From NCBI RefSeq assembly GCF_017356035.1, contig NZ_JAFIQX010000002.1:930001-994000 (forward strand): a DNA stretch of 64,000 nt. Reading direction: 5' to 3'. Origin of the DNA: Longitalea luteola. Lineage in GTDB: Bacteria > Bacteroidota > Bacteroidia > Chitinophagales > Chitinophagaceae. The number at the start of each line of letters is the position of its first letter. The stretch's first letter is position 1. Positions 1-64,000 of the stretch are shown here, piece by piece. Made by a program: the position numbers and the translations under genes. The notes beneath the pieces were generated by a model that saw nothing but the letters and a program-made list of their open reading frames with translations, ran no database searches and was not told the DNA's origin.

Positions 1-306
1 TGGTTCAGCTCATTTGGCGATGCGCCCGGTGGTTTCAAAGAAGAAATGAAAGAGTTCCAGCTGTCACTGGGTGCCGAATATGCTTATAACGATCAGTTCT
101 TTGTGCGCGCCGGTTATTTTTATGAGGATAAGAACAAAGGCAACCGTAAATATTTCACCGTTGGTTTAGGTGTTAAATACAATGTGTTTGGTTTGAATTT
201 CTCTTACCTCGTGCCTTCGGGTTCAGGGGTTAACCGCAACCCATTGTCGAACACCCTGCGTTTCGGCCTCATCTTCGACCTCGACGATATTGGAACTGTT
301 GAATAA
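1..306 (+). CDS. porV: PorV/LptO, T9SS outer-membrane protein, C-terminal part (5' truncated)
   Basis: The reading frame is open from the first base and ends with TAA at 304-306, giving about 101 residues of a longer protein. Seen: alternating beta-strand segments typical of an outer-membrane barrel, including FSSFGDAPGGF, RAGYFYEDKNKGNRKYFTVG and LGVKYNVFGLNFSYLVPSG, and a C-terminal NPLSNTLRFGLIFDLDD segment. These match what I know of PorV (LptO), the barrel of the type IX secretion system that takes part in cargo release and surface attachment with PorU. The N-terminus lies outside the window, so full length and signal peptide cannot be judged. The stop codon is the first three bases of an octamer array, and a hairpin terminator follows at about 393-420. 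Confidence 0.85.
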   Translation, partial: WFSSFGDAPGGFKEEMKEFQLSLGAEYAYNDQFFVRAGYFYEDKNKGNRKYFTVGLGVKYNVFGLNFSYLVPSGSGVNRNPLSNTLRFGLIFDLDDIGTVE

Positions 307-343
307 TTTGATAATTTGCTAATGTGATAATGTGATAATGACG
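304..343 (+). repeat. Octamer array, unit TAAT(T/G)TGA, five units
   Basis: Units TAATTTGA, TAATTTGC, TAATGTGA, TAATGTGA and TAATGACG follow without gaps. The first unit supplies the TAA stop of porV. It is the left arm of an inverted pair with the array at 421-457. Confidence 0.9.
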
Positions 344-392
344 TTCGCGCATTTGAAACAGACCACATAAAAGTAGAAATGAATATATTTGA

Positions 393-420
393 AGCGTCCT
401 GCACAGCAGGGCGCTTTTTT
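393..420 (+). terminator. Hairpin terminator after porV
   Basis: Stem AGCGTCCTGC (393-402), loop ACA, stem GCAGGGCGCT (406-415) with one G-U pair, then a run of T. It lies in the core between the two inverted octamer arrays. Confidence 0.8.
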
Positions 421-457
421 ATTATCGAATTATCATATTATCACATTATTAAATTAT
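421..457 (+). repeat. Octamer array, unit ATTATC(A/G)(A/C/T), inverted partner of 304-343
   Basis: Units ATTATCGA, ATTATCAT, ATTATCAC and ATTATTAA, then ATTATG. The unit is the reverse complement of the array at the porV end. The ATG of ispF (456-458) falls in the last unit. Confidence 0.9.
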
Positions 458-932
458 GAGGATTGGTTTCGGAATAGATTTTCATCAGTTAACAGAAGGC
501 AGGGATCTTTGGATAGGCGGTGTTAAAATTCCCCATCATAAAGGCGCGCTGGGCCACAGCGATGCCGATGTATTGTTACACGCAATTTGCGATGCATTGC
601 TGGGTGCTCTTGCCCTGGGCGATATCGGTATGCATTTCCCCAATACCGATCCGGCTTACAAAGACATTGACAGCAAGATACTGTTACAGAAATGTTATGA
701 ATTGATCAAAGCCCGCAACTACCGGGTAATAAATGTAGATTCATCCATTTGCCTCGAAGCGCCCAAGATCAAGAAATACTCAGAGCAGATGCGCACTATT
801 ATTGCCGGTATCCTGGAGATTACCGGGCAGGATGTATCCGTAAAAGCCACTACCACTGAAACCATGGGGTTTGTGGGAAGAGAGGAGGGGCTTGTAGCCT
901 ACGCAACTGTTCTGTTAGCCCCACTTAAGTAA
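456..932 (+). CDS. ispF: 2-C-methyl-D-erythritol 2,4-cyclodiphosphate synthase
   Basis: IspF of the non-mevalonate isoprenoid pathway converts CDP-methylerythritol 2-phosphate to the cyclic diphosphate with release of CMP. The protein has 158 residues, the normal length. Visible family marks: GIDFH with metal ligands D8 and H10, the HSDADVLLHA segment with ligand H42, GDIGMHFP, and the C-terminal ATTTETMGFVGREEG segment that binds the cytidine moiety. It feeds the same precursor pool used by the carotenoid genes further on. The ATG chosen starts at the family N-terminus and lies inside the last unit of an octamer array. The TAA stop is likewise the first three bases of another array. Confidence 0.96.
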   Translation: MRIGFGIDFHQLTEGRDLWIGGVKIPHHKGALGHSDADVLLHAICDALLGALALGDIGMHFPNTDPAYKDIDSKILLQKCYELIKARNYRVINVDSSICLEAPKIKKYSEQMRTIIAGILEITGQDVSVKATTTETMGFVGREEGLVAYATVLLAPLK

Positions 933-969
933 TTTGATAATTCGATAATTTGATAATGTGACAATGGAA
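930..969 (+). repeat. Octamer array after ispF
   Basis: Units TAATTTGA, TAATTCGA, TAATTTGA, TAATGTGA and a decayed CAATGGAA. The first unit contains the ispF stop. It is the left arm of an inverted pair with 1033-1072 around a core of about 63 bp. Confidence 0.9.
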
Positions 970-1032
970 TACAGGGTTTTGTGAGTGCTGGCGCGTGAGA
1001 TTAAGAGTAGCAGGAAAGCCGAACATGGAGGA

Positions 1033-1072
1033 ATTATCACATTATCGAATTATCACATTATCACATTATTTT
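1033..1072 (+). repeat. Octamer array before dut
   Basis: Units ATTATCAC, ATTATCGA, ATTATCAC, ATTATCAC and ATTATTTT. The last unit runs into the -7 promoter box of dut. This strand of the array has no stop in any frame, so it creates a false N-terminal extension of dut. Confidence 0.9.
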
Positions 1073-1074
1073 TG
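1067..1074 (+). promoter_or_regulatory. TAnnTTTG -7 box of dut
   Basis: TATTTTTG fits the Bacteroidota -7 consensus exactly and ends four bases before the dut ATG. The transcript would be leaderless or nearly so. No -33 TTTG is seen 19 bases upstream, where the octamer array lies. Confidence 0.6.
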
Positions 1075-1078
1075 CGCC

Positions 1079-1522
1079 ATGTCGAAAGTAAAAGTCAGGA
1101 TCATTAACGAGTCAAATAATCCGTTGCCCGAATATGCTACGGAAATGGCTGCCGGTATGGATATACGCGCTTTCCTGGAGGCGCCCATTGTATTAAATCC
1201 CCTGGAACGGTTTTTAGTGCCTACCGGTTTGTTCATTGAACTGCCTGCTGGTTACGAAGCGCAGATCCGCCCGCGCAGCGGATTGGCCATCAAACAGGGA
1301 CTTACCTGTTTGAACAGCCCCGGCACCATAGATGCCGATTATCGCGGCGAGGTTAAAATTATTCTGATAAATTTATCCCAGGAGCCCCAAACCATTCACC
1401 CAGGCGATCGTATTGCTCAAATGGTGGTACACGAGGTAGAACGTGTAAAATGGAAACCCGTTAAATCAATTTCGGTAACCAAACGCCACGATGGCGGATT
1501 TGGTCATACCGGTAAATCGTAA
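1079..1522 (+). CDS. dut: dUTP diphosphatase (dUTPase)
   Basis: Hydrolyses dUTP to dUMP and diphosphate, keeping uracil out of DNA and supplying dUMP for thymidylate. The protein has 147 residues, normal for the trimeric enzyme. All five motifs are visible in order: [32 protein letters not shown] with the catalytic Asp, RIAQMV, and the C-terminal arm [10 protein letters not shown] that closes on the substrate. The frame is open upstream to 995, but those 28 codons translate the octamer array, and homologues start at MSKVK, so the ATG at 1079 is chosen. The next gene begins 3 bp after the stop, so the two are probably cotranscribed. Confidence 0.96.
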
Positions 1523-1525
1523 TAC

Positions 1526-2344
1526 ATGAAATATTTCGCAGGCATTGGAATTATTGCCCTGGTAATGGCTGCAACCAGCAGTTGCAGATCTACAAAAACA
1601 ATTCAAACAGCGATTGCCAAGAAAGATACAGCTCAGGTGATCCCGGTAGTTGATCATCGTGCCGATTCCATGCTTTATATTAAACAGGTTTGGGATAACA
1701 TTGGTAAGAACCATATAGATTTTCAAACATTCTCGGCCAAGATCAAAGTAGATTTTGAAGGCAGTGATGGCAAGAAGAACGACTTTAACGCCTTTGTACG
1801 AATTAAGAAAGACAGCATTATGTGGATCAACATCAATGCTGCACTGGGCTTCGATGCATTCAGGGTGCTGGTTACGCCTGATAGCGTGAAAGTGATCAAC
1901 AAGCTTAACAAAACGGTACAAATGCGGTCAGTAGGATCTCTGCAGGAAGTAACAAAAATGCCTATGAATTTCACCGACCTGCAAAATCTGATCATCGGTA
2001 ATCCTATTTTTCTCGATAGTAATATAAATTCGTATAAGAAAGATGAGCGAACCATTTCACTCATCAGTTTAGGCGTGCTGTTCAAGCACCTGCTTACGGT
2101 AAATAGAGACGATTACACCCTGCAGAACAGCAAGCTCGACGATGTGGACGCCATCAGGGCCCGGACCGCCTACCTGACGTATGGCAATTATCAGAGTAAA
2201 AACGGGATTCGGTTCTCAACCTATCGTAAAATTACGGTGTCGGAGAAGTCGAAGCTGGATATAGTGATGGAATTCAAACAATTTGACTTTAACGTCGATT
2301 TAAGTTTTCCGTTCACGATCCCGAAAAATTATAAGCGTAAATAA
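1526..2344 (+). CDS. DUF4292 family lipoprotein
   Basis: A 272-residue protein with a lipoprotein signal: a hydrophobic stretch GIGIIALVMAATSSC ending in a lipobox, with Cys20 as the acylation site. The body resembles the DUF4292 family of Bacteroidota (for example KIKVDFEGSDGKKNDFNAFVRIKKDSI and the KNYKRK C-terminus). By its alternating beta strands it may have a LolA/LppX-like fold, which is inference. It starts 3 bp after dut and ends 92 bp before an EnvC-like gene. A role in moving or sensing envelope lipid would suit the fold, but no function is shown by the sequence. Confidence 0.75.
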   Translation: MKYFAGIGIIALVMAATSSCRSTKTIQTAIAKKDTAQVIPVVDHRADSMLYIKQVWDNIGKNHIDFQTFSAKIKVDFEGSDGKKNDFNAFVRIKKDSIMWININAALGFDAFRVLVTPDSVKVINKLNKTVQMRSVGSLQEVTKMPMNFTDLQNLIIGNPIFLDSNINSYKKDERTISLISLGVLFKHLLTVNRDDYTLQNSKLDDVDAIRARTAYLTYGNYQSKNGIRFSTYRKITVSEKSKLDIVMEFKQFDFNVDLSFPFTIPKNYKRK

Positions 2345-2436
2345 GCGTTATAAAAAGTACATTCAACCCTGGAGAAACCGGCAAAACAGACCCAATTACC
2401 CTGCCCAAACCTGTTAACACTTAAAAATCTTTCAGT

Positions 2437-3840
2437 ATGCTGAAAAGGATGTTTACCTGTTTTATGGCCATGGCAGTTTCCGTTGCCCTCTTTGCGCAAC
2501 AACAACCAGGCAGCAGTGAGGAGCTGAAAAAAAAGCAGGCTGAAATACAGCGGGAAATTGATGACCTGCGCAATACGCTGAAGACAACCAAAAAGAACAC
2601 CAAAGCGGGTTTATTGCAGTTGTCGATGGTGCAGAAAAAACTGCGCCTGCGGGAACAGGCTATCAATAACATCAATCAGCAGATAAATATCATCGAGGGC
2701 ACTATCTCTAAATCTAAAAATGAGATCGAACGGTATAAGCAGGAACTGGACACGCTGAAGCAGCAATATGCCAAGAGCATTGTATATGCTTATAAAAATC
2801 GAAGTAACTACGATTTCCTGAACTTCATATTCTCAGCATCGAGTTTTAACGACGCCTTGCGCCGGGTGCAGTACCTGCGCGCTTATCGCCTCTACCGCGA
2901 AGAGCAGGCAGCTACCATCAAGAACACCCAGGTGGTGCTGCATGAAAAAATTGCAAGCCTGGAAAATACGCGTAAAGAAAAGGATGCCGTACTGCAGAAG
3001 CAGGAAAAACAGAAGGTTGAGCTGGTAGAAGAGAAAAAAGAAAAGAATGAGATCCTGAGCAAGCTCAAGGCCAGGGAAAAAGAGATCTCCAAAGAGCTGA
3101 CCGCCAAACAAAGAGCGGATAAAAAACTGAAGTCAGCCATTAAGTCTGCCATTGACCGGGAGATCCGGATCGCACGCGAAAAAGCCTTGGCAGAAGCAAG
3201 AGCCCGCGAAGCAGCAGAAGCGGCAGAAAATGCACGCAAAGCCGCCGCGGCAGAAGCCGCCAGGAAAGCTGCTGCAGAAAAGGCCGAAAGAGAAAAAGCA
3301 ACTGCCGGTACTTCACCCGCCCCCACACCCGCCGCTACGGCGCCTGTGGCCAAAGCGGAGCCTAAAAAAGAAGCCCCCAAAAAACCGGCTGCCGAGAGCG
3401 TACTTGAAGCAACACCTGAAGGTTTCCGAATCAGCGGCAGCTTCGAAAGTAATAAAGGCAAATTACCCTGGCCAGTTGAAAAAGGCAATGTGAAGATCCA
3501 TTTTGGTACCTATTCTATTGAAGGCACCAAATTGCGTGGAAACAACCCCGGTATAACCCTGGCCACAGACCCGGGAGCAGTGGTAAGAGCCGTATTTGAA
3601 GGCGAGGTGTCGCGCATATTTGATATCGACGGCAACTGGAGCGTGCTGGTTCGTCATGGAAAATACTTTACCGTATATAGTAACCTCTCCTCTGTAAGCG
3701 TATCGAAAGATCAGAAGATCGCCGGTGGTACCGTACTGGGCCGCGCTGCCGCCAATGATGAAGGCAATGGCGAAATTGAATTTCTGCTGATGCAGGAAAA
3801 CCGGAACCTGAATCCGGAAACCTGGATACGCAAAAGGTAA
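2437..3840 (+). CDS. EnvC-like protein with degenerate LytM (M23) domain, copy 1
   Basis: 467 residues: signal peptide (1-20, ending ALFAQ), a long coiled coil rich in Lys, Glu and Gln (about 25-245), an Ala/Lys/Pro-rich linker (about 245-325), then a LytM domain starting at KLPWPVEKG. The M23 metal ligands are mostly replaced: HFGTY is present but lacks the usual downstream Asp, HGKYFTVYSNL has Asn where active enzymes have the His of YxHL, and IEFLLM stands where HFEL is expected. Such proteins (EnvC, NlpD) do not cut peptidoglycan but activate amidases at the division site, which is the likely role. A paralogue follows directly, so this is a tandem duplication. The linker composition throws long false antisense frames. 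Confidence 0.88.
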   Translation: MLKRMFTCFMAMAVSVALFAQQQPGSSEELKKKQAEIQREIDDLRNTLKTTKKNTKAGLLQLSMVQKKLRLREQAINNINQQINIIEGTISKSKNEIERYKQELDTLKQQYAKSIVYAYKNRSNYDFLNFIFSASSFNDALRRVQYLRAYRLYREEQAATIKNTQVVLHEKIASLENTRKEKDAVLQKQEKQKVELVEEKKEKNEILSKLKAREKEISKELTAKQRADKKLKSAIKSAIDREIRIAREKALAEARAREAAEAAENARKAAAAEAARKAAAEKAEREKATAGTSPAPTPAATAPVAKAEPKKEAPKKPAAESVLEATPEGFRISGSFESNKGKLPWPVEKGNVKIHFGTYSIEGTKLRGNNPGITLATDPGAVVRAVFEGEVSRIFDIDGNWSVLVRHGKYFTVYSNLSSVSVSKDQKIAGGTVLGRAAANDEGNGEIEFLLMQENRNLNPETWIRKR

Positions 3841-3846
3841 AATAAT

Positions 3847-3920
3847 CAATTGGCTATTGGCAATATGCAATTGGCAAGCTGCGTTTCCTACTTTGCCTAT
3901 TGCCAATTGTTTATTGCCTT
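3847..3920. repeat. Inverted repeat between the EnvC-like genes
   Basis: CAATTGGCAA (3868-3877) is the exact reverse complement of TTGCCAATTG (3900-3909). Both arms are flanked by further partial copies of the same motif (ATTGGCAA, TATTGCC) at roughly 8-base spacing. It looks like a decayed member of the octamer inverted-pair family. Confidence 0.7.
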
Positions 3921-3941
3921 TTAATAGTAAAATCTGCCCCT

Positions 3942-5186
3942 ATGCCAAAATTGATGATCTCGTGTTTTGTAGCGCTGTTAATGGCTATTGCCGTATGTGC
4001 CCAAACAGACAGCGAATCACTAAAGCAGCAGCAACTTGAGCTTCAGCGCGAGATCGAAGAATTAAAGACTACACTCAGCGATTCAAAGAAGCAGTCGCGT
4101 GCAAGCATAAGACAATTGGAGCTTGTAAAAGAAAAACTGCGGTTGCGTGAAAAGGCAATCAAAAATATCAACAGGCAGGTCGACATCCTCGAGGGCAATA
4201 TCGGCAGATCCAAAAAAGACATTGACAGCCTGAAGAACCGGCTCGATACCATGAAGTCGCAATATGCACGTAATATTGTATATGCCTATAAGCTGCGCAA
4301 CAATTACGAATTCCTGAGTTTTATTTTCTCTGCTCCCAATTTCAATGATGCCTTGCGGCGGGTTAATTATTTCCGGTCATATCATAAATACTGTGAAGAA
4401 CAGGTGGAGGCCATAAAGAAGACCCGGCAGATCCTGAGCGGAAAGATCAACGGACTTGAAATAGCCCGCCGGGAAAAAGATGCAGTGATGCAAAAGCAGG
4501 AAAAGCAGATGGAAGAACTGGAGGAAGAGAAACGCGAGAAGAATGCGGTGGTTAAGACCCTTAAAAGCCGCGAGAAGGAAATCACCCGCGAACTGGCCGC
4601 CAAAAAGAAGGCGGATATCAAATTAAGGAACGAAATACAGCGGTTCATCCTGCGGGAAATCCGCGATGAAGACAATAAAGCCAATGGTACAATCGCTGGA
4701 ACAGCAGGAAGCAAAAGGCCCATAACCAAAAAAGCCACCCACAGTGTATTGGCCAATACGCCGGAAGGCATTCGCATCAGCGGCAGTTTCGAGAAGAACA
4801 AAGGCAAATTGCCCTGGCCTGTTGAAAAAGCGCTCGTGAAATTACATTTTGGGCCTAATCGCATCCCGAATGGCCAGGTTATTACTTATAACCCGGGCAT
4901 AACCCTTGAAACCGAAAAAGGTGCTTCGGTAAAAGCGATATTTGAAGGTGACGTAACGGCTGTATTCCCGGTGGAAGGCACCTGGACGGTGATGGTCCGG
5001 CATGGAAAATATTTCACGGTGTATGGCAGTCTGGCCACGGTGAATGTATCCAGGAATCATAAAGTGAGTGGCGGCCAGGTGTTGGGTACGGCAGCAGCCA
5101 ATGACGATGGGTATGGAGAGCTTGAATTTATTCTTATGCAGGAAAGAAAGAATATCGACCCTGCCAAATGGTTGATCAAAAAATAA
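3942..5186 (+). CDS. EnvC-like protein with degenerate LytM (M23) domain, copy 2
   Basis: 414 residues, paralogue of the gene before it: signal peptide MPKLMISCFVALLMAIAVCAQ, coiled coil to about residue 235, a short linker, then a LytM domain from KLPWPVEKA. The Ala/Pro-rich linker of copy 1 is nearly absent. As in copy 1 the zinc ligands are lost: HGKYFTVYGSL has Ser for the His, and LEFILM replaces HFEL. An upstream in-frame start at 3900 would put 14 residues before the signal peptide and is rejected. Likely an amidase activator in cell division. Why two non-identical copies are kept is unknown. A heptamer array starts 3 bp after the stop. Confidence 0.87.
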   Translation: MPKLMISCFVALLMAIAVCAQTDSESLKQQQLELQREIEELKTTLSDSKKQSRASIRQLELVKEKLRLREKAIKNINRQVDILEGNIGRSKKDIDSLKNRLDTMKSQYARNIVYAYKLRNNYEFLSFIFSAPNFNDALRRVNYFRSYHKYCEEQVEAIKKTRQILSGKINGLEIARREKDAVMQKQEKQMEELEEEKREKNAVVKTLKSREKEITRELAAKKKADIKLRNEIQRFILREIRDEDNKANGTIAGTAGSKRPITKKATHSVLANTPEGIRISGSFEKNKGKLPWPVEKALVKLHFGPNRIPNGQVITYNPGITLETEKGASVKAIFEGDVTAVFPVEGTWTVMVRHGKYFTVYGSLATVNVSRNHKVSGGQVLGTAAANDDGYGELEFILMQERKNIDPAKWLIKK

Positions 5187-5189
5187 CAG

Positions 5190-5224
5190 GCTGAAGGCAC
5201 AAGGCGTACGGCTCAAGGCACACA
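5190..5224 (+). repeat. Heptamer array, unit AGGC(T/A)(G/C)A
   Basis: Units AGGCTGA, AGGCACA, AGGCGTA, CGGCTCA and AGGCACA. It starts 3 bp after the stop of EnvC copy 2 and is inverted relative to 5344-5371. Confidence 0.85.
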
Positions 5225-5343
5225 CCAGGCACAAATGCAAATACAAAGGCCCGGGATGCGCAGCGCCTATACGCGCCAGGGGCAAGCTTTTAGCGCTGTA
5301 AGTAAATCGCAAAGTTGAAGGCGCATAGCGCCTATCAAAAGCA

Positions 5344-5371
5344 AGCGTTCAGCCTTAAGCCTTCAGCTTAC
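5344..5371 (+). repeat. Heptamer array, unit AGCCTT(A/C), inverted partner
   Basis: Units AGCGTTC, AGCCTTA, AGCCTTC and AGCTTAC. It covers the stop codon of bshA (5368-5370), which lies on the other strand. Confidence 0.85.
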
Positions 5372-6507
5372 ACCCGGTTTGAAATATTCTGCAGAAAACG
5401 ATTGTACAATGCTTCATACCTCGGTACAATGGTTTCTATATCGTACAAACGGGCATGCGCAGCAGCTTTCGTTTTAAATTTATGTAATTTATTTTCATCA
5501 GATAATAACTCTATAGCCCGCTGGCTCATAGTGTCTACATCGCCCACATCGGCGAGGTAGCCGGTTTCTCCGTCAATATTGATCTCGGGCAAACCCCCGG
5601 CATTACTCGAAATTACCGGTACACCCGCAGCCATGGCTTCCAGCGCGGCCAAACCAAAACTTTCATAATCGGAAGGCAGCATGAACAGGTCTGAAATGGC
5701 CAGTACCTCTTCAATTTGTTCCTGCCGGCCAACAAAACGGGTTTCATCATAAATGCCCAGTTCACGCGCTAAACTTTCTGCGGCCGGACGTTCAGGTCCG
5801 TCACCTACGAACAACAATTTACTGGGTACTTTTTTGTTAAGCGCTGCAAACACGCGTACCACGTCATTTACCCTTTTCAGCTTACGGAAATTGGAAGCAT
5901 GCAGCAGCACTTTTTCATTATGAGGAGCTATAACGCGGCGAAATGCATCGATGGGCTTTTTGCGAAAGCGTTTTACATCTACAAAGTTCTGAATGACCTT
6001 GATCTCTTTTTCGATCTTGAAATTGCGATACGTTTCGTCGCGCAGATTTTGCGAAACGGCCGTAATGGCATCGCTTTCATTGATCGAAAAAGTGACCACC
6101 GGCGCAAAGGTCTTATCCTTGCCAACCAGGGTTATATCAGTGCCGTGCAGGGTAGTGATCACCGGAATGATCTTACCTTGTTTCTCAAGGATCTTTTTAG
6201 CCATATACGCAGCCGACGCATGAGGAATGGCATAATGTACATGTAACAGATCGATATTATTATTGACAATAACATCTACCATCGTGCTCGATAAAGCCGT
6301 TTCATATGGGGGATAGTCGAACAACGGATAGGTGGGCACCCGTACCTCATGGTAAAAGATGTTGGCATTAAATTCACTCAGTCTTACCGGTTGCTGGTAC
6401 GTAATAAAATGAACCTGATGTCCTTTATCAGCCAGGGCCTTTCCCAATTCTGTTGCTAGAACGCCACTTCCACCAAATGTAGGATAGCATACAATTCCAA
6501 TGCGCAT
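5368..6507 (-). CDS. bshA: N-acetyl-alpha-D-glucosaminyl L-malate synthase (bacillithiol synthesis)
   Basis: GT4-family glycosyltransferase that joins GlcNAc from UDP-GlcNAc to L-malate, the first step of bacillithiol synthesis. 379 residues from MRIGIVCYPTFGGSGV, which is the BshA N-terminus with its glycine-rich loop. Other marks: LHVHYAIPHA, TTLHGTDITLVG, the LLFVGDGPE strand of the second Rossmann domain, and the EX7E motif in ESFGLAALE followed by MAAGVPVISSNAGGLPE. The frame is open 15 codons further upstream, but those residues do not fit the family. It is divergent from the M28 peptidase at 6601. The stop codon sits within a heptamer array. Confidence 0.93.
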   Translation of the reverse strand: MRIGIVCYPTFGGSGVLATELGKALADKGHQVHFITYQQPVRLSEFNANIFYHEVRVPTYPLFDYPPYETALSSTMVDVIVNNNIDLLHVHYAIPHASAAYMAKKILEKQGKIIPVITTLHGTDITLVGKDKTFAPVVTFSINESDAITAVSQNLRDETYRNFKIEKEIKVIQNFVDVKRFRKKPIDAFRRVIAPHNEKVLLHASNFRKLKRVNDVVRVFAALNKKVPSKLLFVGDGPERPAAESLARELGIYDETRFVGRQEQIEEVLAISDLFMLPSDYESFGLAALEAMAAGVPVISSNAGGLPEINIDGETGYLADVGDVDTMSQRAIELLSDENKLHKFKTKAAAHARLYDIETIVPRYEALYNRFLQNISNRV

Positions 6508-6600
6508 ATAGCGATATATATTAAGTGTGTGAAGGTAATTTAAAACGGCCAATTATGCCCCAAGGAAGCATTTTGACTATTTTAGCGTAAAATAACGCAC

Positions 6601-7962
6601 ATGAGAATTAAATTGTTTACGCTATTGTTAACAATTATTTCCGCTTCAGCTTATGCCCGAAACGAAGATTCACTAAAAATCCGGGCTATAGCCAATGAAA
6701 TACTCCTGCATGGCAGGGCCTATGAAAATTTACGTGTTCTTACCAAACAGATTGGAGCACGGCTTACGGGTTCACCGCAAACGTACAAAGCGGAAGCCTG
6801 GGCACAGAAAGCCCTGCAGCAGGCAGGCGCCGACCGGGTGATCAGCCAGTCGTGCCTCGTGCCGCACTGGGTGCGCGGCGGTAAAGATGAAGCATGGATT
6901 GCCGGCAAGAAGAATCAACCGCTCGATGTTCTGGCCCTGGGCAATTCCCTGGGAACCGGTGCCAAAGGCATTCAGGCGCCGGTGGTGCTCGTGAATTCGT
7001 TCGAAGAACTGGAGCAGCAGAAAGCTGCGGTTAAAGGAAAGATCGTATTCTATAATTATAAATTTAACGATACCTACATAAAAACTTTTGAAGCCTATCG
7101 CGATGCGGTCGGATACCGCGGCCAGGGTCCCAGCCAGGCAGCTAAATATGGTGCAGTAGCTGTATTGATCCGTTCCATGACCCATGCGGCAGATAACCAC
7201 CCGCACACAGGTTCTACCCGTTATAACGATTCATTCCCTAAAATTCCTGCTGCCGCCCTCGGTGTTCAGGATGCCGACCGGCTGGCGGCTTTGCTCGAAA
7301 AAGAACCGGCCACTGTTTTTTTAAGAACGAACGGTAAAATGCTGCCCGATACCGTAGCGCATAATATCATCGGTGAGATCACGGGCAGTGAATTTCCTGA
7401 ACAGATCATTACCGTTGGCGGTCACCTCGACTCCTGGGACCCTGCAGAAGGTGCGCATGATGATGGTAGTGGCTGTGTGCAGTCGATTGAGGTGATACGG
7501 GTGTTGAAAGCCATTGGCTACAAACCCAAGCGCACCATCAGGGCCGTGTTATTTGCGAACGAGGAAAACGGCTTGCGCGGTGGCAGCAAGTATGCGGAAG
7601 AAGCCCGTTTGAAAAAAGAGAAACACATTTTTGCGCTCGAAAGCGATGCCGGTGGTTTTACGCCACGTGGTTTTGGCGTTACAATGCCGGCCGATTTGCT
7701 GAATAAAATGCAGCGTTGGCTGCCCTTACTGGTGCCTTATGGTATTACCGAGATCACTAATGGGGGTGGGGGATCGGATATTGGTCCGTTGAACCGCGAG
7801 TTGGGCACACCGCTGGCGGGCTTACAGCCCGACTCACAACGGTATTTTGATATTCATCATGCCCGCAGCGATGTATTTGAGGCCGTAAATAAACGGGAGC
7901 TGGAACTGGGCGCTATTTCTATGGCCGCATTGATCTATCTTGTGGATAAATACGGACTTTAA
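6601..7962 (+). CDS. Secreted M28 zinc peptidase (carboxypeptidase Q-like)
   Basis: 453 residues with a signal peptide (about 1-19, ISASAYA). The middle region (about 110-230) looks like the PA-type insert seen in carboxypeptidase Q-like enzymes. Metal-binding motifs of family M28 are all visible: GGHLDSWD, AHDDGSG with the bridging Asp, FANEENGLRG with the catalytic Glu pair, LESDAGG, and HHARSD near the C-terminus. It should cleave small peptides in the periplasm or outside the cell. Exact specificity cannot be read from sequence. A second M28 enzyme of a different subfamily lies at 15794. Near the stop begins one of the inverted repeat pairs. Confidence 0.9.
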   Translation: MRIKLFTLLLTIISASAYARNEDSLKIRAIANEILLHGRAYENLRVLTKQIGARLTGSPQTYKAEAWAQKALQQAGADRVISQSCLVPHWVRGGKDEAWIAGKKNQPLDVLALGNSLGTGAKGIQAPVVLVNSFEELEQQKAAVKGKIVFYNYKFNDTYIKTFEAYRDAVGYRGQGPSQAAKYGAVAVLIRSMTHAADNHPHTGSTRYNDSFPKIPAAALGVQDADRLAALLEKEPATVFLRTNGKMLPDTVAHNIIGEITGSEFPEQIITVGGHLDSWDPAEGAHDDGSGCVQSIEVIRVLKAIGYKPKRTIRAVLFANEENGLRGGSKYAEEARLKKEKHIFALESDAGGFTPRGFGVTMPADLLNKMQRWLPLLVPYGITEITNGGGGSDIGPLNRELGTPLAGLQPDSQRYFDIHHARSDVFEAVNKRELELGAISMAALIYLVDKYGL

Positions 7963-7995
7963 AACGCCTAAAGCTTAACGCTAAAGGCTTAACGC
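7963..7995 (+). repeat. Short repeat, CGCTAAAGGCTTAACGC type
   Basis: Two degenerate copies of (G)CTTAACGC and CTAAAG(G) directly after the M28 stop. It is inverted relative to the heptamer array at 8051-8085. Confidence 0.65.
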
Positions 7996-8050
7996 ATTTC
8001 TCCGAAATTCGCGCAGCCCGTGTATACTCAGTTGGCTCAACGTGCGGGCA

Positions 8051-8085
8051 AGCCTTCGGCGTTAGGCCTTCAGCCTTCAGCATTT
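8051..8085 (+). repeat. Heptamer array, unit (A/G)GCCTTC
   Basis: Units AGCCTTC, GGCGTTA, GGCCTTC, AGCCTTC and AGCATTT. It ends 7 bp before the ATG of the next gene. Confidence 0.85.
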
Positions 8086-8092
8086 TCATTTT

Positions 8093-8467
8093 ATGAGAAA
8101 GATACTTTTTATAGTAGTTGCATTACTTTTAACCGGAGCAGGAATACTGATTTACTGGAAATATTTCTATGTGTTCGGCGAAGGCGTGAAGTCGGGCCAT
8201 TTAAATTATGTGGTACTGAAAGGAGATGTGTTCAAGACGTATGAAGGGAAACTGATCCAGGAAGGCATCCGGTCGCGCACAGCCGGCAGCATACAATCGT
8301 ATGAGTTCGAGTTTTCGGTAGTGAACAAAGCTATTGCCGAAAAGCTGATGGCCAACAGCGGTAAATGGTTCGATCTGCACTATCGCGAATTTCACAATGT
8401 AGTTCCCTGGCGGGGTAATACCACTTATATCGTTGACAGCATTCTTACGATGCGTGATGCGAGATAA
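8093..8467 (+). CDS. Conserved hypothetical single-pass membrane protein
   Basis: 124 residues: one N-terminal hydrophobic segment (about 4-23, ILFIVVALLLTGAGILIYW) followed by a soluble domain of about 95 residues. The domain contains FGEGVKSGHLNYVVLKGD, KTYEGKLIQEG and a late WRGNTTYIVDSI. I recognise this as a small conserved family of Bacteroidota that databases sometimes mislabel 6-phosphogluconate dehydrogenase, but it is far too short for that enzyme and has no dinucleotide-binding motif. The membrane segment may be an anchor or an uncleaved signal. No function is proposed. Confidence 0.75.
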   Translation: MRKILFIVVALLLTGAGILIYWKYFYVFGEGVKSGHLNYVVLKGDVFKTYEGKLIQEGIRSRTAGSIQSYEFEFSVVNKAIAEKLMANSGKWFDLHYREFHNVVPWRGNTTYIVDSILTMRDAR

Positions 8468-8525
8468 TCTTAAAGTTTTAAGTTCTTTTATTCGGAACTA
8501 CTGAAAAATGGCGGTGTTCCCGATT

Positions 8526-8567
8526 AACTTTGAACTGTAAACTTTAAACTATGAACGGTTAAACTGC
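8526..8567 (+). repeat. Heptamer array, unit AACTTTA
   Basis: Units AACTTTG, AACTGTA, AACTTTA, AACTATG and AACGGTT. The array contains the stop codon (8559-8561) of the minus-strand methyltransferase. A weak inverted partner, TTAAAGTTTTAAGTTC, follows the stop of the gene at 8467. Confidence 0.75.
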
Positions 8568-9269
8568 GAGCATACAAAATATCGTAGGCCGCTTATGCAG
8601 GTCGGGCAATTTGTTCTTCCACTGCGCCAGCGTTTTTGTTTGAATAAATTCGGTGGGGCCAGTAATATCTGCGGCTATGCACAAGCGGGTAGTGGGCTTT
8701 CCAGTTTTAATGAGTGTTTCCAGTAACTGGTTATTACGGTAGGGCGTTTCTATAAATAACTGCGTACAATTCTTTTTGGCCGACTCTGCTTCCAGCTCTT
8801 TGATGGTTTTAGTGCGCTGCGTCGTATCGATGGGCAAATAACCTACAAACTGAAATTGTTGTCCGTTCATACCGCTGGCCATTAATGCCAGTAAGATACT
8901 GCTGGGACCAACCAGTGGTTTTATGGTGGCGCCGGCCGCATGCGCTGCTTCTGTCAATAACTGACCGGGATCAGCTACGCCCGGGCAACCGGCTTCACTG
9001 ATAATGCCAATGGTCTTGTTTTCCTGTAAATGTTTATTGAAGGCCGAAAGCGTAGCAAGGTTGTTGGTCTTATCAATCAGCACCCAGGTATAGTTATCGA
9101 TAACCATTTCTTTCCAGATGCTTTTCAAATACCGGCGGGCACTGCGTTCATTCTCCACAAAAAATACCTGGCACTGGCTTACTGCTTCCTTAACATATGC
9201 CGGAATGGTTGCCGTGGCTGTCTCATGCAACACAGCCGGAATTAAGTATATCGTGCTTTGGGAAGTCAA
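8559..9269 (-). CDS. SAM-dependent methyltransferase, tetrapyrrole-methylase fold (RsmI-like)
   Basis: 236 residues of the TP_methylase fold shared by RsmI, which 2'-O-methylates C1402 of 16S rRNA. Visible motifs: YLIPAVLHE at the N-terminus, GIISEAGCPGVADPG (RsmI has a similar SDAGTP..SDPG loop), PLVGPSSILLALMASG and FIETPYRNN. It lacks part of the usual RsmI C-terminal region, so it may be the shorter paralogue common in Bacteroidota rather than RsmI itself. The only start giving the full N-terminus is a TTG at 9267-9269. An in-frame stop lies just upstream, and no ATG occurs until well inside the conserved domain. Confidence 0.82.
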   Translation of the reverse strand: MTSQSTIYLIPAVLHETATATIPAYVKEAVSQCQVFFVENERSARRYLKSIWKEMVIDNYTWVLIDKTNNLATLSAFNKHLQENKTIGIISEAGCPGVADPGQLLTEAAHAAGATIKPLVGPSSILLALMASGMNGQQFQFVGYLPIDTTQRTKTIKELEAESAKKNCTQLFIETPYRNNQLLETLIKTGKPTTRLCIAADITGPTEFIQTKTLAQWKNKLPDLHKRPTIFCMLAV

Positions 9270-9350
9270 TTTTTAGTTCATTATTTATTCTCACTTATTC
9301 CTTTGTTAAGTTCCTGGCTAGCTAATGACTTAATAACTAAGTAACCGGTA

Positions 9351-10118
9351 TTAAATGCCAATCTTGTCATCTCTATGATACAAGCTGATAGTAGCAGCTA
9401 CCACGGCATATGCAGGCGCCAGCACCCAGCCCAGGAACGGGATCAGGTGCATGAGATAAAAGACCATACCATTGCCAATGGCCAGGCCCTTATGTTTACC
9501 AATAAACGCAATGCTTTCAGAAGGCGACAGCTTATGGCGTTCGCAGCTGTAATCGAGCATTGAAAAACCATAATAATAGCATTCCACCAGCAGGGTGGTT
9601 ACCGGTACTACCCAGCCCACGATGGGAATAAAAGATAGTATCAACAGGGAGACGGTATAAACCGTTTGCCACAATGTGTTTCGCAAAGCCAGCCTGATGC
9701 CGCGGAAAATATCGGCCAGCAGCTGTTTTAAACTAAAAGGAAAATCTTTGCCTTCCATAATGGATTCGGTCTTTTCGCTCAGGTACGCAAAAACCGGCGA
9801 ACCTATAATGAGGAAAAGATACTTGAACAGGGAGAAATAGAACAACATCATGATCAGCCGCACCATAATTTCGCCCATCAGGAACAGGAAACTCAGGATG
9901 GGACTGCGTTGCTGATGCAGCCAGCGATCGATGCCCAGCCAATGATTGAAAGCGGAAACTACCTGGCTCGAGGAGGTCCAGAAAAAATACATGCCTGCCA
10001 GAAATAACAAGGTATAAATGATCCCCGGCACAATGATCCATTTCCAAAGCCGGTGCTCTCTTATAAAGCGGTGTGCCCGGGCGTATGACTGAATGGCTGT
10101 AACGATTTCTTTCAGCAA
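9351..10118 (-). CDS. EI24/CysZ-like multi-pass membrane protein
   Basis: 255 residues with at least four hydrophobic segments: about 27-47 (WIIVPGIIYTLLFLAGMYFF), 75-105, 150-185 and 225-245. The arrangement and the LIIGSPVFAYLSEKTE segment match the EI24 family, to which the sulfate permease CysZ belongs. Sulfate transport is therefore possible but unproven, and no sulfur genes are nearby. The start is a TTG at 10116-10118, preceded by an in-frame stop. Homologues begin with the same MLKEI..AIQSY.RAHRFI pattern, which supports it. The upstream gene is also minus strand, so it could be cotranscribed with the methyltransferase 81 bp downstream. Confidence 0.78.
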   Translation of the reverse strand: MLKEIVTAIQSYARAHRFIREHRLWKWIIVPGIIYTLLFLAGMYFFWTSSSQVVSAFNHWLGIDRWLHQQRSPILSFLFLMGEIMVRLIMMLFYFSLFKYLFLIIGSPVFAYLSEKTESIMEGKDFPFSLKQLLADIFRGIRLALRNTLWQTVYTVSLLILSFIPIVGWVVPVTTLLVECYYYGFSMLDYSCERHKLSPSESIAFIGKHKGLAIGNGMVFYLMHLIPFLGWVLAPAYAVVAATISLYHRDDKIGI

Positions 10119-10269
10119 GTTTTATAAATTTGATTTTTTTGCTAACTATTGTTGGGCGGGCTCAAACTTAGTAAATATTTTAATTAGGGCGTGGAAAGTG
10201 AATCTGTAATCACAAAATTTTGAGTATAATACATGCTTATTTGTTGTTAAAATGTCAATAAAGGGGTAG

Positions 10270-10896
10270 ATGAAGAAACTGGATAAGGATTTCTATAATC
10301 GTGCCGATGTAGTGAAAATAGCAAAAGAATTGATCGGCAAAGTGTTGGTAACGCAATTTGGGCAGGTTATAACGTCGGGCCGTATCGTAGAAACCGAAGC
10401 ATATGCCGGCGCCATAGACAGGGCTTCGCATGCTTTTGGCGGCAGAAGGACCAACAGAACAGAAGTAATGTACCAGCCGGGCGGAATGGCGTACGTATAC
10501 CTTTGTTATGGCATTCATCATTTATTTAACGTGGTAACCAATCAGAAAGACATTCCGCACGCGGTTTTGATCAGGGCAATAGACCCGCTGCAGGGCATCA
10601 ATGTCATGCTGGAAAGGACCGGCAAGAAAAAAGCCGATTATACGTTAACCAAAGGGCCTGGCAATGTATCGAAAGCGTTGGGTATTCATACAGGTCACAC
10701 CGGCTGGAATTTGCTGGAAGATGAAATATACATTGCTTCGGATGAGTTTGCGCCTGCAAAAAAAGATATCATAGCCACCCCGCGTATAGGGGTTGATTAT
10801 GCCGGCGAAGACGCCAGGTTACCCTACCGTTTTATTTTGAAGGACAATCCATATGTGAGCGGAAAAAAGGCGGAACGCTTAAAATCGAACGCTTAA
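10270..10896 (+). CDS. mpg: DNA-3-methyladenine glycosylase, AAG/Mpg type
   Basis: Removes alkylated purines from DNA by base-flipping and hydrolysis of the glycosidic bond. 208 residues, the usual length of the bacterial AAG family. Family marks: GRIVETEAY with the catalytic Glu, ASHAFGGRRTNRTEVMY, the PGGMAYVYLCYGIHHLFNVV core that carries the intercalating Tyr, and LTKGPGNVSKALGI. The C-terminus (AERLKSNA) is encoded by two copies of GAACGCTTAA 12 bp apart, so the last codons appear to derive from the intergenic repeat family. It stands alone between two minus-strand genes and a transporter. Confidence 0.93.
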   Translation: MKKLDKDFYNRADVVKIAKELIGKVLVTQFGQVITSGRIVETEAYAGAIDRASHAFGGRRTNRTEVMYQPGGMAYVYLCYGIHHLFNVVTNQKDIPHAVLIRAIDPLQGINVMLERTGKKKADYTLTKGPGNVSKALGIHTGHTGWNLLEDEIYIASDEFAPAKKDIIATPRIGVDYAGEDARLPYRFILKDNPYVSGKKAERLKSNA

Positions 10897-10964
10897 GGCT
10901 GTTTTCGCATGTTGAGATGGCCGTTAACAGACACGCAACCTTTGTTTTGAACCGCTGGGTGTAA

Positions 10965-11058
10965 GCTTCAGCCTTTAGCTTTTGGCTGCCCTGCGCCTTT
11001 AGCTTTCAGCCTTCAGCCTTTAGCCTTGAGCCTTCAGCCTTTAGCCTTTAGCCTTGAG
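10965..11058 (+). repeat. Heptamer array, unit AGCCTT(C/T/G)
   Basis: About a dozen heptamers. The clean right half reads AGCCTTC, AGCCTTT, AGCCTTG, AGCCTTC, AGCCTTT, AGCCTTT, AGCCTTG. Variation is almost wholly at the seventh base. It ends about 30 bp before the transporter start. Confidence 0.9.
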
Positions 11059-11088
11059 CTTTTATAATATTCCATAAATATCGATCAA

Positions 11089-12549
11089 TTGAAACCCATC
11101 AGTAAAAACGTTCGTAATCAATTGGCCCTCGGGGCCGGCCTGATCCTGTCCCTGGTATTTTTTCTTGCAAATCCGTTTCACTTCGACGATAAAGCGGCCA
11201 GGGTACTGGCTGTTGCTGTTTTAATGATCACCTGGTGGGTATCGGAGGCCCTGCCGATGCCCGTAGTGGCGCTGATTCCCCTGGTGTTGTTCCCGCTAAT
11301 GAATATCATGCCCATTAAGGAAGTATCAGCCGGTTATGCCGACTCAAATATCTTTTTGTTTATGGGCGGCTTTATGATTGGTTTGGCCATTGAAAAATGG
11401 AACCTGCACAAACGCATTGCGCTTACTATTGTGAATATAACCGGCACCAGCGGCAACCGTATTGTGCTGGGTTTTATTCTGGCCACCGGGTTATTGAGTA
11501 TGTGGCTGAGCAATACGGCTACTACCATGATGATGTATCCCATCGCCGCTTCCGTAATATCTGTAATAAAAGACAACCATAAAGGCAATGCCCGCCTCGA
11601 TAACCTGGCCATCTGTATCATGCTGGCCATTGCTTATTCCAGTAATTTCGGCGGAATCGCTACCATCGTAGGCACGCCGCCCAACGTAGCATTTGTAAGT
11701 TTTATTAAAGAAAAGTACAATTATACCGTACAGTTTGCCGACTGGATGCTGATCTGTGCGCCGCTTTCCCTCTTACTGTTATTCTCCCTGTACTTTGTAA
11801 TGACCAAATGGTTATATCCCTCCCGGCTGGGAGGTGATGGTGCCACGAGGGATCTCATCAAACATGAACTGCAGCAACTGGGTCCGCTCACGACCTCAGA
11901 AAAAAGAGTGCTGATCGTTTTCGTTTCTACAGCGCTGTTATGGATCACCAAAGACCTGATCAATGAGCTCAAAATAGTAAAACTCGATGATACCATGATC
12001 GCCATGGCAGGCGCCCTCGCTTTATTTATGTGCCCGGCAGGCGAAAACAATAAGGAAGGAGGCAGGCGGAAGATCCTCGACTGGGCCGATACATCTAAAA
12101 TGGCATGGGGTATCTTGTTATTGTTTGGCGGTGGTATTGCACTGGCAGGTGCCCTTGAAAAAGCCGGATTGATAAAACAATTGGGGCAGTGGATCGCCGG
12201 ATTCTCGGGTAGTGGCGGCCTGATGCTGGTGTTTATAATTGCATTGGTGTCATTATTCATCAGTGAAGTAATGAGCAATATTGCCCAGGTAATTGTATTC
12301 TCCCCGGTGATCGGCGGTATTGCCGACGCCATGCATATAAATCCCATCCTGTTAGGATTGCCCATGTGCCTGGGTGCCAGTTGCGCCAGTATGATGCCCA
12401 TGGGCACGCCTCCCAATGCCATTGTGTTTGCCAGTGGTCATATCAAATTCAACCAGATGGTAAAAGCAGGATTTGTGATGAATGTGATCGCGGTTATCGT
12501 GATCACCTTGTTTTGCTGGTACCTCGTTCCTGTATTGATGGGATTATAA
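11089..12549 (+). CDS. DASS/SLC13 family anion:sodium symporter
   Basis: 486 residues with about 11 hydrophobic segments, the architecture of the divalent anion:sodium symporters that take up dicarboxylates, citrate or sulfate. The first Ser-Asn-Thr signature is intact (LSNTATTMMMYPI), while its symmetry mate reads MSNIAQVIVF, with Ile for the usual Thr. FGGIATIVGTPPNVAF and MPMGTPPNAIVFASG are the paired substrate-loop motifs. The start is a TTG at 11089, with an in-frame stop at 11065. The next ATG in frame would cut into the first membrane segments. Substrate cannot be fixed from sequence. Confidence 0.88.
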   Translation: MKPISKNVRNQLALGAGLILSLVFFLANPFHFDDKAARVLAVAVLMITWWVSEALPMPVVALIPLVLFPLMNIMPIKEVSAGYADSNIFLFMGGFMIGLAIEKWNLHKRIALTIVNITGTSGNRIVLGFILATGLLSMWLSNTATTMMMYPIAASVISVIKDNHKGNARLDNLAICIMLAIAYSSNFGGIATIVGTPPNVAFVSFIKEKYNYTVQFADWMLICAPLSLLLLFSLYFVMTKWLYPSRLGGDGATRDLIKHELQQLGPLTTSEKRVLIVFVSTALLWITKDLINELKIVKLDDTMIAMAGALALFMCPAGENNKEGGRRKILDWADTSKMAWGILLLFGGGIALAGALEKAGLIKQLGQWIAGFSGSGGLMLVFIIALVSLFISEVMSNIAQVIVFSPVIGGIADAMHINPILLGLPMCLGASCASMMPMGTPPNAIVFASGHIKFNQMVKAGFVMNVIAVIVITLFCWYLVPVLMGL

Positions 12550-12605
12550 AGCATTACCGGGTCAGGCTCCTCAGTATAGTGGAAACCGGCCCGCAAAATG
12601 TGCGT

Positions 12606-13634
12606 TTAAAAATGCGGACAGGGGATGCCTTTATTGCCTGGCGGGCGTTTGATAAAGATGAGCGATATCTCGATGCCGCCACGGCTTTGTGAAGCCGCTT
12701 TCAGGCTGGAAATATTTACATCATACGAAGCGCCCAGCCTGAACCCGCCAAACTCAAGACCCAGGTAGGGAATGAGGGCATCGTTAACGTTATTGAAACG
12801 CGTCCATACACCTGCATAAAAATTAGTAGGATTTTCTTCATCCTCGTTCATGTTGAAACCAACAGCACCGCCTGCTACAATATTGGTAGCGCCAGCCTGC
12901 CGGCTGAATAATGAACTTATATACACGGTGCGGGTATTGTTTGCCAATGGAATGGCGCCGCCAGCGTGTACGGTTAAACGGGGATTCAAGGTATAAAAGA
13001 TATCGCCGGTAAATGATTCCTTGGGTTTATTCAGGTGATAACCGGCAACACCGAGGTAGTAGTTGTTATAGCCGTCAGTAGAACCATTAAAGAGGGCACC
13101 TACTGAAAGATCAAAATAGCTGAGGTTGATCTGGCGATCATTTACCGATTCGCCGCTGGGGTTGGTCCAGCCACCAAACTGATCCAGCTCATCTTCAAAA
13201 TGCAGTTTGGTGCCATCCAGCCGTTTGGTATTATAGGTTCCCTGGAAACCAACACCTATCGAGTTCAGTCCGTCCTCATCGATGCCTTTATGATAAGAGG
13301 TGGAAACAGATAGTAAGTTAGTGGATAGGATACCGTTAGCTGTTTTATCTGTCATTGCCAGCACCCCTACTCCCCACGTATCCAGCTCGGAGATCCGGCT
13401 GCGTAGAATGGGTGCGTCAAAAGATACTGTTGAGGTAACAAATGCCTTACTGATTGCGGGCCATTGATCCCGGTAATTGCCAGCTATGCGGAAATCGCCA
13501 TTGAATTTACCGGTCAAAGCAGGATTAAGTGTAAGGGGGGAAACGAAGAACTGTGAGAAATTGGGGTCTTGCGCTGCAGCTGTCTTCAACAGGGTGCAAG
13601 CGACTATTGCAATATAAAATTTCCTCATCCGCAT
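12606..13634 (-). CDS. PorP/SprF family type IX secretion membrane protein
   Basis: 342 residues with a signal peptide (MRMRKFYIAIVACTLLKTAAAQ). The mature N-terminus, DPNFSQFFVSPLTLNPALTG, is the hallmark of PorP/SprF proteins, followed by beta-barrel strands such as GVGVLAMTDKTANGILSTN and LGLEFGGFRLGASYDVN. PorP/SprF family members serve type IX secretion and gliding adhesin export, often beside the adhesin they help. Here no large cargo gene is adjacent, so this may be an orphan copy. The ATG at 13628 is an equally good start. It is convergent with the transporter gene. Confidence 0.9.
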   Translation of the reverse strand: MRMRKFYIAIVACTLLKTAAAQDPNFSQFFVSPLTLNPALTGKFNGDFRIAGNYRDQWPAISKAFVTSTVSFDAPILRSRISELDTWGVGVLAMTDKTANGILSTNLLSVSTSYHKGIDEDGLNSIGVGFQGTYNTKRLDGTKLHFEDELDQFGGWTNPSGESVNDRQINLSYFDLSVGALFNGSTDGYNNYYLGVAGYHLNKPKESFTGDIFYTLNPRLTVHAGGAIPLANNTRTVYISSLFSRQAGATNIVAGGAVGFNMNEDEENPTNFYAGVWTRFNNVNDALIPYLGLEFGGFRLGASYDVNISSLKAASQSRGGIEISLIFIKRPPGNKGIPCPHF

Positions 13635-13820
13635 AGGTTTCGAGTCTTATAACAAAATACGAAAAAAAACGACATGTCTGAATTTAAAACGGTACAATCA
13701 GACATTAAATTTTCGCACAGCGTTGCCCTGAAAAAAAAGATTTATCTTAAGTGTAGATTGTTTTTACTGAACTCGTTGATCACAGGAAAAGAATCCGGGA
13801 AAATGGTGCAAAACCACTGA

Positions 13821-14471
13821 CTACATCTGCACTTTGGTACCGAATGCGAGGTCGCCTGCATCTCCCAATCCGGGAACAATATAGCCTTTAGCGGTCAGTT
13901 CCTCATCGATGGCGCCGCACCAGATCCTTACATTCGGTTCGCTTCGCTGCACATATTCGATACCTACTGTACAGGCGATGGCGACCACCACATGAATTTC
14001 GCGCGGATGTCCTTCGTCGCGCAAATATTGAATGGTCTTTACCAGGGATGACCCTGTTGCCAACATGGGGTCTGAGATGATCATCACCCGGTTTTCAAGC
14101 TCGGGGCAGGAAATATAATCAAGGCTGATCTCGAAGCTGCCATCGAGCTGGTGCTTGCGGTACGCCGAAATGAATGCATTGTCGGCCTTGTCAAAAAAAT
14201 TCAGTAAGCCCTGGTGCAAGGGTAATCCCGCCCGCAGAATAGTGGCCAGTACCGGTTGTTCCCTCAGCACCTTACATTGTGAGATACCCAGCGGCGTTTG
14301 TACTTCTTTCTCCTCATACGGCAAATGGCGGCTGATCTCATAAGCGGCTATTTCACCGATCCGCTCCAGATTACGCCTGAAACGCATGCGGTCCTGCTGG
14401 ATCTGAACGTCCCGGATCTCACTGATCCACTCGCAAACCAGTGAACATTCGTTGCTTAGGTTAATAACCAT
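13821..14471 (-). CDS. upp: Uracil phosphoribosyltransferase
   Basis: Salvage enzyme making UMP from uracil and PRPP. 216 residues, normal length. The PRPP-binding loop VMIISDPMLATGSSL and the uracil-binding C-terminal YIVPGLGDAGDLAFG are both intact. ATILRAGLPLHQGLL fits the family core. The gene is divergent from anmK, with 97 bp between the two starts, which must hold both promoters. I could not find an exact TAnnTTTG box for either. Confidence 0.96.
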   Translation of the reverse strand: MVINLSNECSLVCEWISEIRDVQIQQDRMRFRRNLERIGEIAAYEISRHLPYEEKEVQTPLGISQCKVLREQPVLATILRAGLPLHQGLLNFFDKADNAFISAYRKHQLDGSFEISLDYISCPELENRVMIISDPMLATGSSLVKTIQYLRDEGHPREIHVVVAIACTVGIEYVQRSEPNVRIWCGAIDEELTAKGYIVPGLGDAGDLAFGTKVQM

Positions 14472-14568
14472 TTATAAGAGTTTTGGATTTTGGGTGGCGA
14501 TAGCTGAAATTTGACGGGCAAATCTATTCTAAATATTCTTTTTTAATACCAGAAATCTACCAAACGCT

Positions 14569-15681
14569 ATGATATATCGGGCAATTGGCATAATGAGCGG
14601 AAGTTCTCTCGACGGATTGGACATCGCTTTCGTTGAATTCCACGAAAGTGCAGGTAAATGGCAATACGAAATCAAGGCGGCAGATTGCTACCCGTATTCC
14701 GAAGAATGGGTGAAGAAGCTCAAGAACGCCATTCACCTTAACGCATTGGATTATCATCTTTTGCACACCGAATACGGCCATTATATCGGGGAACAGGTGA
14801 ACGCCTTCATTGCCCGTCACCACCTGCAATACCAGGTGCAGCTGATCGCCTGTCATGGCCATACTACTTTTCATGTGCCGGCGAAAAAAATGACCGGCCA
14901 GTTGGGCGATGGCGCCGCTATAGCCGCCGTTACCGGTATAAATGTGGTCAGTGATCTGCGGGCCATGGATATTGCCCTCGGCGGCCAGGGCGCTCCTATT
15001 GTGCCCATTGGCGAGAAATTTTTATTGGGTAACTATGCGTTTTTTCTCAATCTGGGCGGAATTGCCAATATTTCTTATAACCATCCCGAAAAATACATCG
15101 CATTCGATGTTTGTCCGGCCAACCGGGTCATGAATATGCTGGCGCACGATGCGGGCAAACCTTTCGACGAAGGCGGACAAATTGCAGCTTCCGGAAAGCT
15201 GCAGGAAGGGCTATTGACAATGCTGAATGACCAGGAATATTACAGCATGCCTTACCCCAAGTCGCTGGCCAATGATTTTGGCACTGATGTTTTGTATCCA
15301 TTGATCAAGAGCAGTGGCGTTTCTACACGCGATGCCATGCGCACGATGGTAGAACACATTGCCCGGCAGATCAGCCAAGCTATCTTAAATATGCTGCAGG
15401 AGCTGCCACAGCCTGCAGATGCCGGTGCACCGGTCAAACTGCTGGCAACCGGCGGAGGTGCCCATAATCATTTTTTGATGGAACGTTTGCAGGCCGTGTT
15501 AACGCCGGCCGGCGTAGAAGTGGAGCAGACTGACAAGATCCTCATTGATTTTAAAGAAGCGCTTATTATGGCGCTGATAGGCGTTCTGCGCTGGCGCGAA
15601 GAGAACAATGTGCTCGCTTCGGTTACCGGCGCTTCGCGCAGCAGCATCGGCGGCGCCGTGTGGATAGGGCAGGAAGCATAA
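14569..15681 (+). CDS. anmK: Anhydro-N-acetylmuramic acid kinase
   Basis: Recycles cell-wall 1,6-anhydro-MurNAc by ring opening and phosphorylation to MurNAc-6-phosphate, using ATP. 370 residues, matching the known enzyme. Marks: the phosphate-1 loop GIMSGSSLDGLDIAFVEF, CHGHTTFH, GQLGDGAAIAAVTGINVVSDLRAMD with the catalytic Asp region, FLNLGGIANIS, and LATGGGAHN in the second ATP-binding part. It belongs to the peptidoglycan recycling route, consistent with other envelope genes nearby. Confidence 0.96.
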   Translation: MIYRAIGIMSGSSLDGLDIAFVEFHESAGKWQYEIKAADCYPYSEEWVKKLKNAIHLNALDYHLLHTEYGHYIGEQVNAFIARHHLQYQVQLIACHGHTTFHVPAKKMTGQLGDGAAIAAVTGINVVSDLRAMDIALGGQGAPIVPIGEKFLLGNYAFFLNLGGIANISYNHPEKYIAFDVCPANRVMNMLAHDAGKPFDEGGQIAASGKLQEGLLTMLNDQEYYSMPYPKSLANDFGTDVLYPLIKSSGVSTRDAMRTMVEHIARQISQAILNMLQELPQPADAGAPVKLLATGGGAHNHFLMERLQAVLTPAGVEVEQTDKILIDFKEALIMALIGVLRWREENNVLASVTGASRSSIGGAVWIGQEA

Positions 15682-15793
15682 CCCCGACCCCTAAAGGGTG
15701 GGAGCGAGTTAGCCATTATTATCGTCTGCCGTTTCCGGCGGGAAATAAGTATATTTAGCTTATCGATGGTTCTATCGATGCAAAAGCCTTATC

Positions 15794-17524
15794 ATGACCA
15801 GAGTCCTTACTTTATCCTTAACTATTCTCCTGCTGTTATGGGCCAATTGCCCGGCCCGGGCGCAAGCCGCTGCCCGCGAAAAAAAATACTTTAATCAACT
15901 GCAGAAGACCTTCGATGAGCAACAGGCCTACAACACGGTATGGTTTGTGGAACAACGCTGGCGCCTGGCCGGTAACAGTGGCTTCAATGAAAGCATTTAC
16001 CATGTGGAAAAAATACTGCAACAGGCAGGATATAAAAAAGAAACCAATGGCGAAGCAACGGGAACGCTTACCTATCGCATTGAGAAAAGACCCATGAAGC
16101 GTTTGACCTGGGAGCCTGTTGATGCCCGTGTGTATATCCTTGGCGAAAAGGAACCGCTGCTGCAATTCAAAACCAACCGCAATATGATCGCCATGTATTC
16201 GGCTTCTACACCTGCAGCCGGTGTAACGGCGGAACTGGTGTATGCAGGCAGGGGGTCTGCCGAAGAGCTGGAAGGGAAAGACCTGACAGGCAAAATTGTA
16301 ATGGCGGAAAGCAGCATTGGCGGTGTATACAACAATGCAATGAAGAAGGGCGCGCTAGGAGCAATGGCTTATTCAATGCCGGCTTATAATCAACCCGCAA
16401 AGTATATCAACTCCATACAATTCCAGGGAATCGGTTATACAGATTCAATCAATCAGAAATGGGGTATCCTGTTATCGTATGCAGCAAAAGAAAAACTGAA
16501 AGCGGCGCTGGCAAAAGGTCCTGTTTTCGTAAAAGTGGTGGTAAATACCAGGATATATGCTTCGGAAGAATTAACACTGGTGGCCAATGTGCGCGGCAAA
16601 ACGCGTCCAGCGGAACGGTTTGTATTCAGTGCACACGTGCAGGAGCCGGGCGCCAATGACAATGCTTCAGGGGTAGGGGCGCTGGCCGAAATGGCCCGAA
16701 CAACAGCCGCATTGGTGAAAAAGCGAAAAATAAGGCCGCGACGCACGCTTACGTTTTTATGGGGCGATGAGATCGTTTCTACCCGCCGTTATATCCAGGA
16801 TGATTCCATCAGGGCCAGGGGCATAAAATGGGGACTGAGCCTCGATATGGTGGGCGAGGACATTCAAAAGACCGGCGGCACCTTCCTTATAGAAAAAATG
16901 CCCGATCCTTCGGCTATCTGGACCCGTGGTAATGAAAAACACAGTGAATGGGGTGGAAGTGTGTTGAAGGAATCAGAAATGTTCCCGCATTATTTTAACG
17001 ATCTGCTGTTGAACCGGTGTTTGTTTGAAGCAAGCAATACCGGTTGGATAGTTCGTACCAATCCGTTTGAGGGTGGCAGTGACCATACGCCTTTTCTGGC
17101 CGCCAATATTCCCGGTTTGCTGATGTGGCATTTTACAGATGTTTTTTATCATACCGATGCCGACCGGCTCGAGATGGTATCACCTGCAGAAATGAAACAT
17201 GTTGCCAAAAGCGCGCTGGTGACCGCTTACCTGCTTGCTACTGCAAACGACAAAACCGCAGCAGCACTGATCAAAGATATTACCCGGAATGCTTTACAAC
17301 GGCTGCGAACAGAATTTGAACTTAGCCAGAAAGCCGTGCAAACAGGAGGTGACAAAGCAAAAGAACAATATATCCTGCAAGTGTGGAGCGATTGGTATGT
17401 AAAGGCATTGGCAACGGCTATGGATATTCCTGCCAGGAAGCCCGGCCAGCGGGTTCGGCAGGCTATTGTGGACGGACAGAAACTGGTTCAGGAGCAGGCG
17501 GCTTCTTATATGTCGGGGCTGTAG
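15794..17524 (+). CDS. Secreted M28 family peptidase
   Basis: 576 residues: signal peptide (LTILLLLWANCPARAQA), an N-terminal domain of about 280 residues, then the M28 catalytic domain. Metal-site motifs are visible: FSAHVQEPGANDNASG (first His and bridging Asp), FLWGDEIVS (catalytic and ligand Glu), SLDMVGED, and VFYHTDADRLEMV (last His). GGSDHTPFLA supplies a conserved loop. It is clearly different in layout from the M28 gene at 6601. The HVQEPG form of the first motif and the long N-terminus resemble a Bacteroidota subfamily of unknown substrate. Export to periplasm or surface is expected. Confidence 0.87.
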   Translation: MTRVLTLSLTILLLLWANCPARAQAAAREKKYFNQLQKTFDEQQAYNTVWFVEQRWRLAGNSGFNESIYHVEKILQQAGYKKETNGEATGTLTYRIEKRPMKRLTWEPVDARVYILGEKEPLLQFKTNRNMIAMYSASTPAAGVTAELVYAGRGSAEELEGKDLTGKIVMAESSIGGVYNNAMKKGALGAMAYSMPAYNQPAKYINSIQFQGIGYTDSINQKWGILLSYAAKEKLKAALAKGPVFVKVVVNTRIYASEELTLVANVRGKTRPAERFVFSAHVQEPGANDNASGVGALAEMARTTAALVKKRKIRPRRTLTFLWGDEIVSTRRYIQDDSIRARGIKWGLSLDMVGEDIQKTGGTFLIEKMPDPSAIWTRGNEKHSEWGGSVLKESEMFPHYFNDLLLNRCLFEASNTGWIVRTNPFEGGSDHTPFLAANIPGLLMWHFTDVFYHTDADRLEMVSPAEMKHVAKSALVTAYLLATANDKTAAALIKDITRNALQRLRTEFELSQKAVQTGGDKAKEQYILQVWSDWYVKALATAMDIPARKPGQRVRQAIVDGQKLVQEQAASYMSGL

Positions 17525-17594
17525 TCATACAGTAGACCAGTTAAAGTTTACAATTGAAAGTTAATAGGCAATAAAGTTGATTACTGATGAACAC

Positions 17595-17624
17595 CAAAAA
17601 AAGCATCCCGATAACCGGAATGCT
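17595..17624 (-). terminator. Terminator of the 133-residue protein gene
   Basis: AGCAT.CCG and CCG.AATGCT pair around an ATAA-containing loop. On the minus strand the stem is followed by seven T. It lies about 47 bp after the stop at 17671. Confidence 0.7.
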
Positions 17625-17670
17625 CTTTGCTAACTTACTATTTGATAGTTGAATGACTGGACGCGGTTGA

Positions 17671-18072
17671 TTATTTCAGCTTGTTTACCACAGTTTCTTC
17701 AACATAAGTATGACTTCTGTTGATTGTGTATACTTCAGTAGTATTGTTCTTTTTAGATCTAACTGAAACGTTCAGGGCAGTATCTCCGAAATCTTCGCTT
17801 TTCAGCATAAACCGTTTGGTAATATTGGCGCCTTTGAATTTATCGGTGTACAGCACATTGCCGGCTTCATCGCGGAAAGTTACAATGAACTCATCATCTT
17901 CTGTATTGGTAAGGTTCAGTTCGAATACAGGTTGGTTTTCCATGTTTCCGATGAACTTCAATTCTGTCGTATGTTGTTTTTTGCCTCCGTCGTTAGCCAG
18001 TGTTACGGTTGAAAAACCTACGGTTAAAGTGATTAATGTGATAAGAGAGATAGCATAATTAACTGCTTTCAT
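17671..18072 (-). CDS. Small secreted hypothetical protein
   Basis: 133 residues with a signal peptide (about 1-26, LITLITLTVGFSTVTLA). The rest looks like one small all-beta domain: FELNLTNTEDDEFIVTFRDEAGNVLYTDKFKG and ALNVSVRSKKNNTTEVYTINRS. I know similar short exported proteins in Chitinophagaceae but no defined function. It has its own terminator and a 299-bp upstream region, so it is probably a single-gene unit. Confidence 0.7.
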   Translation of the reverse strand: MKAVNYAISLITLITLTVGFSTVTLANDGGKKQHTTELKFIGNMENQPVFELNLTNTEDDEFIVTFRDEAGNVLYTDKFKGANITKRFMLKSEDFGDTALNVSVRSKKNNTTEVYTINRSHTYVEETVVNKLK

Positions 18073-18295
18073 AGTTGTAATGTTTATATATGTACTTCTT
18101 TGTTAGGTATTCGTTGTATGGAGACAATCGCGGGGCAGGCAAAGCGTAGAATTTCAAGAGCTGGCAACGTAATTTTACGAGAGTTACACCGTTTGTTGGT
18201 GTTTGTTGCGTTTCATGATGCAAACATACATCGGCTTTTGGGTTTCCGAAAATCAACTAAAGGCCTTTTTTAGGATGGTTAAGGGCCCATTGAAA

Positions 18296-18324
18296 AGTTA
18301 AAACCCGCTGTGGTAGCGGGTTTC
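18296..18324 (-). terminator. Terminator of the T9SS cargo gene
   Basis: Perfect 9-bp stem AAACCCGCT / AGCGGGTTT (18301-18309, 18315-18323), about 48 bp after the minus-strand stop at 18372. The rest of the 18073-18371 gap shows nothing I can identify. Confidence 0.7.
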
Positions 18325-18371
18325 ATGGCAATTCGGTCATGATGTCCAACCGTTATTCACGTGTTGAATCT

Positions 18372-19508
18372 TTATTTTTTCAGCATCTTGATCTTACGGT
18401 TTCCCCCACCTATAACATACATACCAGGCTGTAAATGAGATACATCAATTCGGAGCGTGTTATTTACAGCTGGTAATGACCGGTATAAACGCTTTCCGTA
18501 CAAATCTGTAAGCGTTAACTCTTCACCGGCCGTAATGCCGGCTACCTGGATAAAGGAATTAAACGGATTCGGATAACATTGTACACTTGTATAACCCCTT
18601 TGTTGGAAGGGTTGAACTGTTGTATAACGGATATCTCCTGATGCGGTTGTCATCTTCAGCCTGTACAATGATTTGCCGGGTAAAGGATGGGCATCCCTGA
18701 AAGTTAACAGAGACGTAATATTGTTCTTTATTGCCGTACCAGGTAAGGCCTCCCATGTTTTGCCATTTGCAGATCGTTCAATGATGGCTGTAACGTTGTC
18801 GTCATTTACGTTCGATTTCCAGGACAATAAGGCCGATTGGTTTGAACCATTGGCCACGCGAAATTGAATAGCGTGCGCGGGCAATACGGTAGGATCCATA
18901 TAATAAACGGTCACGCTCATGTGATCAATCCGCGCAGAAGGGAATATACCTAATAACCCATTGATGGCTGCCGAAAAGGAAATGCCGAAGTTGCTGCTGT
19001 TAATGTCGTTTGGCGTCCAGCTGGTGCCCCAAAGGTCATTTGTATTGCCGTAAGAGGTGTAGGTGTCTGAGCCGGGCCATGATGTACTTTGGTCTGCCTG
19101 GTTGGTGCCCGTAAGCACGCCGTTCTTAATGATCTGTACATTGTAGTCGGTTACAGAAGTAAGATTGAGCACCACGTCGGTGGCGCTTTTGGCAACATGT
19201 ACTTCTATTCCGCAGATGGTAGCAGCGGTGGGAATGGAGAAGCCAAAATCAGTGGCTTGTAAATGTTCTGTTTGGCCGCTAAACAAGCTCAAAACTGACG
19301 AAGCGCTGGAACGGCTGTTGTCATTGGCAAGAACATTCGATGGATTACTGAACGAAAAGTCGCTACCCGGAAATGAAGTACTTGTTGAAGCGCCCGGACT
19401 GTTGGGACCTGAAGCAACACATTGTGCCCTGGTAAATGAAGTGATGAAAAGAGCGCAAAGTAATGGCATGGCAATCTTATTGCCGTGAGGTACGGTTACT
19501 GGATACAT
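18372..19508 (-). CDS. T9SS cargo protein with type A C-terminal sorting domain
   Basis: 378 residues: N-terminal signal (the core PLLCALFITSFTRAQ favours either the first Met or Met14), a Ser/Thr/Asn-rich beta domain (about 30-210), a fibronectin-like segment (AIQFRVANGSNQSALLSWKS, about 218-305) and a type A sorting domain at the end (CYPNPFNSFIQV, LTDLYGKRLYR, LQPGMYVI). The sorting domain sends it through the type IX system to the surface or medium. The binding or enzymatic role of the N-terminal domain is not recognisable. It is consistent with porV and porP/sprF in this window. Confidence 0.85.
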   Translation of the reverse strand: MYPVTVPHGNKIAMPLLCALFITSFTRAQCVASGPNSPGASTSTSFPGSDFSFSNPSNVLANDNSRSSASSVLSLFSGQTEHLQATDFGFSIPTAATICGIEVHVAKSATDVVLNLTSVTDYNVQIIKNGVLTGTNQADQSTSWPGSDTYTSYGNTNDLWGTSWTPNDINSSNFGISFSAAINGLLGIFPSARIDHMSVTVYYMDPTVLPAHAIQFRVANGSNQSALLSWKSNVNDDNVTAIIERSANGKTWEALPGTAIKNNITSLLTFRDAHPLPGKSLYRLKMTTASGDIRYTTVQPFQQRGYTSVQCYPNPFNSFIQVAGITAGEELTLTDLYGKRLYRSLPAVNNTLRIDVSHLQPGMYVIGGGNRKIKMLKK

Positions 19509-19704
19509 GATTAATAGGGTTAATGATAAATGAGTTCCTCTTTCTCTCTTTAAACCTGTGACACACGGAACTATAAAAACCCCAAACAGATAAAGATGAA
19601 TCAGTAGCCGTTGAAAAAAGTATACGTATTAAGTGATATATGTTATTGTTTATAAGTGTTAGTGCTTATTCAACTATAAAGTACATTTTATAAGGGATTT
19701 GCCT

Positions 19705-20445
19705 TTAAATGCCTAATACCGTCTTTAATTTGGCGTAACCTGTCTTGCTTACAGGTACCTGCGCGCCGGTCTTCAGTTGTGCCAGAAAATTTTCTTTTTC
19801 GTATGGGTCAATGCGGGTAACCAACTGAACATTTACGATATAAGAGCGATGGGTTCTTACAAATTGCTGGGTGTTCAACACTTTTTCAAAATGACCCATG
19901 GTCTTGTTTTTCAGAAAGGCGCCTTCTTTCGTGTGGATCTTTACATAATCATCTGCCGCTTCCAGGTAATGCACATCATCGATGGGAATGATCTTGATCT
20001 TGTTGCCGGTCTTTACAACGATCCGTTGATTTTGCTGCGGACCCTGCGCGGCTGTTTCCAGCAGTTCGCGGGTATTGCTGCCGGTGATTGATGCATCACG
20101 TTCATGTAGCCGTTCAATGGCTTTATCAAAACGCTCCTGGCTGAAGGGTTTCAACAGGTAATCTACTGCGTGGCTTTCAAATGCTTTGATAGCATATTCA
20201 TCAAAGGCGGTGGTAAAGATCACGGCCGGCGGTTGCTCAACCAGCTCCAGCATTTCGAACCCGTTGATCTTGGGCATTTGAATATCCAAAAAGATCACGT
20301 CGGGCTGGTGCTGCATAATTGCCTTAATGCCTTCAAAGCCATCGTTGCATTCCTGTACTACCGTTATGGAAGTATGTTGTTGCAGGTATTCTTTTACAAC
20401 CATCCGGGCAAGGGGTTCATCATCTATAATAATGGCTTTTTTCAT
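19705..20445 (-). CDS. LytTR family response regulator
   Basis: 246 residues: receiver domain 1-120 with the acidic pocket DDE (8-10) and phosphorylation site D54 in VIFLDIQMPKINGF, then a LytTR DNA-binding domain (about 145-246, KTGNKIKIIPIDDVHYLEAADDY and FVRTHRSYIVNV). The frame is open 14 codons upstream, but MKKAIIIDDEP is the proper N-terminus. It lies 55 bp after the LytS-like kinase gene and is surely its partner. Targets cannot be read here, but a LiaF-like protein upstream suggests envelope stress. Confidence 0.92.
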   Translation of the reverse strand: MKKAIIIDDEPLARMVVKEYLQQHTSITVVQECNDGFEGIKAIMQHQPDVIFLDIQMPKINGFEMLELVEQPPAVIFTTAFDEYAIKAFESHAVDYLLKPFSQERFDKAIERLHERDASITGSNTRELLETAAQGPQQNQRIVVKTGNKIKIIPIDDVHYLEAADDYVKIHTKEGAFLKNKTMGHFEKVLNTQQFVRTHRSYIVNVQLVTRIDPYEKENFLAQLKTGAQVPVSKTGYAKLKTVLGI

Positions 20446-20500
20446 CTGGGTGTATTTAAATAAGATGTAATCAGTTATGTGGTACAAAGTTCGCGATCAG

Positions 20501-21541
20501 CTATGCAGGCTGAGGGATTTTTATAACAGTGGTAAACTGGTTATTGGTATGGCTCGTGGCCAACAGATCATTGCGCGCAAACAACAGGTATAAACGCCGC
20601 TGTACCGAACTCAATCCAAATCCGGTTCCCTGTTTGGGTGATGAGGTCTCGGGGTCGAAGGGATTTTCTATGGAAACCACCAGGTAATTGTTTTCGCGTC
20701 TGGCGGCCAGTTGTATGGTTACGGGTTCAGTGGTATCATACAAGCCAAACTTGATGGCATTTTCTACAAGGGGTTGCAACAACATGCTGGGTAATTGCAG
20801 TTTGCCTGTTGTTGCATCACTTTTTATCACCGTATTCAACCGGTGTCCGAACCGCACTTTTTCTATGTCGAGGTATAACTGTAAATGTTGTAATTCATCG
20901 TCCAGGCTTATCCACTGGTTATCTTCTTTCTTTAACGTTCCCCGCAAAAACTCAGAGAGTTGCTGAATCATTTTGCGGGCCTGTGCCGGTTGAATGGTTA
21001 TCAGGGCGCTGATGGAGTTGAGGCTGTTAAACAGAAAATGCGGTTGCAGTTGCTGCCGCAATTTGTACAGCTCTGCTTCCCGCGCCAGTTTTTCTGCATC
21101 GGTTTTGCGGTGTTCGCTGTCTTTCTGTTCATCTAGCGTATAGTACAGTTCGCTGATGAGGGCCATGCACAGGATGATCAATAAAGCGATATCGAACCGG
21201 ATGGGCATGAATTTGTCAAGGAATTGCAGGTATTCGGTTTCATTAGGATAAATGTTGATCATGGCATATTTCACTATAGCGCCCCAAATCCCCGCTTTGG
21301 CTGCGCAAACAATGATAATATAAATATACTTTCCCTTTTTGGGCCGGTAATACCGGAGGTTGTTGATAACGATGATGGCAGTTGATGCCAGCAAAACATT
21401 GCTCACCAGGCTGTCCATGGCCGATACATACCAGGCAAATCCCCAGTCATGTAATATTTTGATCTGCATCAGCGACCAGGCCAGCCAGGCTGCTGCAAAC
21501 AGAAGCTTATTTTTTAAGGTACCTAATGGAGATGCTGCCAC
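20501..21541 (-). CDS. LytS-type sensor histidine kinase
   Basis: 346 residues: four hydrophobic segments in the first 130 residues, a short coiled coil (140-165), then the His_kinase domain with phospho-acceptor H168 in QLQPHFLFNSLNSI, N box PLVENAIKFG and G box GTGFGLSSV. There is no periplasmic sensor domain, as is usual in this Bacteroidota type. The start is a GTG at 21539-21541, since an in-frame stop (TAG) lies two codons upstream. The long heptamer array at 21597 begins just upstream of it. Partner regulator is the next gene. Confidence 0.9.
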   Translation of the reverse strand: MAASPLGTLKNKLLFAAAWLAWSLMQIKILHDWGFAWYVSAMDSLVSNVLLASTAIIVINNLRYYRPKKGKYIYIIIVCAAKAGIWGAIVKYAMINIYPNETEYLQFLDKFMPIRFDIALLIILCMALISELYYTLDEQKDSEHRKTDAEKLAREAELYKLRQQLQPHFLFNSLNSISALITIQPAQARKMIQQLSEFLRGTLKKEDNQWISLDDELQHLQLYLDIEKVRFGHRLNTVIKSDATTGKLQLPSMLLQPLVENAIKFGLYDTTEPVTIQLAARRENNYLVVSIENPFDPETSSPKQGTGFGLSSVQRRLYLLFARNDLLATSHTNNQFTTVIKIPQPA

Positions 21542-21596
21542 TCGCTAAAATTTTTTTGTCTCTGATTGGTATCGTCAATTCACCTGCGTCAAGGTT

Positions 21597-21757
21597 AGCG
21601 TTCCGCGTTCCGCGTTCTGCGTTCCGCGTTCCGCGTTCTGCGTTTTGCGTTCCGCGTTCCGCGTTCTGCGTTCTGCGTTCCGCGTTTTGCGTTCCGCATT
21701 CAGCGTTCAGCGTTCAGCGTTTTGCGTTCAGCGTTCAGCGTTCCGCGTTCAGCGTTA
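21597..21757 (+). repeat. Long heptamer array, unit GCGTT(C/T)(C/T/A/G), about 22 units
   Basis: The longest array in the window. The unit is GCGTTCC, with GCGTTCT, GCGTTTT and GCGTTCA variants in a mixed order; the first five bases hardly vary. It ends in the stop codon (21755-21757) of the DUF4288 gene. No inverted partner is seen. Confidence 0.95.
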
Positions 21758-22114
21758 AAATAACTGCAAATATTTGTGTGTATTGCTTGCTTTAATATGA
21801 GCGGCTTTTTTATGCACCAGGTCCATATACACGCCGGCATCATCAGTCTCCTGTATGCGCGAATACAGTTCGGCGCCATCGATCAGGGCTGATATTTTAT
21901 ACAGCTCACAAACATTCACAAATTGCCAGCTGACCAGTTTTTGTTGTTGGTTCAGGAACATTTCCTGTTCCTGCTCCCCAATGGCTTTTGCTTTATCGAA
22001 TGCCTCGTTTTCGTCAGCGGCCTGTACCAGTCGTAACTGCTCATCAAACTGTGCCGTGTGGTCGCCTTCACCACAAACGATCCTATACACTATTTTTGCC
22101 AGAAACCAGTTCAT
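21755..22114 (-). CDS. DUF4288 domain protein
   Basis: 119 residues, cytoplasmic by composition. The opening MNWFLAKIVYRIVCGEG followed by HTAQFDEQLRLVQAADENEAFDKAKAIGEQE is the DUF4288 pattern. No enzymatic motif is visible and the family has no known function. It sits between the LiaF-like and kinase genes on the same strand. The stop codon is the last part of the heptamer array, so the C-terminal residues up to LQLF are the last unaffected codons. Confidence 0.78.
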   Translation of the reverse strand: MNWFLAKIVYRIVCGEGDHTAQFDEQLRLVQAADENEAFDKAKAIGEQEQEMFLNQQQKLVSWQFVNVCELYKISALIDGAELYSRIQETDDAGVYMDLVHKKAAHIKASNTHKYLQLF

Positions 22115-22151
22115 AGACTAATTTTTTAATGGTTGGGTGTAACTAGTATTA

Positions 22152-23042
22152 TTAATAGCTTTTTATTTCAATGCCACCGAAGAAAGTAGTGCCATTCAGG
22201 ATGACCACTTTGTCTTCATCATAATTGGTTTGGGGAGGGCGTTTGTCTTCAATGCCGCCAAAAACGGCAACCACTGTATCTGAGCGTATCTGCCAGTGTG
22301 GGGGAACAATCAGCTTGGCGCCGCCGAATATCTGCACCATTTCAATAACTATCGATCCGTTGAAATCTGCCTGCGATAAATTGATCTCTGCGCCGCCAAA
22401 GATGGACACAATGTCGCCGCCTTTGAATTTTTTTGAATACACCAGTTTTTTAACACTGCCAAAGACGGTTACTACATCGAGCCAGTTATCGCCGTTTTTT
22501 CTTTCCGTTTGACGTGCAGGTACTACCATTGATTCAGGCTGTTCAACGGTTGGAATATGCTCTGTAAGAGGTGCCTGTTGCTCGTGCTGACCGGCCTGGT
22601 CCTGCTGCCAGTGCCCCTTGTCATGCATTTCCCTGTATTTATTCCAGTGTTCATGCCACCGGCGGTGACGGCGCGGGGCCAGGATGATGATCAGGCCCAG
22701 GGCTATGATAACGACCGGCCAAATGAACAGGTGTATATTAGTATCGGGCCAGATGATCTGCAGTAAGAACACCGTGCCTACGCCACAGATCACCACCCAA
22801 CCCGGGTCGCGAAACGCATTGCCGGCGCCGGCCAGTAAACCGAAAGCAACGATGATCATAGGCCAGGTAAATAGCCAGGTGGGAAGGGGAACCCCAAAAG
22901 CTCTTAACAGCAGCAGGGTACCAATGCACAGTAACAGCAGTCCGGCCAGCACGCTGCCGCTTCTATTAGGCCTTTTAAAAAACTCTTTCCGGTGAGCTTT
23001 TCTAAAGGCTTTCCGCTGTTCCCTGAGTGTATTGTCGCGCAT
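22152..23042 (-). CDS. LiaF-like membrane protein (cell-wall stress response type)
   Basis: 296 residues: a basic N-terminus, four membrane segments (about 28-120, including LLLLCIGTLLLLRAFGVPLP and FIWPVVIIALGLIIIL), a charged linker, then a C-terminal beta-helical domain with repeated FGG turns (VFGSVKKLVYS, IFGGAEINLSQ, IFGGAKLIVPP, VFGGIEDKRPP, FFGGIEI). This is the LiaF / cell-wall-active-antibiotic-response layout. In Firmicutes LiaF holds the LiaS kinase in check. Here a LytS-type kinase and LytTR regulator lie just downstream, so a similar role is a fair inference. Confidence 0.85.
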   Translation of the reverse strand: MRDNTLREQRKAFRKAHRKEFFKRPNRSGSVLAGLLLLCIGTLLLLRAFGVPLPTWLFTWPMIIVAFGLLAGAGNAFRDPGWVVICGVGTVFLLQIIWPDTNIHLFIWPVVIIALGLIIILAPRRHRRWHEHWNKYREMHDKGHWQQDQAGQHEQQAPLTEHIPTVEQPESMVVPARQTERKNGDNWLDVVTVFGSVKKLVYSKKFKGGDIVSIFGGAEINLSQADFNGSIVIEMVQIFGGAKLIVPPHWQIRSDTVVAVFGGIEDKRPPQTNYDEDKVVILNGTTFFGGIEIKSY

Positions 23043-23185
23043 CGATTAATAATTTTACACAAAGCTATCCCAGCGCGCGTAGTAAGACAAGCGCCCACCG
23101 CCAGACAGAATGTATAAGTCGGTAAAACCGGATTTTTTACCGGTGAAAATCGCAGGGCCGGCATTTACCGGTATGGCGGTATTCG

Positions 23186-23224
23186 ATTATCACATTATCA
23201 AATTATGACATCATCACATTATCT
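23186..23224 (+). repeat. Octamer array, unit ATTATCA(C/A)
   Basis: Units ATTATCAC, ATTATCAA, ATTATGAC, ATCATCAC and ATTATCTC. On the minus strand it encodes the last codons and TGA stop (23214-23216) of the Crp/Fnr gene. No inverted partner is found upstream. Confidence 0.85.
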
Positions 23225-23870
23225 CGTTAATATTCCGGGATAACTTACTTCTGATGCGGCTGAGCGTTTCCAGGGTCATTCCAAGGTAAGAAGCTATAAA
23301 TTTTAGCGGCACCCGGTTCAGCAGATCGCTTTTAGTGGCTATAAAATGTTTGTATTTGGTGGTGGCTTCCATCAAGCGGGCAATGAAAGCTCTTTCTTCT
23401 GCATCGCGATAATAGGTCTCCAGTATTTTCCGCCCTACGATATTCGCTTCCGGAAAATGATCATAGAGGTATTGCAGGTCCTCCAGGTTCAGGGCCGAGA
23501 GCTCGCAATCTTCCAGAGCCTGGATATTTTCGCGGGCTGGTTGCTGTAAGCCAAAGCTGGTGATGCTCGTTACGAGTTCCTGTTCTCTCGAGATCCAGGT
23601 AGTGATCTCTTTCAGGCCTTCTTTTACATAACTGCGCAGAATTCCCTTTCTGATCAGGTAGATGCTGGAGCAGGTGCTGCCGGCGGCAACAAGCAATCCG
23701 CCTTTGGTTAACTGGCAGGGATAGGCTTTTTCGTTTATGAATGCCTGGGCTTCCGGACTAAGAGGGTATATAGATGTAACAAAATTCGTAAAGGGTGAAT
23801 CGGGAATTGCAGCTTTGGTTAACCATTGTTCCACGCCATGCGTCGGGTTTACTGTTGATGTTGTCATCAT
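23214..23870 (-). CDS. Crp/Fnr family transcription regulator
   Basis: 218 residues from the first of two adjacent Met codons: cyclic-nucleotide-binding-like domain (about 20-150; GGLLVAAGSTCSSIYLIRKGILRSYV) and a C-terminal helix-turn-helix (PLKFIASYLGMTLETLSRIRSKL). No cluster of Cys typical of Fnr iron-sulfur centres is seen. The frame remains open 50 codons further upstream, but that part has no family similarity. It is divergent from the CarH-like gene at 24102. In Thermus a Crp/Fnr protein works next to the CarH-type regulator of carotenoid genes, so a shared role here is possible though not shown. Its last residues lie in an octamer array. Confidence 0.87.
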   Translation of the reverse strand: MMTTSTVNPTHGVEQWLTKAAIPDSPFTNFVTSIYPLSPEAQAFINEKAYPCQLTKGGLLVAAGSTCSSIYLIRKGILRSYVKEGLKEITTWISREQELVTSITSFGLQQPARENIQALEDCELSALNLEDLQYLYDHFPEANIVGRKILETYYRDAEERAFIARLMEATTKYKHFIATKSDLLNRVPLKFIASYLGMTLETLSRIRSKLSRNINEIM

Positions 23871-24050
23871 GTAAGGTTTTTTGGTTCTGAATTGGCTGTA
23901 CGGTAAAACCTTCTTGGCTTCAGAGGTAAGGCGCAGGTATAAGTAAATGGACGTGCTACTAAAGATAATAAAGATTTTTAGTTTATCGGGAATTATAATA
24001 TGTGACTTTGGGCAGCACATTCAGTATAAACTGGAAGTGAACAGCGAAAT

Positions 24051-24058
24051 TATATTTG
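24051..24058 (+). promoter_or_regulatory. TAnnTTTG -7 box of the CarH-like gene
   Basis: TATATTTG matches the Bacteroidota -7 consensus. Transcription would start near 24062, so the candidate operator at 24071-24100 lies just downstream of the start site. No clear -33 TTTG is seen. Confidence 0.55.
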
Positions 24059-24070
24059 GGCATTTGCTTT

Positions 24071-24100
24071 TGTTTAAATAAATTGTAATAAATTTAAACA
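24071..24100 (+). promoter_or_regulatory. Candidate CarH operator, copy 1 (before the regulator gene)
   Basis: A 30-bp element with 9-bp inverted ends TGTTTAAAT and ATTTAAACA. It matches the element at 24996-25025 in 24 of 30 positions, including the first 11 and the last 8. It ends one base before the TTG start of the MerR-type gene. Function as an operator is inference. Confidence 0.6.
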
Positions 24101-24101
24101 G

Positions 24102-24995
24102 TTGGATTCGTTCTCTATTTCGCAGCTGCAACAGTTCTCTGGTATCAAGGCGCACACGATCCGTATCTGGGAGCAACGGTACAACGCCCTGAAACCAGGC
24201 CGCAGCGAAGGGAACACCCGGTATTACAGCGGAGAGCAGTTAAGGCGCCTGTTGAATATTGTAAGTCTGTTAAATACAGATATGAAGATCTCGGAGCTCT
24301 GCGCCCTGTCTAACGAAAAGCTGAACCGGTTGATCGAAAAGCAGGCCGCCGTGCAGCCCACTGATCCGGAATATGAATTCTATATATCGCAGATCGTTGC
24401 GGCCGCTCTTGAATATAATGAGATCCGTTTTGATAAAGTGTTTTCCAATGCTTTACTGCGGTATGGGCTGAAGGATGCTTACATATATATTGTTTATCCT
24501 TCGCTCAACCGGCTCAGCCTGATGTGGTCTACCAGTACGCTGGCGCCGGCCCAGGAACATTTTATCACCGGATTGTTCAGGCAAAAGTTCCTCGTGGCTG
24601 CCGATGCCCTGCCCGTTCCAACCGCTGCCGCTGCCGGTAAAGACGCCTGGTTGCTGTTCCTGCCTGAAGATGAATTGCATGAACTGGGCCTGCTGCTGGC
24701 CAATTACCTGTTACGACAAGCCGGAAAAAAAGTTTACTATCTTGGCCCTAACCTTCCGTACAACTCTCTTGTAGCTGCCGTGAAAGCGGTTAAACCAGCC
24801 AATCTTTTATTCTTCCTGGTTAGAAAAAATGATCTGGAAAACGACCAGGAATTACTGACGCAGATCAGTCAGCAGTTCCACCACCTTAACATTTACATGG
24901 CCTGTGATGTAGCGCGCACTATCGATCTGAAAAAGCCAAAGAACTGTGCCCTGTTGCATGCAGTGGACGATCTTTTGGCTGTGCTGGAAAAGTAG
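24102..24995 (+). CDS. CarH-like MerR regulator with cobalamin-binding domain (light/B12 sensor)
   Basis: 297 residues: MerR helix-turn-helix (1-70; FSGIKAHTIRIWEQRYNALKPGRSEGNTRYY), a four-helix-bundle part carrying the Wx9EH motif (W142, E152, H153) that caps adenosylcobalamin in CarH, and a Rossmann part with ELHELG, where H193 stands for the lower axial His of DxHxxG (Glu replaces Asp). CarH-type repressors bind DNA in the dark and fall apart in light, turning on carotenoid genes. The crt genes follow 37 bp downstream. The start is a TTG directly after the candidate operator, since an in-frame stop at 24075 excludes anything further upstream. Light response is inferred from the motif. Confidence 0.87.
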   Translation: MDSFSISQLQQFSGIKAHTIRIWEQRYNALKPGRSEGNTRYYSGEQLRRLLNIVSLLNTDMKISELCALSNEKLNRLIEKQAAVQPTDPEYEFYISQIVAAALEYNEIRFDKVFSNALLRYGLKDAYIYIVYPSLNRLSLMWSTSTLAPAQEHFITGLFRQKFLVAADALPVPTAAAAGKDAWLLFLPEDELHELGLLLANYLLRQAGKKVYYLGPNLPYNSLVAAVKAVKPANLLFFLVRKNDLENDQELLTQISQQFHHLNIYMACDVARTIDLKKPKNCALLHAVDDLLAVLEK

Positions 24996-25025
24996 TGTTT
25001 AAATAAGTCGTTTAAAGTTTAAACA
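24996..25025 (+). promoter_or_regulatory. Candidate CarH operator, copy 2 (before crtI)
   Basis: Second copy of the 30-bp element, starting at the base after the regulator's stop codon and ending 7 bp before the crtI ATG. It contains GTTTAAA three times (24997, 25010, 25017), the last being the palindrome GTTTAAAC. Confidence 0.6.
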
Positions 25026-25032
25026 ATACCTG

Positions 25033-26526
25033 ATGACAATTGGCATCATAGGCGCAGGCTTTGCCGGACTGAGCGCTGCCTGTTATTTATCTGCTGCCGG
25101 GCACGAGGTTCATGTTTTCGAAAAAAATACCGTTGCCGGCGGCCGGGCGAGGCAGTTGCACACAGCCAACGGTTTCATATTCGATATGGGACCCAGCTGG
25201 TACTGGATGCCTGCTGTATTCGAAAAATTTTTTAATGACCTCGGTTACCAGGTCAACGATCTGTACCAGCTCCGGTTACTGGATCCTGCATTCGAGATCG
25301 TATTCGAAAAGAAAGAGACCCTGGTAGTTCCCGGTAATGTTAACGATTTGCACAATCTTTTTGAATCCATAGAACCCGGCAGCGCCCGGGCCTTATCCAG
25401 GTTCCTGGCAGAAGGAGAGCAGAAATACCGCTTTGGTATGGAGCAGCTTGTATATAAACCGGCGCTCTCTGTAACCGAATACCTCTCGGCCAAACTTATC
25501 TGGAAAAGTATGCAGGTAGATGTATTCCTTCCATTTAGCAAACACGTCAGAAAATTCTTTTCCGATCCCCGGTTGATCGCATTGATGGAATTCCCCGTTT
25601 TGTTCCTGGGCGCCAAACCTGCCGAAACCCCTGCCTTGTACAGCCTGATGAACTACGCGGGCTTACAACTGGGCACGTGGTACCCGCAGGGCGGATTTGG
25701 AAAAGTAATAGACGCTATGCAACAGGTTGCAGCAAAGAATGGCGTGGTGTTCCATTTCAATGCGAACGTTGAAAAGATCATCTCATCCTCAAACAAGGTA
25801 ACCGGGTTAAAGGTAAATGGTAAAGCAATCCCTTTTCACGGACTGGTTGCTGCGGCTGATTATAATCATGTGGAAGAAAAGCTGCTGGCTGCCGATGAAA
25901 GGAATTACAATGGCAAATACTGGAATAAAAAAGTGATGGCGCCTTCCTGCCTCATCTTTTACCTGGGCATTGATAAAAGGCTGGCCCGCCTGAAACATCA
26001 TACCTTGTTCTTTGATGAGCGCCTCGATGAACATGCCCATCAGATCTACGGGGACCCTCAATGGCCCGACAGGCCTCTGTTCTACGTTTGTTGCCCTTCT
26101 AAAACAGATGACACCGTAGCACCGCCCGGCCATGAAAATCTTTTCCTGTTGATGCCCGTCGCCGCCGGCCTGACCGACAATGAAGACACACGTGCAAAAT
26201 ATTATTCCATCATGATGAACAGGCTCGAGGATTTTGCCGGCGAATCCATTCACAATCATATAGTGTACAAGCGAAGCTACTGTATAAAGAATTTTATAAG
26301 CGATTACAATGCATACAAGGGCAATGCATACGGATTAGCCAATACTTTATCGCAAACGGCTATCCTGAAGCCAAAGATCCGGAACAGGCAGCTAAAGAAT
26401 CTTTTCTATGCAGGTCAGTTAACCGTGCCAGGACCAGGTGTGCCACCTTCCATTATTTCAGGCAGGATAGCAGCCGGATTATTAGATAAATACCTAACAA
26501 AAAAGACGCATGAAATATTTGTTTGA
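25033..26526 (+). CDS. crtI: Phytoene desaturase (CrtI type)
   Basis: FAD-dependent enzyme that turns phytoene into lycopene by successive desaturations. 497 residues, normal length. The N-terminal dinucleotide fold is clear (IGIIGAGFAGLSAACYLSAAGHEVHVFEKN, with GGRA following), FDMGPSWYWMP is the family substrate loop, and the C-terminal FAD segment reads NLFYAGQLTVPGPGVPPSIISG. It opens the operon crtI-crtB-crtZ-crtY, 37 bp after the CarH-like gene with the candidate operator between. Its 3' end overlaps crtB by 17 bp, which suggests coupled translation. Confidence 0.95.
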   Translation: MTIGIIGAGFAGLSAACYLSAAGHEVHVFEKNTVAGGRARQLHTANGFIFDMGPSWYWMPAVFEKFFNDLGYQVNDLYQLRLLDPAFEIVFEKKETLVVPGNVNDLHNLFESIEPGSARALSRFLAEGEQKYRFGMEQLVYKPALSVTEYLSAKLIWKSMQVDVFLPFSKHVRKFFSDPRLIALMEFPVLFLGAKPAETPALYSLMNYAGLQLGTWYPQGGFGKVIDAMQQVAAKNGVVFHFNANVEKIISSSNKVTGLKVNGKAIPFHGLVAAADYNHVEEKLLAADERNYNGKYWNKKVMAPSCLIFYLGIDKRLARLKHHTLFFDERLDEHAHQIYGDPQWPDRPLFYVCCPSKTDDTVAPPGHENLFLLMPVAAGLTDNEDTRAKYYSIMMNRLEDFAGESIHNHIVYKRSYCIKNFISDYNAYKGNAYGLANTLSQTAILKPKIRNRQLKNLFYAGQLTVPGPGVPPSIISGRIAAGLLDKYLTKKTHEIFV

Positions 26527-27346
26527 CCGGGTTTCTATTGCATGCAGCAAGCATACAACCAAAACGTATAGCACCAGTTTTTCACTGGGTATCCTTTTTC
26601 TGGCCAGGCATATCCGGAATCCCATCTATGCCATTTATGGCTTCGTGCGGTTTGCCGACGAAATTGTCGACAGCTTTCACGGCTATAATAAGAAAGAGCT
26701 GCTGGCTGCTTTCAGAAACGATACGAATACCGCCTTACGCGATGGTATTTCGCTCAACCCTATCCTGAATGCGTTCCAGGCCGTGGTTCACCGGTACGGT
26801 ATCCATCAGAAATGGATAGATACCTTTCTCGACAGTATGGAAATGGACCTCTACTATCAAACGTATACGGAAGACAGCTATCAAAAATATATACTCGGTT
26901 CTGCAGAAGCCGTAGGTTTAATGTGTCTATATGTTTTTACCAACGGCGATACCAGGTCTTACGAAAGGCTAAGTCCCTACGCTATGAGATTGGGGGCGGC
27001 TTTTCAGAAGGTTAATTTTTTGCGCGATGTGCAGGCTGATAACCTCGAGTTGGGCCGCACTTATTTTCCCTCGGTTAATCTGCGTAATTTTTCAAAAGCA
27101 GATAAAGAAAAGATCGAGCGGGAAATTGAAGAGGATTTTTTAGAAGCATTGAAAGGTATTAAGATGTTGCCGGCAAGTTCCAAGAAAGGCGTGTACCTTG
27201 CATATTACTACTATTGGGTGCTCTTCAAAAAAATAAAACGGTTACCCGCTGAAAAGATCCTACACGAACGCATCCGTATCCCCAATTATCAGAAACTGGT
27301 GTTAATGCTAAAATCGAATGTGAAGTACCAGTTGAACATTTTTTAA
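26510..27346 (+). CDS. crtB: Phytoene synthase
   Basis: Condenses two geranylgeranyl diphosphates to phytoene. 278 residues. Both Asp-rich diphosphate-binding motifs are visible: DEIVD at 50-54 and DVQAD at 173-177, with NFLRDVQADNLELGRTYFP around the second and TYSTSFSLG near the N-terminus. It starts 17 bp inside crtI. The GGPP synthase gene (crtE) is not in the operon and must lie elsewhere. Confidence 0.96.
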   Translation: MKYLFDRVSIACSKHTTKTYSTSFSLGILFLARHIRNPIYAIYGFVRFADEIVDSFHGYNKKELLAAFRNDTNTALRDGISLNPILNAFQAVVHRYGIHQKWIDTFLDSMEMDLYYQTYTEDSYQKYILGSAEAVGLMCLYVFTNGDTRSYERLSPYAMRLGAAFQKVNFLRDVQADNLELGRTYFPSVNLRNFSKADKEKIEREIEEDFLEALKGIKMLPASSKKGVYLAYYYYWVLFKKIKRLPAEKILHERIRIPNYQKLVLMLKSNVKYQLNIF

Positions 27347-27369
27347 GATCATAATAATAATAATTGAGT

Positions 27370-27831
27370 ATGGTAATTGTAAATATCCTCATCGTTTTGC
27401 TCGCATTTGTTGGTATGGAAGCAGTTGCCTGGTTCACCCATAAATATATTATGCATGGGTTGTGCTGGTTCCTGCATAAAGACCATCATCGTAAGGAATC
27501 AGCGGGCTTTTTTGAGCATAACGATTTCTTTTTTTTAGTATTCGCCTTACCGGGCATCGCCGGTTTATACTGGGGTATGCAGAATAATTATAACTGGGCT
27601 TTCTGGGTTGGACTGGGCATTACGCTATATGGCCTTGCCTATTTCCTGGTGCATGATGTTTTTATCCACCAGCGATTCAGGCTTTTCCGGAATACCAATA
27701 ATGCCTACTTCAGGGCTATACGCCGGGCACATAAAGTGCACCATAAACATCTGGATAAAGAAGAAGGAGAATGTTTCGGAATGTTATGGGTGCCATTTAA
27801 ATATTTTAAAAAGACCGTACAGGCACAATAA
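27370..27831 (+). CDS. crtZ: Beta-carotene hydroxylase (CrtZ type)
   Basis: Di-iron hydroxylase of the fatty-acid hydroxylase superfamily, converting beta-carotene to zeaxanthin. 153 residues with four membrane segments and the expected His clusters: HKYIMH, HKDHHR, HDVFIH and HKVHHKH. An in-frame TTG lies two codons upstream at 27364; the ATG at 27370 fits the family better. It lies 23 bp after crtB and 1 bp before crtY. Confidence 0.93.
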   Translation: MVIVNILIVLLAFVGMEAVAWFTHKYIMHGLCWFLHKDHHRKESAGFFEHNDFFFLVFALPGIAGLYWGMQNNYNWAFWVGLGITLYGLAYFLVHDVFIHQRFRLFRNTNNAYFRAIRRAHKVHHKHLDKEEGECFGMLWVPFKYFKKTVQAQ

Positions 27832-27832
27832 T

Positions 27833-28537
27833 ATGCAAGCTACTTACCTGTTGATAAATCTTTTTTCCGCCATTGTTCCGTTCCTATTCTCTTTCTATCC
27901 CGCCATCAGGTTCGATAAACAGTTCAAGGCGTTTTTTACAGGCAATCTGATTGCTTCTGTATGTTTTATTGCCTGGGATATGTTGTTCACTTCATGGAAA
28001 GTTTGGGGGTTCAATGAACAATATACGTTGGGCTATGAACTGTTTAACCTGCCGGGTGAAGAAGTACTGTTCTTTATTTGCATTCCCTTTGCCTGTGTAT
28101 TCACTTACCATTGTTTGAATACATTTTATACGATCACCTGGCCGGCTAAAATAGAGCGGATAGTGGTTATTGCTTTATCATGCCTGTTGCTGATAGCCGG
28201 ATTTGCGTGTATAGCCAGGGCTTATACAGCCGTAGCTTTTATCAGCACGGCCGTTTTATTGCTGGCTTTGACGTTTGTATTCAAAGTAAAGTGGCTGCCG
28301 GGTTTTTTGACTATTTATCCTTTATTGCTGATTCCATTTTTAATTGTAAACGGTTTACTTACCGGTACCGGCCTTGAACAGCCGGTGGTGTGGTACAATA
28401 ATGCCGAGAATGTAAGCATCAGGGTGCTCACCATTCCGGTTGAGGATTTTGTGTATGCATTGGAGTTGCTGTTGTTCAATCTTTTCTTCTATGAAAAGTT
28501 TAAACCTGTTTTCAGGGCGCAGGCTCCAGCAGCTTGA
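27833..28537 (+). CDS. crtY: Lycopene beta-cyclase, fused CrtYc-CrtYd type
   Basis: 234 residues with six to seven membrane segments in two tandem halves. Each half carries the PxE(E/D) signature of this cyclase family: [11 protein letters not shown] in the first and [12 protein letters not shown] in the second. This is the heterodimeric-type cyclase (CrtYc plus CrtYd) fused into one chain, as known in Bacteroidota and archaea, and unrelated to FAD-type CrtY. The frame is open back to 27608 inside crtZ, but [17 protein letters not shown] is the membrane-family start. The last 26 bp overlap the end of the convergent adenine deaminase gene. Confidence 0.92.
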
Positions 28538-30164
28538 ATGCATCTCCATCGAACAGCCCCAGGTCGCTCAGTTTTAAATGCGGTATCACCAGCAGGGCCA
28601 TAAAGGAAAGCGTCATAAAAGGAGCGGAAAGGGTAGCGCCCAGCGCTTTGGCCATAGTATCAATAGCGGTATAAGATTGGGCTACCACATAACCGTCCTC
28701 AGCGCTCATCAATCCGGCAACGGGTAATGGTAGCACCTGTGCGCCCTGTGGACCCACGCAGCTTACACCGCCCTGTTGTTCTATGACCAGGTTTACTGCC
28801 TGGCAAAGGCTTTCATCGTCAACACCCACAGCCACGATATTATGACTATCATGCGCCACCGAAGAGGCAATTGCTCCTTGTTGCAAGCCGGTGTTCTTAA
28901 TAAACGACAGTGCAACCGTTGCATCGGTGTACCTGTTCACGACGGCTATTTTTAATACATCCCTGTCCGGATCACTTACGAGATAACCATTGATGGTTTT
29001 GGGTGGCAGCATCAGTTTGTTGGTGATCAGTTGCCCGTCCAGCGCTTCAATAACAGGAATGTTTGTTTCGCCATTCCAGGGCCGTTGAAAATCGGAAACG
29101 TTTTTTTTCCGGCAGTTGAAATTATTGATGAGTGCAGATGTTTGTGAAGCTATGAGTGATGTTCCGTTCTCTGCTACCAGCTCGCCGTTGATATAGGTTT
29201 TCAAGACCTGGAACTGCTGCAGATCACTGGTGAGAATCAAATCAGCGGCATCGCCGGTGCGCAGCAGGCCCACGGGCAATTGGTAATGCAACACCGGGTT
29301 CACACAGGCAGCCTGCAGCACGCTGAAAACATCGATGCCTTTTTCCACGGCCCGGGCGCATAACTGGTTGATATGGCCGGCTACCAGGCTATCAGGGTGT
29401 TTATCGTCACTGCCGAACATTATTTGTTGCGGGTGATCGTTCAGTAAACCGATAAGGGCGTCAAAATTGCGGGCAGCGCTTCCTTCCCGGATAATGATCT
29501 TCATGCCGTATTTTAATTTGTCCAACGCTTCTTCACTGGTAAAACATTCGTGGTCAGTGCTGATGATCACCTGCCCCGGCTCACCGGCTTCAATATACGC
29601 ACGGGCCTGTTCACCCCTTAATCCCGGTGCATGTCCGTCAATGGGTTTGCCGGCCGCACGTGCAGCCTGTATTTTTTTCATTACCACCGGATCTTTGAAT
29701 AACACGCCGGGAAAGTTCATCATTTCACTTAAATAAGGTATTTCTTCCTTCTGCAATAAAGCTGCAACATCATCTGTATCGAGGGTGGCGCCTGCTGTTT
29801 CAAAAACAGTGGCCGGTACGCAGCTGGGGGCGCCAAAAAAGAATTTGAAGGGAACGCTTTTGCCGTTTTCGATCATATATTCAACCCCTTTCATGCCACA
29901 CACATTGGCAATTTCGTGCGGGTCGCTGACGGTGGCCACGGTGCCATGCACTACCGCCAGCCGCGCAAACTGGCGTGGTACCAGCATGGAACTTTCAATA
30001 TGTACATGGCTGTCGATAAAGCCTGGAAGAATAAACGGCAAAGAGGGTGATGCGTTTTCCAGGGGCGTGATCGACCCTATTTTTCCATTGACTACAGCTA
30101 TTGTAGCCGGGTATATTTTTTTCTGCCATATGTCAACTAACTGCCCTGTTATCGTATGGTTCAT
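28512..30164 (-). CDS. ade: Adenine deaminase
   Basis: Amidohydrolase that converts adenine to hypoxanthine in purine salvage. 550 residues, the normal length. Metal-site motifs: [15 protein letters not shown], the [12 protein letters not shown] segment, [21 protein letters not shown], and [12 protein letters not shown] with the catalytic Asp. The C-terminal adenine-deaminase domain ([38 protein letters not shown]) is intact. It stands alone, convergent with the crt operon; the two stops overlap. Confidence 0.95.
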
Positions 30165-30337
30165 ATATTAGTTTTTTAAGGAGAATACTGATGCAATATT
30201 ATTCTAAAAAAGATATGTCACCGTTTGTAATAATTTAAGGTGTTATTCTACTAATTTTAAAGTTTCCCTGGCCAGGAAGCCTTACATTTAACAGGCCCGA
30301 TAATTAATAACCATTTTACCAAATAAAAAATAGAAAA

Positions 30338-31066
30338 ATGAGATTCCTCCGAGTAGCATTAATGGCAGCCGGTTTGCTGTCTATAGCATCTGTGAAAGCG
30401 CAAACTGCCGACGAAATAATCAATAAACATATTGAGGCGCTGGGTGGTAAAGACAAGGTGGCAGCCATTAAAACAATGTACACCGAATATGATATGGAAG
30501 TAATGGGGCAGCAGGCTCCCGGCATCACCTGGCTCGTAAACGGAAAAGCCTTCAAAAATGAAGTCGATTTTGGCGGTCAGAAGATCATACAGGTAGTGAC
30601 CGATAAAGACGGCTGGGCCCAAAATCCGATGATGGGTCAGGCTACTCCGGTAGCAATGCCTGCCGAGCAGGTGAAAATGAGCCAGGCAAATCTGGATCCC
30701 GGTGGTCCTTTATTTAACTATGCCGCTAAAGGTTATACGGTTCAACTGCTGGGCAAAGAAACCTTAAATGGTAAGGAAGCTTATAAACTTACGGCAAAGG
30801 GTAAGGATACCGCAACTGTAAGCACATTCTGGATCGATCCTTCTACCTGGTATCTGGTAAAAAGCACTTCGAAAAGTAATTTAAATGGTACCGAAATGGA
30901 GACCAGTCTTACCTTTTCTAATTACAAGAAAACCGATTATGGTTTTGTAACGCCTTACAATATGGAGATGTCAATGCCGCAGGGTTTTACGCTGAATGTT
31001 GTCAGCAAGAAGGTTGAGATCAACAAGGAAATCGATATGAAAGTATTCGAGATGCCGAAACAATAG
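30338..31066 (+). CDS. LolA-like exported protein
   Basis: 242 residues with a signal peptide (about 1-21, LMAAGLLSIASVKAQ). TADEIINKHIEALGGKDKVAAIKTM is the usual opening of LolA/LolB-like proteins of Bacteroidota, and the long run of beta strands (STFWIDPSTWYLVKSTSKSN, METSLTFSNYKKTDYGFVTPY) fits a half-barrel fold. A role in carrying lipid or lipoprotein across the periplasm is an inference from fold only. A strong terminator follows at about 31094, so it is probably a single-gene unit. Confidence 0.75.
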   Translation: MRFLRVALMAAGLLSIASVKAQTADEIINKHIEALGGKDKVAAIKTMYTEYDMEVMGQQAPGITWLVNGKAFKNEVDFGGQKIIQVVTDKDGWAQNPMMGQATPVAMPAEQVKMSQANLDPGGPLFNYAAKGYTVQLLGKETLNGKEAYKLTAKGKDTATVSTFWIDPSTWYLVKSTSKSNLNGTEMETSLTFSNYKKTDYGFVTPYNMEMSMPQGFTLNVVSKKVEINKEIDMKVFEMPKQ

Positions 31067-31093
31067 CTTTAACTTTTTATTAGCACTTCATAA

Positions 31094-31150
31094 GGTTGCC
31101 ACAAATGCCATCGTTGCGCTGCAACGCCGGTGTTTGTGGCAATTCTTTTT
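31094..31150 (+). terminator. Branched terminator after the LolA-like gene
   Basis: Outer stem TTGCCACAAA / TTTGTGGCAA (31096-31105, 31133-31142) and inner stem CGTTGC / GCAACG (112-117, 121-126 of the 31,000 block), followed by TTCTTTTT. Confidence 0.8.
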
Positions 31151-31230
31151 GTATTGGGAAACCGGCAATCAGATAACAATAAGTTTGTAAGTAACGGTTG
31201 TTTTTATAATTTGATGCTTTAATCAGTTAT

Positions 31231-33705
31231 ATGGAAATGCTAAAAAGAAGTTTCTGCGGAATTAATTTGTTGTTGATAACCGGTTTGTTGCAGGCCCAGC
31301 AGGCCATCATCAATACGGTTGGAAAAGATCCTTTTGTAGGTAAGACCACAGAAGTGATCTATAAAGCGAAAGAAGGCACCTGGACCTTCCAGGGATTTAA
31401 CAATACCGTTATCAGGACAACCTACAAGCCGGCTGATTACAACAAGAACGAACAGGTATCAGATGCCGTTATAGCAAAGCCGCCTGCCGTAACTACTAAA
31501 ATAACAAATGCAGTATCCCAAACAGTAGAATTTGAGAACCTGACCAGCGTCGTAGTGCAACGCGAAAAGTTTTATTATAAAACAGGTAAGGAAGTGAAGG
31601 TAAAATCTGCAGCATATTTCACCCAGGGTGATACGCGGGGCTTCCGCTTTCAGCTTTTTGAGAACGAACAGATATTCGGTGGCGGTGAACGCGCTTTGCC
31701 GATGAACCGCCGGGGACACCGGGTGAATTTATACAATGCACCGGTATATGGTTATGGACTGGGTGCTGAGAACCTCAACTTCTCTGTTCCATTCTTCATT
31801 TCTTCAGCCGGTTATGCCTTGTTTTTTGATAATCCCTCCAAAGGATATGTTGATATCGGATTAACGGATAAGAATACCCTGGAAGCCGGTTTTACCAGCG
31901 GCGAATTAACTTATTATGTCGTATTTGGCAGAAATCTCGATGAGATCATGACCAATTACACTTCCATCACCGGCCGTCAGCCTTTACCGCCCCGTTGGGT
32001 GTTTGGTAATTTTGTATCGCGGTTCGGCTATCGCAGTGAAGAACAGGTAAAGCAGGTAGTTGGCAAAATGAAGCAGGACCATTTTCCTATGGACGGACTG
32101 GTGTTCGACCTGTTCTGGTTTGGAGATGCCGTTAAAGGCACTATGGGTAATCTCGATTGGGTAAACACACAAAAATGGCCTAATCCCAAACAAATGCTTA
32201 CCGACTTCAAAACAAAGGATCATTTAAAATCGATACTGGTTACTGAACCTTATATTTTACAGAACACTAAAACATATGCAGAAGCAACGCCTTTTCTGGC
32301 TACCGGCGCCAATGGCAGCGCCATGATGATCCCGGATCTTTATTTTGGAACCGGTGGTCTCGTGGACATTTTCCGTAAGCAATCGCAGGATTGGATCTGG
32401 AAATATTATAAAAAACAGATCGGCAATGGAGTGAGTGGCTGGTGGCTCGACCTTGCTGAACCGGAAAAACATCCGGCCGGAATGGTGCACAACCTGAAAG
32501 ATTATGGTGTTGCCCGGCCCATGGGTGGTGATGAAGTGCATAACGTATATGCACACTACTTCAGTAAAATGTTCTTTGAGAAATATTCATCAGATGTAAG
32601 TGATCAGCGCCTTGTGTTGTTGAACCGGTCAGGTTTCGCCGGCAGCCAGCGCTACGGCGTATTACCATCAACGGGTGATGTGGCGCGCAGCTGGTCGGGC
32701 CTGAAAGCGCAACCACTTTTATTGTTAGGCATGAGTCTGAGCGGATTGCCCTACACACATTCTGATGCCGGAGGTTTGGCAGCCACTGAACAGGCTGATC
32801 CGGAATTATACACCCGCTGGCTGCAGTTTGCTGCATTCACGCCGGTGTTCCGTCCCCATGGCACGGCCCTCGAAGACCTGGATAAAAGCATTAAAAGTAT
32901 TCCATCAGAACCCTGCTTTTGGGACGAACCGCATAAGAGCATTGTGCGCAACTATATCAAACTTCGTTACCAGTTGCTGCCTTATAACTATTCCCTGAGT
33001 TATGATCAGGCCGTTCTGGGTAAACCGCTGATGCGTCCGTTGTACTATTATAGCTTTGCCGACAGCAGTGCTTTAAGAGCAGAGGATGAGTATTTCTGGG
33101 GTGATAATATCCTGGTTGCTCCGGTTACCAGCCAGGGAGCAACATCCCGTATGTTGTACTTACCGGCCGGTAAATGGTACAGCCTGCTGAACAATTCGGT
33201 TACAGATGGTGGTAAATGGATCACGCAGCCTGCTGATATTAAACAGATCCCGGTGTTTGTAAAGGAAGGCAGCTTTGTGCCGATGTGGATTACGAAGGAT
33301 ACGATTAAATCAACGGAAGCATACAACAGTAAAGACATCACTGTGCGCTATTATCCCTCTGCAAACTCAAGTACTTATGTCTGGTATGATGATGATGGCG
33401 TCAGCACCCGGACCCTGGAGAAAGCTGACTACGAGCTCGTGACTTTCAAAGGAGTAACTGCCGGCAATAAAGTGACCATTGACATTACTACCAATAACCC
33501 GAATCAATATGGCAAGAAGTTCAAACGTAAATTCAATATTGAATTACCGGTGGCGCTCGCAGCCGGTCAACCAGCAACGGTTAATGGTAAACCCGTAGGC
33601 GCAGCGGCAAAACAACAGGATCCCTTCCAGCAGATCACAAATGAATACGTAACGGTGGAGTTTACCGGAAAACCTGTGAAGGTCGAAATCACGCTTGGGA
33701 AATAA
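31231..33705 (+). CDS. Glycoside hydrolase family 31 (alpha-glucosidase/xylosidase type)
   Basis: 824 residues with a signal peptide (LLLITGLLQAQ). Layout: N-terminal beta-sandwich, (beta/alpha)8 barrel from about 245, and C-terminal beta domains ending in a DUF5110-like part. Catalytic residues are visible: nucleophile D407 in GWWLDLAEP and acid/base D483 in TGDVARSW. FGGGERALPMNRRG marks the N-terminal substrate loop. GH31 enzymes cut alpha-linked glucose or xylose from oligosaccharides. No polysaccharide-utilisation genes (SusC/SusD) are adjacent, so the target sugar is unknown. An alternative ATG lies two codons downstream. Confidence 0.93.
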   Translation: MEMLKRSFCGINLLLITGLLQAQQAIINTVGKDPFVGKTTEVIYKAKEGTWTFQGFNNTVIRTTYKPADYNKNEQVSDAVIAKPPAVTTKITNAVSQTVEFENLTSVVVQREKFYYKTGKEVKVKSAAYFTQGDTRGFRFQLFENEQIFGGGERALPMNRRGHRVNLYNAPVYGYGLGAENLNFSVPFFISSAGYALFFDNPSKGYVDIGLTDKNTLEAGFTSGELTYYVVFGRNLDEIMTNYTSITGRQPLPPRWVFGNFVSRFGYRSEEQVKQVVGKMKQDHFPMDGLVFDLFWFGDAVKGTMGNLDWVNTQKWPNPKQMLTDFKTKDHLKSILVTEPYILQNTKTYAEATPFLATGANGSAMMIPDLYFGTGGLVDIFRKQSQDWIWKYYKKQIGNGVSGWWLDLAEPEKHPAGMVHNLKDYGVARPMGGDEVHNVYAHYFSKMFFEKYSSDVSDQRLVLLNRSGFAGSQRYGVLPSTGDVARSWSGLKAQPLLLLGMSLSGLPYTHSDAGGLAATEQADPELYTRWLQFAAFTPVFRPHGTALEDLDKSIKSIPSEPCFWDEPHKSIVRNYIKLRYQLLPYNYSLSYDQAVLGKPLMRPLYYYSFADSSALRAEDEYFWGDNILVAPVTSQGATSRMLYLPAGKWYSLLNNSVTDGGKWITQPADIKQIPVFVKEGSFVPMWITKDTIKSTEAYNSKDITVRYYPSANSSTYVWYDDDGVSTRTLEKADYELVTFKGVTAGNKVTIDITTNNPNQYGKKFKRKFNIELPVALAAGQPATVNGKPVGAAAKQQDPFQQITNEYVTVEFTGKPVKVEITLGK

Positions 33706-33743
33706 GGCTGACCAGTTGATAAAGCCAGAAGCTAGTGGCGGGT

Positions 33744-33781
33744 GTGGCAAGTCCCGACGAAGCTTCGTCGGGACTTGCCAC
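33744..33781. repeat. Perfect 38-bp palindrome, dispersed element copy 1
   Basis: Two 19-bp arms without mismatch or loop, centred on AAGCTT at 33762/33763. Flanking CGGGT and ACCCG extend the pairing with a small bulge. An 18-bp core (33750-33767) recurs exactly at 46602-46619. It lies in the 552-bp gap 33706-34257, which also holds a tiny peptide frame, its terminator and a heptamer array. Confidence 0.85.
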
Positions 33782-33992
33782 TAACCCGTTGCAACCTTGC
33801 GTTTGCCGTTTCATGTTTCCCAGTTTGTCCTGATACGTCGGGGTTTGCTGACATGTTAATAAATAAGTTTTTCTAAACAGCTTGATAGTCAGAGCAGGTG
33901 ATGGTTGAGTTAATTACGGTACGTAAATCTCCTATACAAATAAATTCACTTTGGCACGCGGCATGCTTTTGTACAGGGGTAAATCCACCCTT

Positions 33993-34064
33993 ATGAAAAA
34001 GACGATCGTCTTTGCTCTTATTATGCAGTTGGTAATTTACCTGCTTATTTTTTTGATAGCATAG
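33993..34064 (+). CDS. Possible 23-residue hydrophobic peptide
   Basis: ATG at 33993 opens a frame of 23 codons ending in TAG. It encodes two or three Lys/Thr followed by an almost wholly hydrophobic segment (IVFALIMQLVIYLLIFLIA), long enough to span a membrane once. A strong hairpin terminator begins 20 bp after the stop, so the region is probably transcribed. Such peptides can be type I toxins, small regulators of membrane complexes, or chance. I recognise no family and the call is tentative. Confidence 0.4.
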   Translation: MKKTIVFALIMQLVIYLLIFLIA

Positions 34065-34084
34065 TTTACTATCCTGTTACTTGC

Positions 34085-34118
34085 AGCGGTTTGGTCTTTT
34101 GACCAGACCGCTTTCGTT
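34085..34118 (+). terminator. Terminator after the small peptide frame
   Basis: AGCGGTTTGGTC (34085-34096), loop TTTT, GACCAGACCGCT (34101-34112). Eleven pairs with one T-G, then TTCGTTTA. Confidence 0.75.
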
Positions 34119-34126
34119 TATGGCAA

Positions 34127-34189
34127 AGGCGTAAAGCTGAAGGCAGAAGGCTGAAGGCACAAGGTTAAGGCGCAAAGCGGAAGGCAACA
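34127..34189 (+). repeat. Heptamer array, unit AGGC(A/T)(G/C)A
   Basis: Units AGGCAGA, AGGCTGA, AGGCACA, AGGTTAA, GGCGCAA, AGCGGAA and GGCAACA (34141-34189), with a looser start from 34127. Same family as 5190-5224. Confidence 0.75.
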
Positions 34190-34257
34190 TGCAAACACGA
34201 TGCAAATGGCGCAGGTAAGGCATAAGTGCGCAATGAAAGCATTTTTTGGGCAGCGGT

Positions 34258-34938
34258 TTAATGTTTATCAAGCAGGTCGGGTCGTCTGTCTTTAGTGCGT
34301 TGCAGCGATTGTTCATAGCGCCAGTCATCTACTTTCTTGGGATCGCCGCTCAACAAAATATCAGGCACTTTCCAGCCTCTGAAATCGGCAGGGCGCGTAT
34401 AAACAGGAGGTGCCAGCAGGTTATCCTGGAAGGAATCCATCAGCGCAGAGGTTTCATCATTCAATACACCGGGCAATAACCGGCCAATGGCATCCACGAC
34501 AATGGCTGCTGCCAGTTCACCACCACTTAATACAAAATCACCGATGGAAATTTCACGCGTAACGAAATGCTCGCGAATGCGCTCATCGATACCTTTGTAA
34601 TGTCCACAGATAATGATGATATTTTCTTTCAGCGACAATTGATTGGCTATTGGCTGATTGAACCGCTCGCCATCGGGTGTCATAAAAATGATCTCATCGT
34701 ATTTCCGGTCTTTCGACAACGTTTCAATTGCATTGGCCAGGGGTTCACACATCATTACCATGCCGGCGCCACCGCCATACTGGTAGTCATCAACCTGTCC
34801 ATATTCGTTTACTGCCCATTGCCGCAAGTGGTGTACTTCTATCTGCAACAACCCTTTATCGCGGGCTCTTTTCATTATTGAATGTGAAAAGGGACTTTCG
34901 AGCAATTCGGGCAGAACGGTGATAATATCGATACGCAT
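34258..34938 (-). CDS. trmD: tRNA (guanine37-N1)-methyltransferase
   Basis: SPOUT-class enzyme that methylates G37 next to the anticodon, preventing frameshifts. 226 residues from [12 protein letters not shown], the family start (25 in-frame codons upstream are discarded). Visible: [10 protein letters not shown]-like loop as [13 protein letters not shown], knot motifs [14 protein letters not shown] and [11 protein letters not shown]. In many bacteria trmD follows rpsP-rimM. Here it is about 10 kb away on the other strand with its own TATCTTTG box four bases before the ATG. Confidence 0.95.
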
Positions 34939-34942
34939 GGTG

Positions 34943-34950
34943 CAAAGATA
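34943..34950 (-). promoter_or_regulatory. TAnnTTTG -7 box of trmD
   Basis: TATCTTTG on the minus strand, four bases before the trmD ATG, the same spacing as at dut and rlmN. No -33 box is recognisable. Confidence 0.6.
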
Positions 34951-35066
34951 GAAGAGCAATGTGATAATGCGATACTTTGCTGATAAGCTAGCGAAATACA
35001 GCTCAAACCGCAAGCTACTGTATGCCGCATCGCAATCAGGAACTTCCCCTTTAGCAGGCCGGGGGC

Positions 35067-35459
35067 TTAATCCATAAATTCATCAAGGTCTCGGCGGTCT
35101 TTTTTGGTAGGCCGGCCAATTTTACTGAGGCGTTTACCGGTATGAAAACTCGAAGCCTGGTATTGCAGGCGTTCCAGTTCTTCAGCGGGGGTAATATCAA
35201 TGTAATATTTGATCGCTTCGGAATAGGCAACCCGGTTGTGCAGCAGGCCGGTAACTTTTATCCGCCAGCGGCGTGCTTCCGTTTTTACTTCGTATTCGTC
35301 GCCTACATGCACCTGTTTGGCGGCTTTCGCCTGAACGCCATCCCATTTAACTTTCCCGGTATCGCAGGCGGCAGCAGCCATCGTGCGGGTTTTAAACAAA
35401 CGAATCGACCACAAGTATTTATCCAGCCGGAGCTTTTCTGTTTTTTCAGTGCTATTCAT
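35067..35459 (-). CDS. S4-domain RNA-binding protein, Hsp15-like
   Basis: 130 residues. The N-terminal S4 domain reads [27 protein letters not shown], followed by [10 protein letters not shown]. The basic C-terminal tail ([15 protein letters not shown]) matches the HslR/Hsp15 type, which in E. coli binds 50S subunits that still carry a nascent chain and helps free them. Short and probably monocistronic; a heptamer array lies about 55 bp upstream. Confidence 0.87.
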
Positions 35460-35512
35460 AGTTCACTAATTCACTCCTTTCAAAGATAAAAAATTGGTGG
35501 CTAATGGGCAAA

Positions 35513-35561
35513 GGTCAATGGTCAATGGTGAATGGTCAATGGTGAATGGTCAATGGTCAAT
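35513..35561 (+). repeat. Heptamer array, unit GGT(C/G)AAT, seven units
   Basis: Seven perfect units; only the fourth base varies (C, C, G, C, G, C, C). Inverted relative to 35684-35711 around a core of about 122 bp. Confidence 0.95.
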
Positions 35562-35683
35562 CGGCACTCCGTTACCGCCAATGGTTTGGCGAACAAATTG
35601 CCAGTCAAGGAAGGCAGGCAGTCAGCAATGATTTCCACCGGCGAATAGTCGATTATTAATTCCAAATCTACCGAGCTGCTCAT

Positions 35684-35711
35684 CATTCACCATTGACCAT
35701 TCACCATTCCG
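35684..35711 (+). repeat. Heptamer array, unit CATT(C/G)AC, inverted partner
   Basis: Units CATTCAC, CATTGAC, CATTCAC and CATTCCG. The array ends at the base before the stop codon of the M20 gene (35712-35714). Confidence 0.92.
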
Positions 35712-37079
35712 TTAGGAAGCAAAATACTTATGAAAATAAGGGATCGTTTCAATGCCCTTATAGAAATTCACGAGATCAAATTTTTCATTGGGCGAATGCA
35801 GGTTATCGCTATCCAGCCCAAAACCCATGAACACTATTTTTACACCCAGCTCTTTTTCCAGGATAGAACAGATAGGGATACTGCCTCCACCTCGTACCGG
35901 TATGGGCTTTTTTCCAAACGTTGTTTCTATGGCCTGTGCTGCTGCCTTGTACGCTTTAGAATCGATGGGTGTCATATAAGGCTCACCGCCGTGCAGGTTA
36001 ACCGCTTCTACGGTAACGCCGGCAGGTGCTATTTTTCTGAAATACTGCAATAACATCTCTGTTATTTTCTCAGATGACTGGTTGGGAACCAGCCGTGCAG
36101 AGATCTTCGCATAGGCTTTGGAAGGTAATACGGTTTTGGCGCCTTCGCCGGTATAACCGCCCCAGATACCGTTCAATTCAAGCGTAGGCCGAATGCCGGT
36201 ACGTTCATTGGTGGTATATCCTTTTTCGCCCCACAGTTCTTTCACGCCCAGATCCTTTTTATATTCCGCTTCATCAAAAGGCGCTGCTGCCATTAATTGT
36301 CTTTCCTCGGTTGTTGATGCTACTACATCGTCATAAAAACCCGGAATGGTGATATGATTGTTCTCATCGTGGCAGGAGGCGATCATTTTTGCCAGCATGG
36401 TAATGGGATTAGCCACGGCACCACCATACACCCCGCTGTGCAGGTCGCGGTTAGCGCCGGTTACCTCAACCTGGATATAGGCCAGTCCACGCACACCAAT
36501 ATCTATGGACGGTGTATCCATGCTGATCATAGAACTGTCGCTGATGAGGATCACATCGCATTTCAGCAGGTCTTTATGGGCTGCCACAAAATCGGCCAGG
36601 TTGGGCGAGCCTACTTCTTCTTCACCTTCTATCAGGAACTTGATATTGTTTTCAAGCGTATTCGTCTTTTGTAAGATTTCCAACGCTTTCACATGCATAT
36701 AGAACTGCCCTTTATCATCGGCAGAGCCACGGGCATAAATGCGGCCATCTTTGATCACCGGCTCAAACGGACCGCTGTGCCAGAGTTCCAGCGGATCGGG
36801 TGGTTGCACATCATAATGCCCATATACCAGTACGGTAGGCTTCGAAGGATCAACGATCTTTTCGGCAAATACCGCCGGGTGTCCGGCTGTTTCTAATAAC
36901 AGGGCTTTATCGGCGCCGGCTTCCAGCAACCGCTGCTGTACTTTTTCTGCACATTTTCTCATATCGTCCTTATGGGCGCTATTGGCGCTCACAGAGGGAA
37001 TACGTAACAATTCCAGTAATTCATCCAGGAAGCGATCCTTGTTCTTTTCCTGGTAATCTTTCCAGGCTTGCATAATCAT
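35712..37079 (-). CDS. M20 family dipeptidase
   Basis: 455 residues (453 if the second Met is used). Di-zinc peptidase of the M20 family, cytosolic (no signal peptide). Zinc-site motifs: VYGHYDVQP (first His and Asp), ADDKGQ, IEGEEEVGS (catalytic and ligand Glu), ISDSSM, and NLHSPNE at the end. The dimerisation domain lies about 195-350. It resembles dipeptidases of the CNDP/carnosinase-like group that act on small peptides. Single gene with repeat arrays on both sides. Confidence 0.91.
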   Translation of the reverse strand: MIMQAWKDYQEKNKDRFLDELLELLRIPSVSANSAHKDDMRKCAEKVQQRLLEAGADKALLLETAGHPAVFAEKIVDPSKPTVLVYGHYDVQPPDPLELWHSGPFEPVIKDGRIYARGSADDKGQFYMHVKALEILQKTNTLENNIKFLIEGEEEVGSPNLADFVAAHKDLLKCDVILISDSSMISMDTPSIDIGVRGLAYIQVEVTGANRDLHSGVYGGAVANPITMLAKMIASCHDENNHITIPGFYDDVVASTTEERQLMAAAPFDEAEYKKDLGVKELWGEKGYTTNERTGIRPTLELNGIWGGYTGEGAKTVLPSKAYAKISARLVPNQSSEKITEMLLQYFRKIAPAGVTVEAVNLHGGEPYMTPIDSKAYKAAAQAIETTFGKKPIPVRGGGSIPICSILEKELGVKIVFMGFGLDSDNLHSPNEKFDLVNFYKGIETIPYFHKYFAS

Positions 37080-37150
37080 GAGTTTATTTGAGTAAAAAGT
37101 TTAATAGCGAACAGAGAGCGAATATATGAAAACCAGTGGGCAATTGCTAA

Positions 37151-37193
37151 AAGGCTGAAGGCAGGTTACCAGTTGCCAGGTACCAGTTACCGG
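37151..37193 (+). repeat. Heptamer array, unit AG(G/T)TACC
   Basis: Units AGGTTACC (one extra base), AGTTGCC, AGGTACC, AGTTACC, preceded by AGGCTGA-type units. Inverted relative to 37243-37277. Confidence 0.8.
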
Positions 37194-37242
37194 GCCTCAA
37201 ATTAATGGCTGGTTGAGTACAGGCGGGCAATCCGCATTAAAG

Positions 37243-37277
37243 TCCTGGCTCCTGGCGCCCGGTAACCGGTAACTTTT
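37243..37277 (+). repeat. Heptamer array, inverted partner
   Basis: Units TCCTGGC, TCCTGGC, GCCCGGT, AACCGGT and AACTTTT, 18 bp before the stop of the CDF gene. With 37151-37193 it can fold into a long imperfect stem. Confidence 0.78.
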
Positions 37278-37294
37278 CCCTGCAACCGCTCAGG

Positions 37295-38278
37295 CTACAA
37301 ACTATGCTTTTTATCCTGCAACACATTCTCCAGGGTCCATGCTATCTGCTTTTCAAAAGGGCGTTTGCGAACGGAGCATTCGTCGCGGGTGCAAATGCTG
37401 CAGGAAAAATCAAGGCAGGGATCGGTATGTACGAACAGTTCAAATACGGTTCCGAATTCCCGCTTGATAAGCAGGCCCAGCTCTTCTACTTCTTTATGGG
37501 CTTCCACCACGTTCAGGTACCAGGGTACCGTAAGGTGACAGTCAATATGTAGCTGTCCGCCATATTTGATCACACGCAGGTTGTGCAGGTCGATCCAGTT
37601 CTTGCGGCGGTTGGCATTCAAAACGGCCAGCATTTTCTGCAGCAGTTCTTTATCGGCTTCATCCATAATGCCGGCCAGGGAATGGCGTAAGATCTTATAG
37701 CCGGTATACATGATAATAAATGCCAGGATGATCGCGATCAGGCCGTCGAGCCACATGAGGTTGGTGAGCCGTATGAGTACCAGGCCAAGTATGATGCCGA
37801 GGGTAGAGTAAGTGTCTGACTGCAGGTGTTTACCACTGGCCACCAGGGCGAGCGAATTGTTTTTCTTTCCTTTACGGATGCTGATAAAGCCTACTACAAA
37901 ATTGATGAGGGCAGTGACGGCTACCAGGATGATCCCGCGATCCAGTTGTTGCAGCGCACGCGGATAAATAAAATGATGAATGGATTCATATATGATCACC
38001 AGCGCAGCTACAATAATGAGCGTGCCTTCCACGGCGGCGCTCAGGAATTCAGCCTTGCCATGTCCGTACGGATGGTTCTCGTCGCGGGGTTTGGCTGCTA
38101 CCCACAAACTGTACAAACCAATAAAGCCGGCAATTACGTTTACGGTGCTTTCCAGCGCATCGGTTAAAATGGCCACGGAACGGGTTAGCCAATATGCCAC
38201 CATTTTGATGATGAACAGCAGTACGGCTACCGTTACTACCCATTTTTGTACACTTAAATTTTCCCTGCCCGCGTTCAT
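37295..38278 (-). CDS. Cation diffusion facilitator family transporter with Cys-rich tail
   Basis: 327 residues, six membrane segments and a cytoplasmic C-terminal domain. Transport-site motifs on segments 2 and 5 are visible: TDALESTVN and HLQSDTYSTLG. DENHPYGHGKAE is the conserved loop. The final part has a C-x4-C-x2-C-x4-C cluster (CLDFSCSICTRDEC), which could bind zinc or iron and act as a sensor; such tails occur in other Bacteroidota CDF proteins. Zinc, iron or manganese export is likely; the metal cannot be decided. It lies 32 bp downstream of the lptF/G-like gene on the same strand. Confidence 0.9.
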   Translation of the reverse strand: MNAGRENLSVQKWVVTVAVLLFIIKMVAYWLTRSVAILTDALESTVNVIAGFIGLYSLWVAAKPRDENHPYGHGKAEFLSAAVEGTLIIVAALVIIYESIHHFIYPRALQQLDRGIILVAVTALINFVVGFISIRKGKKNNSLALVASGKHLQSDTYSTLGIILGLVLIRLTNLMWLDGLIAIILAFIIMYTGYKILRHSLAGIMDEADKELLQKMLAVLNANRRKNWIDLHNLRVIKYGGQLHIDCHLTVPWYLNVVEAHKEVEELGLLIKREFGTVFELFVHTDPCLDFSCSICTRDECSVRKRPFEKQIAWTLENVLQDKKHSL

Positions 38279-38310
38279 GCACGTTATTTGGGCGTGAAGG
38301 TAGGAAATCC

Positions 38311-39801
38311 CTAGCTCGGCTGCGCGGGCTGGGGCTTCAGGCTGTTTTTCTTTCCTATCAGCCGCTTAATGCCCCGGTAAAGACGGAAGTAAAATTCTTT
38401 ATTGAACAATTGCGAATCGTGCAGGGCTTTGTAAATAAGGAAAAACCCAATCGGCAGCAGTACAGCCGTGGCCAGCCACATACCGGCGGCGGGCTGTAAC
38501 ACATCCTCTTTCACAAACTTTTTACCAAAGTTGTTCAGCAGGAAGAAGATCACAAAGAAGATAACGGCAAATACCACCGGCGTACCAATACCCCCTTTGC
38601 GTACAATAGAGCCTAACGGCGCACCAATCAGGAACAGTACCAGCACGGCAATTGACATGGTGATCTTTTCGTGGTAGGTCATCATGGTCATGCGCAGTTC
38701 CTTGCGCTTGCCATCATAATCCCATGACGGTCCTTCAATGGTTGATTTTATGGAGTTGGCGTAGGATATACTCTGGTCTACTACCGTTTGTTTTACGGCT
38801 GAAAGTACCTGGTCGTTCTTCGACATTTTTAAACTGTCGGGCAACAGGTCAATAAAGCGGGCGCCTTTTTTAACAGGCGGTGCTTTTACATCGATCCAGC
38901 CGGTATCGAGGTATTTCGAAAAAGTGAAGTAGCCCTGTAAGTCGCGGATATCGCGATCCCTGAACCTTGCCAGGCTTTTTGAAATGGAATCAACATTTTT
39001 GCTTAACTGCCGGGTGCTTAACATTTCATAGCGGTCCTTGTAGGTGCTGTCAGGCGTTTGAATGAAAGTTAGCGAACTCAGGTCAAGTACTTTTTTATAT
39101 TCCTGAAAACCCAGTCTTATGAAATCGGTGTTGTTGGCATAACGGTTACCTCGTTCTTCATAACGCCAGCCATTGAAAAGGATGAATTCCAGAAAGCGTT
39201 TGTCAGAAGAAAGGCGCATGATGCCTTTTTCAGCCGCTATTATATTTTCCTGCGGGCCGGTGCTGGCTTCATAAATGATCACATTGTGTAAAATAGAATC
39301 ATTCTCTTTTTTTGAAACTTTGATGGCATAGTCGGGAATGGTGGTATAGAATACGCCTTCTTTCAGGTCGAAGGCCGGTTTCTTATTAACAATATCGTAG
39401 TGAAGGGTCTTCATGCGCAGGTTGGCTACCGGTATAACATAGTTGTTAAAAAGGAACGCCAGTCCCGACAGGAATGCTGCCACGACCGCCAGGGGCAGCA
39501 TAAAACGCAAAAGGCCAATGCCGGCCGATTTAATGGCCACCAGTTCAAAGGTTTCGCCCAGGTTGCCAAAGGTCATGATAGAGGATAACAGGATAGCCAG
39601 TGGCAGAGCCAGGGGAACCAGGGTAGCGCTCAGGTACACGACCAGGCGCAGCATGGTGAACGCGTCGATGCCCTTACCCACAAAATCATCGATCCACAGC
39701 CAGAAGAACTGTAATATCAATACGAACAGGGTAAGGAAAAAGGTTGCGATGAAAGGGCCGATAAATGATCGCAGAACCAGTATGTCTAATTTTTTTATCA
39801 T
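38311..39801 (-). CDS. LptF/LptG family lipopolysaccharide export permease
   Basis: 496 residues of the YjgP/YjgQ family: membrane segments near the N-terminus (FIATFFLTLFVLILQFFWLW, LVYLSATLVPLALPLAILLSS, MLPLAVVAAFLSGLAFL), a periplasmic jellyroll of about 230 residues, and three more membrane segments. TFGNLGETFELVAIKSAGIGLLR is the family's cytoplasmic coupling loop. These permeases pull lipopolysaccharide from the inner membrane with the LptB ATPase. The periplasmic part is longer than in E. coli LptF, as is usual in Bacteroidota. Which of F or G cannot be told. Confidence 0.9.
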   Translation of the reverse strand: MIKKLDILVLRSFIGPFIATFFLTLFVLILQFFWLWIDDFVGKGIDAFTMLRLVVYLSATLVPLALPLAILLSSIMTFGNLGETFELVAIKSAGIGLLRFMLPLAVVAAFLSGLAFLFNNYVIPVANLRMKTLHYDIVNKKPAFDLKEGVFYTTIPDYAIKVSKKENDSILHNVIIYEASTGPQENIIAAEKGIMRLSSDKRFLEFILFNGWRYEERGNRYANNTDFIRLGFQEYKKVLDLSSLTFIQTPDSTYKDRYEMLSTRQLSKNVDSISKSLARFRDRDIRDLQGYFTFSKYLDTGWIDVKAPPVKKGARFIDLLPDSLKMSKNDQVLSAVKQTVVDQSISYANSIKSTIEGPSWDYDGKRKELRMTMMTYHEKITMSIAVLVLFLIGAPLGSIVRKGGIGTPVVFAVIFFVIFFLLNNFGKKFVKEDVLQPAAGMWLATAVLLPIGFFLIYKALHDSQLFNKEFYFRLYRGIKRLIGKKNSLKPQPAQPS

Positions 39802-39818
39802 TGCTTGCCTAAAAGATC

Positions 39819-39909
39819 CCAGATCACAAGAACCAAATAATAATTCAAAATCTCAAACTTCAATTTCCTGATTTTCTAATTTGCTGCTTTTTTGGTTCTT
39901 GAGATCTGG
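39819..39909. repeat. Long inverted repeat upstream of the lptF/G-like gene
   Basis: The 22-nt arms at 39819-39840 and 39888-39909 pair with only two mismatches and share the motif GATCNCAAGAACCAAA. The 47-bp core is rich in AATTT-type octamers (CAATTTCC, TGATTTTC, TAATTTGC). It separates two divergent genes. Confidence 0.8.
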
Positions 39910-39927
39910 TTCTTGTAATTTTATATT

Positions 39928-40539
39928 ATGGGTGCCGCAAAAATACAGCTTTCAGCAGAGGAATTATCGTTGGTGCAAAATGCCGGATGGCTTTTAACAA
40001 AGAATACAATTATAGAGAAAGTTTATGCTTTATTCGGGGAAATTGCCCATGAGGTGCGGGGTAATTTTACAGGTTTGCCGGCTTTGGGTTTAGGAGATGT
40101 GTTGGTTCCTTCGCCCAAGATCTCGAAAGGGGAGAATTATAAGGGATTACCCTGGGTGGTATTGGATTTTCCGCGTTTATTTAACCGCCAGGACACATTT
40201 GCCATCCGCACCATGTTCTGGTGGGGGCATTTTTTCAGTGTCACCCTGCATTTAAAAGGACGGTATAAACAACAGTTCCAGCAAGCGCTGATCGCTAATT
40301 TATCAGTATTGACGGCGCAGCAGTTTTACCTGTGTGTTAGTGAAGATGAATGGAGATATGAATTTGAAGAAGACAATTACAAGCCTCTCACCCAGTTGAA
40401 TCCTTCTGGAATAGAAAAAATTCTGCTGGCTAATGATTTCTGTAAGCTATCCGCTAAAATTTCACTTCCTCAATGGAATCAATCAAAAGCATTAATTCTT
40501 GGCCTTTACGAAACAATAGTTACAACCATTGGGCATTAA
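39928..40539 (+). CDS. Conserved hypothetical protein
   Basis: 203 residues, no signal peptide or clear membrane segment; mixed alpha/beta composition. Seen: NYKGLPWVVLDFPRLFNRQDTFAIRTMFWWGHFFSVTLHLKG in the middle and many aromatic residues. I do not recognise a domain. It looks cytoplasmic. The last 4 bp overlap the end of the convergent START-like gene. An AT-rich region with TAATTTTA (one mismatch to the -7 consensus) lies just before the ATG. Confidence 0.7.
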   Translation: MGAAKIQLSAEELSLVQNAGWLLTKNTIIEKVYALFGEIAHEVRGNFTGLPALGLGDVLVPSPKISKGENYKGLPWVVLDFPRLFNRQDTFAIRTMFWWGHFFSVTLHLKGRYKQQFQQALIANLSVLTAQQFYLCVSEDEWRYEFEEDNYKPLTQLNPSGIEKILLANDFCKLSAKISLPQWNQSKALILGLYETIVTTIGH

Positions 40540-40916
40540 TTACCGAGCCGGTGAAACAGGTCTTTTACCTGGTAACCCCACAACTGGCTCTGGTCTTTAA
40601 CTTCACCTTTATCTGCAAAATCTTTGATCACAAGGATGGTCTGATTCGTTACTTCTGATTTCTCAATTCGGAATTCAAAATATTCATCTTTGGGTGCATG
40701 CAACCAATGAAACCTGATAAATTTCTCTTCTTCGCTTTCCATTACTTCTGCCTTATCTGTAGTACCGTTCCAGGAAAAACTGAAAACATTATCCCTTTCG
40801 TCTACTTTATCAGCGAACCATTCCTGCAAACCAGCAGGAGTGCTTAGGAATTCGTATAAAATGGAAGGAGAACATCTTACCGGATACTCTAACGTAAATA
40901 TTTGTTTCTTACTCAT
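40536..40916 (-). CDS. START-like/AHSA1-type domain protein
   Basis: 126 residues forming one SRPBCC-fold domain: SPSILYEFLSTPAGLQEWFADKV at the front (the AHSA1 pattern), FSFSWNGTTDKAEVMESEEEKFIRFHW in the sheet, and a long C-terminal helix with SQLWGYQVKDLFHRLG. The fold binds hydrophobic ligands or acts as an Hsp90 co-factor; nothing here fixes the role. Similar START-like proteins are conserved in Bacteroidota. Convergent with the gene at 39928. Confidence 0.8.
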   Translation of the reverse strand: MSKKQIFTLEYPVRCSPSILYEFLSTPAGLQEWFADKVDERDNVFSFSWNGTTDKAEVMESEEEKFIRFHWLHAPKDEYFEFRIEKSEVTNQTILVIKDFADKGEVKDQSQLWGYQVKDLFHRLGN

Positions 40917-41052
40917 CTAACCCTGTTATTGATCATTTTGAAAATACCAATGGTGCAAGTATAGAAAATTAATGCTACCCCCAAAATTTTTTTTTGGCAA
41001 AATCAGGTAAAAAGTGCTAAAAATGAATAAATAAGCAAAAAATTTTCATATA

Positions 41053-41083
41053 TCTGACAACCAGTTGGTTATGAATAATTTTG
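41053..41083 (+). promoter_or_regulatory. Candidate rpoD promoter
   Basis: TCTG (41053-41056) lies 19 bases before TAATTTTG (41076-41083), fitting the Bacteroidota TTTG-N19-TAnnTTTG form with one mismatch in the -33 part. The leader would be about 150 bases. The rest of the 323-bp gap (40917-41239) is AT-rich and shows no other feature. Confidence 0.5.
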
Positions 41084-41239
41084 AGGAGAATAGGGGAATT
41101 GGTTATATTAGGTGAACAGATTTTTTTCACATTTTTAATAACAAAACGCTTGTTCATATAACAAATTCGACAGGTATTTCGTTTTTTCTAGACCATTGAC
41201 CGTTTCTTAACCTAAAAAACCCTTTAAAATGACCTACCT

Positions 41240-42115
41240 ATGAGTATGCGGCAGCTCAAGATCACGAAGTCAATTACGAACCGTGAATCTCAGAGCCTTG
41301 AAAAATACTTGCAGGAGATCGGAAAAGTTGAATTGATCAGTCCCGAAGAAGAAGTTAAGCTTGCGGGTTTGATCAAGCAAGGAAACCAGGCAGCCCTTGA
41401 CAAACTAACAAAAGCGAACTTAAGGTTCGTTGTATCCGTAGCCAAGCAGTATCAAAATCAAGGTCTCTCATTACCAGACCTCATCAATGAGGGCAATTTG
41501 GGTCTCATTAAAGCAGCGCAGCGTTTTGATGAAACCCGTGGTTTTAAATTCATTTCTTACGCCGTATGGTGGATCCGCCAAAGTATTCTTCAGGCATTAG
41601 CAGAACAATCCCGTATTGTAAGGCTTCCATTGAACAAAGTAGGGTTAACAAACAAGATCCAGAAAGCCTTTTCGCAACTGGAACAGGAGTTTGAACGTGA
41701 ACCCTCGCCCGAAGAACTGGCTGAACTGCTGGAGCTCGAAACGGAAGAGGTATCTGCAACTTTGGGCATTGCTGCCCGGCACGTAAGCATGGATACACCA
41801 CTGTCTGAAGGGGAAGACAATACCCTGATAGATGTGTTGGAAAATCACAATGCTGAACGGGCAGAAACCAATATCGAGCACAAAGAGTCGCTTAAGCAGG
41901 AAATTGAGCGCTCGATGAAAATGCTTACCGAGCGGCAAAAAGAAGTGATCTGCTATTTCTTTGGTCTAGGTGTCGATCATCCCATGAGCCTGGAGGATAT
42001 CGGCGAAAAATTCAATCTCACCCGCGAACGGGTTCGCCAGATCAAGGACAAAGCAATCACCAAACTGCGCACCAATTCACGTTCCAAGGCCCTGCGGGGA
42101 TTTTTGGGCGTATAA
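41240..42115 (+). CDS. rpoD: Primary RNA polymerase sigma factor
   Basis: 291 residues (289 from the second [14 protein letters not shown], which is where many homologues start). Short primary sigma factor typical of Bacteroidota, without region 1.1 or the long insert of E. coli. Regions are intact: 1.2 ([20 protein letters not shown]), 2 ([53 protein letters not shown]), 3 and 4 ([37 protein letters not shown]). It reads the TTTG/TAnnTTTG promoters noted in this window. A strong terminator follows. Confidence 0.97.
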
Positions 42116-42170
42116 CCTTAAAAACTGATAGCCGGCAAAAGAAACTTTACACAACAAAATTTACTTCCTG

Positions 42171-42178
42171 TAAATTTG
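42171..42178 (+). promoter_or_regulatory. TAnnTTTG box between rpoD and its terminator
   Basis: TAAATTTG fits the -7 consensus. Transcription from it would start just before the hairpin at 42188 and then run through a second hairpin into ffh. It may be a chance match. Confidence 0.35.
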
Positions 42179-42187
42179 CAGTCCATT

Positions 42188-42223
42188 AAGTGAATATAAC
42201 TTGACGGTATATTCACTTTTTTG
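42188..42223 (+). terminator. Terminator after rpoD
   Basis: Perfect 11-bp stem AAGTGAATATA / TATATTCACTT (42188-42198, 42208-42218) with a 9-base loop and six T. Confidence 0.88.
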
Positions 42224-42241
42224 CTTTTATTAGCATTTGGT

Positions 42242-42289
42242 AGGTGTGCCACGTTTCGTCTGCAACGGCAGGCCAGGCGTGGCACACCT
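42242..42289 (+). other. Hairpin in the region before ffh
   Basis: Perfect 12-bp arms AGGTGTGCCACG and CGTGGCACACCT around a 24-base loop that can form a smaller stem (TGC/GCA). No T run follows, so it is not a terminator. It ends 33 bp before the ffh ATG. Confidence 0.75.
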
Positions 42290-42322
42290 TGTCAGGATTC
42301 TGAATGCAAAAAACAGGAAGTT

Positions 42323-43639
42323 ATGTTTGAAAATCTTACCGACCGGTTGGAGTCGGCCTTAAAACAGATAAAAGGCGAAGGCCGCATCACCGAACTCAAT
42401 ATTGCTGCTACCGTAAAAGACATTCGCCGCGCCCTGGTGGATGCCGATGTAAACTATAAAATTGCCAAGGAATTTACCGACCGGGTAAAGGATAAAGCCC
42501 TGGGAGAAAAAGTGTTAACCGCGGTAAGCCCGGGCCAGTTGATGGTGAAGATCGTGAAAGATGAGCTGGTTGACCTCATGGGCGGCAGCGAAAGCGATTT
42601 CAACGCCAAAGGCAATCCCGCTGTTATCCTCATCGCTGGGTTACAGGGTTCCGGTAAAACTACTTTCAGCGCCAAACTGGCTAACTTCCTGAAAACAAGA
42701 AGCAGGCTGTCGCCCATGCTGGTGGCGGCCGATATTTACCGCCCTGCGGCCATCGATCAGCTGAAAGTGCTGGGCGAGCAGATCCAGATAGATGTGTACA
42801 GCGAACCGGAAAATAAGAATGCGGTACAGATCGCGTCCAACGCCATCAGGGAAGCCCGCAGCAAAAATAAGAATGTGGTCATCATTGACACCGCCGGCCG
42901 CCTGGCCATCGATGAAGCTATGATGACCGAAGTAGCGAATGTAAAATCAGCTGTTAATCCGCAGGAGATCCTGTTTGTGGTTGACTCCATGACCGGTCAG
43001 GATGCAGTGAATACTGCAAAAGCGTTTAACGATCGGCTTGACTTCACCGGCGTGGTGTTAACGAAGTTAGACGGTGATACCCGCGGTGGTGCTGCCCTTT
43101 CAATCAAATACACAGTTCAAAAACCCATCAAGTTTGTAAGCAGTGGCGAAAAACTGGATACGCTCGATGTGTTCTACCCCGAGCGTATGGCCCAGCGTAT
43201 CCTGGGTATGGGTGATATCACAACCCTCGTTGAAAAGGCGCAACAACAGTTCGATGAAGAACAGGCCCGCAAGCTCGAAAAGAAGATCCGCAAGAACCAG
43301 TTCAATTTTGAAGATTTCAAACAGCAGCTGGAACAGATAAAAAAGATGGGTAATATCAAAGACCTGCTGGGAATGATACCCGGGGTTGGAAAAGCCATCA
43401 AGGACATCGACATCAGCGACGATGCGTTCAAAGGCATTGAAGCAATGATCAACTCCATGACACCCGCAGAGCGCAATGATCCGGATCTCATAAACATGAG
43501 CCGCAAGCAGCGTATTGCGAAAGGCGCCGGTAAAGACATAAACGAAGTGAATGCATTCCTGAAGCAGTTCGACCAGATGAAGCAGATGATGAAAATGATG
43601 AATAAAATGCCGATGGGAAGAATGGGAATGAGGAAATAA
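42323..43639 (+). CDS. ffh: Signal recognition particle GTPase Ffh
   Basis: Binds signal sequences of nascent membrane proteins and delivers ribosomes to FtsY. 438 residues from MFENLTDRLES (34 in-frame codons upstream, spanning the hairpin, are discarded). N domain 1-95, G domain with P-loop GLQGSGKT (106-113), DIYRPAAIDQL, DTAGRLAIDEAMM, TKLDGDTRGGAALS, and a Met-rich M domain at the end (MKQMMKMMNKMPMGRMGM). It lies between rpoD and rpsP, a translation and protein-export block. Confidence 0.97.
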   Translation: MFENLTDRLESALKQIKGEGRITELNIAATVKDIRRALVDADVNYKIAKEFTDRVKDKALGEKVLTAVSPGQLMVKIVKDELVDLMGGSESDFNAKGNPAVILIAGLQGSGKTTFSAKLANFLKTRSRLSPMLVAADIYRPAAIDQLKVLGEQIQIDVYSEPENKNAVQIASNAIREARSKNKNVVIIDTAGRLAIDEAMMTEVANVKSAVNPQEILFVVDSMTGQDAVNTAKAFNDRLDFTGVVLTKLDGDTRGGAALSIKYTVQKPIKFVSSGEKLDTLDVFYPERMAQRILGMGDITTLVEKAQQQFDEEQARKLEKKIRKNQFNFEDFKQQLEQIKKMGNIKDLLGMIPGVGKAIKDIDISDDAFKGIEAMINSMTPAERNDPDLINMSRKQRIAKGAGKDINEVNAFLKQFDQMKQMMKMMNKMPMGRMGMRK

Positions 43640-43768
43640 TCAGTGTTATCACCGCGCCGGCAACGCATAAAATGGGTGGAAAAGCGCTTCGGTTTTTACT
43701 GTCTCAAAAAGTGGTTTTCGCAGATAAATCGCTCAGTTACAGAAAAATTGTCCACTTGAATTATTAAA

Positions 43769-43799
43769 TTTGGAAAAATCAGTTCGATTGTTATTTTTG
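43769..43799 (+). promoter_or_regulatory. rpsP promoter
   Basis: TTTG (43769-43772), exactly 19 bases, then TATTTTTG (43792-43799). This is the best full match in the window to the Bacteroidota promoter consensus. The leader is about 55 bases. Confidence 0.75.
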
Positions 43800-43856
43800 C
43801 AATCGTTATAATGGAAAGTAACCCTATTTGTTCACGCATTTAAATTTCTATTTAAG

Positions 43857-44291
43857 ATGCCAGTTAAAATCAGACTGCAACGCCATGGGTCTAAAAAAAG
43901 ACCTTTTTATTTCATCGTAGTGGCCGATGCACGCTCTCCGCGTGATGGTAAGTTTATCCAGAAGTTAGGTACTTACAACCCTCTTACAGTTCCTGCAACC
44001 ATTCAGTTAGATCGCCAGAAAGCCTTGGATTGGCTGCACAAAGGCGCTCAACCTACTGACACTGTGCGCAGAATTCTGTCTTACAAAGGCGTATTGTACC
44101 TGAAACATTTGTTGCGTGGTGTAAAACTGGGTCTGTTCGACGAAGCTACCGCTATGGAGAAATTCCAGAAGTGGCATGCTGAGCACGAGGTTCAGGTTAA
44201 AAAACGCCAGGAATCAAATGCCAAGGATAGAAGACCTCGCAGACCAGGTGGAGCTGGTGCACCTCCAGTGCGTAAAGGCAGAGGAGAATAA
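43857..44291 (+). CDS. rpsP: 30S ribosomal protein S16 with basic C-terminal extension
   Basis: 144 residues. The first 80 or so are the S16 core ([42 protein letters not shown]). The remaining 60 form an extension ending in a Lys/Arg/Gly/Pro-rich tail ([21 protein letters not shown]), absent from the 82-residue E. coli protein but known in Bacteroidota. It has a consensus promoter and a strong terminator, so it is transcribed apart from rimM. Confidence 0.96.
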
Positions 44292-44324
44292 TCCTAACGC
44301 AGTATAGCTAGCTGTCAACTTGTT

Positions 44325-44356
44325 AAATCCTCCCGGTACTCCGGGAGGATTTTTTT
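44325..44356 (+). terminator. Terminator after rpsP
   Basis: Perfect 12-bp stem AAATCCTCCCGG / CCGGGAGGATTT with loop TACT, then six T. Confidence 0.92.
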
Positions 44357-44408
44357 CGTTTATACACTTCTTCCTGGCGACCGGGAATCAGCTGTTATGG
44401 TGAATTTC

Positions 44409-44460
44409 ATTTGCCCATTTGCCCATTTGCTAATTTGCACATTTGCTAATTTGCCCATTG
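44409..44460 (+). repeat. Octamer array, unit (C/A)ATTTGC(C/T/A)
   Basis: Units CATTTGCC, CATTTGCC, CATTTGCT, AATTTGCA, CATTTGCT, AATTTGCC, CATTGATC. Every unit holds a TTTG; the one at 44442-44445 lies 21 bases before the rimM -7 box and could act as its -33 element. Confidence 0.92.
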
Positions 44461-44466
44461 ATCAAC

Positions 44467-44474
44467 TACCTTTG
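44467..44474 (+). promoter_or_regulatory. TAnnTTTG -7 box of rimM
   Basis: TACCTTTG, ten bases before the rimM ATG, directly after the octamer array. Confidence 0.6.
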
Positions 44475-44484
44475 CCGGGCATAT

Positions 44485-45000
44485 ATGACGAACTATCACA
44501 GCATTGGAAAAATAGTGGCCACTTTTGGTGTAAAGGGCGAAGTGGTGCTGCACCACTCACTGGGTAAGAAAACCTCGTTAAAAGGGCTTGAAACCATTTT
44601 TATCGAGGAAAAGAAAGAAGAAATGCTGCCTTATTTCCTGGAAGGCACCCGCATAAAAAATGACGAGGAATTGTTCCTCAAATTTGAAGGAATCAATACC
44701 AGGGAAGCGGCGCACCGCCTGATGCAGAAACGCGTGTGGCTGCCCCAGGAGGAGTTTGAAAAATATGTTTCCCAGTCGGCCCCTATTATGTTGCTTGGTT
44801 TTCATATCATCAATCAGGGCACCGACCTGGGCGAAATACTCGAGATCATTGAGCAACCGCACCAGCTGCTATGCCGCATCGATTTAAAGGGCAAGGAAGC
44901 GCTTATTCCGGTACATGAAGATTTCCTGCTGAAGATCGATAAAAAGAAAAAACAGGTGCATGTAGAGCTGCCTGAGGGGCTGCTTGATATATACAGTTAA
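44485..45000 (+). CDS. rimM: Ribosome maturation factor RimM
   Basis: Assists assembly of the 30S head and binds S19. 171 residues from MTNYHSIGKIVATFGVKGEV, the family start (14 in-frame upstream codons discarded). The N-terminal barrel carries GEVVLHHSLGK and the PRC-barrel half carries LGFHIINQGTDLGEI..IPVHEDFLLKIDKKKKQVHVELPEGLLDIYS, the usual ending. The expected neighbour trmD is not here. The stop codon is the first three bases of an octamer array. Confidence 0.93.
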   Translation: MTNYHSIGKIVATFGVKGEVVLHHSLGKKTSLKGLETIFIEEKKEEMLPYFLEGTRIKNDEELFLKFEGINTREAAHRLMQKRVWLPQEEFEKYVSQSAPIMLLGFHIINQGTDLGEILEIIEQPHQLLCRIDLKGKEALIPVHEDFLLKIDKKKKQVHVELPEGLLDIYS

Positions 45001-45037
45001 TGTGATAATGTGATAATTCGATAATGTGATAATGCTC
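44998..45037 (+). repeat. Octamer array, unit TAATGTGA
   Basis: Units TAATGTGA, TAATGTGA, TAATTCGA, TAATGTGA, TAATGCTC. The first gives the rimM stop. Inverted relative to 45098-45134 around a 60-bp core. Confidence 0.93.
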
Positions 45038-45097
45038 AAAAATCGAGCAGTTCTTAGAATTTCGAACCCCATGCGAAACCGAACGAAAAGGTTTTCA

Positions 45098-45134
45098 ATT
45101 ATCAAATTATCACATTATCAAATTATCGAATTAT
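45098..45134 (+). repeat. Octamer array, unit ATTATCA(A/C), inverted partner
   Basis: Units ATTATCAA, ATTATCAC, ATTATCAA, ATTATCGA, ATTAT. It contains the stop (45123-45125) of the minus-strand DinB-fold gene and encodes its last residues. Confidence 0.93.
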
Positions 45135-45677
45135 GTCTTCTATCTGCACAAAGTGCCTTTGATGATGCGCAATGATAAACCCGAACACATCGCCCATTTT
45201 TAATTTAATGAATGGCGCAATGGAAACGGGAATGCGTATACGGTTTATATCTACCCGTTGGGCTTTATTCAATAATTCCAGTAACCATACTTCCTGTTGT
45301 TCAAATTCCTGCAACGCCTTAACCGCGTCTACGGTAGGCAGGGGATCATGATTCTTAAACGTTTTCATTTTATTGGGAATGCTTCCATCCGGTTTTGGCA
45401 GCATGCTTTTTGTAAAATAGCCGCCCAGCCAACCATGGGTAAAAAAATCAGCTGCACTGGTTTTGGAATGAGTTATGGCCTGTTCCAGTTTCGGCAGGTA
45501 GTAGCGGCCATACGTATTGAGGTGCTCCAGTACCTGCGCCACACTCCAGCGGCCGGGTGCAGGTTGCTGTGTAAGCTGGCTAACCGGCAATTGTTTTAAG
45601 TAAGCCAATCTGAGCATGATCTGGCGCGTGTCGGCCTGTAATGTTTCAAGCAGGAAAGAAGCCTGTACTTTTTTCAT
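45123..45677 (-). CDS. DinB-fold protein (putative metal-dependent transferase)
   Basis: 184 residues of the DinB/YfiT four-helix fold: PAPGRWSVAQVLEHLNTYGRYYLPKLEQA near the N-terminus with the first metal-type His, and FGFIIAHHQRHFVQIEDI at the end with the C-terminal His pair. Family members often bind a metal and use low-molecular thiols such as bacillithiol, which this organism should make (bshA). The exact reaction is unknown. MKKVQASFLLETL is the likely start; 14 upstream codons are discarded. The last residues (IIR) and the stop are coded by the octamer array. Confidence 0.82.
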   Translation of the reverse strand: MKKVQASFLLETLQADTRQIMLRLAYLKQLPVSQLTQQPAPGRWSVAQVLEHLNTYGRYYLPKLEQAITHSKTSAADFFTHGWLGGYFTKSMLPKPDGSIPNKMKTFKNHDPLPTVDAVKALQEFEQQEVWLLELLNKAQRVDINRIRIPVSIAPFIKLKMGDVFGFIIAHHQRHFVQIEDIIR

Positions 45678-45751
45678 TGAGATGTTTGTTTGCGAATACA
45701 AAACTATCAGGCCGTGCACATAAAAATCTTGGTGGGCGCCAACATTTTCCG

Positions 45752-45780
45752 CTACCGGTTACCAGTTACCGGTTTGCCGG
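45752..45780 (+). repeat. Heptamer array, unit TTACC(A/G)G
   Basis: Units CTACCGG, TTACCAG, TTACCGG and TTTGCCGG. Same family as 37151-37277 and as the array inside the pseudouridine synthase gene at 52690. Confidence 0.75.
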
Positions 45781-45876
45781 GGCAGAAGACCCGCCTTCCT
45801 TAAGCTTTGGCGAACGAAGTAAAGCATAAATTCGGGCAGTGCAAGATCGGTTATCAGGTTTACATTTCGCGAGCTA

Positions 45877-45944
45877 TTCACCATTGACCATTCACCATTG
45901 ACCATTCACCATTGACCATTCACCATTGACCATTCACCATTGAC
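45877..45944 (+). repeat. Heptamer array, unit CCATT(G/C)A, about nine units
   Basis: CCATTGA and CCATTCA alternate regularly. The array ends at the base before the stop of the Crp/Fnr gene (45945-45947). Confidence 0.95.
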
Positions 45945-46529
45945 CTATTCAATGCGAACACTTGCCATCAGTTTGCTGAAGGTGGTGGCATCCATGCCTA
46001 AATAAGAGGCCAGGTATTTATGAGGTATTAACTGCAACACGTGTGGACTCCGTTTGAGTAATGTTTTAAACTTTTCTTCGGCGCTGAATGTTTGTAATTC
46101 CACCTGTCGTTCCAGCACGCCCATGAGGGCAAAGGCCGTAAAATTTGCGAGCAGCTTCTCGATATTCCGGTATTTGTTCATCAATTGTTGGATCTGAGTA
46201 TGTGTTGTGCGCAACAGGGTGCTGCTGGTCAATGTCTCCAGGAAATACCGGGAAGGCGTTTGGGTAAGAAAGGAATCGGCAATGCCGGAAAAAGAGTAGG
46301 GATAAGTGAATACAAGCGTTGCTTCATGGGTGGCATCGATATAAAAAATGCGCTGAACGCCATTTAAAACAAAGTACACATGGCGTTCGGTTTCACCGGC
46401 AGCAGTAAGAATGGTTTTTCTTTTGTACTGGTGTAATTGCCAGATGCCCGACATCTCCTCCCATTCTGTTTCGCTGAGCGGATGCATACTGAATAAATGT
46501 TTCTTTAGTTGCTGTAGTCCTTCTTCCAA
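45945..46529 (-). CDS. Crp/Fnr family transcription regulator
   Basis: 194 residues: cyclic-nucleotide-binding-like domain (KRKTILTAAGETERHVYFVLNGVQRIFY) and C-terminal helix-turn-helix (IPHKYLASYLGMDATTFSKLMAS). No Fnr Cys cluster. The frame is open to an ATG at 46622, but those 31 residues (MRSFVGTAALLLP...) translate the dispersed palindrome, so I prefer the TTG at 46527-46529, which begins the family-like LEEGLQQLKKHLFSMHPLSE. A later ATG at 46487 would remove conserved residues. Start is uncertain; the identity is not. Confidence 0.83.
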   Translation of the reverse strand: MEEGLQQLKKHLFSMHPLSETEWEEMSGIWQLHQYKRKTILTAAGETERHVYFVLNGVQRIFYIDATHEATLVFTYPYSFSGIADSFLTQTPSRYFLETLTSSTLLRTTHTQIQQLMNKYRNIEKLLANFTAFALMGVLERQVELQTFSAEEKFKTLLKRSPHVLQLIPHKYLASYLGMDATTFSKLMASVRIE

Positions 46530-46601
46530 GCGGCGTTTTTGTAAAGTTACAGTTTGTGGGTTAAGGTTGAAAGTAAGGGAAGTAGGAAGTAGTAAAGCGG
46601 C

Positions 46602-46630
46602 AGTCCCGACGAAGCTTCGCATGTCGGGTC
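46602..46630. repeat. Dispersed palindrome, copy 2 (degenerate)
   Basis: Shares 18 identical bases with the perfect palindrome at 33750-33767, but its right arm is altered (GCATGTCGGG for GTCGGG), leaving a 6-bp stem CCCGAC/GTCGGG. Confidence 0.75.
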
Positions 46631-46663
46631 TGACGACTCTGACGAGTGTCAGACTCCGTCAGA
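46629..46663. repeat. Nested hairpin TCTGACG...CGTCAGA
   Basis: Outer arms TCTGACG / CGTCAGA, inner hairpin CTGAC-GAGT-GTCAG. A further ATGCCG/CGGCAT pair surrounds GC-rich sequence at 46665-46687. Together with copy 2 of the palindrome it makes the 46.60-46.69 kb stretch highly structured. Confidence 0.7.
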
Positions 46664-46740
46664 GATGCCGCCCGCAGGCGTCGGCATGGGGAAATACAGC
46701 AAGCATAAAAAAGTTATGAGTTAGGGGTAGAAGCCCTATT

Positions 46741-46775
46741 AGCTACCAGCTACCGGCCACTAGCCATTAGCCACT
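46741..46775 (+). repeat. Heptamer array, unit AGC(T/C)A(C/T)(C/T)
   Basis: Units AGCTACC, AGCTACC, GGCCACT, AGCCATT and AGCCACT. Confidence 0.75.
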
Positions 46776-46809
46776 TGCTGATAATTAACGTAAATTCGCT
46801 TCTGATTGC

Positions 46810-46858
46810 CCATTGACCATTGCCCATTGACCATTCACCATTGCCCATTCACCATGAA
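46810..46858 (+). repeat. Heptamer array, unit CCATT(G/C)(A/C), seven units
   Basis: CCATTGA, CCATTGC, CCATTGA, CCATTCA, CCATTGC, CCATTCA, CCATGAA. The start codon of DNA polymerase IV (46854) is in the last unit. Confidence 0.95.
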
Positions 46859-48002
46859 CAGTGCCCAACGCATCATAGCGCATTTCGACCTGGATGCATT
46901 CTTCGTTTCGGTAGAATGTATCAACAATCCTTCTTTGAAGGGTAAACCACTGATCGTGGGCGGACGCGAGCGGGGTGTGGTGGCAGCGTGCAGTTATGAG
47001 GCGCGCAAATTCGGCATCCATTCCGCCATGCCCATGAAAACAGCCATGCGGTTATGCCCGCATGCCACCGTAGTGGGGGGCAGCCGGGGCGAATACAGCC
47101 GTTATTCGCGCTGGGTCACCGAGATCATTGCCGCCAAAGCGCCCCTCTTCGAAAAAGCTTCCATCGATGAATTTTATCTCGACCTAACCGGAATGGATAA
47201 GTATTTCAACCCTTATCAATGGACGATCGATCTGCGGCAGGAGATCATTGACAAGACCGGTTTACCTATTTCATTCGGGCTGGCAGGCAATAAAATGGTT
47301 GCCAAGATCGCTACCGACGAAGCCAAGCCGAATGGTTATCTGCACATCGCTTTCGGCCGCGAAAAAGAATTCCTGGCGCCTTTAAAAGTGAATAAAATAC
47401 CAGGCGTGGGCGAACATATGTACCAGGCCCTGCGCAACCTGGGCATCGAAACCATCGATCACCTGGCGGCACAGCCTATTGAGCTGCTCGAGAACCGGTT
47501 TGGAAAATATGGCGCTGATCTCTGGAATAAAGCACATGGCATTCATCACGGTGCAGTAGTGCCCTATCACGAGGCAAAATCAATATCTACAGAAAATACG
47601 TTTGAAGAAAATATCCTGGATACCGACCGGCTGCTCAACGAACTGGTTCATATGACTGAAAAAGTGGCCTATGAGCTGAGGCAGGACAATAAAATGGCCG
47701 GTTGTATTGCGGTAAAAATACGCTATCCCGATTTTGAAACTACTTCCCGCCAAACCACCATTGCCTACACCTTTTACGATGATGAGCTCATTCCCAAGGC
47801 TAAAGACCTGTTTCACAAGCTGTACCGCCAGGGACAGCCGGTCAGGCTCCTGGGCGTTCGGCTAAGTGAACTTACCGATGAAGCCGTGCAAACGAATTTG
47901 TTCAGTAATGTTGAAAAAAAGACCGAGCTTTATAAGGCTATCGATGATGTGAAGAACCGGTTTGGCAGTAAATCGCTGACCAAGGCAACCGGTAAAAAAT
48001 AA
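46854..48002 (+). CDS. dinB: DNA polymerase IV (Y family)
   Basis: Error-prone polymerase for bypass of damaged template. 382 residues. Catalytic acidic residues are in place: D12 in HFDLDAFFVSVE and D105/E106 in SIDEFYLDLTG. The steric-gate region and palm motifs look normal (SYEARKFGIHSAMP, GLAGNKMVAKIATDEAKPNG), helix-hairpin-helix as KIPGVGEHMYQALRNLGI. The tail has a sliding-clamp motif QTNLF. Sixteen in-frame upstream codons translate a heptamer array and are discarded; the ATG itself is in the last heptamer. No SOS box was identified. Confidence 0.95.
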   Translation: MNSAQRIIAHFDLDAFFVSVECINNPSLKGKPLIVGGRERGVVAACSYEARKFGIHSAMPMKTAMRLCPHATVVGGSRGEYSRYSRWVTEIIAAKAPLFEKASIDEFYLDLTGMDKYFNPYQWTIDLRQEIIDKTGLPISFGLAGNKMVAKIATDEAKPNGYLHIAFGREKEFLAPLKVNKIPGVGEHMYQALRNLGIETIDHLAAQPIELLENRFGKYGADLWNKAHGIHHGAVVPYHEAKSISTENTFEENILDTDRLLNELVHMTEKVAYELRQDNKMAGCIAVKIRYPDFETTSRQTTIAYTFYDDELIPKAKDLFHKLYRQGQPVRLLGVRLSELTDEAVQTNLFSNVEKKTELYKAIDDVKNRFGSKSLTKATGKK

Positions 48003-48178
48003 TGCAACCAGTAAGGAACCAGTGTGATTTTTAGCGCTGTATACGCAACCAGCCCGCTTTTTGCAACCCGGAAAACAAAAAATCAGGTATCAGTCTACTT
48101 TATGAGTAGGGATTTGTATCTTCGTACCCCCGCAATGCAGGGTAACAATCATTTTATCAACCTTAAAATACTTAGTAT

Positions 48179-48814
48179 ATGAGTTTAAGATTAGGCGACA
48201 TCGCCCCTAACTTCCAGGCTAAGACTACCGCCGGCGATATTGACTTCTATGAATACCTTGGTGATGGCTGGGGCATCCTGTTCTCGCATCCTGCAGATTA
48301 TACCCCCGTTTGTACAACTGAATTAGGTAAAACTGCTTTATTGCAGGAAGAATTTGCCAAACGTAATGTAAAAGTACTGGCAGTTAGTGTTGATCCGCTC
48401 GATAAACACATTGGCTGGGTAAATGATATCAATGAGACCCAGAATTGCAATGTAGGTTTCCCCATCATTGCCGATGAAGACAGAAACGTGGCTACGTTGT
48501 ACGATATGATCCATCCCAATGCTTCTGAAACTTTTACCGTTCGTTCACTGTTCGTGATAGGGCCCGACAAAAAGGTAAAACTGATGATCACCTATCCCGC
48601 TTCTACAGGAAGAAACTTCTACGAAGTATTGCGCGTGGTTGATTCACTGCAACTGACCGCCAACTACAGTGTGGCTACTCCGGCCGACTGGAAACATGGT
48701 GAAGATGTGATCGTGGTTCCGGCCGTTTCTACTGATGACGCTATCAAGAAGTTCCCTAAAGGCGTGAAAGTTATCAAGCCTTACCTGCGTTATACACCTC
48801 AGCCCAATCAATAA
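48179..48814 (+). CDS. 1-Cys peroxiredoxin (Prx6 type)
   Basis: Reduces peroxides in the cytoplasm. 211 residues, the length of the Prx6 group. Peroxidatic Cys45 sits in SHPADYTPVCTTELG. The only other Cys is C90 in NETQNCNVGF, which is not at a usual resolving position, so a small thiol such as bacillithiol may serve as reductant. The C-terminal dimer arm ends in VIKPYLRYTPQPNQ. A TATCTTCG box (one mismatch) at about 48117 could be its promoter, giving a leader of about 55 bases. Confidence 0.94.
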   Translation: MSLRLGDIAPNFQAKTTAGDIDFYEYLGDGWGILFSHPADYTPVCTTELGKTALLQEEFAKRNVKVLAVSVDPLDKHIGWVNDINETQNCNVGFPIIADEDRNVATLYDMIHPNASETFTVRSLFVIGPDKKVKLMITYPASTGRNFYEVLRVVDSLQLTANYSVATPADWKHGEDVIVVPAVSTDDAIKKFPKGVKVIKPYLRYTPQPNQ

Positions 48815-48845
48815 GATTGATAAAAGAATCATTGTATACATGCGT

Positions 48846-48880
48846 GATCCCGTTCCGGTTTAACCAGGACGGGATCTTGC
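48846..48880. terminator. Bidirectional terminator
   Basis: Arms of about 15 bp, GATCCCGTTCCGGTT and AACCAGGACGGGATC, paired with two G-U steps around a 2-base loop, between two convergent genes. TTGCTTT follows on the plus strand. Confidence 0.8.
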
Positions 48881-48881
48881 T

Positions 48882-49673
48882 TTATGGCTGTTTGCCGGGG
48901 TTATATTTCTCTTTAAATATTCTATCGTTATTGGCGTTGATAAAGGCAGTGCTTTTTTTGAAATCGGATCTGATATTAGGTGTGAGATAATTGATCCAGT
49001 CGGGGTCCTTCTCCTGCCTGACATAAGCATATAAAGCCAGGGCGTACCCCCATTCCCTTTGTTTTAGATAGCCAAGTGTATTGTGCCCGCGCACAATGAA
49101 GTTCTTTATCTCCCGGAATGCACAGTTGGCATTGAACACCCCAATCCCAAATAAAACGGTAGTGAGGTCGGTAAGGGATTCGTCGTTGAAAGGAACCCGC
49201 TTTTCGCCCAGTAATTTAATATGAGCAAATTCATGCGCAATAGTAGCCACCAGCTTTTCAGGATCTCTTAAATTATTCCTTTCTATAAATACATCGAAAG
49301 TACCCGCTTCATTTTTGCCGAAATACAATCCGGCGGTCAGCTGCTCTGTGCTGGTTTCATCAGGTATCGTCCACATGCTGAAACCATAATTGCCCTGTAT
49401 TTCCTGGATGCTTTCATTGTATATTTCCAGGTTTATGTTTTTCATATCTATTTCCATTTGGCGGGCAATGATCCGGGCGGTTTGTTCCAATGAAGCGTTG
49501 GAGCCGTCGTATGCGATGGGAAAATGTTCGGATGTTGGAAAAAGCATCGGCTTTGTAAGCAGATTACTTTGCCCGAATTCCTGCACCAACCAAACAAAAG
49601 CCTGCTCCATCCAAAGCCGTGTATTGGTATCAATGGGGCATGCTGGTGGTTTCTTTGAAAATAGGCCGAACAT
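48882..49673 (-). CDS. Hypothetical protein with HExxH metalloprotease-like motif
   Basis: 263 residues, no signal peptide. H147, E148 and H151 form HEFAH in ATIAHEFAHIKLLGE, with an acidic FNDESLTDL 14 residues later (E165 could be the third ligand, as in gluzincins). The N-terminus (LFSKKPPACPIDTNTRLWMEQAFVWLVQEFG) and C-terminal helices match nothing I know. The motif strongly suggests a zinc site; the substrate and even protease activity are unknown. It stands alone, convergent with the peroxiredoxin gene. Confidence 0.72.
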   Translation of the reverse strand: MFGLFSKKPPACPIDTNTRLWMEQAFVWLVQEFGQSNLLTKPMLFPTSEHFPIAYDGSNASLEQTARIIARQMEIDMKNINLEIYNESIQEIQGNYGFSMWTIPDETSTEQLTAGLYFGKNEAGTFDVFIERNNLRDPEKLVATIAHEFAHIKLLGEKRVPFNDESLTDLTTVLFGIGVFNANCAFREIKNFIVRGHNTLGYLKQREWGYALALYAYVRQEKDPDWINYLTPNIRSDFKKSTAFINANNDRIFKEKYNPGKQP

Positions 49674-49907
49674 AGGACAACCGGTAATTTATATACTTAA
49701 AGTTACATATATCAGTTTGCCCGGGCAAAACGCAGTTGCTGATCCCAAGAAACGAAGTTGCGGCAGCCGATTCACGCAGCTAACTATGATCATTAAGCTA
49801 TCGCTGATTATTTAATGTTTAAAGGTGTACCGTTTCTGCAAACGCCATAATAAAATGTGGCGCACCTGCATTTTAAATGATTTATCTTCCATTAAAATTT
49901 CGGTCAC

Positions 49908-51179
49908 ATGAACAAACTACTGCTTTTACTACTGCTTTTTAATCCCCTGATCCTGCCTGCGCAGCGCACCATCCTGCACTGTGGTAAATTGATAGATGTT
50001 ACGAAGGGGCAGGTGGTGAATGAATATTCGATTATAGTAGAAGGAAACAAGATCACAGACGTAGTAGCTGGTTATGCCAAAGCTTCGGGTGCTGATAAAG
50101 TGATTGATCTGAAGAATAGAACCGTATTGCCCGGCTTAATTGACTGCCATGTGCATGTGGAGCACGAGACCAGCCCCACCAGGTACCAGGAAACGTTTAC
50201 CTACAACCCGGCTGATTATGCATTTCAATCGGTCCTGTTTGCCGAACGTACTTTGATGGCTGGATTTACCACCGTGCGTGACCTGGGTGGCAGCGGCGTG
50301 AATATCTCATTGCGTAATGCGATCGATAAAAAATGGATCAAAGGACCCAGGGTTTACACGGCGGGTAAATCTATTGCCACAACGGGTGGTCATGCCGATC
50401 CCACAAATGGATACAGGAGAGACCTGATGGGAGATCCGGGACCGGCGGCGGGTGTGGTCAATGGCCCGGATGAATGCCGGAAGGCGGTGCGGCAGCGTTA
50501 TAAAGAAGGCAGCGATGTAATAAAGATCACCGCATCCGGTGGTGTATTGAGTGTAGCCAAAAGCGGTGAGAATCCTCAGTTTACAGAAGAAGAAATAAAA
50601 GCCATTGTAGAAACAGCTCATGATTATGGGTATAAAGTGGCGGCTCACTGCCATGGCGCCGAGGCGATGAAAAGAGCCGTGAAAGCCGGCGTGAACAGTA
50701 TCGAGCATGGCACGTTCATGGATGATGAAGTAATGCAGTTAATGAAACAGCATGGCACCTACTATGTACCTACTATCACTGCCGGAAGATCCGTCGGTGA
50801 TTCTGCAAAGAAACCCGGTTATTATCCGGCCCTGGTAACGCCCAAGGCTTTGTCGATCGGTCCGAAAATACAAAGCACCTTCGGTAAAGCGTATAAGGCC
50901 GGGGTAAAGATCGCTTTTGGTACAGACGCCGGTGTTTATGCACATGGCAAGAACTGGCTTGAATTCGTTTATATGGTGGAGTCGGGTATGCCGGCCATGG
51001 AAGCCATTCAATCTGCCACGGTGGCGGCGGCCAATCTCGTTGGCGTTTGGGATAAGATCGGTAGTATTGAGAAGGGTAAATTAGCTGACATTATCGCTCT
51101 TGATGGTGATCCTGTAAAAGACATTCAGGTGATGGGCCGGGTCGTTTTTGTGATGAAGGATGGGGTGGTTTATAAGTAG
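49908..51179 (+). CDS. Exported amidohydrolase (Xaa-Pro dipeptidase-like)
   Basis: 423 residues with a signal peptide (LLLLLLLFNPLILPAQ). Amidohydrolase-superfamily metal motifs: LIDCHVHVEHE, the DVIKITASGGV segment with the candidate carboxylated Lys, AAHCHGAEA, SIEHGTFMDD, and FGTDAGVYAHGKN with the catalytic Asp. The end (GSIEKGKLADIIALDGDPVKDI) is the usual beta-sandwich closing. Related secreted enzymes split prolyl dipeptides or acylated amino acids. Actual substrate uncertain. Confidence 0.9.
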   Translation: MNKLLLLLLLFNPLILPAQRTILHCGKLIDVTKGQVVNEYSIIVEGNKITDVVAGYAKASGADKVIDLKNRTVLPGLIDCHVHVEHETSPTRYQETFTYNPADYAFQSVLFAERTLMAGFTTVRDLGGSGVNISLRNAIDKKWIKGPRVYTAGKSIATTGGHADPTNGYRRDLMGDPGPAAGVVNGPDECRKAVRQRYKEGSDVIKITASGGVLSVAKSGENPQFTEEEIKAIVETAHDYGYKVAAHCHGAEAMKRAVKAGVNSIEHGTFMDDEVMQLMKQHGTYYVPTITAGRSVGDSAKKPGYYPALVTPKALSIGPKIQSTFGKAYKAGVKIAFGTDAGVYAHGKNWLEFVYMVESGMPAMEAIQSATVAAANLVGVWDKIGSIEKGKLADIIALDGDPVKDIQVMGRVVFVMKDGVVYK

Positions 51180-51185
51180 TTGGAA

Positions 51186-51234
51186 AGTTAACCAGTTGAC
51201 GAGTTAACTAGTTAACTGGTTAACTCGCCAACTT
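51186..51234 (+). repeat. Self-complementary octamer array, unit AGTTAACT
   Basis: Units AGTTAACC, AGTTGACG, AGTTAACT, AGTTAACT, GGTTAACT and CGCCAACT fill the gap between two convergent genes. The unit is itself a palindrome, so the whole block folds on itself. It ends at the base before the stop of the RluA-type gene. Confidence 0.88.
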
Positions 51235-51954
51235 TTATGAGTTTTTACGAAGCTGTTGCAGTAACGCCCTCATATCCTTCGGCATTTCGGCCTGCAGATC
51301 GTACTTATTGCCCTGCATATCGGTAAAACATAAGCGTTGAGCGTGCAGGCCGGTCCTGGAAAGAATGGGCCGTTCTTCTTCCTCGTTTTTCGAGAGTTTA
51401 TAATTGCGTTTAAAAGAAGAGATCTTTACAGGCAGGCCGTCGCCATACAATTCATCGCACACCAATGGGTGACCCACATATTGCATATGCACCCTGATCT
51501 GGTGCGTGCGGCCCGTATGAATCCGGAACTGCAGCAGCGAAAACTTCCCGAATTCTTCCAGCACTTCATAGTCGGTAACGGCAGGCTTACCATTCTTGTG
51601 AATGAGCATGACGCCTCTTTTAACGGTGCTTTCCCTGATGGCCGCGTCGATGGTCTTTTGTTTTTCCGGTAAGGTACCGGTAACAATGCCCTGGTAGTAT
51701 TTTTCTACGGTTCTTTCTTCGAATGCCTGTGACAGGAACTTGTGGGTTTCGGGGTCTTTGGCAAATACAATGATGCCGCTGGTCTCGCGGTCGAGGCGGT
51801 GCACCGTAAATACCTGCTCATATTTCTGCAGCAACAGATCCTTAAGGGATGTTTCTTTTCCCTCGCGGTCGGGAATGCTTAACAGTCCCGGCGGTTTATT
51901 TATTACAATAAGATATTCGTTCTCGAAAATGATCTCCGGTGATAATTTAACCAC
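51235..51954 (-). CDS. RluA family pseudouridine synthase
   Basis: 239 residues of the RluA/TruC-type catalytic fold without an S4 domain. Catalytic D55 is in VHRLDRETSGIIVFAKD; FRIHTGRTHQIRVHMQYVGHPLVCDELYG is the second family motif. It overlaps the upstream RluB-type gene by 8 bp, so the two synthases are probably cotranslated. The target RNA position cannot be stated. Confidence 0.92.
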   Translation of the reverse strand: MVKLSPEIIFENEYLIVINKPPGLLSIPDREGKETSLKDLLLQKYEQVFTVHRLDRETSGIIVFAKDPETHKFLSQAFEERTVEKYYQGIVTGTLPEKQKTIDAAIRESTVKRGVMLIHKNGKPAVTDYEVLEEFGKFSLLQFRIHTGRTHQIRVHMQYVGHPLVCDELYGDGLPVKISSFKRNYKLSKNEEEERPILSRTGLHAQRLCFTDMQGNKYDLQAEMPKDMRALLQQLRKNS

Positions 51955-53122
51955 GTGTAACGGTTTTGTTTTTTGTATAGGAGGCGTTCAGGTATTTTAA
52001 CAGGCGTACTTCTTTCTCTGTTAAAAAGCGCCATTTGCCTCGGTCTACATTCTTTTTAGTGAGGTTTGCGTACATCACGCGGTCGAGGTTGCGTACATCG
52101 TAACCCATGTGTTCGAATATACGGCGAACGATGCGGTTGCGGCCGCTGTGGATCTCGATCCCGATCACGCTTTTGTCTTTTGGATCGGCATAAGCAAGTG
52201 AATCAGGCGCAATAAAACCATCTTCGAGGGTAATACCGTTCACGATGGTGTCGAAATCTTTTTTTATGAGCGGCTTATCAAGTTTTACTTCGTAGATCTT
52301 TTTTATTTCGTAACTGGGGTGCGATAGTTTTTGGGCCAACTCACCATCATTGGTGAGTAACAATACACCGGTAGTGTTCCTGTCTAAACGGCCGATCGGG
52401 TACACGCGTTCTTCTGTAGCATTCCGTATAATGTCGAGAACCGTTTTTCTTCCTTGCGGGTCTTCGGTCGTGGTGATATAATCCTTGGGTTTGTTAATGA
52501 GGATATATACCAGGTTCCTGCGGATGAACAGCTTTTTGCCGTTCACTTTGATATCGTCTTTGTCGGTCACTTTATGACCGGGCTCTATGATCTTTTCTCC
52601 ATTCACGATCACCTTGCCTGCTTTTACCAGGTCGGCTGCATCGCGGCGGGAACAGATGCCGGCATGAGCAATGAATTTGTTCAGGGGCATGCTGCCGGTT
52701 ACCGGTTGCCGGTTGCCAGTTGCCGGTTGGTTCTCGCCCACCTGGCCTTTCCCTTGTGCTGCGGCCCTGATGCCGGTTTGTGGTTTGTTGTTTGTGGTTT
52801 GTGGTTTGGTTCGCGCACCTTCCGCTTTCCCGAACTTTGCCTTCGGCTTTTGGTATTCGGTTCTTTCGCTGCCTTTCTCTATGCCTTTATGCCTTTTTGC
52901 CTCGTTGCCTTTTTCTATCCCCTGCTTAAAATCCTTTCTGCCTCTTTCCGACTGGTAACCACCTGCCTGACCCTGGGCTCTTGCCTCCCGGGCTTCCTGC
53001 TTTTTCTTTTCAAAGTATTCTTTGGTTTCCTGGCGCACCTTTTTCTTTTCCTGGCGGATGCGTTCTTTCTTTTTGGCGCCGCTGTCGCCCTTGTCCATAA
53101 ATTTCTTGAATCCTTGTGCCAT
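51947..53122 (-). CDS. RsuA/RluB family pseudouridine synthase with long low-complexity N-terminal region
   Basis: 391 residues. An N-terminal region of about 150 residues, rich in Lys, Glu, Gln and Arg (MAQGFKKFMDKGDSGAKKKERIRQ...), precedes the S4 domain (PLNKFIAHAGICSRRDAADLVKAGKVIVNGEKI) and the catalytic domain with PIGRLDRNTTGVLLLTND. The region just before S4 (KPQTTNNKPQTG and QPATGNRQPVTGS) is coded by two heptamer arrays, at 52777-52811 and 52690-52731, so the linker seems to have grown from the same repeats found between genes. The ATG at 53122 is preferred over one at 53170; a TACCTTTG box lies 38 bp upstream. Confidence 0.87.
   Translation of the reverse strand: MAQGFKKFMDKGDSGAKKKERIRQEKKKVRQETKEYFEKKKQEAREARAQGQAGGYQSERGRKDFKQGIEKGNEAKRHKGIEKGSERTEYQKPKAKFGKAEGARTKPQTTNNKPQTGIRAAAQGKGQVGENQPATGNRQPVTGSMPLNKFIAHAGICSRRDAADLVKAGKVIVNGEKIIEPGHKVTDKDDIKVNGKKLFIRRNLVYILINKPKDYITTTEDPQGRKTVLDIIRNATEERVYPIGRLDRNTTGVLLLTNDGELAQKLSHPSYEIKKIYEVKLDKPLIKKDFDTIVNGITLEDGFIAPDSLAYADPKDKSVIGIEIHSGRNRIVRRIFEHMGYDVRNLDRVMYANLTKKNVDRGKWRFLTEKEVRLLKYLNASYTKNKTVTRG
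52690..52731 (+). repeat. Heptamer array inside the RluB-type gene, unit GGTTGCC
   Basis: Units GGTTACC, GGTTGCC, GGTTGCC, AGTTGCC and GGTTGGT, preceded by a TGCTGCC. On the coding strand it gives the QPATGNRQPVTG part of the linker. Confidence 0.9.
52777..52811 (+). repeat. Heptamer array inside the RluB-type gene, unit TTTGTGG
   Basis: Units TTTGTGG, TTTGTTG, TTTGTGG, TTTGTGG, TTTGGTT. On the coding strand it gives the KPQTTNNKPQT part of the linker. Different unit from its neighbour at 52690. Confidence 0.9.
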
Positions 53123-53159
53123 GTGTAGTAGTTTGCTGTTTTTCAACAGTAGTGAGCGG

Positions 53160-53167
53160 CAAAGGTA
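53160..53167 (-). promoter_or_regulatory. TAnnTTTG -7 box of the RluB-type gene
   Basis: TACCTTTG on the minus strand, 37 bases before the preferred ATG at 53122 and directly after the terminator of the upstream gene. Confidence 0.55.
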
Positions 53168-53173
53168 CAAAAT

Positions 53174-53203
53174 AAAAAACTCTCCCGGTTTTTGCCGGGA
53201 GAG
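53174..53203 (-). terminator. Terminator of the Spy-like gene
   Basis: Perfect 9-bp stem CTCTCCCGG / CCGGGAGAG; on the minus strand it is followed by six T. It lies 23 bp after the stop at 53227. Confidence 0.9.
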
Positions 53204-53226
53204 CGGTAACGATAAACAGTGAGCCT

Positions 53227-53859
53227 TTATGATTGAACAGGCTTTCCGTGCCTGCGATTCTTCTTCAGCTCCTGGTATTTATTCCATTGGTCTGCGGTCA
53301 GGATCGATTTCAGGTTTTCCTGCTGCTGGGTATGCAAGGTTTTGTACTGTTGTTTCTTTTGATCTTCGGTCAGTGATTTGTCATCATGCACTGCTCTCAT
53401 CTTTATCTGGCTTTCAGAAAAATGCTTTTCCACAGCGGCTCTTTGCTCAGCGGTTAAGTTCAGTTCCTGCTGCATTCTGTCAATGCGGTTATGTTTATCC
53501 TGGCGGAACTTTTTGCCGTGCGGCTTCATCTTTTTCAGCTCAGCTTTTTGCCCGGCCGTAAGCACCTTATCTACTTTTTCATGACGATCTTTACGAATCG
53601 TGGCCATTTTGCTTTTCCATTCGGTAACGGTGATCCTGTCCTCACTCTTTTTAAGATCGGTCATCTGTTGTTTGAAGTCTTCGTTTATCGACTTCATAGC
53701 TGTTTTCTGCTCATCGGTTAAATTAAGCTGTTGCAGCTTATCATAACGTTGGTGGTGTCGTTTGGGACGGTCGTTAAAGCTCATCGACTGATCATCCTGT
53801 GCACTGGCGCCAAGCGCTACAAAAGTGGCTAACGCTATTCCTACAATTGCTTTTTTCAT
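53227..53859 (-). CDS. Spy/CpxP-like exported helical protein
   Basis: 210 residues with a signal peptide (MKKAIVGIALATFVALGASAQ). The mature part is almost all helix, rich in Lys, Gln and His, with five LTxxQ-type motifs (LTDEQK, LTAGQK, LTAEQR, LTEDQK, LTADQW), the mark of the Spy/CpxP superfamily of periplasmic chaperones and stress sensors. At about twice the length of one Spy core it may hold two copies. HH and KH pairs might bind metal. Role in envelope stress is inferred from the family. Confidence 0.83.
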   Translation of the reverse strand: MKKAIVGIALATFVALGASAQDDQSMSFNDRPKRHHQRYDKLQQLNLTDEQKTAMKSINEDFKQQMTDLKKSEDRITVTEWKSKMATIRKDRHEKVDKVLTAGQKAELKKMKPHGKKFRQDKHNRIDRMQQELNLTAEQRAAVEKHFSESQIKMRAVHDDKSLTEDQKKQQYKTLHTQQQENLKSILTADQWNKYQELKKNRRHGKPVQS

Positions 53860-54034
53860 ACTTGTCTATTTTACTGTTTAGATGCCGGTTGGGTTGTTAG
53901 CCTTCGGCACGGTTTGTTAATTAAATCTTTTAAACAGTATTGTAGACGGCAGTTGGAGAAGCAGGTTTAATTCGTGTATGAATATCTTCGTAGATGGAGT
54001 TATTCAAGGATGAGCGGTGGCGTTAACAAGTTCT

Positions 54035-54123
54035 TAAGTTTCCTAAGTTCCTAAGTTATTAAGTTATTAAGTTATTAAGTTCCTAAGTTCATAAGTTATT
54101 GAGTTCCTAAGTTATTAACTTAA
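54035..54123 (+). repeat. Octamer array, unit TAAGTT(AT/CC/CA), about ten units
   Basis: TAAGTTCC, TAAGTTAT x3, TAAGTTCC, TAAGTTCA, TAAGTTAT, TGAGTTCC, TAAGTTAT, after a 9-base TAAGTTTCC. Only the last two bases vary. It fills much of the 314-bp gap 53860-54173, inverted relative to 54141-54172; nothing else is recognisable in that gap. Confidence 0.93.
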
Positions 54124-54140
54124 ATTCAGTCGCGAGGTTT

Positions 54141-54172
54141 GAATAACTGAATAACTGAATAACTGAATAACT
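54141..54172 (+). repeat. Octamer array, four perfect GAATAACT units
   Basis: Four identical units, ending one base before the stop of rlmN (54174-54176). The reverse complement AGTTATTC resembles the AGTTATTA of the partner array. Confidence 0.95.
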
Positions 54173-54173
54173 C

Positions 54174-55226
54174 TTAAACATGATCCTTATTAGCCAGCTG
54201 TCCGCACGCCGCGTCGATATCCTTGCCACGGCTGCGGCGCAGGCGGGCGTTTACCCGGTTACGTTCCAGGTAGCTCATGAATTGATTTACGGTATCTTCC
54301 TCAGGCTTTTCAAAACGCGCAGCATCGATGGGGTTGTATTCAATAATATTCACCAGGTCAGCAGGTACCTGCCGGTAGATCCTGATCAGTTCATCGGCAT
54401 CCTTTAAACTGTCGTTAAAGTTCTTAAAGAGGATATATTCGAAAGTGATCTCGTTCTCTGTTTTCTGATAAAAATAGTTCAGGGCCTCGATCAGCGCTTT
54501 GAGGTTATTGGTCTCATTGATGGGCATGATCTCATTGCGCTTTTTATCATTGGCGGCATGTAAGGATAATGCGAGTTTGAACCGCACTTTGTCGTCGCCC
54601 AGCTGTTTGATCATTTTGGCAACACCAGCAGTAGAAACGGTGATGCGTCGGGCGCTCATCCCCAATCCATCGGGTGAGGTAATGCGCTCGATGGCCCGCA
54701 ATACGTTCTTGTAATTGAGCAGGGGTTCGCCCATGCCCATGAACACGATATTGCTCAGCTTTTTATTGTACACACGTTCGCATTGCTGGTTGATCAGCAC
54801 TACTTCATCATAGATCTCGTCAAATTCGAGGTTCCGTTTACGCTCCATGTAGCCGGTTGCGCAGAACTTACAGCTTAGCGAACATCCGATCTGCGAAGAA
54901 ACGCAGGCGGTTTTGCGTTCGTCGGTAGGGATCAGCACACCTTCCACGAGGTGGCCGTCCTGCGTACGGAAACGCGATTTGATAGTACCATCGGCAGAAT
55001 ATTGGGTAGCGTCTACTGTTAAAGCCGGCAAAGAAAAGTTATCGGCCAGTTTGGCTCGCAACTCCTTGCTCAGGTTGGTCATGGCCTCAAAAGAATGGGC
55101 CTGTTTCAGCCATAGCCATTCATATACCTGTTTGGCGCGGAATTTCTTCTCGCCCAGGGTTTCAAAATACTGTTCCAGCTCACTGAGGCTCAACTGCCTG
55201 ATATTCTTATTCGCCGTTTTTAACAT
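54174..55226 (-). CDS. rlmN: 23S rRNA / tRNA (adenine-C2)-methyltransferase RlmN
   Basis: Radical SAM enzyme that methylates A2503 of 23S rRNA and A37 of some tRNAs. 350 residues. The cluster motif C115-x3-C119-x2-C122 (GCSLSCKFCATG) and catalytic Cys341 near the end (IDAACGQL) are present, as are FMGMGEPLLNYKNV and SLHAANDKKRNEIMPIN. Start at MLKTANKN; five upstream in-frame codons come from the promoter region, where TACCTTTG lies four bases before this ATG. An octamer array abuts the stop. Confidence 0.96.
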   Translation of the reverse strand: MLKTANKNIRQLSLSELEQYFETLGEKKFRAKQVYEWLWLKQAHSFEAMTNLSKELRAKLADNFSLPALTVDATQYSADGTIKSRFRTQDGHLVEGVLIPTDERKTACVSSQIGCSLSCKFCATGYMERKRNLEFDEIYDEVVLINQQCERVYNKKLSNIVFMGMGEPLLNYKNVLRAIERITSPDGLGMSARRITVSTAGVAKMIKQLGDDKVRFKLALSLHAANDKKRNEIMPINETNNLKALIEALNYFYQKTENEITFEYILFKNFNDSLKDADELIRIYRQVPADLVNIIEYNPIDAARFEKPEEDTVNQFMSYLERNRVNARLRRSRGKDIDAACGQLANKDHV

Positions 55227-55230
55227 TCTG

Positions 55231-55238
55231 CAAAGGTA
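55231..55238 (-). promoter_or_regulatory. TAnnTTTG -7 box of rlmN
   Basis: TACCTTTG on the minus strand followed by CAGA and the rlmN ATG, the same four-base spacing as at dut and trmD. Confidence 0.62.
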
Positions 55239-55506
55239 CAACGGGTTGGGCGGATTAGCTAATGAGACGTTTGCATAGATGTGCGGATTGAAGCTATAAC
55301 CCTGAAAGTCAGTTATTAAAGGTTAAGTTAAAGAAGTTATTCTTCAACTACCGGCGGTGTGAATAGTGTTCACGAATACCCCGAAGGTAATCGGTCTGGT
55401 AAGCGGTGGCAATTGTTTTAATTATTAAAGTTTTTAATAAAGGTTTCCGGTTAAATACTTTACAATTACTTTGCGAACGCGAAATACATGCTCAAATAAA
55501 AACTAT

Positions 55507-56703
55507 ATGAAGAAAGTATATGTCATTGATGCGGTTAGAACACCTATTGGAAAATATGGTGGCGCATTAAGTACGATCCGTCCCGACGATCTGCTGGCCC
55601 ATGTGATCAAATCACTATTACAACGCAATGCGGCTATAGATGTAAATGCTATCGAAGATGTGATCGCCGGTGATGCTAACCAGGCGGGGGAAGACAATCG
55701 CAATGTGGCCCGGATGGCGGCCCTGCTGGCTGGTTTGCCCGTGACCGTGCCGGGCAATACCGTAAACCGCTTATGCGCTTCGGGTCTGCAGGCAGTGATG
55801 GATGCAGCCCGCGCCATCATGTGCGGCGATGGCGACCTGTTGATCGCCGGTGGCGTTGAAAGCATGACCAGGGCTCCCTTCGTGATGTTGAAATCATCCG
55901 GCGCCTGGAACCGTACGCCCGAAGTGGTTGATTCAACCATTGGCTGGCGCTTCCCGAACAAAAAACTCACCGATAAATATCACCCATATTCCATGGGCGA
56001 AACTGCCGAGAACGTAGCCAAACAATGGAAGATCGGCCGGCAGGCCCAGGATGAGTTTGCCCTGCAAAGCCAGGAAAAATACTTTGCGGCGCTGGAAAAA
56101 GGCCGTTGGAAAGAAGAGATCAGCGGGGTAGAGATCTTTGGTGGTAAAGACGAAAAAATTTTTCTTGAAAAAGATGAACCACCCCGTATTACTTCACTGG
56201 AAAAGCTGAGTTCCCTGCGTCCTGCATTTATAAAAGACGGTACCGTAACGGCCGGTAATTCATCAGGCATCAATGATGGCGCTGCCGCCATGCTGCTGGC
56301 CAGTGAAGAAGCGGTAGAAAAATACAATCTGCAGCCAATGGCCCGCATTGTATCCATGGCCGTTGCAGGCGTTGACCCGGCCATTATGGGCATTGGCCCT
56401 GTTCCTGCCAGCCGGAAAGCTCTCGAACGGGCTGGTATCACCGTGAATGATCTTGACCTGGTTGAGCTGAATGAAGCATTTGCCGCTCAATCTATTGCCT
56501 GTATGCAGGACCTGAAACTGGACCCTAACAAAGTAAACGTAAATGGTGGTTCTATTGCCATTGGTCACCCGTTGGGCTGTAGTGGCGTACGTATCTCGGC
56601 CACCTTACTGCATGAAATGAAAAAGCGCGGGTCAAGGTATGGCCTGGCTACCATGTGTGTGGGCGTGGGGCAGGGGGCTGCCATTGTGTACGAGGGCGCT
56701 TAA
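55507..56703 (+). CDS. Acetyl-CoA acyltransferase (thiolase; possibly 3-oxoadipyl-CoA type)
   Basis: 398 residues, typical thiolase. Active-site C90 is in NTVNRLCASGLQAV, the His in NGGSIAIGHPLGCSG, and the second Cys in TMCVGVGQG. GETAENVAKQWKI and AVAGVDPAIMGIGPVPA are family segments. It most resembles thiolases annotated as 3-oxoadipyl-CoA thiolase (PcaF/PaaJ) in Bacteroidota, but no aromatic-degradation genes are adjacent, so a fatty-acid or general role is open. MKKVYVIDAVRTPIG is the proper start; 12 upstream codons are discarded. The 280-bp gap before it has TTACTTTG (one mismatch to a -7 box) near 55467. Confidence 0.9.
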   Translation: MKKVYVIDAVRTPIGKYGGALSTIRPDDLLAHVIKSLLQRNAAIDVNAIEDVIAGDANQAGEDNRNVARMAALLAGLPVTVPGNTVNRLCASGLQAVMDAARAIMCGDGDLLIAGGVESMTRAPFVMLKSSGAWNRTPEVVDSTIGWRFPNKKLTDKYHPYSMGETAENVAKQWKIGRQAQDEFALQSQEKYFAALEKGRWKEEISGVEIFGGKDEKIFLEKDEPPRITSLEKLSSLRPAFIKDGTVTAGNSSGINDGAAAMLLASEEAVEKYNLQPMARIVSMAVAGVDPAIMGIGPVPASRKALERAGITVNDLDLVELNEAFAAQSIACMQDLKLDPNKVNVNGGSIAIGHPLGCSGVRISATLLHEMKKRGSRYGLATMCVGVGQGAAIVYEGA

Positions 56704-56749
56704 GGGATGCCGGTAATTTATTATTTTTATCCCCATAGCCCAGGGAATT

Positions 56750-57331
56750 ATGCCGGAAACTGTACTTACCACGGTTATTTATAAATACAATCCGTATGCG
56801 CGATTTATCGTGGTATTGTATATCGTAAGCATGTTGGTCCTTTGCGCGCTTGTCAGCGAAGTAATACCCATGTACATCGTCTGGCTGGCATTATGTTTCT
56901 GGGCAATGCCGCTGGTGTATGGCGCTATTTCTCAAAAAACGGTCTTCAATTTCAGGACGATCGATAACCGCCGGCTCACTTTCACTGCCGCGTATATCCA
57001 GGTTGGCCACCAAAAATATTCCATACGTGATATTAAAATTGACTTGCATATAAACGCCTACGATGGATTTATATATCACATACGCCGCGAAGGGTTATTG
57101 AAACCCCAGATTACGTATGGTGATAATAATGCACTGGTTATCTATTGTAATGGAGTTGTTTATGATTTTGATTTTCATTTGCCCGACTACGATGGTTATA
57201 CAATACTGTGCACACTGGTTGACCAATGGCGGGCTGCTGGCGCTCAACTAACTGTAAAAGAAACGTTTACCAGGGAGTTTGTGAATAAACAACAGGCCCG
57301 TATCAACCGCCGCCCTTCCACTTTTATTTAA
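56750..57331 (+). CDS. Hypothetical membrane protein (two segments, YcxB-like layout)
   Basis: 193 residues: two adjacent hydrophobic segments (about 17-40 and 43-62; FIVVLYIVSMLVLCALVSEV and MYIVWLALCFWAMPLVYGAI), then a cytoplasmic domain of mostly beta strands (HQKYSIRDIKIDLHINAYDGFIYHI). The arrangement recalls YcxB-like or PH-like membrane proteins; this is only a resemblance. It lies 46 bp after the thiolase and 61 bp before the WG-repeat gene. Confidence 0.65.
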   Translation: MPETVLTTVIYKYNPYARFIVVLYIVSMLVLCALVSEVIPMYIVWLALCFWAMPLVYGAISQKTVFNFRTIDNRRLTFTAAYIQVGHQKYSIRDIKIDLHINAYDGFIYHIRREGLLKPQITYGDNNALVIYCNGVVYDFDFHLPDYDGYTILCTLVDQWRAAGAQLTVKETFTREFVNKQQARINRRPSTFI

Positions 57332-57392
57332 CAAAGTTTACTTGCAGGGGAATTACGAATTTCTACTTTTACCATTCAATATAAAAACCCTT

Positions 57393-59132
57393 ATGCGAAA
57401 AATTTTACTTGTCCTTGGATTGTTAAGCACGATGTTCGTAAATGCCCAAACAAAGAAGCCGGCTGTTAAAAAGAAGGAAACAAAAACAGCAGAGAAGCCT
57501 GTGAGCAAAGAGGTACCGGTTGAAAAAGGGATAGGCGTTGTTCAGGAAAACGAGATCATTGAAGAAACCAAAATGGAAAGCGTGAAAGAGGAAAGCATAG
57601 GCATAGCTGAGCCTGTAATGGAAGATGTGAAAGTGGAAACTGTTTCTTCCGGGTCGTCCAATGGTAACAATGTAGTCGATGGGGAACCGTTCTACATATA
57701 TACCAGCTATCGCGAAAAGAACCTCATCATTGCCCACACAGGCGCTGATTATGAAATCAAGCGCTATGCCCTGCTCGAATATTTTTCTAAGAAAAAGATC
57801 ACTCCTTTTGTCTTCGAGAACATTGGCAGTTTTTATGATAATGACCTTTCGCAGGTAAAGCTGAATGGAAAATACGGCGTTATCAATACCAAAGGGCAGA
57901 TCATCATTCCCTGCATTTATGATGAAATGACCAGCATGACCATCGATGGTATGGCGTATTATGTAGTGAGCAAAGGCGGAAGGGAAGGAGTGATCAATGC
58001 GCAGAATGAGACCGTAATTCCTTTTGAGTATGGCAATATCAGGAAGTCTTACAATTCTTCCATGCATCTCGAGGTATCTAAAAATGGCAGGTATGGCCTG
58101 ATGAATTTTGTATCCCGCAAAATGGTGATACCGGCCATATATGAGCGCGTAGATGTATTGTCGAACAACCTGGTACAGGTGCGTAAAGGAAATCTTTATA
58201 CGCTGTTTAACCTCAGCGGCGAGCAGGTCTTTTCCAACTGGTATTCGCAATTGGACATCAATATTGACAGTGACTATGCGTTGGTTGAGCTGAATGGTAA
58301 AAAGGGCGTGATCAGCCTGGCAGAAAAAAAGACCATTCCGCTGGAATATGAGGTATTGACCCGCCTGCGCAATGGTTATTCTTCTACCAATACGTTTTTC
58401 ATTGCAGCCAGGGCTGGCAGGTACGGCATCCTGGGGCGCGATGGAAAAATAGTGCTGCCATTTCAGTACAGCATGATAACAACAAGTGGTTATGACCTGG
58501 TTGTCGTTACAAAAAATAATAAAAAAGGACTGCTGACCACTGAAGGAACACCGGTATTGGCGGTAGAATATGATGATATTGTTGACGCCGACCGTTACCT
58601 GATGATAAAAAAAGACAGTAAATATGGTGTGGTGAATCGTTCAGGTGCATTTTTGCTGCCGGTTGAATACGAAGCCATGAGCAGAATGTATATGGCAGAT
58701 AGCTACAGCACCTCTTATCTGCTGGCCACCCGGAACGGAAAAAAAGGGGTTGTTGATGCCATAAGCGGTAAACCGCGCATCGAGTTCGTGTATGACGATC
58801 TGATCGGCTATCGCAAGTACAGCTATAGCTCCACAGAGAACTTCAATAATTCGATCATCGCTGTCAGGAACGGTAAATACGGAATGATAGAAATAAATGG
58901 CAATGTACTGTTGCCCTTCAATTATGACGACCTGCAGTATATGAATTCATTCCTGGTAATAGCAGGAAAGGGCGGGAAGTATGGCGTGGTTGATATTTAC
59001 AATCATAATAATGTGGTATTGCCTTTTGAATACCAGTTTGTGAATTGCAAGAACAGCACGGTAGTGGCATATAAGGACAGCTATGAAAAATACCGGGTGA
59101 GCGGAAACAGGATCACCAAAGATGGAAATTAA
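57393..59132 (+). CDS. Exported WG-repeat protein
   Basis: 579 residues: signal peptide (MRKILLVLGLLSTMFVNAQ), a Lys/Glu/Val-rich low-complexity part (20-100), then about eleven WG-type repeats of 45 or so residues, each with the pattern G(K/R)xGV(I/V)...IP..YD (for example GKYGVINTKGQIIIPCIYDE, SKYGVVNRSGAFLLPVEYEA, GKYGMIEINGNVLLPFNYDD). WG repeats form small beta units thought to bind proteins; no catalytic motif is seen. The 17 codons upstream of this ATG do not fit a signal peptide. Probably periplasmic. Confidence 0.87.
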   Translation: MRKILLVLGLLSTMFVNAQTKKPAVKKKETKTAEKPVSKEVPVEKGIGVVQENEIIEETKMESVKEESIGIAEPVMEDVKVETVSSGSSNGNNVVDGEPFYIYTSYREKNLIIAHTGADYEIKRYALLEYFSKKKITPFVFENIGSFYDNDLSQVKLNGKYGVINTKGQIIIPCIYDEMTSMTIDGMAYYVVSKGGREGVINAQNETVIPFEYGNIRKSYNSSMHLEVSKNGRYGLMNFVSRKMVIPAIYERVDVLSNNLVQVRKGNLYTLFNLSGEQVFSNWYSQLDINIDSDYALVELNGKKGVISLAEKKTIPLEYEVLTRLRNGYSSTNTFFIAARAGRYGILGRDGKIVLPFQYSMITTSGYDLVVVTKNNKKGLLTTEGTPVLAVEYDDIVDADRYLMIKKDSKYGVVNRSGAFLLPVEYEAMSRMYMADSYSTSYLLATRNGKKGVVDAISGKPRIEFVYDDLIGYRKYSYSSTENFNNSIIAVRNGKYGMIEINGNVLLPFNYDDLQYMNSFLVIAGKGGKYGVVDIYNHNNVVLPFEYQFVNCKNSTVVAYKDSYEKYRVSGNRITKDGN

Positions 59133-59177
59133 GAGGAATCGTCATAAATTATTAGTTTGCAGGTTCAATACGCGCGT

Positions 59178-59627
59178 ATGAACCTGCAAACTGCTTTAAT
59201 ACAATTAGAGAAACATATTCAGGAAGTTCCTGCCCGGTTTAAACAACTGTCGTCGGTTATTATTCTCGCAAAGCCGGCGCCTGGCAAATGGTCGAAACAG
59301 GAAATACTGGGGCACCTCATTGATTCGGCCATAAATAATCTGAAGCGTTTTACCGATACCCAATATTTTCCGCAGCCTTACACCGTTATCCGTTATAACC
59401 AGGATGAGCTGGTAATTATCAATCGCTACCAGCAATTATCAATAGAACATTTATTGCAATTATGGCAATTGTTGAATAAGCAGGTGCTGCACGTAGTAAG
59501 TACCATCCCTGCTGATAAGCTGGCTTATACGGTCATCATTCCATCAGGCGATGCCAAAACCCTCGAATGGCTCGCTATTGATTATGTTGAGCATATGGAG
59601 CACCACCTGCGGCAGATCTTTGATTGA
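59178..59627 (+). CDS. DinB-fold protein
   Basis: 149 residues, DinB/YfiT-like helical bundle: PGKWSKQEILGHLIDSAINNLKRF with the first His, and DYVEHMEHHLRQIF with the final His pair, the usual metal triad positions. It is a second such protein in the window, only distantly like the one at 45123. Thiol-dependent transferase activity is possible. An in-frame TTG at 59157 is upstream; the ATG at 59178 starts the helical domain. Convergent with the ABC permease gene, 4 bp apart. Confidence 0.82.
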   Translation: MNLQTALIQLEKHIQEVPARFKQLSSVIILAKPAPGKWSKQEILGHLIDSAINNLKRFTDTQYFPQPYTVIRYNQDELVIINRYQQLSIEHLLQLWQLLNKQVLHVVSTIPADKLAYTVIIPSGDAKTLEWLAIDYVEHMEHHLRQIFD

Positions 59628-59631
59628 AGGC

Positions 59632-60828
59632 CTACACCAGCCGGTATAATAGTTTCCTGACCATGCGGTAGTTCGTGAACAGCGACAACCCGATCAAGAA
59701 GAGTGCGGTGGCCAATACGGTCCAGTGCAGCATAGACGAGAGCTCAGGCCGGTCGAACATGGCAAAATGATGAAAAGCCCATTGCATGCCTCCAGTGAGG
59801 GCCAACGCCACCAATACCACCAGAATATATACAGGAACAAACTGCTTCGACACATTTTTGCTGAGCCAGTTGGGCGAATAACCCATCAGGAGCAATAGTT
59901 GCAAATTATCTTTACTGCGCGCGATCATCAACTGCAGGTAAAATGAGAACAGCATCAGCGCCAGGATGACCACCAGCAGGCCGAATATGCCCAGTCCGCT
60001 GAAAATGCCCTGCAGTACCTGTTTAACCCGGCCGAATTTTGTTTTATCCTTATTGACCTTGTAATTCTTTTGCTGCAGGTAGTTGAGGAAATCAGGGTTA
60101 TTGGCGTCGTTGGTCTTTATATACAGCCGGGATGCACGTACGCTGGTTGTATTGCCAAATTTGTTATTCGCCCAGTCGAGGAAGTTTTTGGGGACAATGA
60201 TCGAGTTCACGCGGTCGCTCAGGGCTACAATAGAACCGCGGAAAGTTTGCTGCACGCCGTTGGGTCCATAGCAGGTAATATACACCACTACCTGCGAGGC
60301 AGTTGCTTCAGACAATTGCGGTAGTCCATAACCGGGGGCAAATACATTATATATTTCCAGGAAATCAGAAGAGAAAACGATCGGAATATAATCCTGTCCT
60401 TCCTGCCAGCTGAAGTTGGGTGGAACCGTGTCAATAAAATTATTGTCCAGCGATTCGAGGAACATGTCGGTGCTGAAGGGAATAATATCACCGGCGCTTA
60501 GCTGAACGCGGAAGCGGTTGGCCACTAACGGCGACACCCCCTGGATGAATGGTTGGGCAGCGATTTCTTTAATGTCAGTTTCATTGAACAGGTTTTTCTC
60601 CAATTGGCCCATGGTCTCATTGGTAATGGTCTTGGAGATAGAGATAAAGTCGTAACCTTCCTTGCGTTTGCTTTCACCACCTACTAATTGCTGAATGTTG
60701 ATGAACATTTGAATGGAGCACAACAAAAGCAATACACCAATACCTAAACCAATGTAGGAGAACCAGCGCGAACCGCTGTTGGTGCCTGTTTGTAGTAATG
60801 AGCGGATGGGTTTGAAAGATGCTGCCAC
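59632..60828 (-). CDS. ABC transporter permease (FtsX/MacB-like layout)
   Basis: 398 residues: one membrane segment near the N-terminus (WFSYIGLGIGVLLLLCSIQMF), a periplasmic domain of about 230 residues, then three segments in the last 130 residues (GLGIFGLLVVILALMLFSFYLQLMIA, FVPVYILVVLVALALTGGMQW, LHWTVLATALFLIGLSLFTNY). That 1+3 layout is the FtsX/MacB type, which does mechanical work in the envelope rather than simple import. The start is a GTG at 60826-60828, directly after the ATPase gene (9 bp), with an in-frame stop just upstream. Confidence 0.84.
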   Translation of the reverse strand: MAASFKPIRSLLQTGTNSGSRWFSYIGLGIGVLLLLCSIQMFINIQQLVGGESKRKEGYDFISISKTITNETMGQLEKNLFNETDIKEIAAQPFIQGVSPLVANRFRVQLSAGDIIPFSTDMFLESLDNNFIDTVPPNFSWQEGQDYIPIVFSSDFLEIYNVFAPGYGLPQLSEATASQVVVYITCYGPNGVQQTFRGSIVALSDRVNSIIVPKNFLDWANNKFGNTTSVRASRLYIKTNDANNPDFLNYLQQKNYKVNKDKTKFGRVKQVLQGIFSGLGIFGLLVVILALMLFSFYLQLMIARSKDNLQLLLLMGYSPNWLSKNVSKQFVPVYILVVLVALALTGGMQWAFHHFAMFDRPELSSMLHWTVLATALFLIGLSLFTNYRMVRKLLYRLV

Positions 60829-60837
60829 GGATTAAAA

Positions 60838-61479
60838 TTACAAATGAAACAATCGGGTGTATGGAAAATAATCGATGCGTTCAAGGTCGGCAAAGATGAT
60901 GGCCGCATTGCGCAATTTGGCTTCTTCCAGCATGAGCCCCATGGCGTTTTGCGAATTCTTATCATCGAGGTGACTGAACGGCTCATCGAGCAGTAAGAAA
61001 TCAAAGGGCTGCATCAGCGCCCGGATGATAGCCACCCGCTGTTGTTCGCCATAGGAGCAGATACGGCTTTTTGAGGCAAGCTTATTGCCAATGCCGAGGC
61101 GTTCTGCCATTTCCCTGATCTTTTCAGCAGGATGGAAGGGATTCAATTGCCGTTTCAGCTCGATGTTCTCAAAAACCGTTTGCTCGGGAAACAAACGCAG
61201 GTCCTGGAATACAATGCTTACATGATCTTTGCGATAGCTGGCAAAATCTTCCGCCGTGTATTGCCTGAGGGGACGGTTATTGTACACGATGTTACCGTTA
61301 TACTCATTACGCAGTCCATACAAAAAATGCATGAGGGAAGATTTACCACTGCCTGAAGGCGCCACGATCTTTATGTACTCACCTTTGGAAAAGCTAAGGT
61401 CCTTACGCCACACTTCAGAAGCACTGCGCTGGCTTTCATCGAAATAAACGGGTAAGAGTTGCTGTAATTGAAGTTGCAT
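60838..61479 (-). CDS. ABC transporter ATP-binding protein
   Basis: 213 residues. Walker A is APSGSGKSS, Q loop VFQDLRLFPEQTVFENIELK, the signature SYGEQQRVAIIRAL (LSGGQ degenerate at the first residues), and Walker B FLLLDEPFSHLDD. It resembles the LolD/MacB ATPase group and is followed by its permease 9 bp later. The substrate is unknown; lipoprotein release or envelope remodelling would fit the group. The N-terminal part before Walker A is short but complete. Confidence 0.9.
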   Translation of the reverse strand: MQLQLQQLLPVYFDESQRSASEVWRKDLSFSKGEYIKIVAPSGSGKSSLMHFLYGLRNEYNGNIVYNNRPLRQYTAEDFASYRKDHVSIVFQDLRLFPEQTVFENIELKRQLNPFHPAEKIREMAERLGIGNKLASKSRICSYGEQQRVAIIRALMQPFDFLLLDEPFSHLDDKNSQNAMGLMLEEAKLRNAAIIFADLERIDYFPYTRLFHL

Positions 61480-61506
61480 GTTGCCAAATAATTACTGGAT
61501 CATGAA

Positions 61507-61546
61507 ACAAGCCTGCCCTGGTTGTTAGTCCGGTGAGCAGGCTTGT
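61507..61546. other. Hairpin between DUF4836 and ABC genes
   Basis: Perfect 10-bp arms ACAAGCCTGC and GCAGGCTTGT around a 20-base loop, about 60 bp after the minus-strand stop at 61609. No long T run, so termination is uncertain. Confidence 0.6.
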
Positions 61547-61608
61547 AATAAAGGAGTGCCACGCTTTCAGCGATTTCGCAGGTAACGGGCATGCCTGAAT
61601 ATTGTTTA

Positions 61609-63297
61609 CTAATGCAAAGCAGGTTCAAGCGCTGCCAGGCTCAATGCGGCCGGGTCGCTGTGTTTCAACACTGCCTGGTCATCGTATTGGTTACGGTTTC
61701 CATTCAGTTGTTTTGAAATGGCATCCAGGTACTTGTTCAGTTGTTTCAGACTGTTGGTGCTTTTATCAACAAGATTGATTTCTGCCTCGCCTTCAAAAGC
61801 ACCGTTCTTCAAACCTCCACTGGTCATGTATATGTCCTGCCACATCCTCACTGACAGATCCATAGCTACTTTCGCGCTGCTGTCGGTAATGGCGGGCGCG
61901 GTGTTCTTCAGTATTTGCTGTACATTGATGTAACCACCGAACAGTTTGCCACTGATGCGGCTGGTGAAAGGCAACTGATTATTGCCGCCTTTTAAAAAGC
62001 CGTTCACCTGCTCGGGCGAATTACCGGCTGCAAACCATTCGTTGTTCAGCTGGAAATGCACCTTGCTGGTAATGGCTGGTGAAAGTTGTTGCACTTTGGT
62101 TTGCAGTATACCGAACAGTTTGTCGAATGCAGGCTTTTCGTTCACCGATGTGGCAAATAAGATATTTGCATTGGGCGTTTCGTTCTTTAAGGTAACAGGA
62201 TCACCGGTCTCCGGATCGGTAAATGTAGTTTCAGTTGGTTTGATCTCGAAATCGCTTACTGATAACAGTACATCGCCTTTGTTGGCTTTTACGAATTCCT
62301 CGGTGCTGAACCCTTCGCCGCCCAGGAAGCCGTTCACAATGCCATCGACACCCATCAGTTTAAACAGGTCGATCAATCCCTGTGGCGGATATTTAAATGC
62401 AAATACAGCCACTACATTCTTTGAAGGAATGCGGTTGATCATTGCATCGGTTACTTTACCACCGGCATATTTTTCCATCAGGGCCTTCATGTCCTTGTTG
62501 TAGAAAGCTTTTGACTTCAGGGTGATCTTGCCGTTATCGAAGTTCAGCGCAGCGCCATAAGCGTTGCCTTCAAACAGTACATTCATTTTAAGCACCGATA
62601 ACAAGCCGCCCAGGCTGTTGTAATAAGATTCGGCATTTACCCAGTAATGCAGATCGCCGGATTCTTTTCTTACAGCTGCAAAGCGGTCGTCGCTCATCAG
62701 GTTATTTTTGCCTGGCAGATCGAACAGCTGCACGGCAAATTTTTGCAAGCTGTCAGTTGAAAAGGAGAAAGGTTGACTGTCTTCTTTGTTGAGATAACTT
62801 TTGCCTGCATCCGGTATGGGAGCATCGGTAATGTATACAAAGCGGTTGTTGGTCCAGGCTACCAGGCTTTTGCCACTGTAAGTGATCACACTCACGTCGC
62901 CGCTTTTAACCGCTTTTTTACTGTCCTGATTCAGCCTGGAGGCAAATACTTCGAAGGCGGCAGCGTCTCTTACACCTCCTTCAAAGGCCAGATAACCACC
63001 TTTGCCTTGTTTTTTAACGAAAAAGGCCAGCTCATTTTTCAGATCAATTCCGGAACTGGTAGGATCGTTCAGTAATTTTCTGCTTAAAGAATCAGTTTCT
63101 TCAGCGTATAATTTTTTGAACCATTCACTTTGTTGTATTTCCTGCCAGCTCACTTTGGAAGTTAATGAACTGGTGTTTACTACAATTGCAAAAGAAGCGT
63201 CATTTGGGATGGCGATGCCCGATTTGTTGGTTTTACAGGATACGATGCTGACCATGGCTATTGCCAGCACTAAAATGGATAACAGGTTACGTTGCAT
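61609..63297 (-). CDS. DUF4836 family lipoprotein
   Basis: 562 residues with a lipoprotein signal: LLSILVLAIAMVSIVSC, acylation at Cys21. The following KTNKSGIAIPNDASFAIVVNTSSLTSKVSWQEIQQSEWFKKL and later LINPCGG-type segments fit DUF4836, a family of large lipoproteins confined to Bacteroidota. No enzymatic motif is seen and the function is unknown. It is 25 bp after hisS on the same strand, so it may be cotranscribed. Confidence 0.82.
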   Translation of the reverse strand: MQRNLLSILVLAIAMVSIVSCKTNKSGIAIPNDASFAIVVNTSSLTSKVSWQEIQQSEWFKKLYAEETDSLSRKLLNDPTSSGIDLKNELAFFVKKQGKGGYLAFEGGVRDAAAFEVFASRLNQDSKKAVKSGDVSVITYSGKSLVAWTNNRFVYITDAPIPDAGKSYLNKEDSQPFSFSTDSLQKFAVQLFDLPGKNNLMSDDRFAAVRKESGDLHYWVNAESYYNSLGGLLSVLKMNVLFEGNAYGAALNFDNGKITLKSKAFYNKDMKALMEKYAGGKVTDAMINRIPSKNVVAVFAFKYPPQGLIDLFKLMGVDGIVNGFLGGEGFSTEEFVKANKGDVLLSVSDFEIKPTETTFTDPETGDPVTLKNETPNANILFATSVNEKPAFDKLFGILQTKVQQLSPAITSKVHFQLNNEWFAAGNSPEQVNGFLKGGNNQLPFTSRISGKLFGGYINVQQILKNTAPAITDSSAKVAMDLSVRMWQDIYMTSGGLKNGAFEGEAEINLVDKSTNSLKQLNKYLDAISKQLNGNRNQYDDQAVLKHSDPAALSLAALEPALH

Positions 63298-63322
63298 ATC
63301 ATCGTTTTGTTTAAAATAGAGC

Positions 63323-64000
63323 TCAAATAAACAATTTATTGCTTAGGTCTGCAAGTGCCACGGTTTCCTGGGTGCCTGTTTTCAGGTTTTTCACCACAGC
63401 AGAATTGTTTTGTATCTCCTGACTACCAATAATTACGGCAAAACCGATATTTTTCTTTTCTGCATAATTGAACTGTTTGTTCATTTTCGCAGGTTCATGA
63501 TACAATTCGCAGCGAACGCCCTGTTTACGCAGGTCCTGCATGGTGGTGAAGGCAGTTTTGCTTTCTTCGGCGCCCAGGTTAAAGAATAACACCTGGGTAC
63601 CGGTGTAAACGCCTTCCGGGAACAGGTTCAGTTCTTCCAGAACATCGTAAATGCGGTCGACCCCAAAGCTGATGCCCACGCCGGGGATATTGGGAACGCC
63701 AAAAAGACCTGTAAGGTCATCATAGCGGCCGCCGCCGCCAATACTGCCAATCTTTACCGTTGCAGGCGCTTTGGCCTCGAAAATAATGCCGGTGTAGTAG
63801 TTCAATCCGCGGGCAAGGGTGAAGTCGATCACAAGACTGCCCCCCGAAGCGCCGGCGCATTGCCGGTTGACGAAGTCCAGCTCTTCAATACCTTTTTTGC
63901 CCGTCTCGAGGTGACCGAGCAAAACGCCGATCCGTTGCAGTTTCTCTTCGTTTGAACCGGAAATGCCCAAATATTTTTCAATAGTATTGATCTGGTCGTC
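63323..64000 (-). CDS. hisS: Histidyl-tRNA synthetase, C-terminal part (5' truncated)
   Basis: The frame is open to the end of the window and gives about 225 residues. Visible: the histidine-binding motif ARGLNYYTGIIFEA, motif 3 GSIGGGGRYDDLTGLFG with VGISFGVDRIYDVL, and the anticodon-binding domain from about TGTQVLFFNLGAEES to the end (KNLKTGTQETVALADLSNKL). The catalytic N-terminal part lies beyond the window. Normal in all that can be seen. Confidence 0.95.
   Translation of the reverse strand, partial: DDQINTIEKYLGISGSNEEKLQRIGVLLGHLETGKKGIEELDFVNRQCAGASGGSLVIDFTLARGLNYYTGIIFEAKAPATVKIGSIGGGGRYDDLTGLFGVPNIPGVGISFGVDRIYDVLEELNLFPEGVYTGTQVLFFNLGAEESKTAFTTMQDLRKQGVRCELYHEPAKMNKQFNYAEKKNIGFAVIIGSQEIQNNSAVVKNLKTGTQETVALADLSNKLFI

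Follow-up and report, generated by a model that had tools for sequence, protein, structure and literature searches.

What are the short degenerate tandem arrays that stand between the genes of Longitalea luteola, and are they independent repeats or parts of something larger? The window, a stretch of 64 kb, contains many of them, with units of seven or eight bases, and an earlier note had set them beside the STRR sequences, the intergenic heptamer arrays of heterocystous cyanobacteria. For a census, the window was combined with C22:1-400000, giving 464 kb of a genome of the Longitalea/Niastella clade, with gene edges taken from the predictions of our own gene caller.

Periods and placement of the arrays

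In the 464 kb, 85 of the 102 tandem arrays found by the detector have a period of seven or eight, and 82 of these 85 lie outside predicted genes: there are 61 arrays of period 7, two of them in genes, and 24 of period 8, one in a gene. Periods of 3 to 30 other than these two contribute 17 arrays in total. Three rounds of Markov-2 resampling gave 0.3 arrays of period 7, 0.0 of period 8 and at most 0.7 of any period. In the window alone, 25 of the 26 detected arrays are of period 7 or 8. Both peaks recur in five more genomes of the genus and in genome G018, with minor peaks at periods 9 and 11 in some of these relatives; genome G013 has two period-7 arrays in 100 kb, and in a 21-kb locus of Niastella vici a single array of period 8 was detected and no array of period 7.

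The original observation is therefore borne out in part. The arrays are present where the earlier note had placed them, periods 7 and 8 predominate, and the arrays are intergenic rather than spread equally into genes. Its estimate that they fill about half of the intergenic regions was too high: in the window, 18 of the 52 gaps of at least 20 bp hold an array (looser detector setting, periods 7, 8, 9 and 11), and in the 464 kb 56 of the 320 gaps of at least 30 bp do so; arrays cover 12.3% of the intergenic bases in the window versus 3.9% in the 400-kb stretch. By gene orientation, arrays occur in 4 of 59 gaps between divergent genes, 42 of 218 between co-directional genes and 10 of 43 between convergent genes.

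On the plus strand of the window, the detector delimits heptamer arrays of GCCTTCR (8052–8084), AACTKTR adjoining a stop codon (8526–8556), GCCTTYA ahead of a start codon (10988–11062), GCGTTCN abutting a stop codon with 22.7 copies (21598–21756) and GAAGGCW in the gap of convergent genes (34126–34164). The gap of L. arenae that matches 21598–21756 contains a shorter and degenerate array. Octamer arrays are formed by ATTTGCCC (44408–44459, plus strand) and by AGTTAACT (51186–51233, plus strand), the latter filling a 55-bp gap of convergent genes, while a single octamer array on the minus strand (23186–23229) lies over the stop of the gene at 23214–23870. The gap of 44408–44459 is occupied by a period-7 array (ATTGCCC) in L. 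arenae and by period-11 arrays in six Niastella. Two heptamer arrays are located at 46736–46855 (plus strand), and the second of them (ATTSACC/ATTGCCC) extends into the ATG that opens the 46854 gene. Ahead of a stop codon, at 54040–54172, the octamers TAAGTTMY and TGAATAAC form one array each. A predicted gene holds three arrays, two with a period of 7 and one with a period of 8, in a part that resembles a linker (52695–52910). No strand is assigned to these last two groups.

Unit families

Changes within the unit are confined mostly to one to three positions, and these are the same positions across loci when orthologous arrays of related genomes are entered separately, in agreement with the earlier claim that the variation is unlike random decay. 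The same note had described the unit as differing from array to array, which is overstated. There are many families, but the four largest unit clusters hold 29, 12, 12 and 8 of the 82 intergenic arrays (clustered by single linkage with one mismatch allowed, a method by which related families become chained). Searching the 7.3-Mb genome with exact patterns for two of the families yields 241 and 265 matches, against 0 and 1 for the reversed patterns used as controls; an array that matches in overlapping registers is counted once for each register. Seeding of a new unit at each locus is contradicted by these families common to many loci.

The main families, TAATKTGA, GCCTTCA, GTTACAG and TGGTSAA, contain no GGG run; the GGGCAAT family does, in some copies, have a run of three G. 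The eighth position of the arms is of an A or a C type common to both arms (correlation 0.70). The hexamer AATACA adjoins arrays of many families, with 34 cases at 0–4 bp. At the level of gaps, AATACAG with an array occurs 5 times in G000 (4.4 expected), 7 in G007 (3.2), 7 in G003 (3.6), 7 in G005 (3.8), once in G002 (1.6), 4 times in G004 (2.2) and twice in G018 (2.5); this excess is modest, and AATACA was rejected as a mark of all arrays.

Converging pairs and dispersed cores

Arrays of the same unit that share a gap are often arranged as converging pairs. With orthologous arrays of related genomes counted separately, here and in the polarity and gene-end counts below, so that events are not independent, 52 of 169 same-period pairs within a gap are converging copies of the same unit (17.9 expected), 27 are direct copies (17.0 expected) and 90 are neither direct nor inverted copies. 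Octamer pairs of four genomes are in converging order in 81, 48, 4 and 78 cases and in the opposite order in 4, 0, 0 and 0. The arrays are also polarised with respect to genes, being G-rich in the sense strand after stops (95:26) and C-rich before starts (14:78); polarity and converging pairs are weak in G018, and G005 is without the polarity after stops. Array edges lie within 3 bp of a stop 87 times, against 25.5 by random placement, a pile-up that may be inflated by stop codons within arrays, which can set the gene end; within 3 bp of a start there are 19, against 15.9. Treating each array as a separate object, as had been done, is incomplete in view of the excess of converging same-unit pairs, some of which enclose dispersed cores. 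Unit by unit, the two arms match in 17 of 131 cases versus a fraction of 0.179 for shuffled partners; a perfect hairpin between arms is rejected because they match no better than this control, and binding by a protein is favoured over a hairpin for the same reason.

In the window, a converging octamer pair (303–457, no strand assigned) fills the gap between two co-directional genes, its left arm (303–340) beginning on the stop codon TAA and its right arm (421–457) entering the ATG. Converging heptamer arrays of the GTTACC type (37165–37191 and 37243–37273, together 37165–37273, no strand assigned) were delimited by the detector.

Two cores recur between arms: core 1 is 67 bp long, with octamer arms, and core 2 is 43 bp long, with arms that are mostly heptamers. 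They are described by the models R1, built from 18 copies, and R2. Four elements in the window contain one or the other, each core being itself a model copy. The octamer element at 930–1069 (plus strand; R1, 44.2 bits) is composed of an arm (930–966), core 1 (966–1031) and a second arm (1033–1069), and that at 44998–45134 (minus strand; R1, 27.1 bits), between convergent genes, of arms 44998–45034 and 45097–45134 around core 1 (45034–45096). The heptamer element at 35498–35709 (plus strand; R2, 30.4 bits) has a TGGTSAA arm (35498–35569), core 2 (35637–35677) and a TTSACCA arm (35680–35709). In the one at 45753–45945 (plus strand; R2, 32.7 bits), a TACCGGT array (45753–45774) and core 2 (45834–45875) are followed by an ATTSACC arm (45876–45945) that ends on a stop codon.

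Nearly all fetched copies outside the models carry arms on at least one side as well, 15 of 16 for core 1 and 21 of 23 for core 2. For core 1, octamer arms are present on both sides in 11 of 16 newly fetched copies, on one side in four and on none in one, versus 13, 12 and 601 for gap midpoints; for core 2, under an arm criterion looser than the detector setting of the census, the 23 new copies divide into 15, 6 and 2 and the gap midpoints into 40, 98 and 488. Part of the material behind these counts of cores and arms is from a single genus, and orthologous copies are retained. A regular-expression search for core 2 had given only four places, and the model search found more. In the 464 kb, R1 and R2 find eight cores, seven of them model copies, against 82 intergenic arrays: most arrays are without an assigned core. 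Beyond the genus, the named loci that were searched gave no match to either core, and nor did the array-rich G018.

The nine core-1 copies of G005 have a mean identity of 76% and a maximum of 93%. Their arms are more alike among themselves (0.55) than are arms of G005 and G000 copies (0.38), so that arms are partly inherited along with the core. No consensus RNA fold was obtained for core 1, and we therefore make no claim of a structured RNA; Rfam at gathering thresholds gave no match in the window.

Origin of the arrays

On balance, we are inclined to read many of the arrays as arms of small, non-coding, probably mobile intergenic elements. Such an element would be about 70 to 200 bp long: a few degenerate 7- or 8-mers joined head to tail would make up one arm, and across a short centre a second arm would follow in inverted orientation, so that both point inward. 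It would take up the space from one gene edge to the following one, in many cases beginning on the stop codon. The elements may be, or may have been, mobile in the manner of REPINs or foldback elements, and arrays lacking a partner or core may be half or decayed elements. Array length and unit order would change through slippage and exchange between elements, and a putative protein reading the words may be what keeps the fixed positions of the unit. The excess of converging pairs, the polarity, the pile-up at stops, the arm-flanked new core copies and the turnover within gaps, where arms and centres are replaced in the same gap between species, count in favour of this arrangement. Against it count the small number of cores beside the 82 intergenic arrays, the 90 pairs that are neither direct nor inverted copies, the negative core searches outside the genus, the partial inheritance of arms with the core, and converging pairs without a core match; one of these is the pair at 303–457, whose centre has no R1 match and looks like a hairpin plus a T-run. 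The species pair compared was too diverged to show clean empty sites, and neither such a site nor a target-site duplication could be established. As in MITEs, the sequences are dispersed and non-coding and have inverted ends, the inversion being at family level and not unit by unit; no transposase could be tied to the arrays in the named genomes and the family sample.

Plain replication slippage, by which 7- and 8-mers would grow longer wherever selection tolerates it, chiefly between genes, with pairing and cores incidental, is possible but on the unlikely side. The two periods would then mirror the length of DNA that the polymerase holds, an idea attributed to Mrazek 2007 in PMC4679880 and PMC4692102, which report that heptamer arrays are over-represented in bacterial genomes, with polymerase slippage proposed as the cause. 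Array length and unit do change between sister species, and some arrays are long and perfect, such as one of at least 11 copies beside core 2; slippage, however, does not predict gene-end polarity, converging pairs, dispersed cores or the recurrence of unit families from locus to locus. The fixed unit positions, the proximity to stop codons and the rarity in divergent gaps would also suit RNA-level elements, with arms in 3' or 5' untranslated RNA serving as multivalent sites for an OB-fold (e.g. cold-shock) protein and acting on termination, stability or translation; binding of one CspB protein per heptamer is cited in PMC4679880. We regard the RNA-level reading as improbable: arrays after stops and arrays before starts present different sense strands, which a single RNA specificity would not accommodate, the unit families are many, and core 1 lacks a consensus fold.

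A special case of the arm-element reading, to which we give a similarly low probability, is that the single-copy IS200-like HUH Y1 transposase of the genus moves the elements, with the arms as the analogue of REP sequences. The search for an autonomous partner used PF01797 and P0008. One full-length Y1 gene is present in each of four genomes of the genus; its locus is the same in all four, and a heptamer pair lies immediately upstream of it. Arrays are near the Y1 gene in seven of eight named loci of the genus, versus 246 of 1118 gaps generally, but the genus loci are one orthologous locus and so not independent, and outside the genus only 4 of 22 loci have arrays near the gene. Named genomes with a Y1 match have 137 arrays in 734 kb and those without have 9 in 265 kb, suggesting a general driver; this was not borne out in the family sample, with 5 arrays in 120 kb where there is a strong match versus 11 in 321 kb where there is none. 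Terrimonas ferruginea (L113) has five arrays and no Y1 match, the Y1 matches of array-rich G018 are only weak or broken, and the model of REP-associated transposases scores 23.1 bits on Y1 against a cut-off of 80. The Y1 transposase is a weak candidate for the mover.

A wider proposal goes beyond the arm-element reading, and we consider it doubtful: a mobile class whose inverted ends are degenerate tandem arrays, reshuffled or rebuilt at each site with the word grammar kept, in which the arrays of Xanthomonas, Nostoc and Beggiatoaceae would be arms with overlooked cores, possibly moved by orphan HUH Y1 transposases. Copies of one core that are up to 93% alike differ in unit order, which favours reshuffled ends; its probability is lowered by the arms of G005 being more alike than the between-species baseline.

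Relation to known repeats

To our knowledge, STRR sequences are not known as element arms, and the Longitalea arrays are set apart from them by a host in the Bacteroidota and by common octamers. Foldback elements have inverted ends of tandem sub-repeats, as seen here, but are eukaryotic and far larger.

The comparisons that follow refer to the available portions of the cited papers. A closer parallel than STRR, in degeneracy, converging pairs and polarity, is provided by the heptamers of Xanthomonas (Rehm 2015, PMC4692102). The arrays of GGGAATC/(GGGANTN)n in Xanthomonas and GGGGA(C/T)T in Nostoc (Rehm et al. 2015, PMC4692102) are, like ours, intergenic degenerate heptamers with fixed and free positions, mostly of about four units; two Xanthomonas have 70 and 75 converging pairs, and the arrays are in sense after stops, antisense before starts, overlap stops, are rare between divergent genes and, in the same gap, vary between species. 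No general association with mobile elements and one family per genome examined are reported there. In Longitalea, by contrast, there are octamers as well, a genome carries many unit families, and arms enclose dispersed cores, central pieces of which we found no description in these portions of the Xanthomonas and Nostoc literature. Its main families also lack the quadruplex-type G-tracts of Xanthomonas.

The earlier note knew of no description in Bacteroidota, yet TAACTGA heptamer arrays are reported from five Bacteroidetes (MacGregor 2015, PMC4679880), and heptamers are the commonest class in most genomes (Mrazek 2007, as cited there). The TAACTGA arrays, found in some Bacteroidetes and Cyanobacteria, are likewise intergenic, but have one unit and one orientation and lie mostly just upstream of starts; related heptamers are rare as repeats, and cores are not described in the text available. 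REPINs, and REP with RAYT (Bertels and Rainey 2011, PMC3116915; Quentin 2018, PMC6006769), share the small intergenic inverted doublet and a single-copy Y1-type transposase, but REP arms are single palindromic words, and we found tandem 7/8-mers rather than imperfect palindromes of 20–40 bp. The Longitalea Y1 resembles the HUH and Y motifs of subclass 1.2, for which the part of PMC6006769 consulted lists no REP-like structure. The BrickBuilt MITE of Porphyromonas gingivalis (PMC4596501) is also a dispersed intergenic element of Bacteroidetes with a tandem array, but its 23-nt repeats are mid-element, between leader and tail, and not 7/8-mers at both ends.

The kind of layout is therefore known (Rehm 2015), and the octamers, the many unit families and the cores are the new part. 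The octamer family, without G-tracts, indicates that a converging, polarised layout needs no quadruplexes of the sort discussed, in the portions available, for Xanthomonas. If the arrays are arms of dispersed elements, a single explanation would account for their origin, their polarity and their preference for gene ends.

Period and distribution of the arrays

The genome of Longitalea luteola (7.30 Mb in 43 contigs) has Longitalea arenae as its nearest named relative (97% for the query protein), with Niastella species, also of the Chitinophagaceae, next. TRF and a self-written period detector served to find the arrays; genes were predicted by a hexamer caller, likewise self-written, which makes gene edges approximate. 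In 464 kb (the window, C22:930001-994000, plus C22:1-400000), 61 arrays of period 7 and 24 of period 8 were found, compared with 17 for all other periods between 3 and 30 combined; the expectation from Markov-2 resampling is 0.3 and 0.0, respectively. Just three of the 85 lie inside predicted genes, bearing out the proposal of the earlier note that periods peak at 7 and 8 and that the arrays are mostly intergenic. Its estimate that they fill about half of the intergenic regions is too high, because only 18 of 52 gaps in the window and 56 of 320 in the sample contain arrays; the window is richer than the remainder of the sample. Both peaks recur in five more genomes of the genus and in the array-rich genome G018 from outside it, with minor peaks at periods 9 and 11 in some comparison genomes. 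The outside genome G013 has two period-7 arrays in the 100 kb sampled, and a 21-kb locus of N. vici has one octamer array and two period-11 arrays.

The predicted gene at 51947-53122, presumably for an RluB-like pseudouridine synthase, contains three arrays at 52695-52910, two of heptamers and one of octamers. They are located in a low-complexity linker, where the heptamer translates into a seven-residue protein repeat.

Converging pairs and dispersed cores

Arrays of equal period that share a gap form 169 pairs. In 52 of these the two arrays carry one unit in inverted orientation (17.9 expected), in 27 they carry it in direct orientation (17.0 expected), and in 90 neither applies. Counting overlapping registers, the octamer pattern occurs in converging order 81 times in L. 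luteola, 48 in L. arenae, 4 in N. caeni and 78 in G005, a further genome of the genus, and in the opposite order 4, 0, 0 and 0 times; among the matches listed, the four L. luteola exceptions have the self-complementary TAATTAGCTAAT at one end. Within an element, the units of one arm do not match those of the other one by one (17 of 131 versus 0.179 when shuffled, 44 elements). At 303-457 of the window, a terminator-like hairpin with a T-run lies inside a converging octamer pair, also in L. arenae and G005.

Aligned centres of octamer pairs yielded a 67-bp consensus, core 1. Its model, made from 18 copies, 17 of these within the genomes searched, matches at least 16 places in L. luteola, 5 in L. 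arenae, 2 in N. caeni, 22 in G005 and 1 in G013, and none in G018, with 150 candidates scored per genome. Thirty copies were fetched, 14 from the model and 16 new. Eleven of the new copies have octamer arms on both sides, four on one side and one on neither; this armless copy is the one in G013 and probably a false positive. Gap midpoints, used as a control, gave 13, 12 and 601. Core 2, of 43 bp and modelled on seven copies, matches at least 23, 7, 5 and 14 places in L. luteola, L. arenae, N. caeni and G005, and none in G018 and G013, again with 150 candidates scored per genome. Arms flank 15 of its 23 newly fetched copies on both sides and six on one side, and two have none (40, 98 and 488 for gap midpoints). 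Left arms are mostly of the GGCAAT, CGGCAAA or AAGGCAA type and right arms mostly of the ATTSACC or TTTCACG type, the core staying constant while the arm unit changes between copies.

Across the 464 kb, the core 1 model matches 2 places and the core 2 model 6. Seven of these eight are copies from which the models were built, and the remaining match is weak (E 0.0039). The 29 named loci contain one place per model, each a model copy inside the genus, and neither core was found outside the genus in them. With so few matches, most arrays are therefore without an assigned core.

Other repeated sequences were observed in L. luteola. A possible third core of about 48 bp, in three local copies, lies between converging GTTTATG arrays (C22:254588-255086). 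The palindrome CCTGCCTGCCGGCAGGCAGG recurs in gaps at C22:81992, 134349, 139943 and 348834, in some cases beside ATCTC-type octamers, and looks like an ordinary REP-type repeat. An identical 43-bp stretch common to the gaps C22:3291-4122 and 21988-22653 resembles a tRNA gene in its 3' part, as would be seen at an integration site.

Unit families and orientation

Single-linkage clustering, which chains unit families together, puts 29, 12, 12 and 8 of 82 intergenic arrays into the four largest clusters. Two families have 241 and 265 exact matches in L. luteola (reversed controls 0 and 1), 195 and 148 in L. arenae (controls 0 and 19), 31 and 25 in N. caeni, 150 and 0 in G005, 0 and 1 in G018, and 2 and 0 in G013; unit families are therefore strongly species-dependent.

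Variation is confined to few unit positions, as had been noticed by eye. Among the 219 octamer units that flank core 1, changes fall on positions 5, 6 and 8, and less so 1, with positions 2, 3, 4 and 7 nearly invariant; positions 1-4 are partly fixed by anchoring on TAAT. Combinations of letters are limited, with TC at positions 5-6 accompanied by A (24:0) and TA by C (19:3). In four heptamer families single changes hit the same positions at many loci; in TGGTCAA, C to G at position 5 was found at 13. The fixed positions may have a role in binding.

Arrays of seven genomes were assigned to their nearest gene end if it lay within 60 bp, with ties and arrays without G and C excluded and orthologues counted separately. 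The sense strand is G-rich in 95 of 121 arrays at stops and C-rich in 78 of 92 at starts (71 of 97 and 63 of 77 without the octamer family). For TAATKTGA this polarity is nearly strict (31:0 after stops, 1:22 before starts), while CTGTAAC and CAAACYA occur in both orientations after stops (4:6 and 5:10, respectively) and are one-sided only before starts (10:1 and 6:1). On the stop side the polarity is weak or absent in G018 (9:5), N. soli (4:3) and G005 (7:7). In 87 cases an array edge abuts a stop or lies no more than 3 bp from it, versus 25.5 by random placement (maximum 42 in 200 rounds); the figures for starts are 19 and 15.9. Arrays are present in 4 of 59 divergent, 42 of 218 co-directional and 10 of 43 convergent gaps.

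Turnover between species

Orthologous loci differ between species in the presence, unit and period of their arrays. L. luteola and L. arenae can be compared at 209 orthologous gaps: both have arrays at 26 (about 8 expected from the margins), L. luteola alone at 19, L. arenae alone at 12 and neither at 152. Where both have an array, its unit or period is often different, as at 44408, with ATTTGCCC (period 8) in L. luteola and ATTGCCC (period 7) in L. arenae. At least six Niastella loci (L052-L056, L067) have period-11 arrays at the gap 44292-44484, not the 7- or 8-mers of Longitalea; in several cases they are paired as inverted arms in a tight, hairpin-like arrangement. At 45001-45122, core 1 is present in L. 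luteola and N. populi, a different centre flanked by octamer arms in L. arenae, about 2.5 octamer units in N. caeni, and different arrays in N. yeongjuensis and N. soli. At 933-1078, core 1 is present in L. luteola, L. arenae and G005; in N. soli the gap is 64 bp long and retains a short octamer array.

Nine core 1 copies of G005 have a mean ungapped identity of 76% (maximum 93%), versus 55% for their arms and 38% for arms compared with six L. luteola copies (three of the nine skipped). Divergence is thus faster in arms than in cores, although the arms are inherited in part.

A Y1 transposase as candidate mover

One strong Y1_Tnp match, with a heptamer pair upstream, is present in each of L. 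luteola, L. arenae, N. caeni and G005, and a second, weak match in three of them. The single-copy IS200-like gene of L. luteola (C39:257240-257665) occupies a conserved locus, directly downstream of its heptamer pair. Its protein scores 54.8 bits against the IS200/IS605 model (cut-off 55) and 23.1 bits against that of REP-associated transposases (cut-off 80), fitting the former rather than the latter. Its motifs resemble subclass 1.2 in the accessible part of Quentin 2018, listed there for Cyanobacteria and Bacteroidetes.

Of the named loci, 7 of 8 within the genus and 4 of 22 elsewhere have arrays near the Y1 gene. The 37 of 50 named genomes with a match have 137 arrays in 734 kb, including 65 in 572 kb outside the genus, and the 13 without have 9 in 265 kb. 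The family search found a match in 78 of 147 genomes. As mover, the transposase did not hold up in the family sample, several genomes of which also belong to the named set but were read at other places: 5 arrays in 120 kb of 12 strong-match genomes versus 11 in 321 kb of 20 no-match genomes.

In Sediminibacterium/Sphingobacteriia, the array-rich loci L085, L086 and L118 (8, 8 and 11 arrays) are all from genomes with a Y1 match and the eight array-free loci (L087, L091-L095, L097, L115) all from genomes without; this pattern is possibly one clade-level gain or loss.

Relation to known repeats

The earlier note knew of no description in Bacteroidota, which is corrected by MacGregor 2015 (PMC4679880), whose accessible part lists five Bacteroidetes with heptamer arrays. 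Most outward features of the Longitalea arrays are reported for Xanthomonas heptamers in the part available of Rehm 2015 (PMC4692102), and the kind is therefore already known; relative to that part, the octamers, the many families per genome, the families without G-tracts and the dispersed cores are new. No paper on intergenic tandem repeats of Niastella was found, nor a description of the cores in the accessible parts of the open-licence papers searched. Nostoc also has small dispersed repeats, named in PMC3116915, that may be relevant.

The arrays are real, genus-wide and non-random, and are characterized by pairing, polarity, two dispersed cores and fast turnover. We lean slightly towards regarding them as the arms of small dispersed intergenic elements that are probably mobile, of which the arrays without a core may also be arms.
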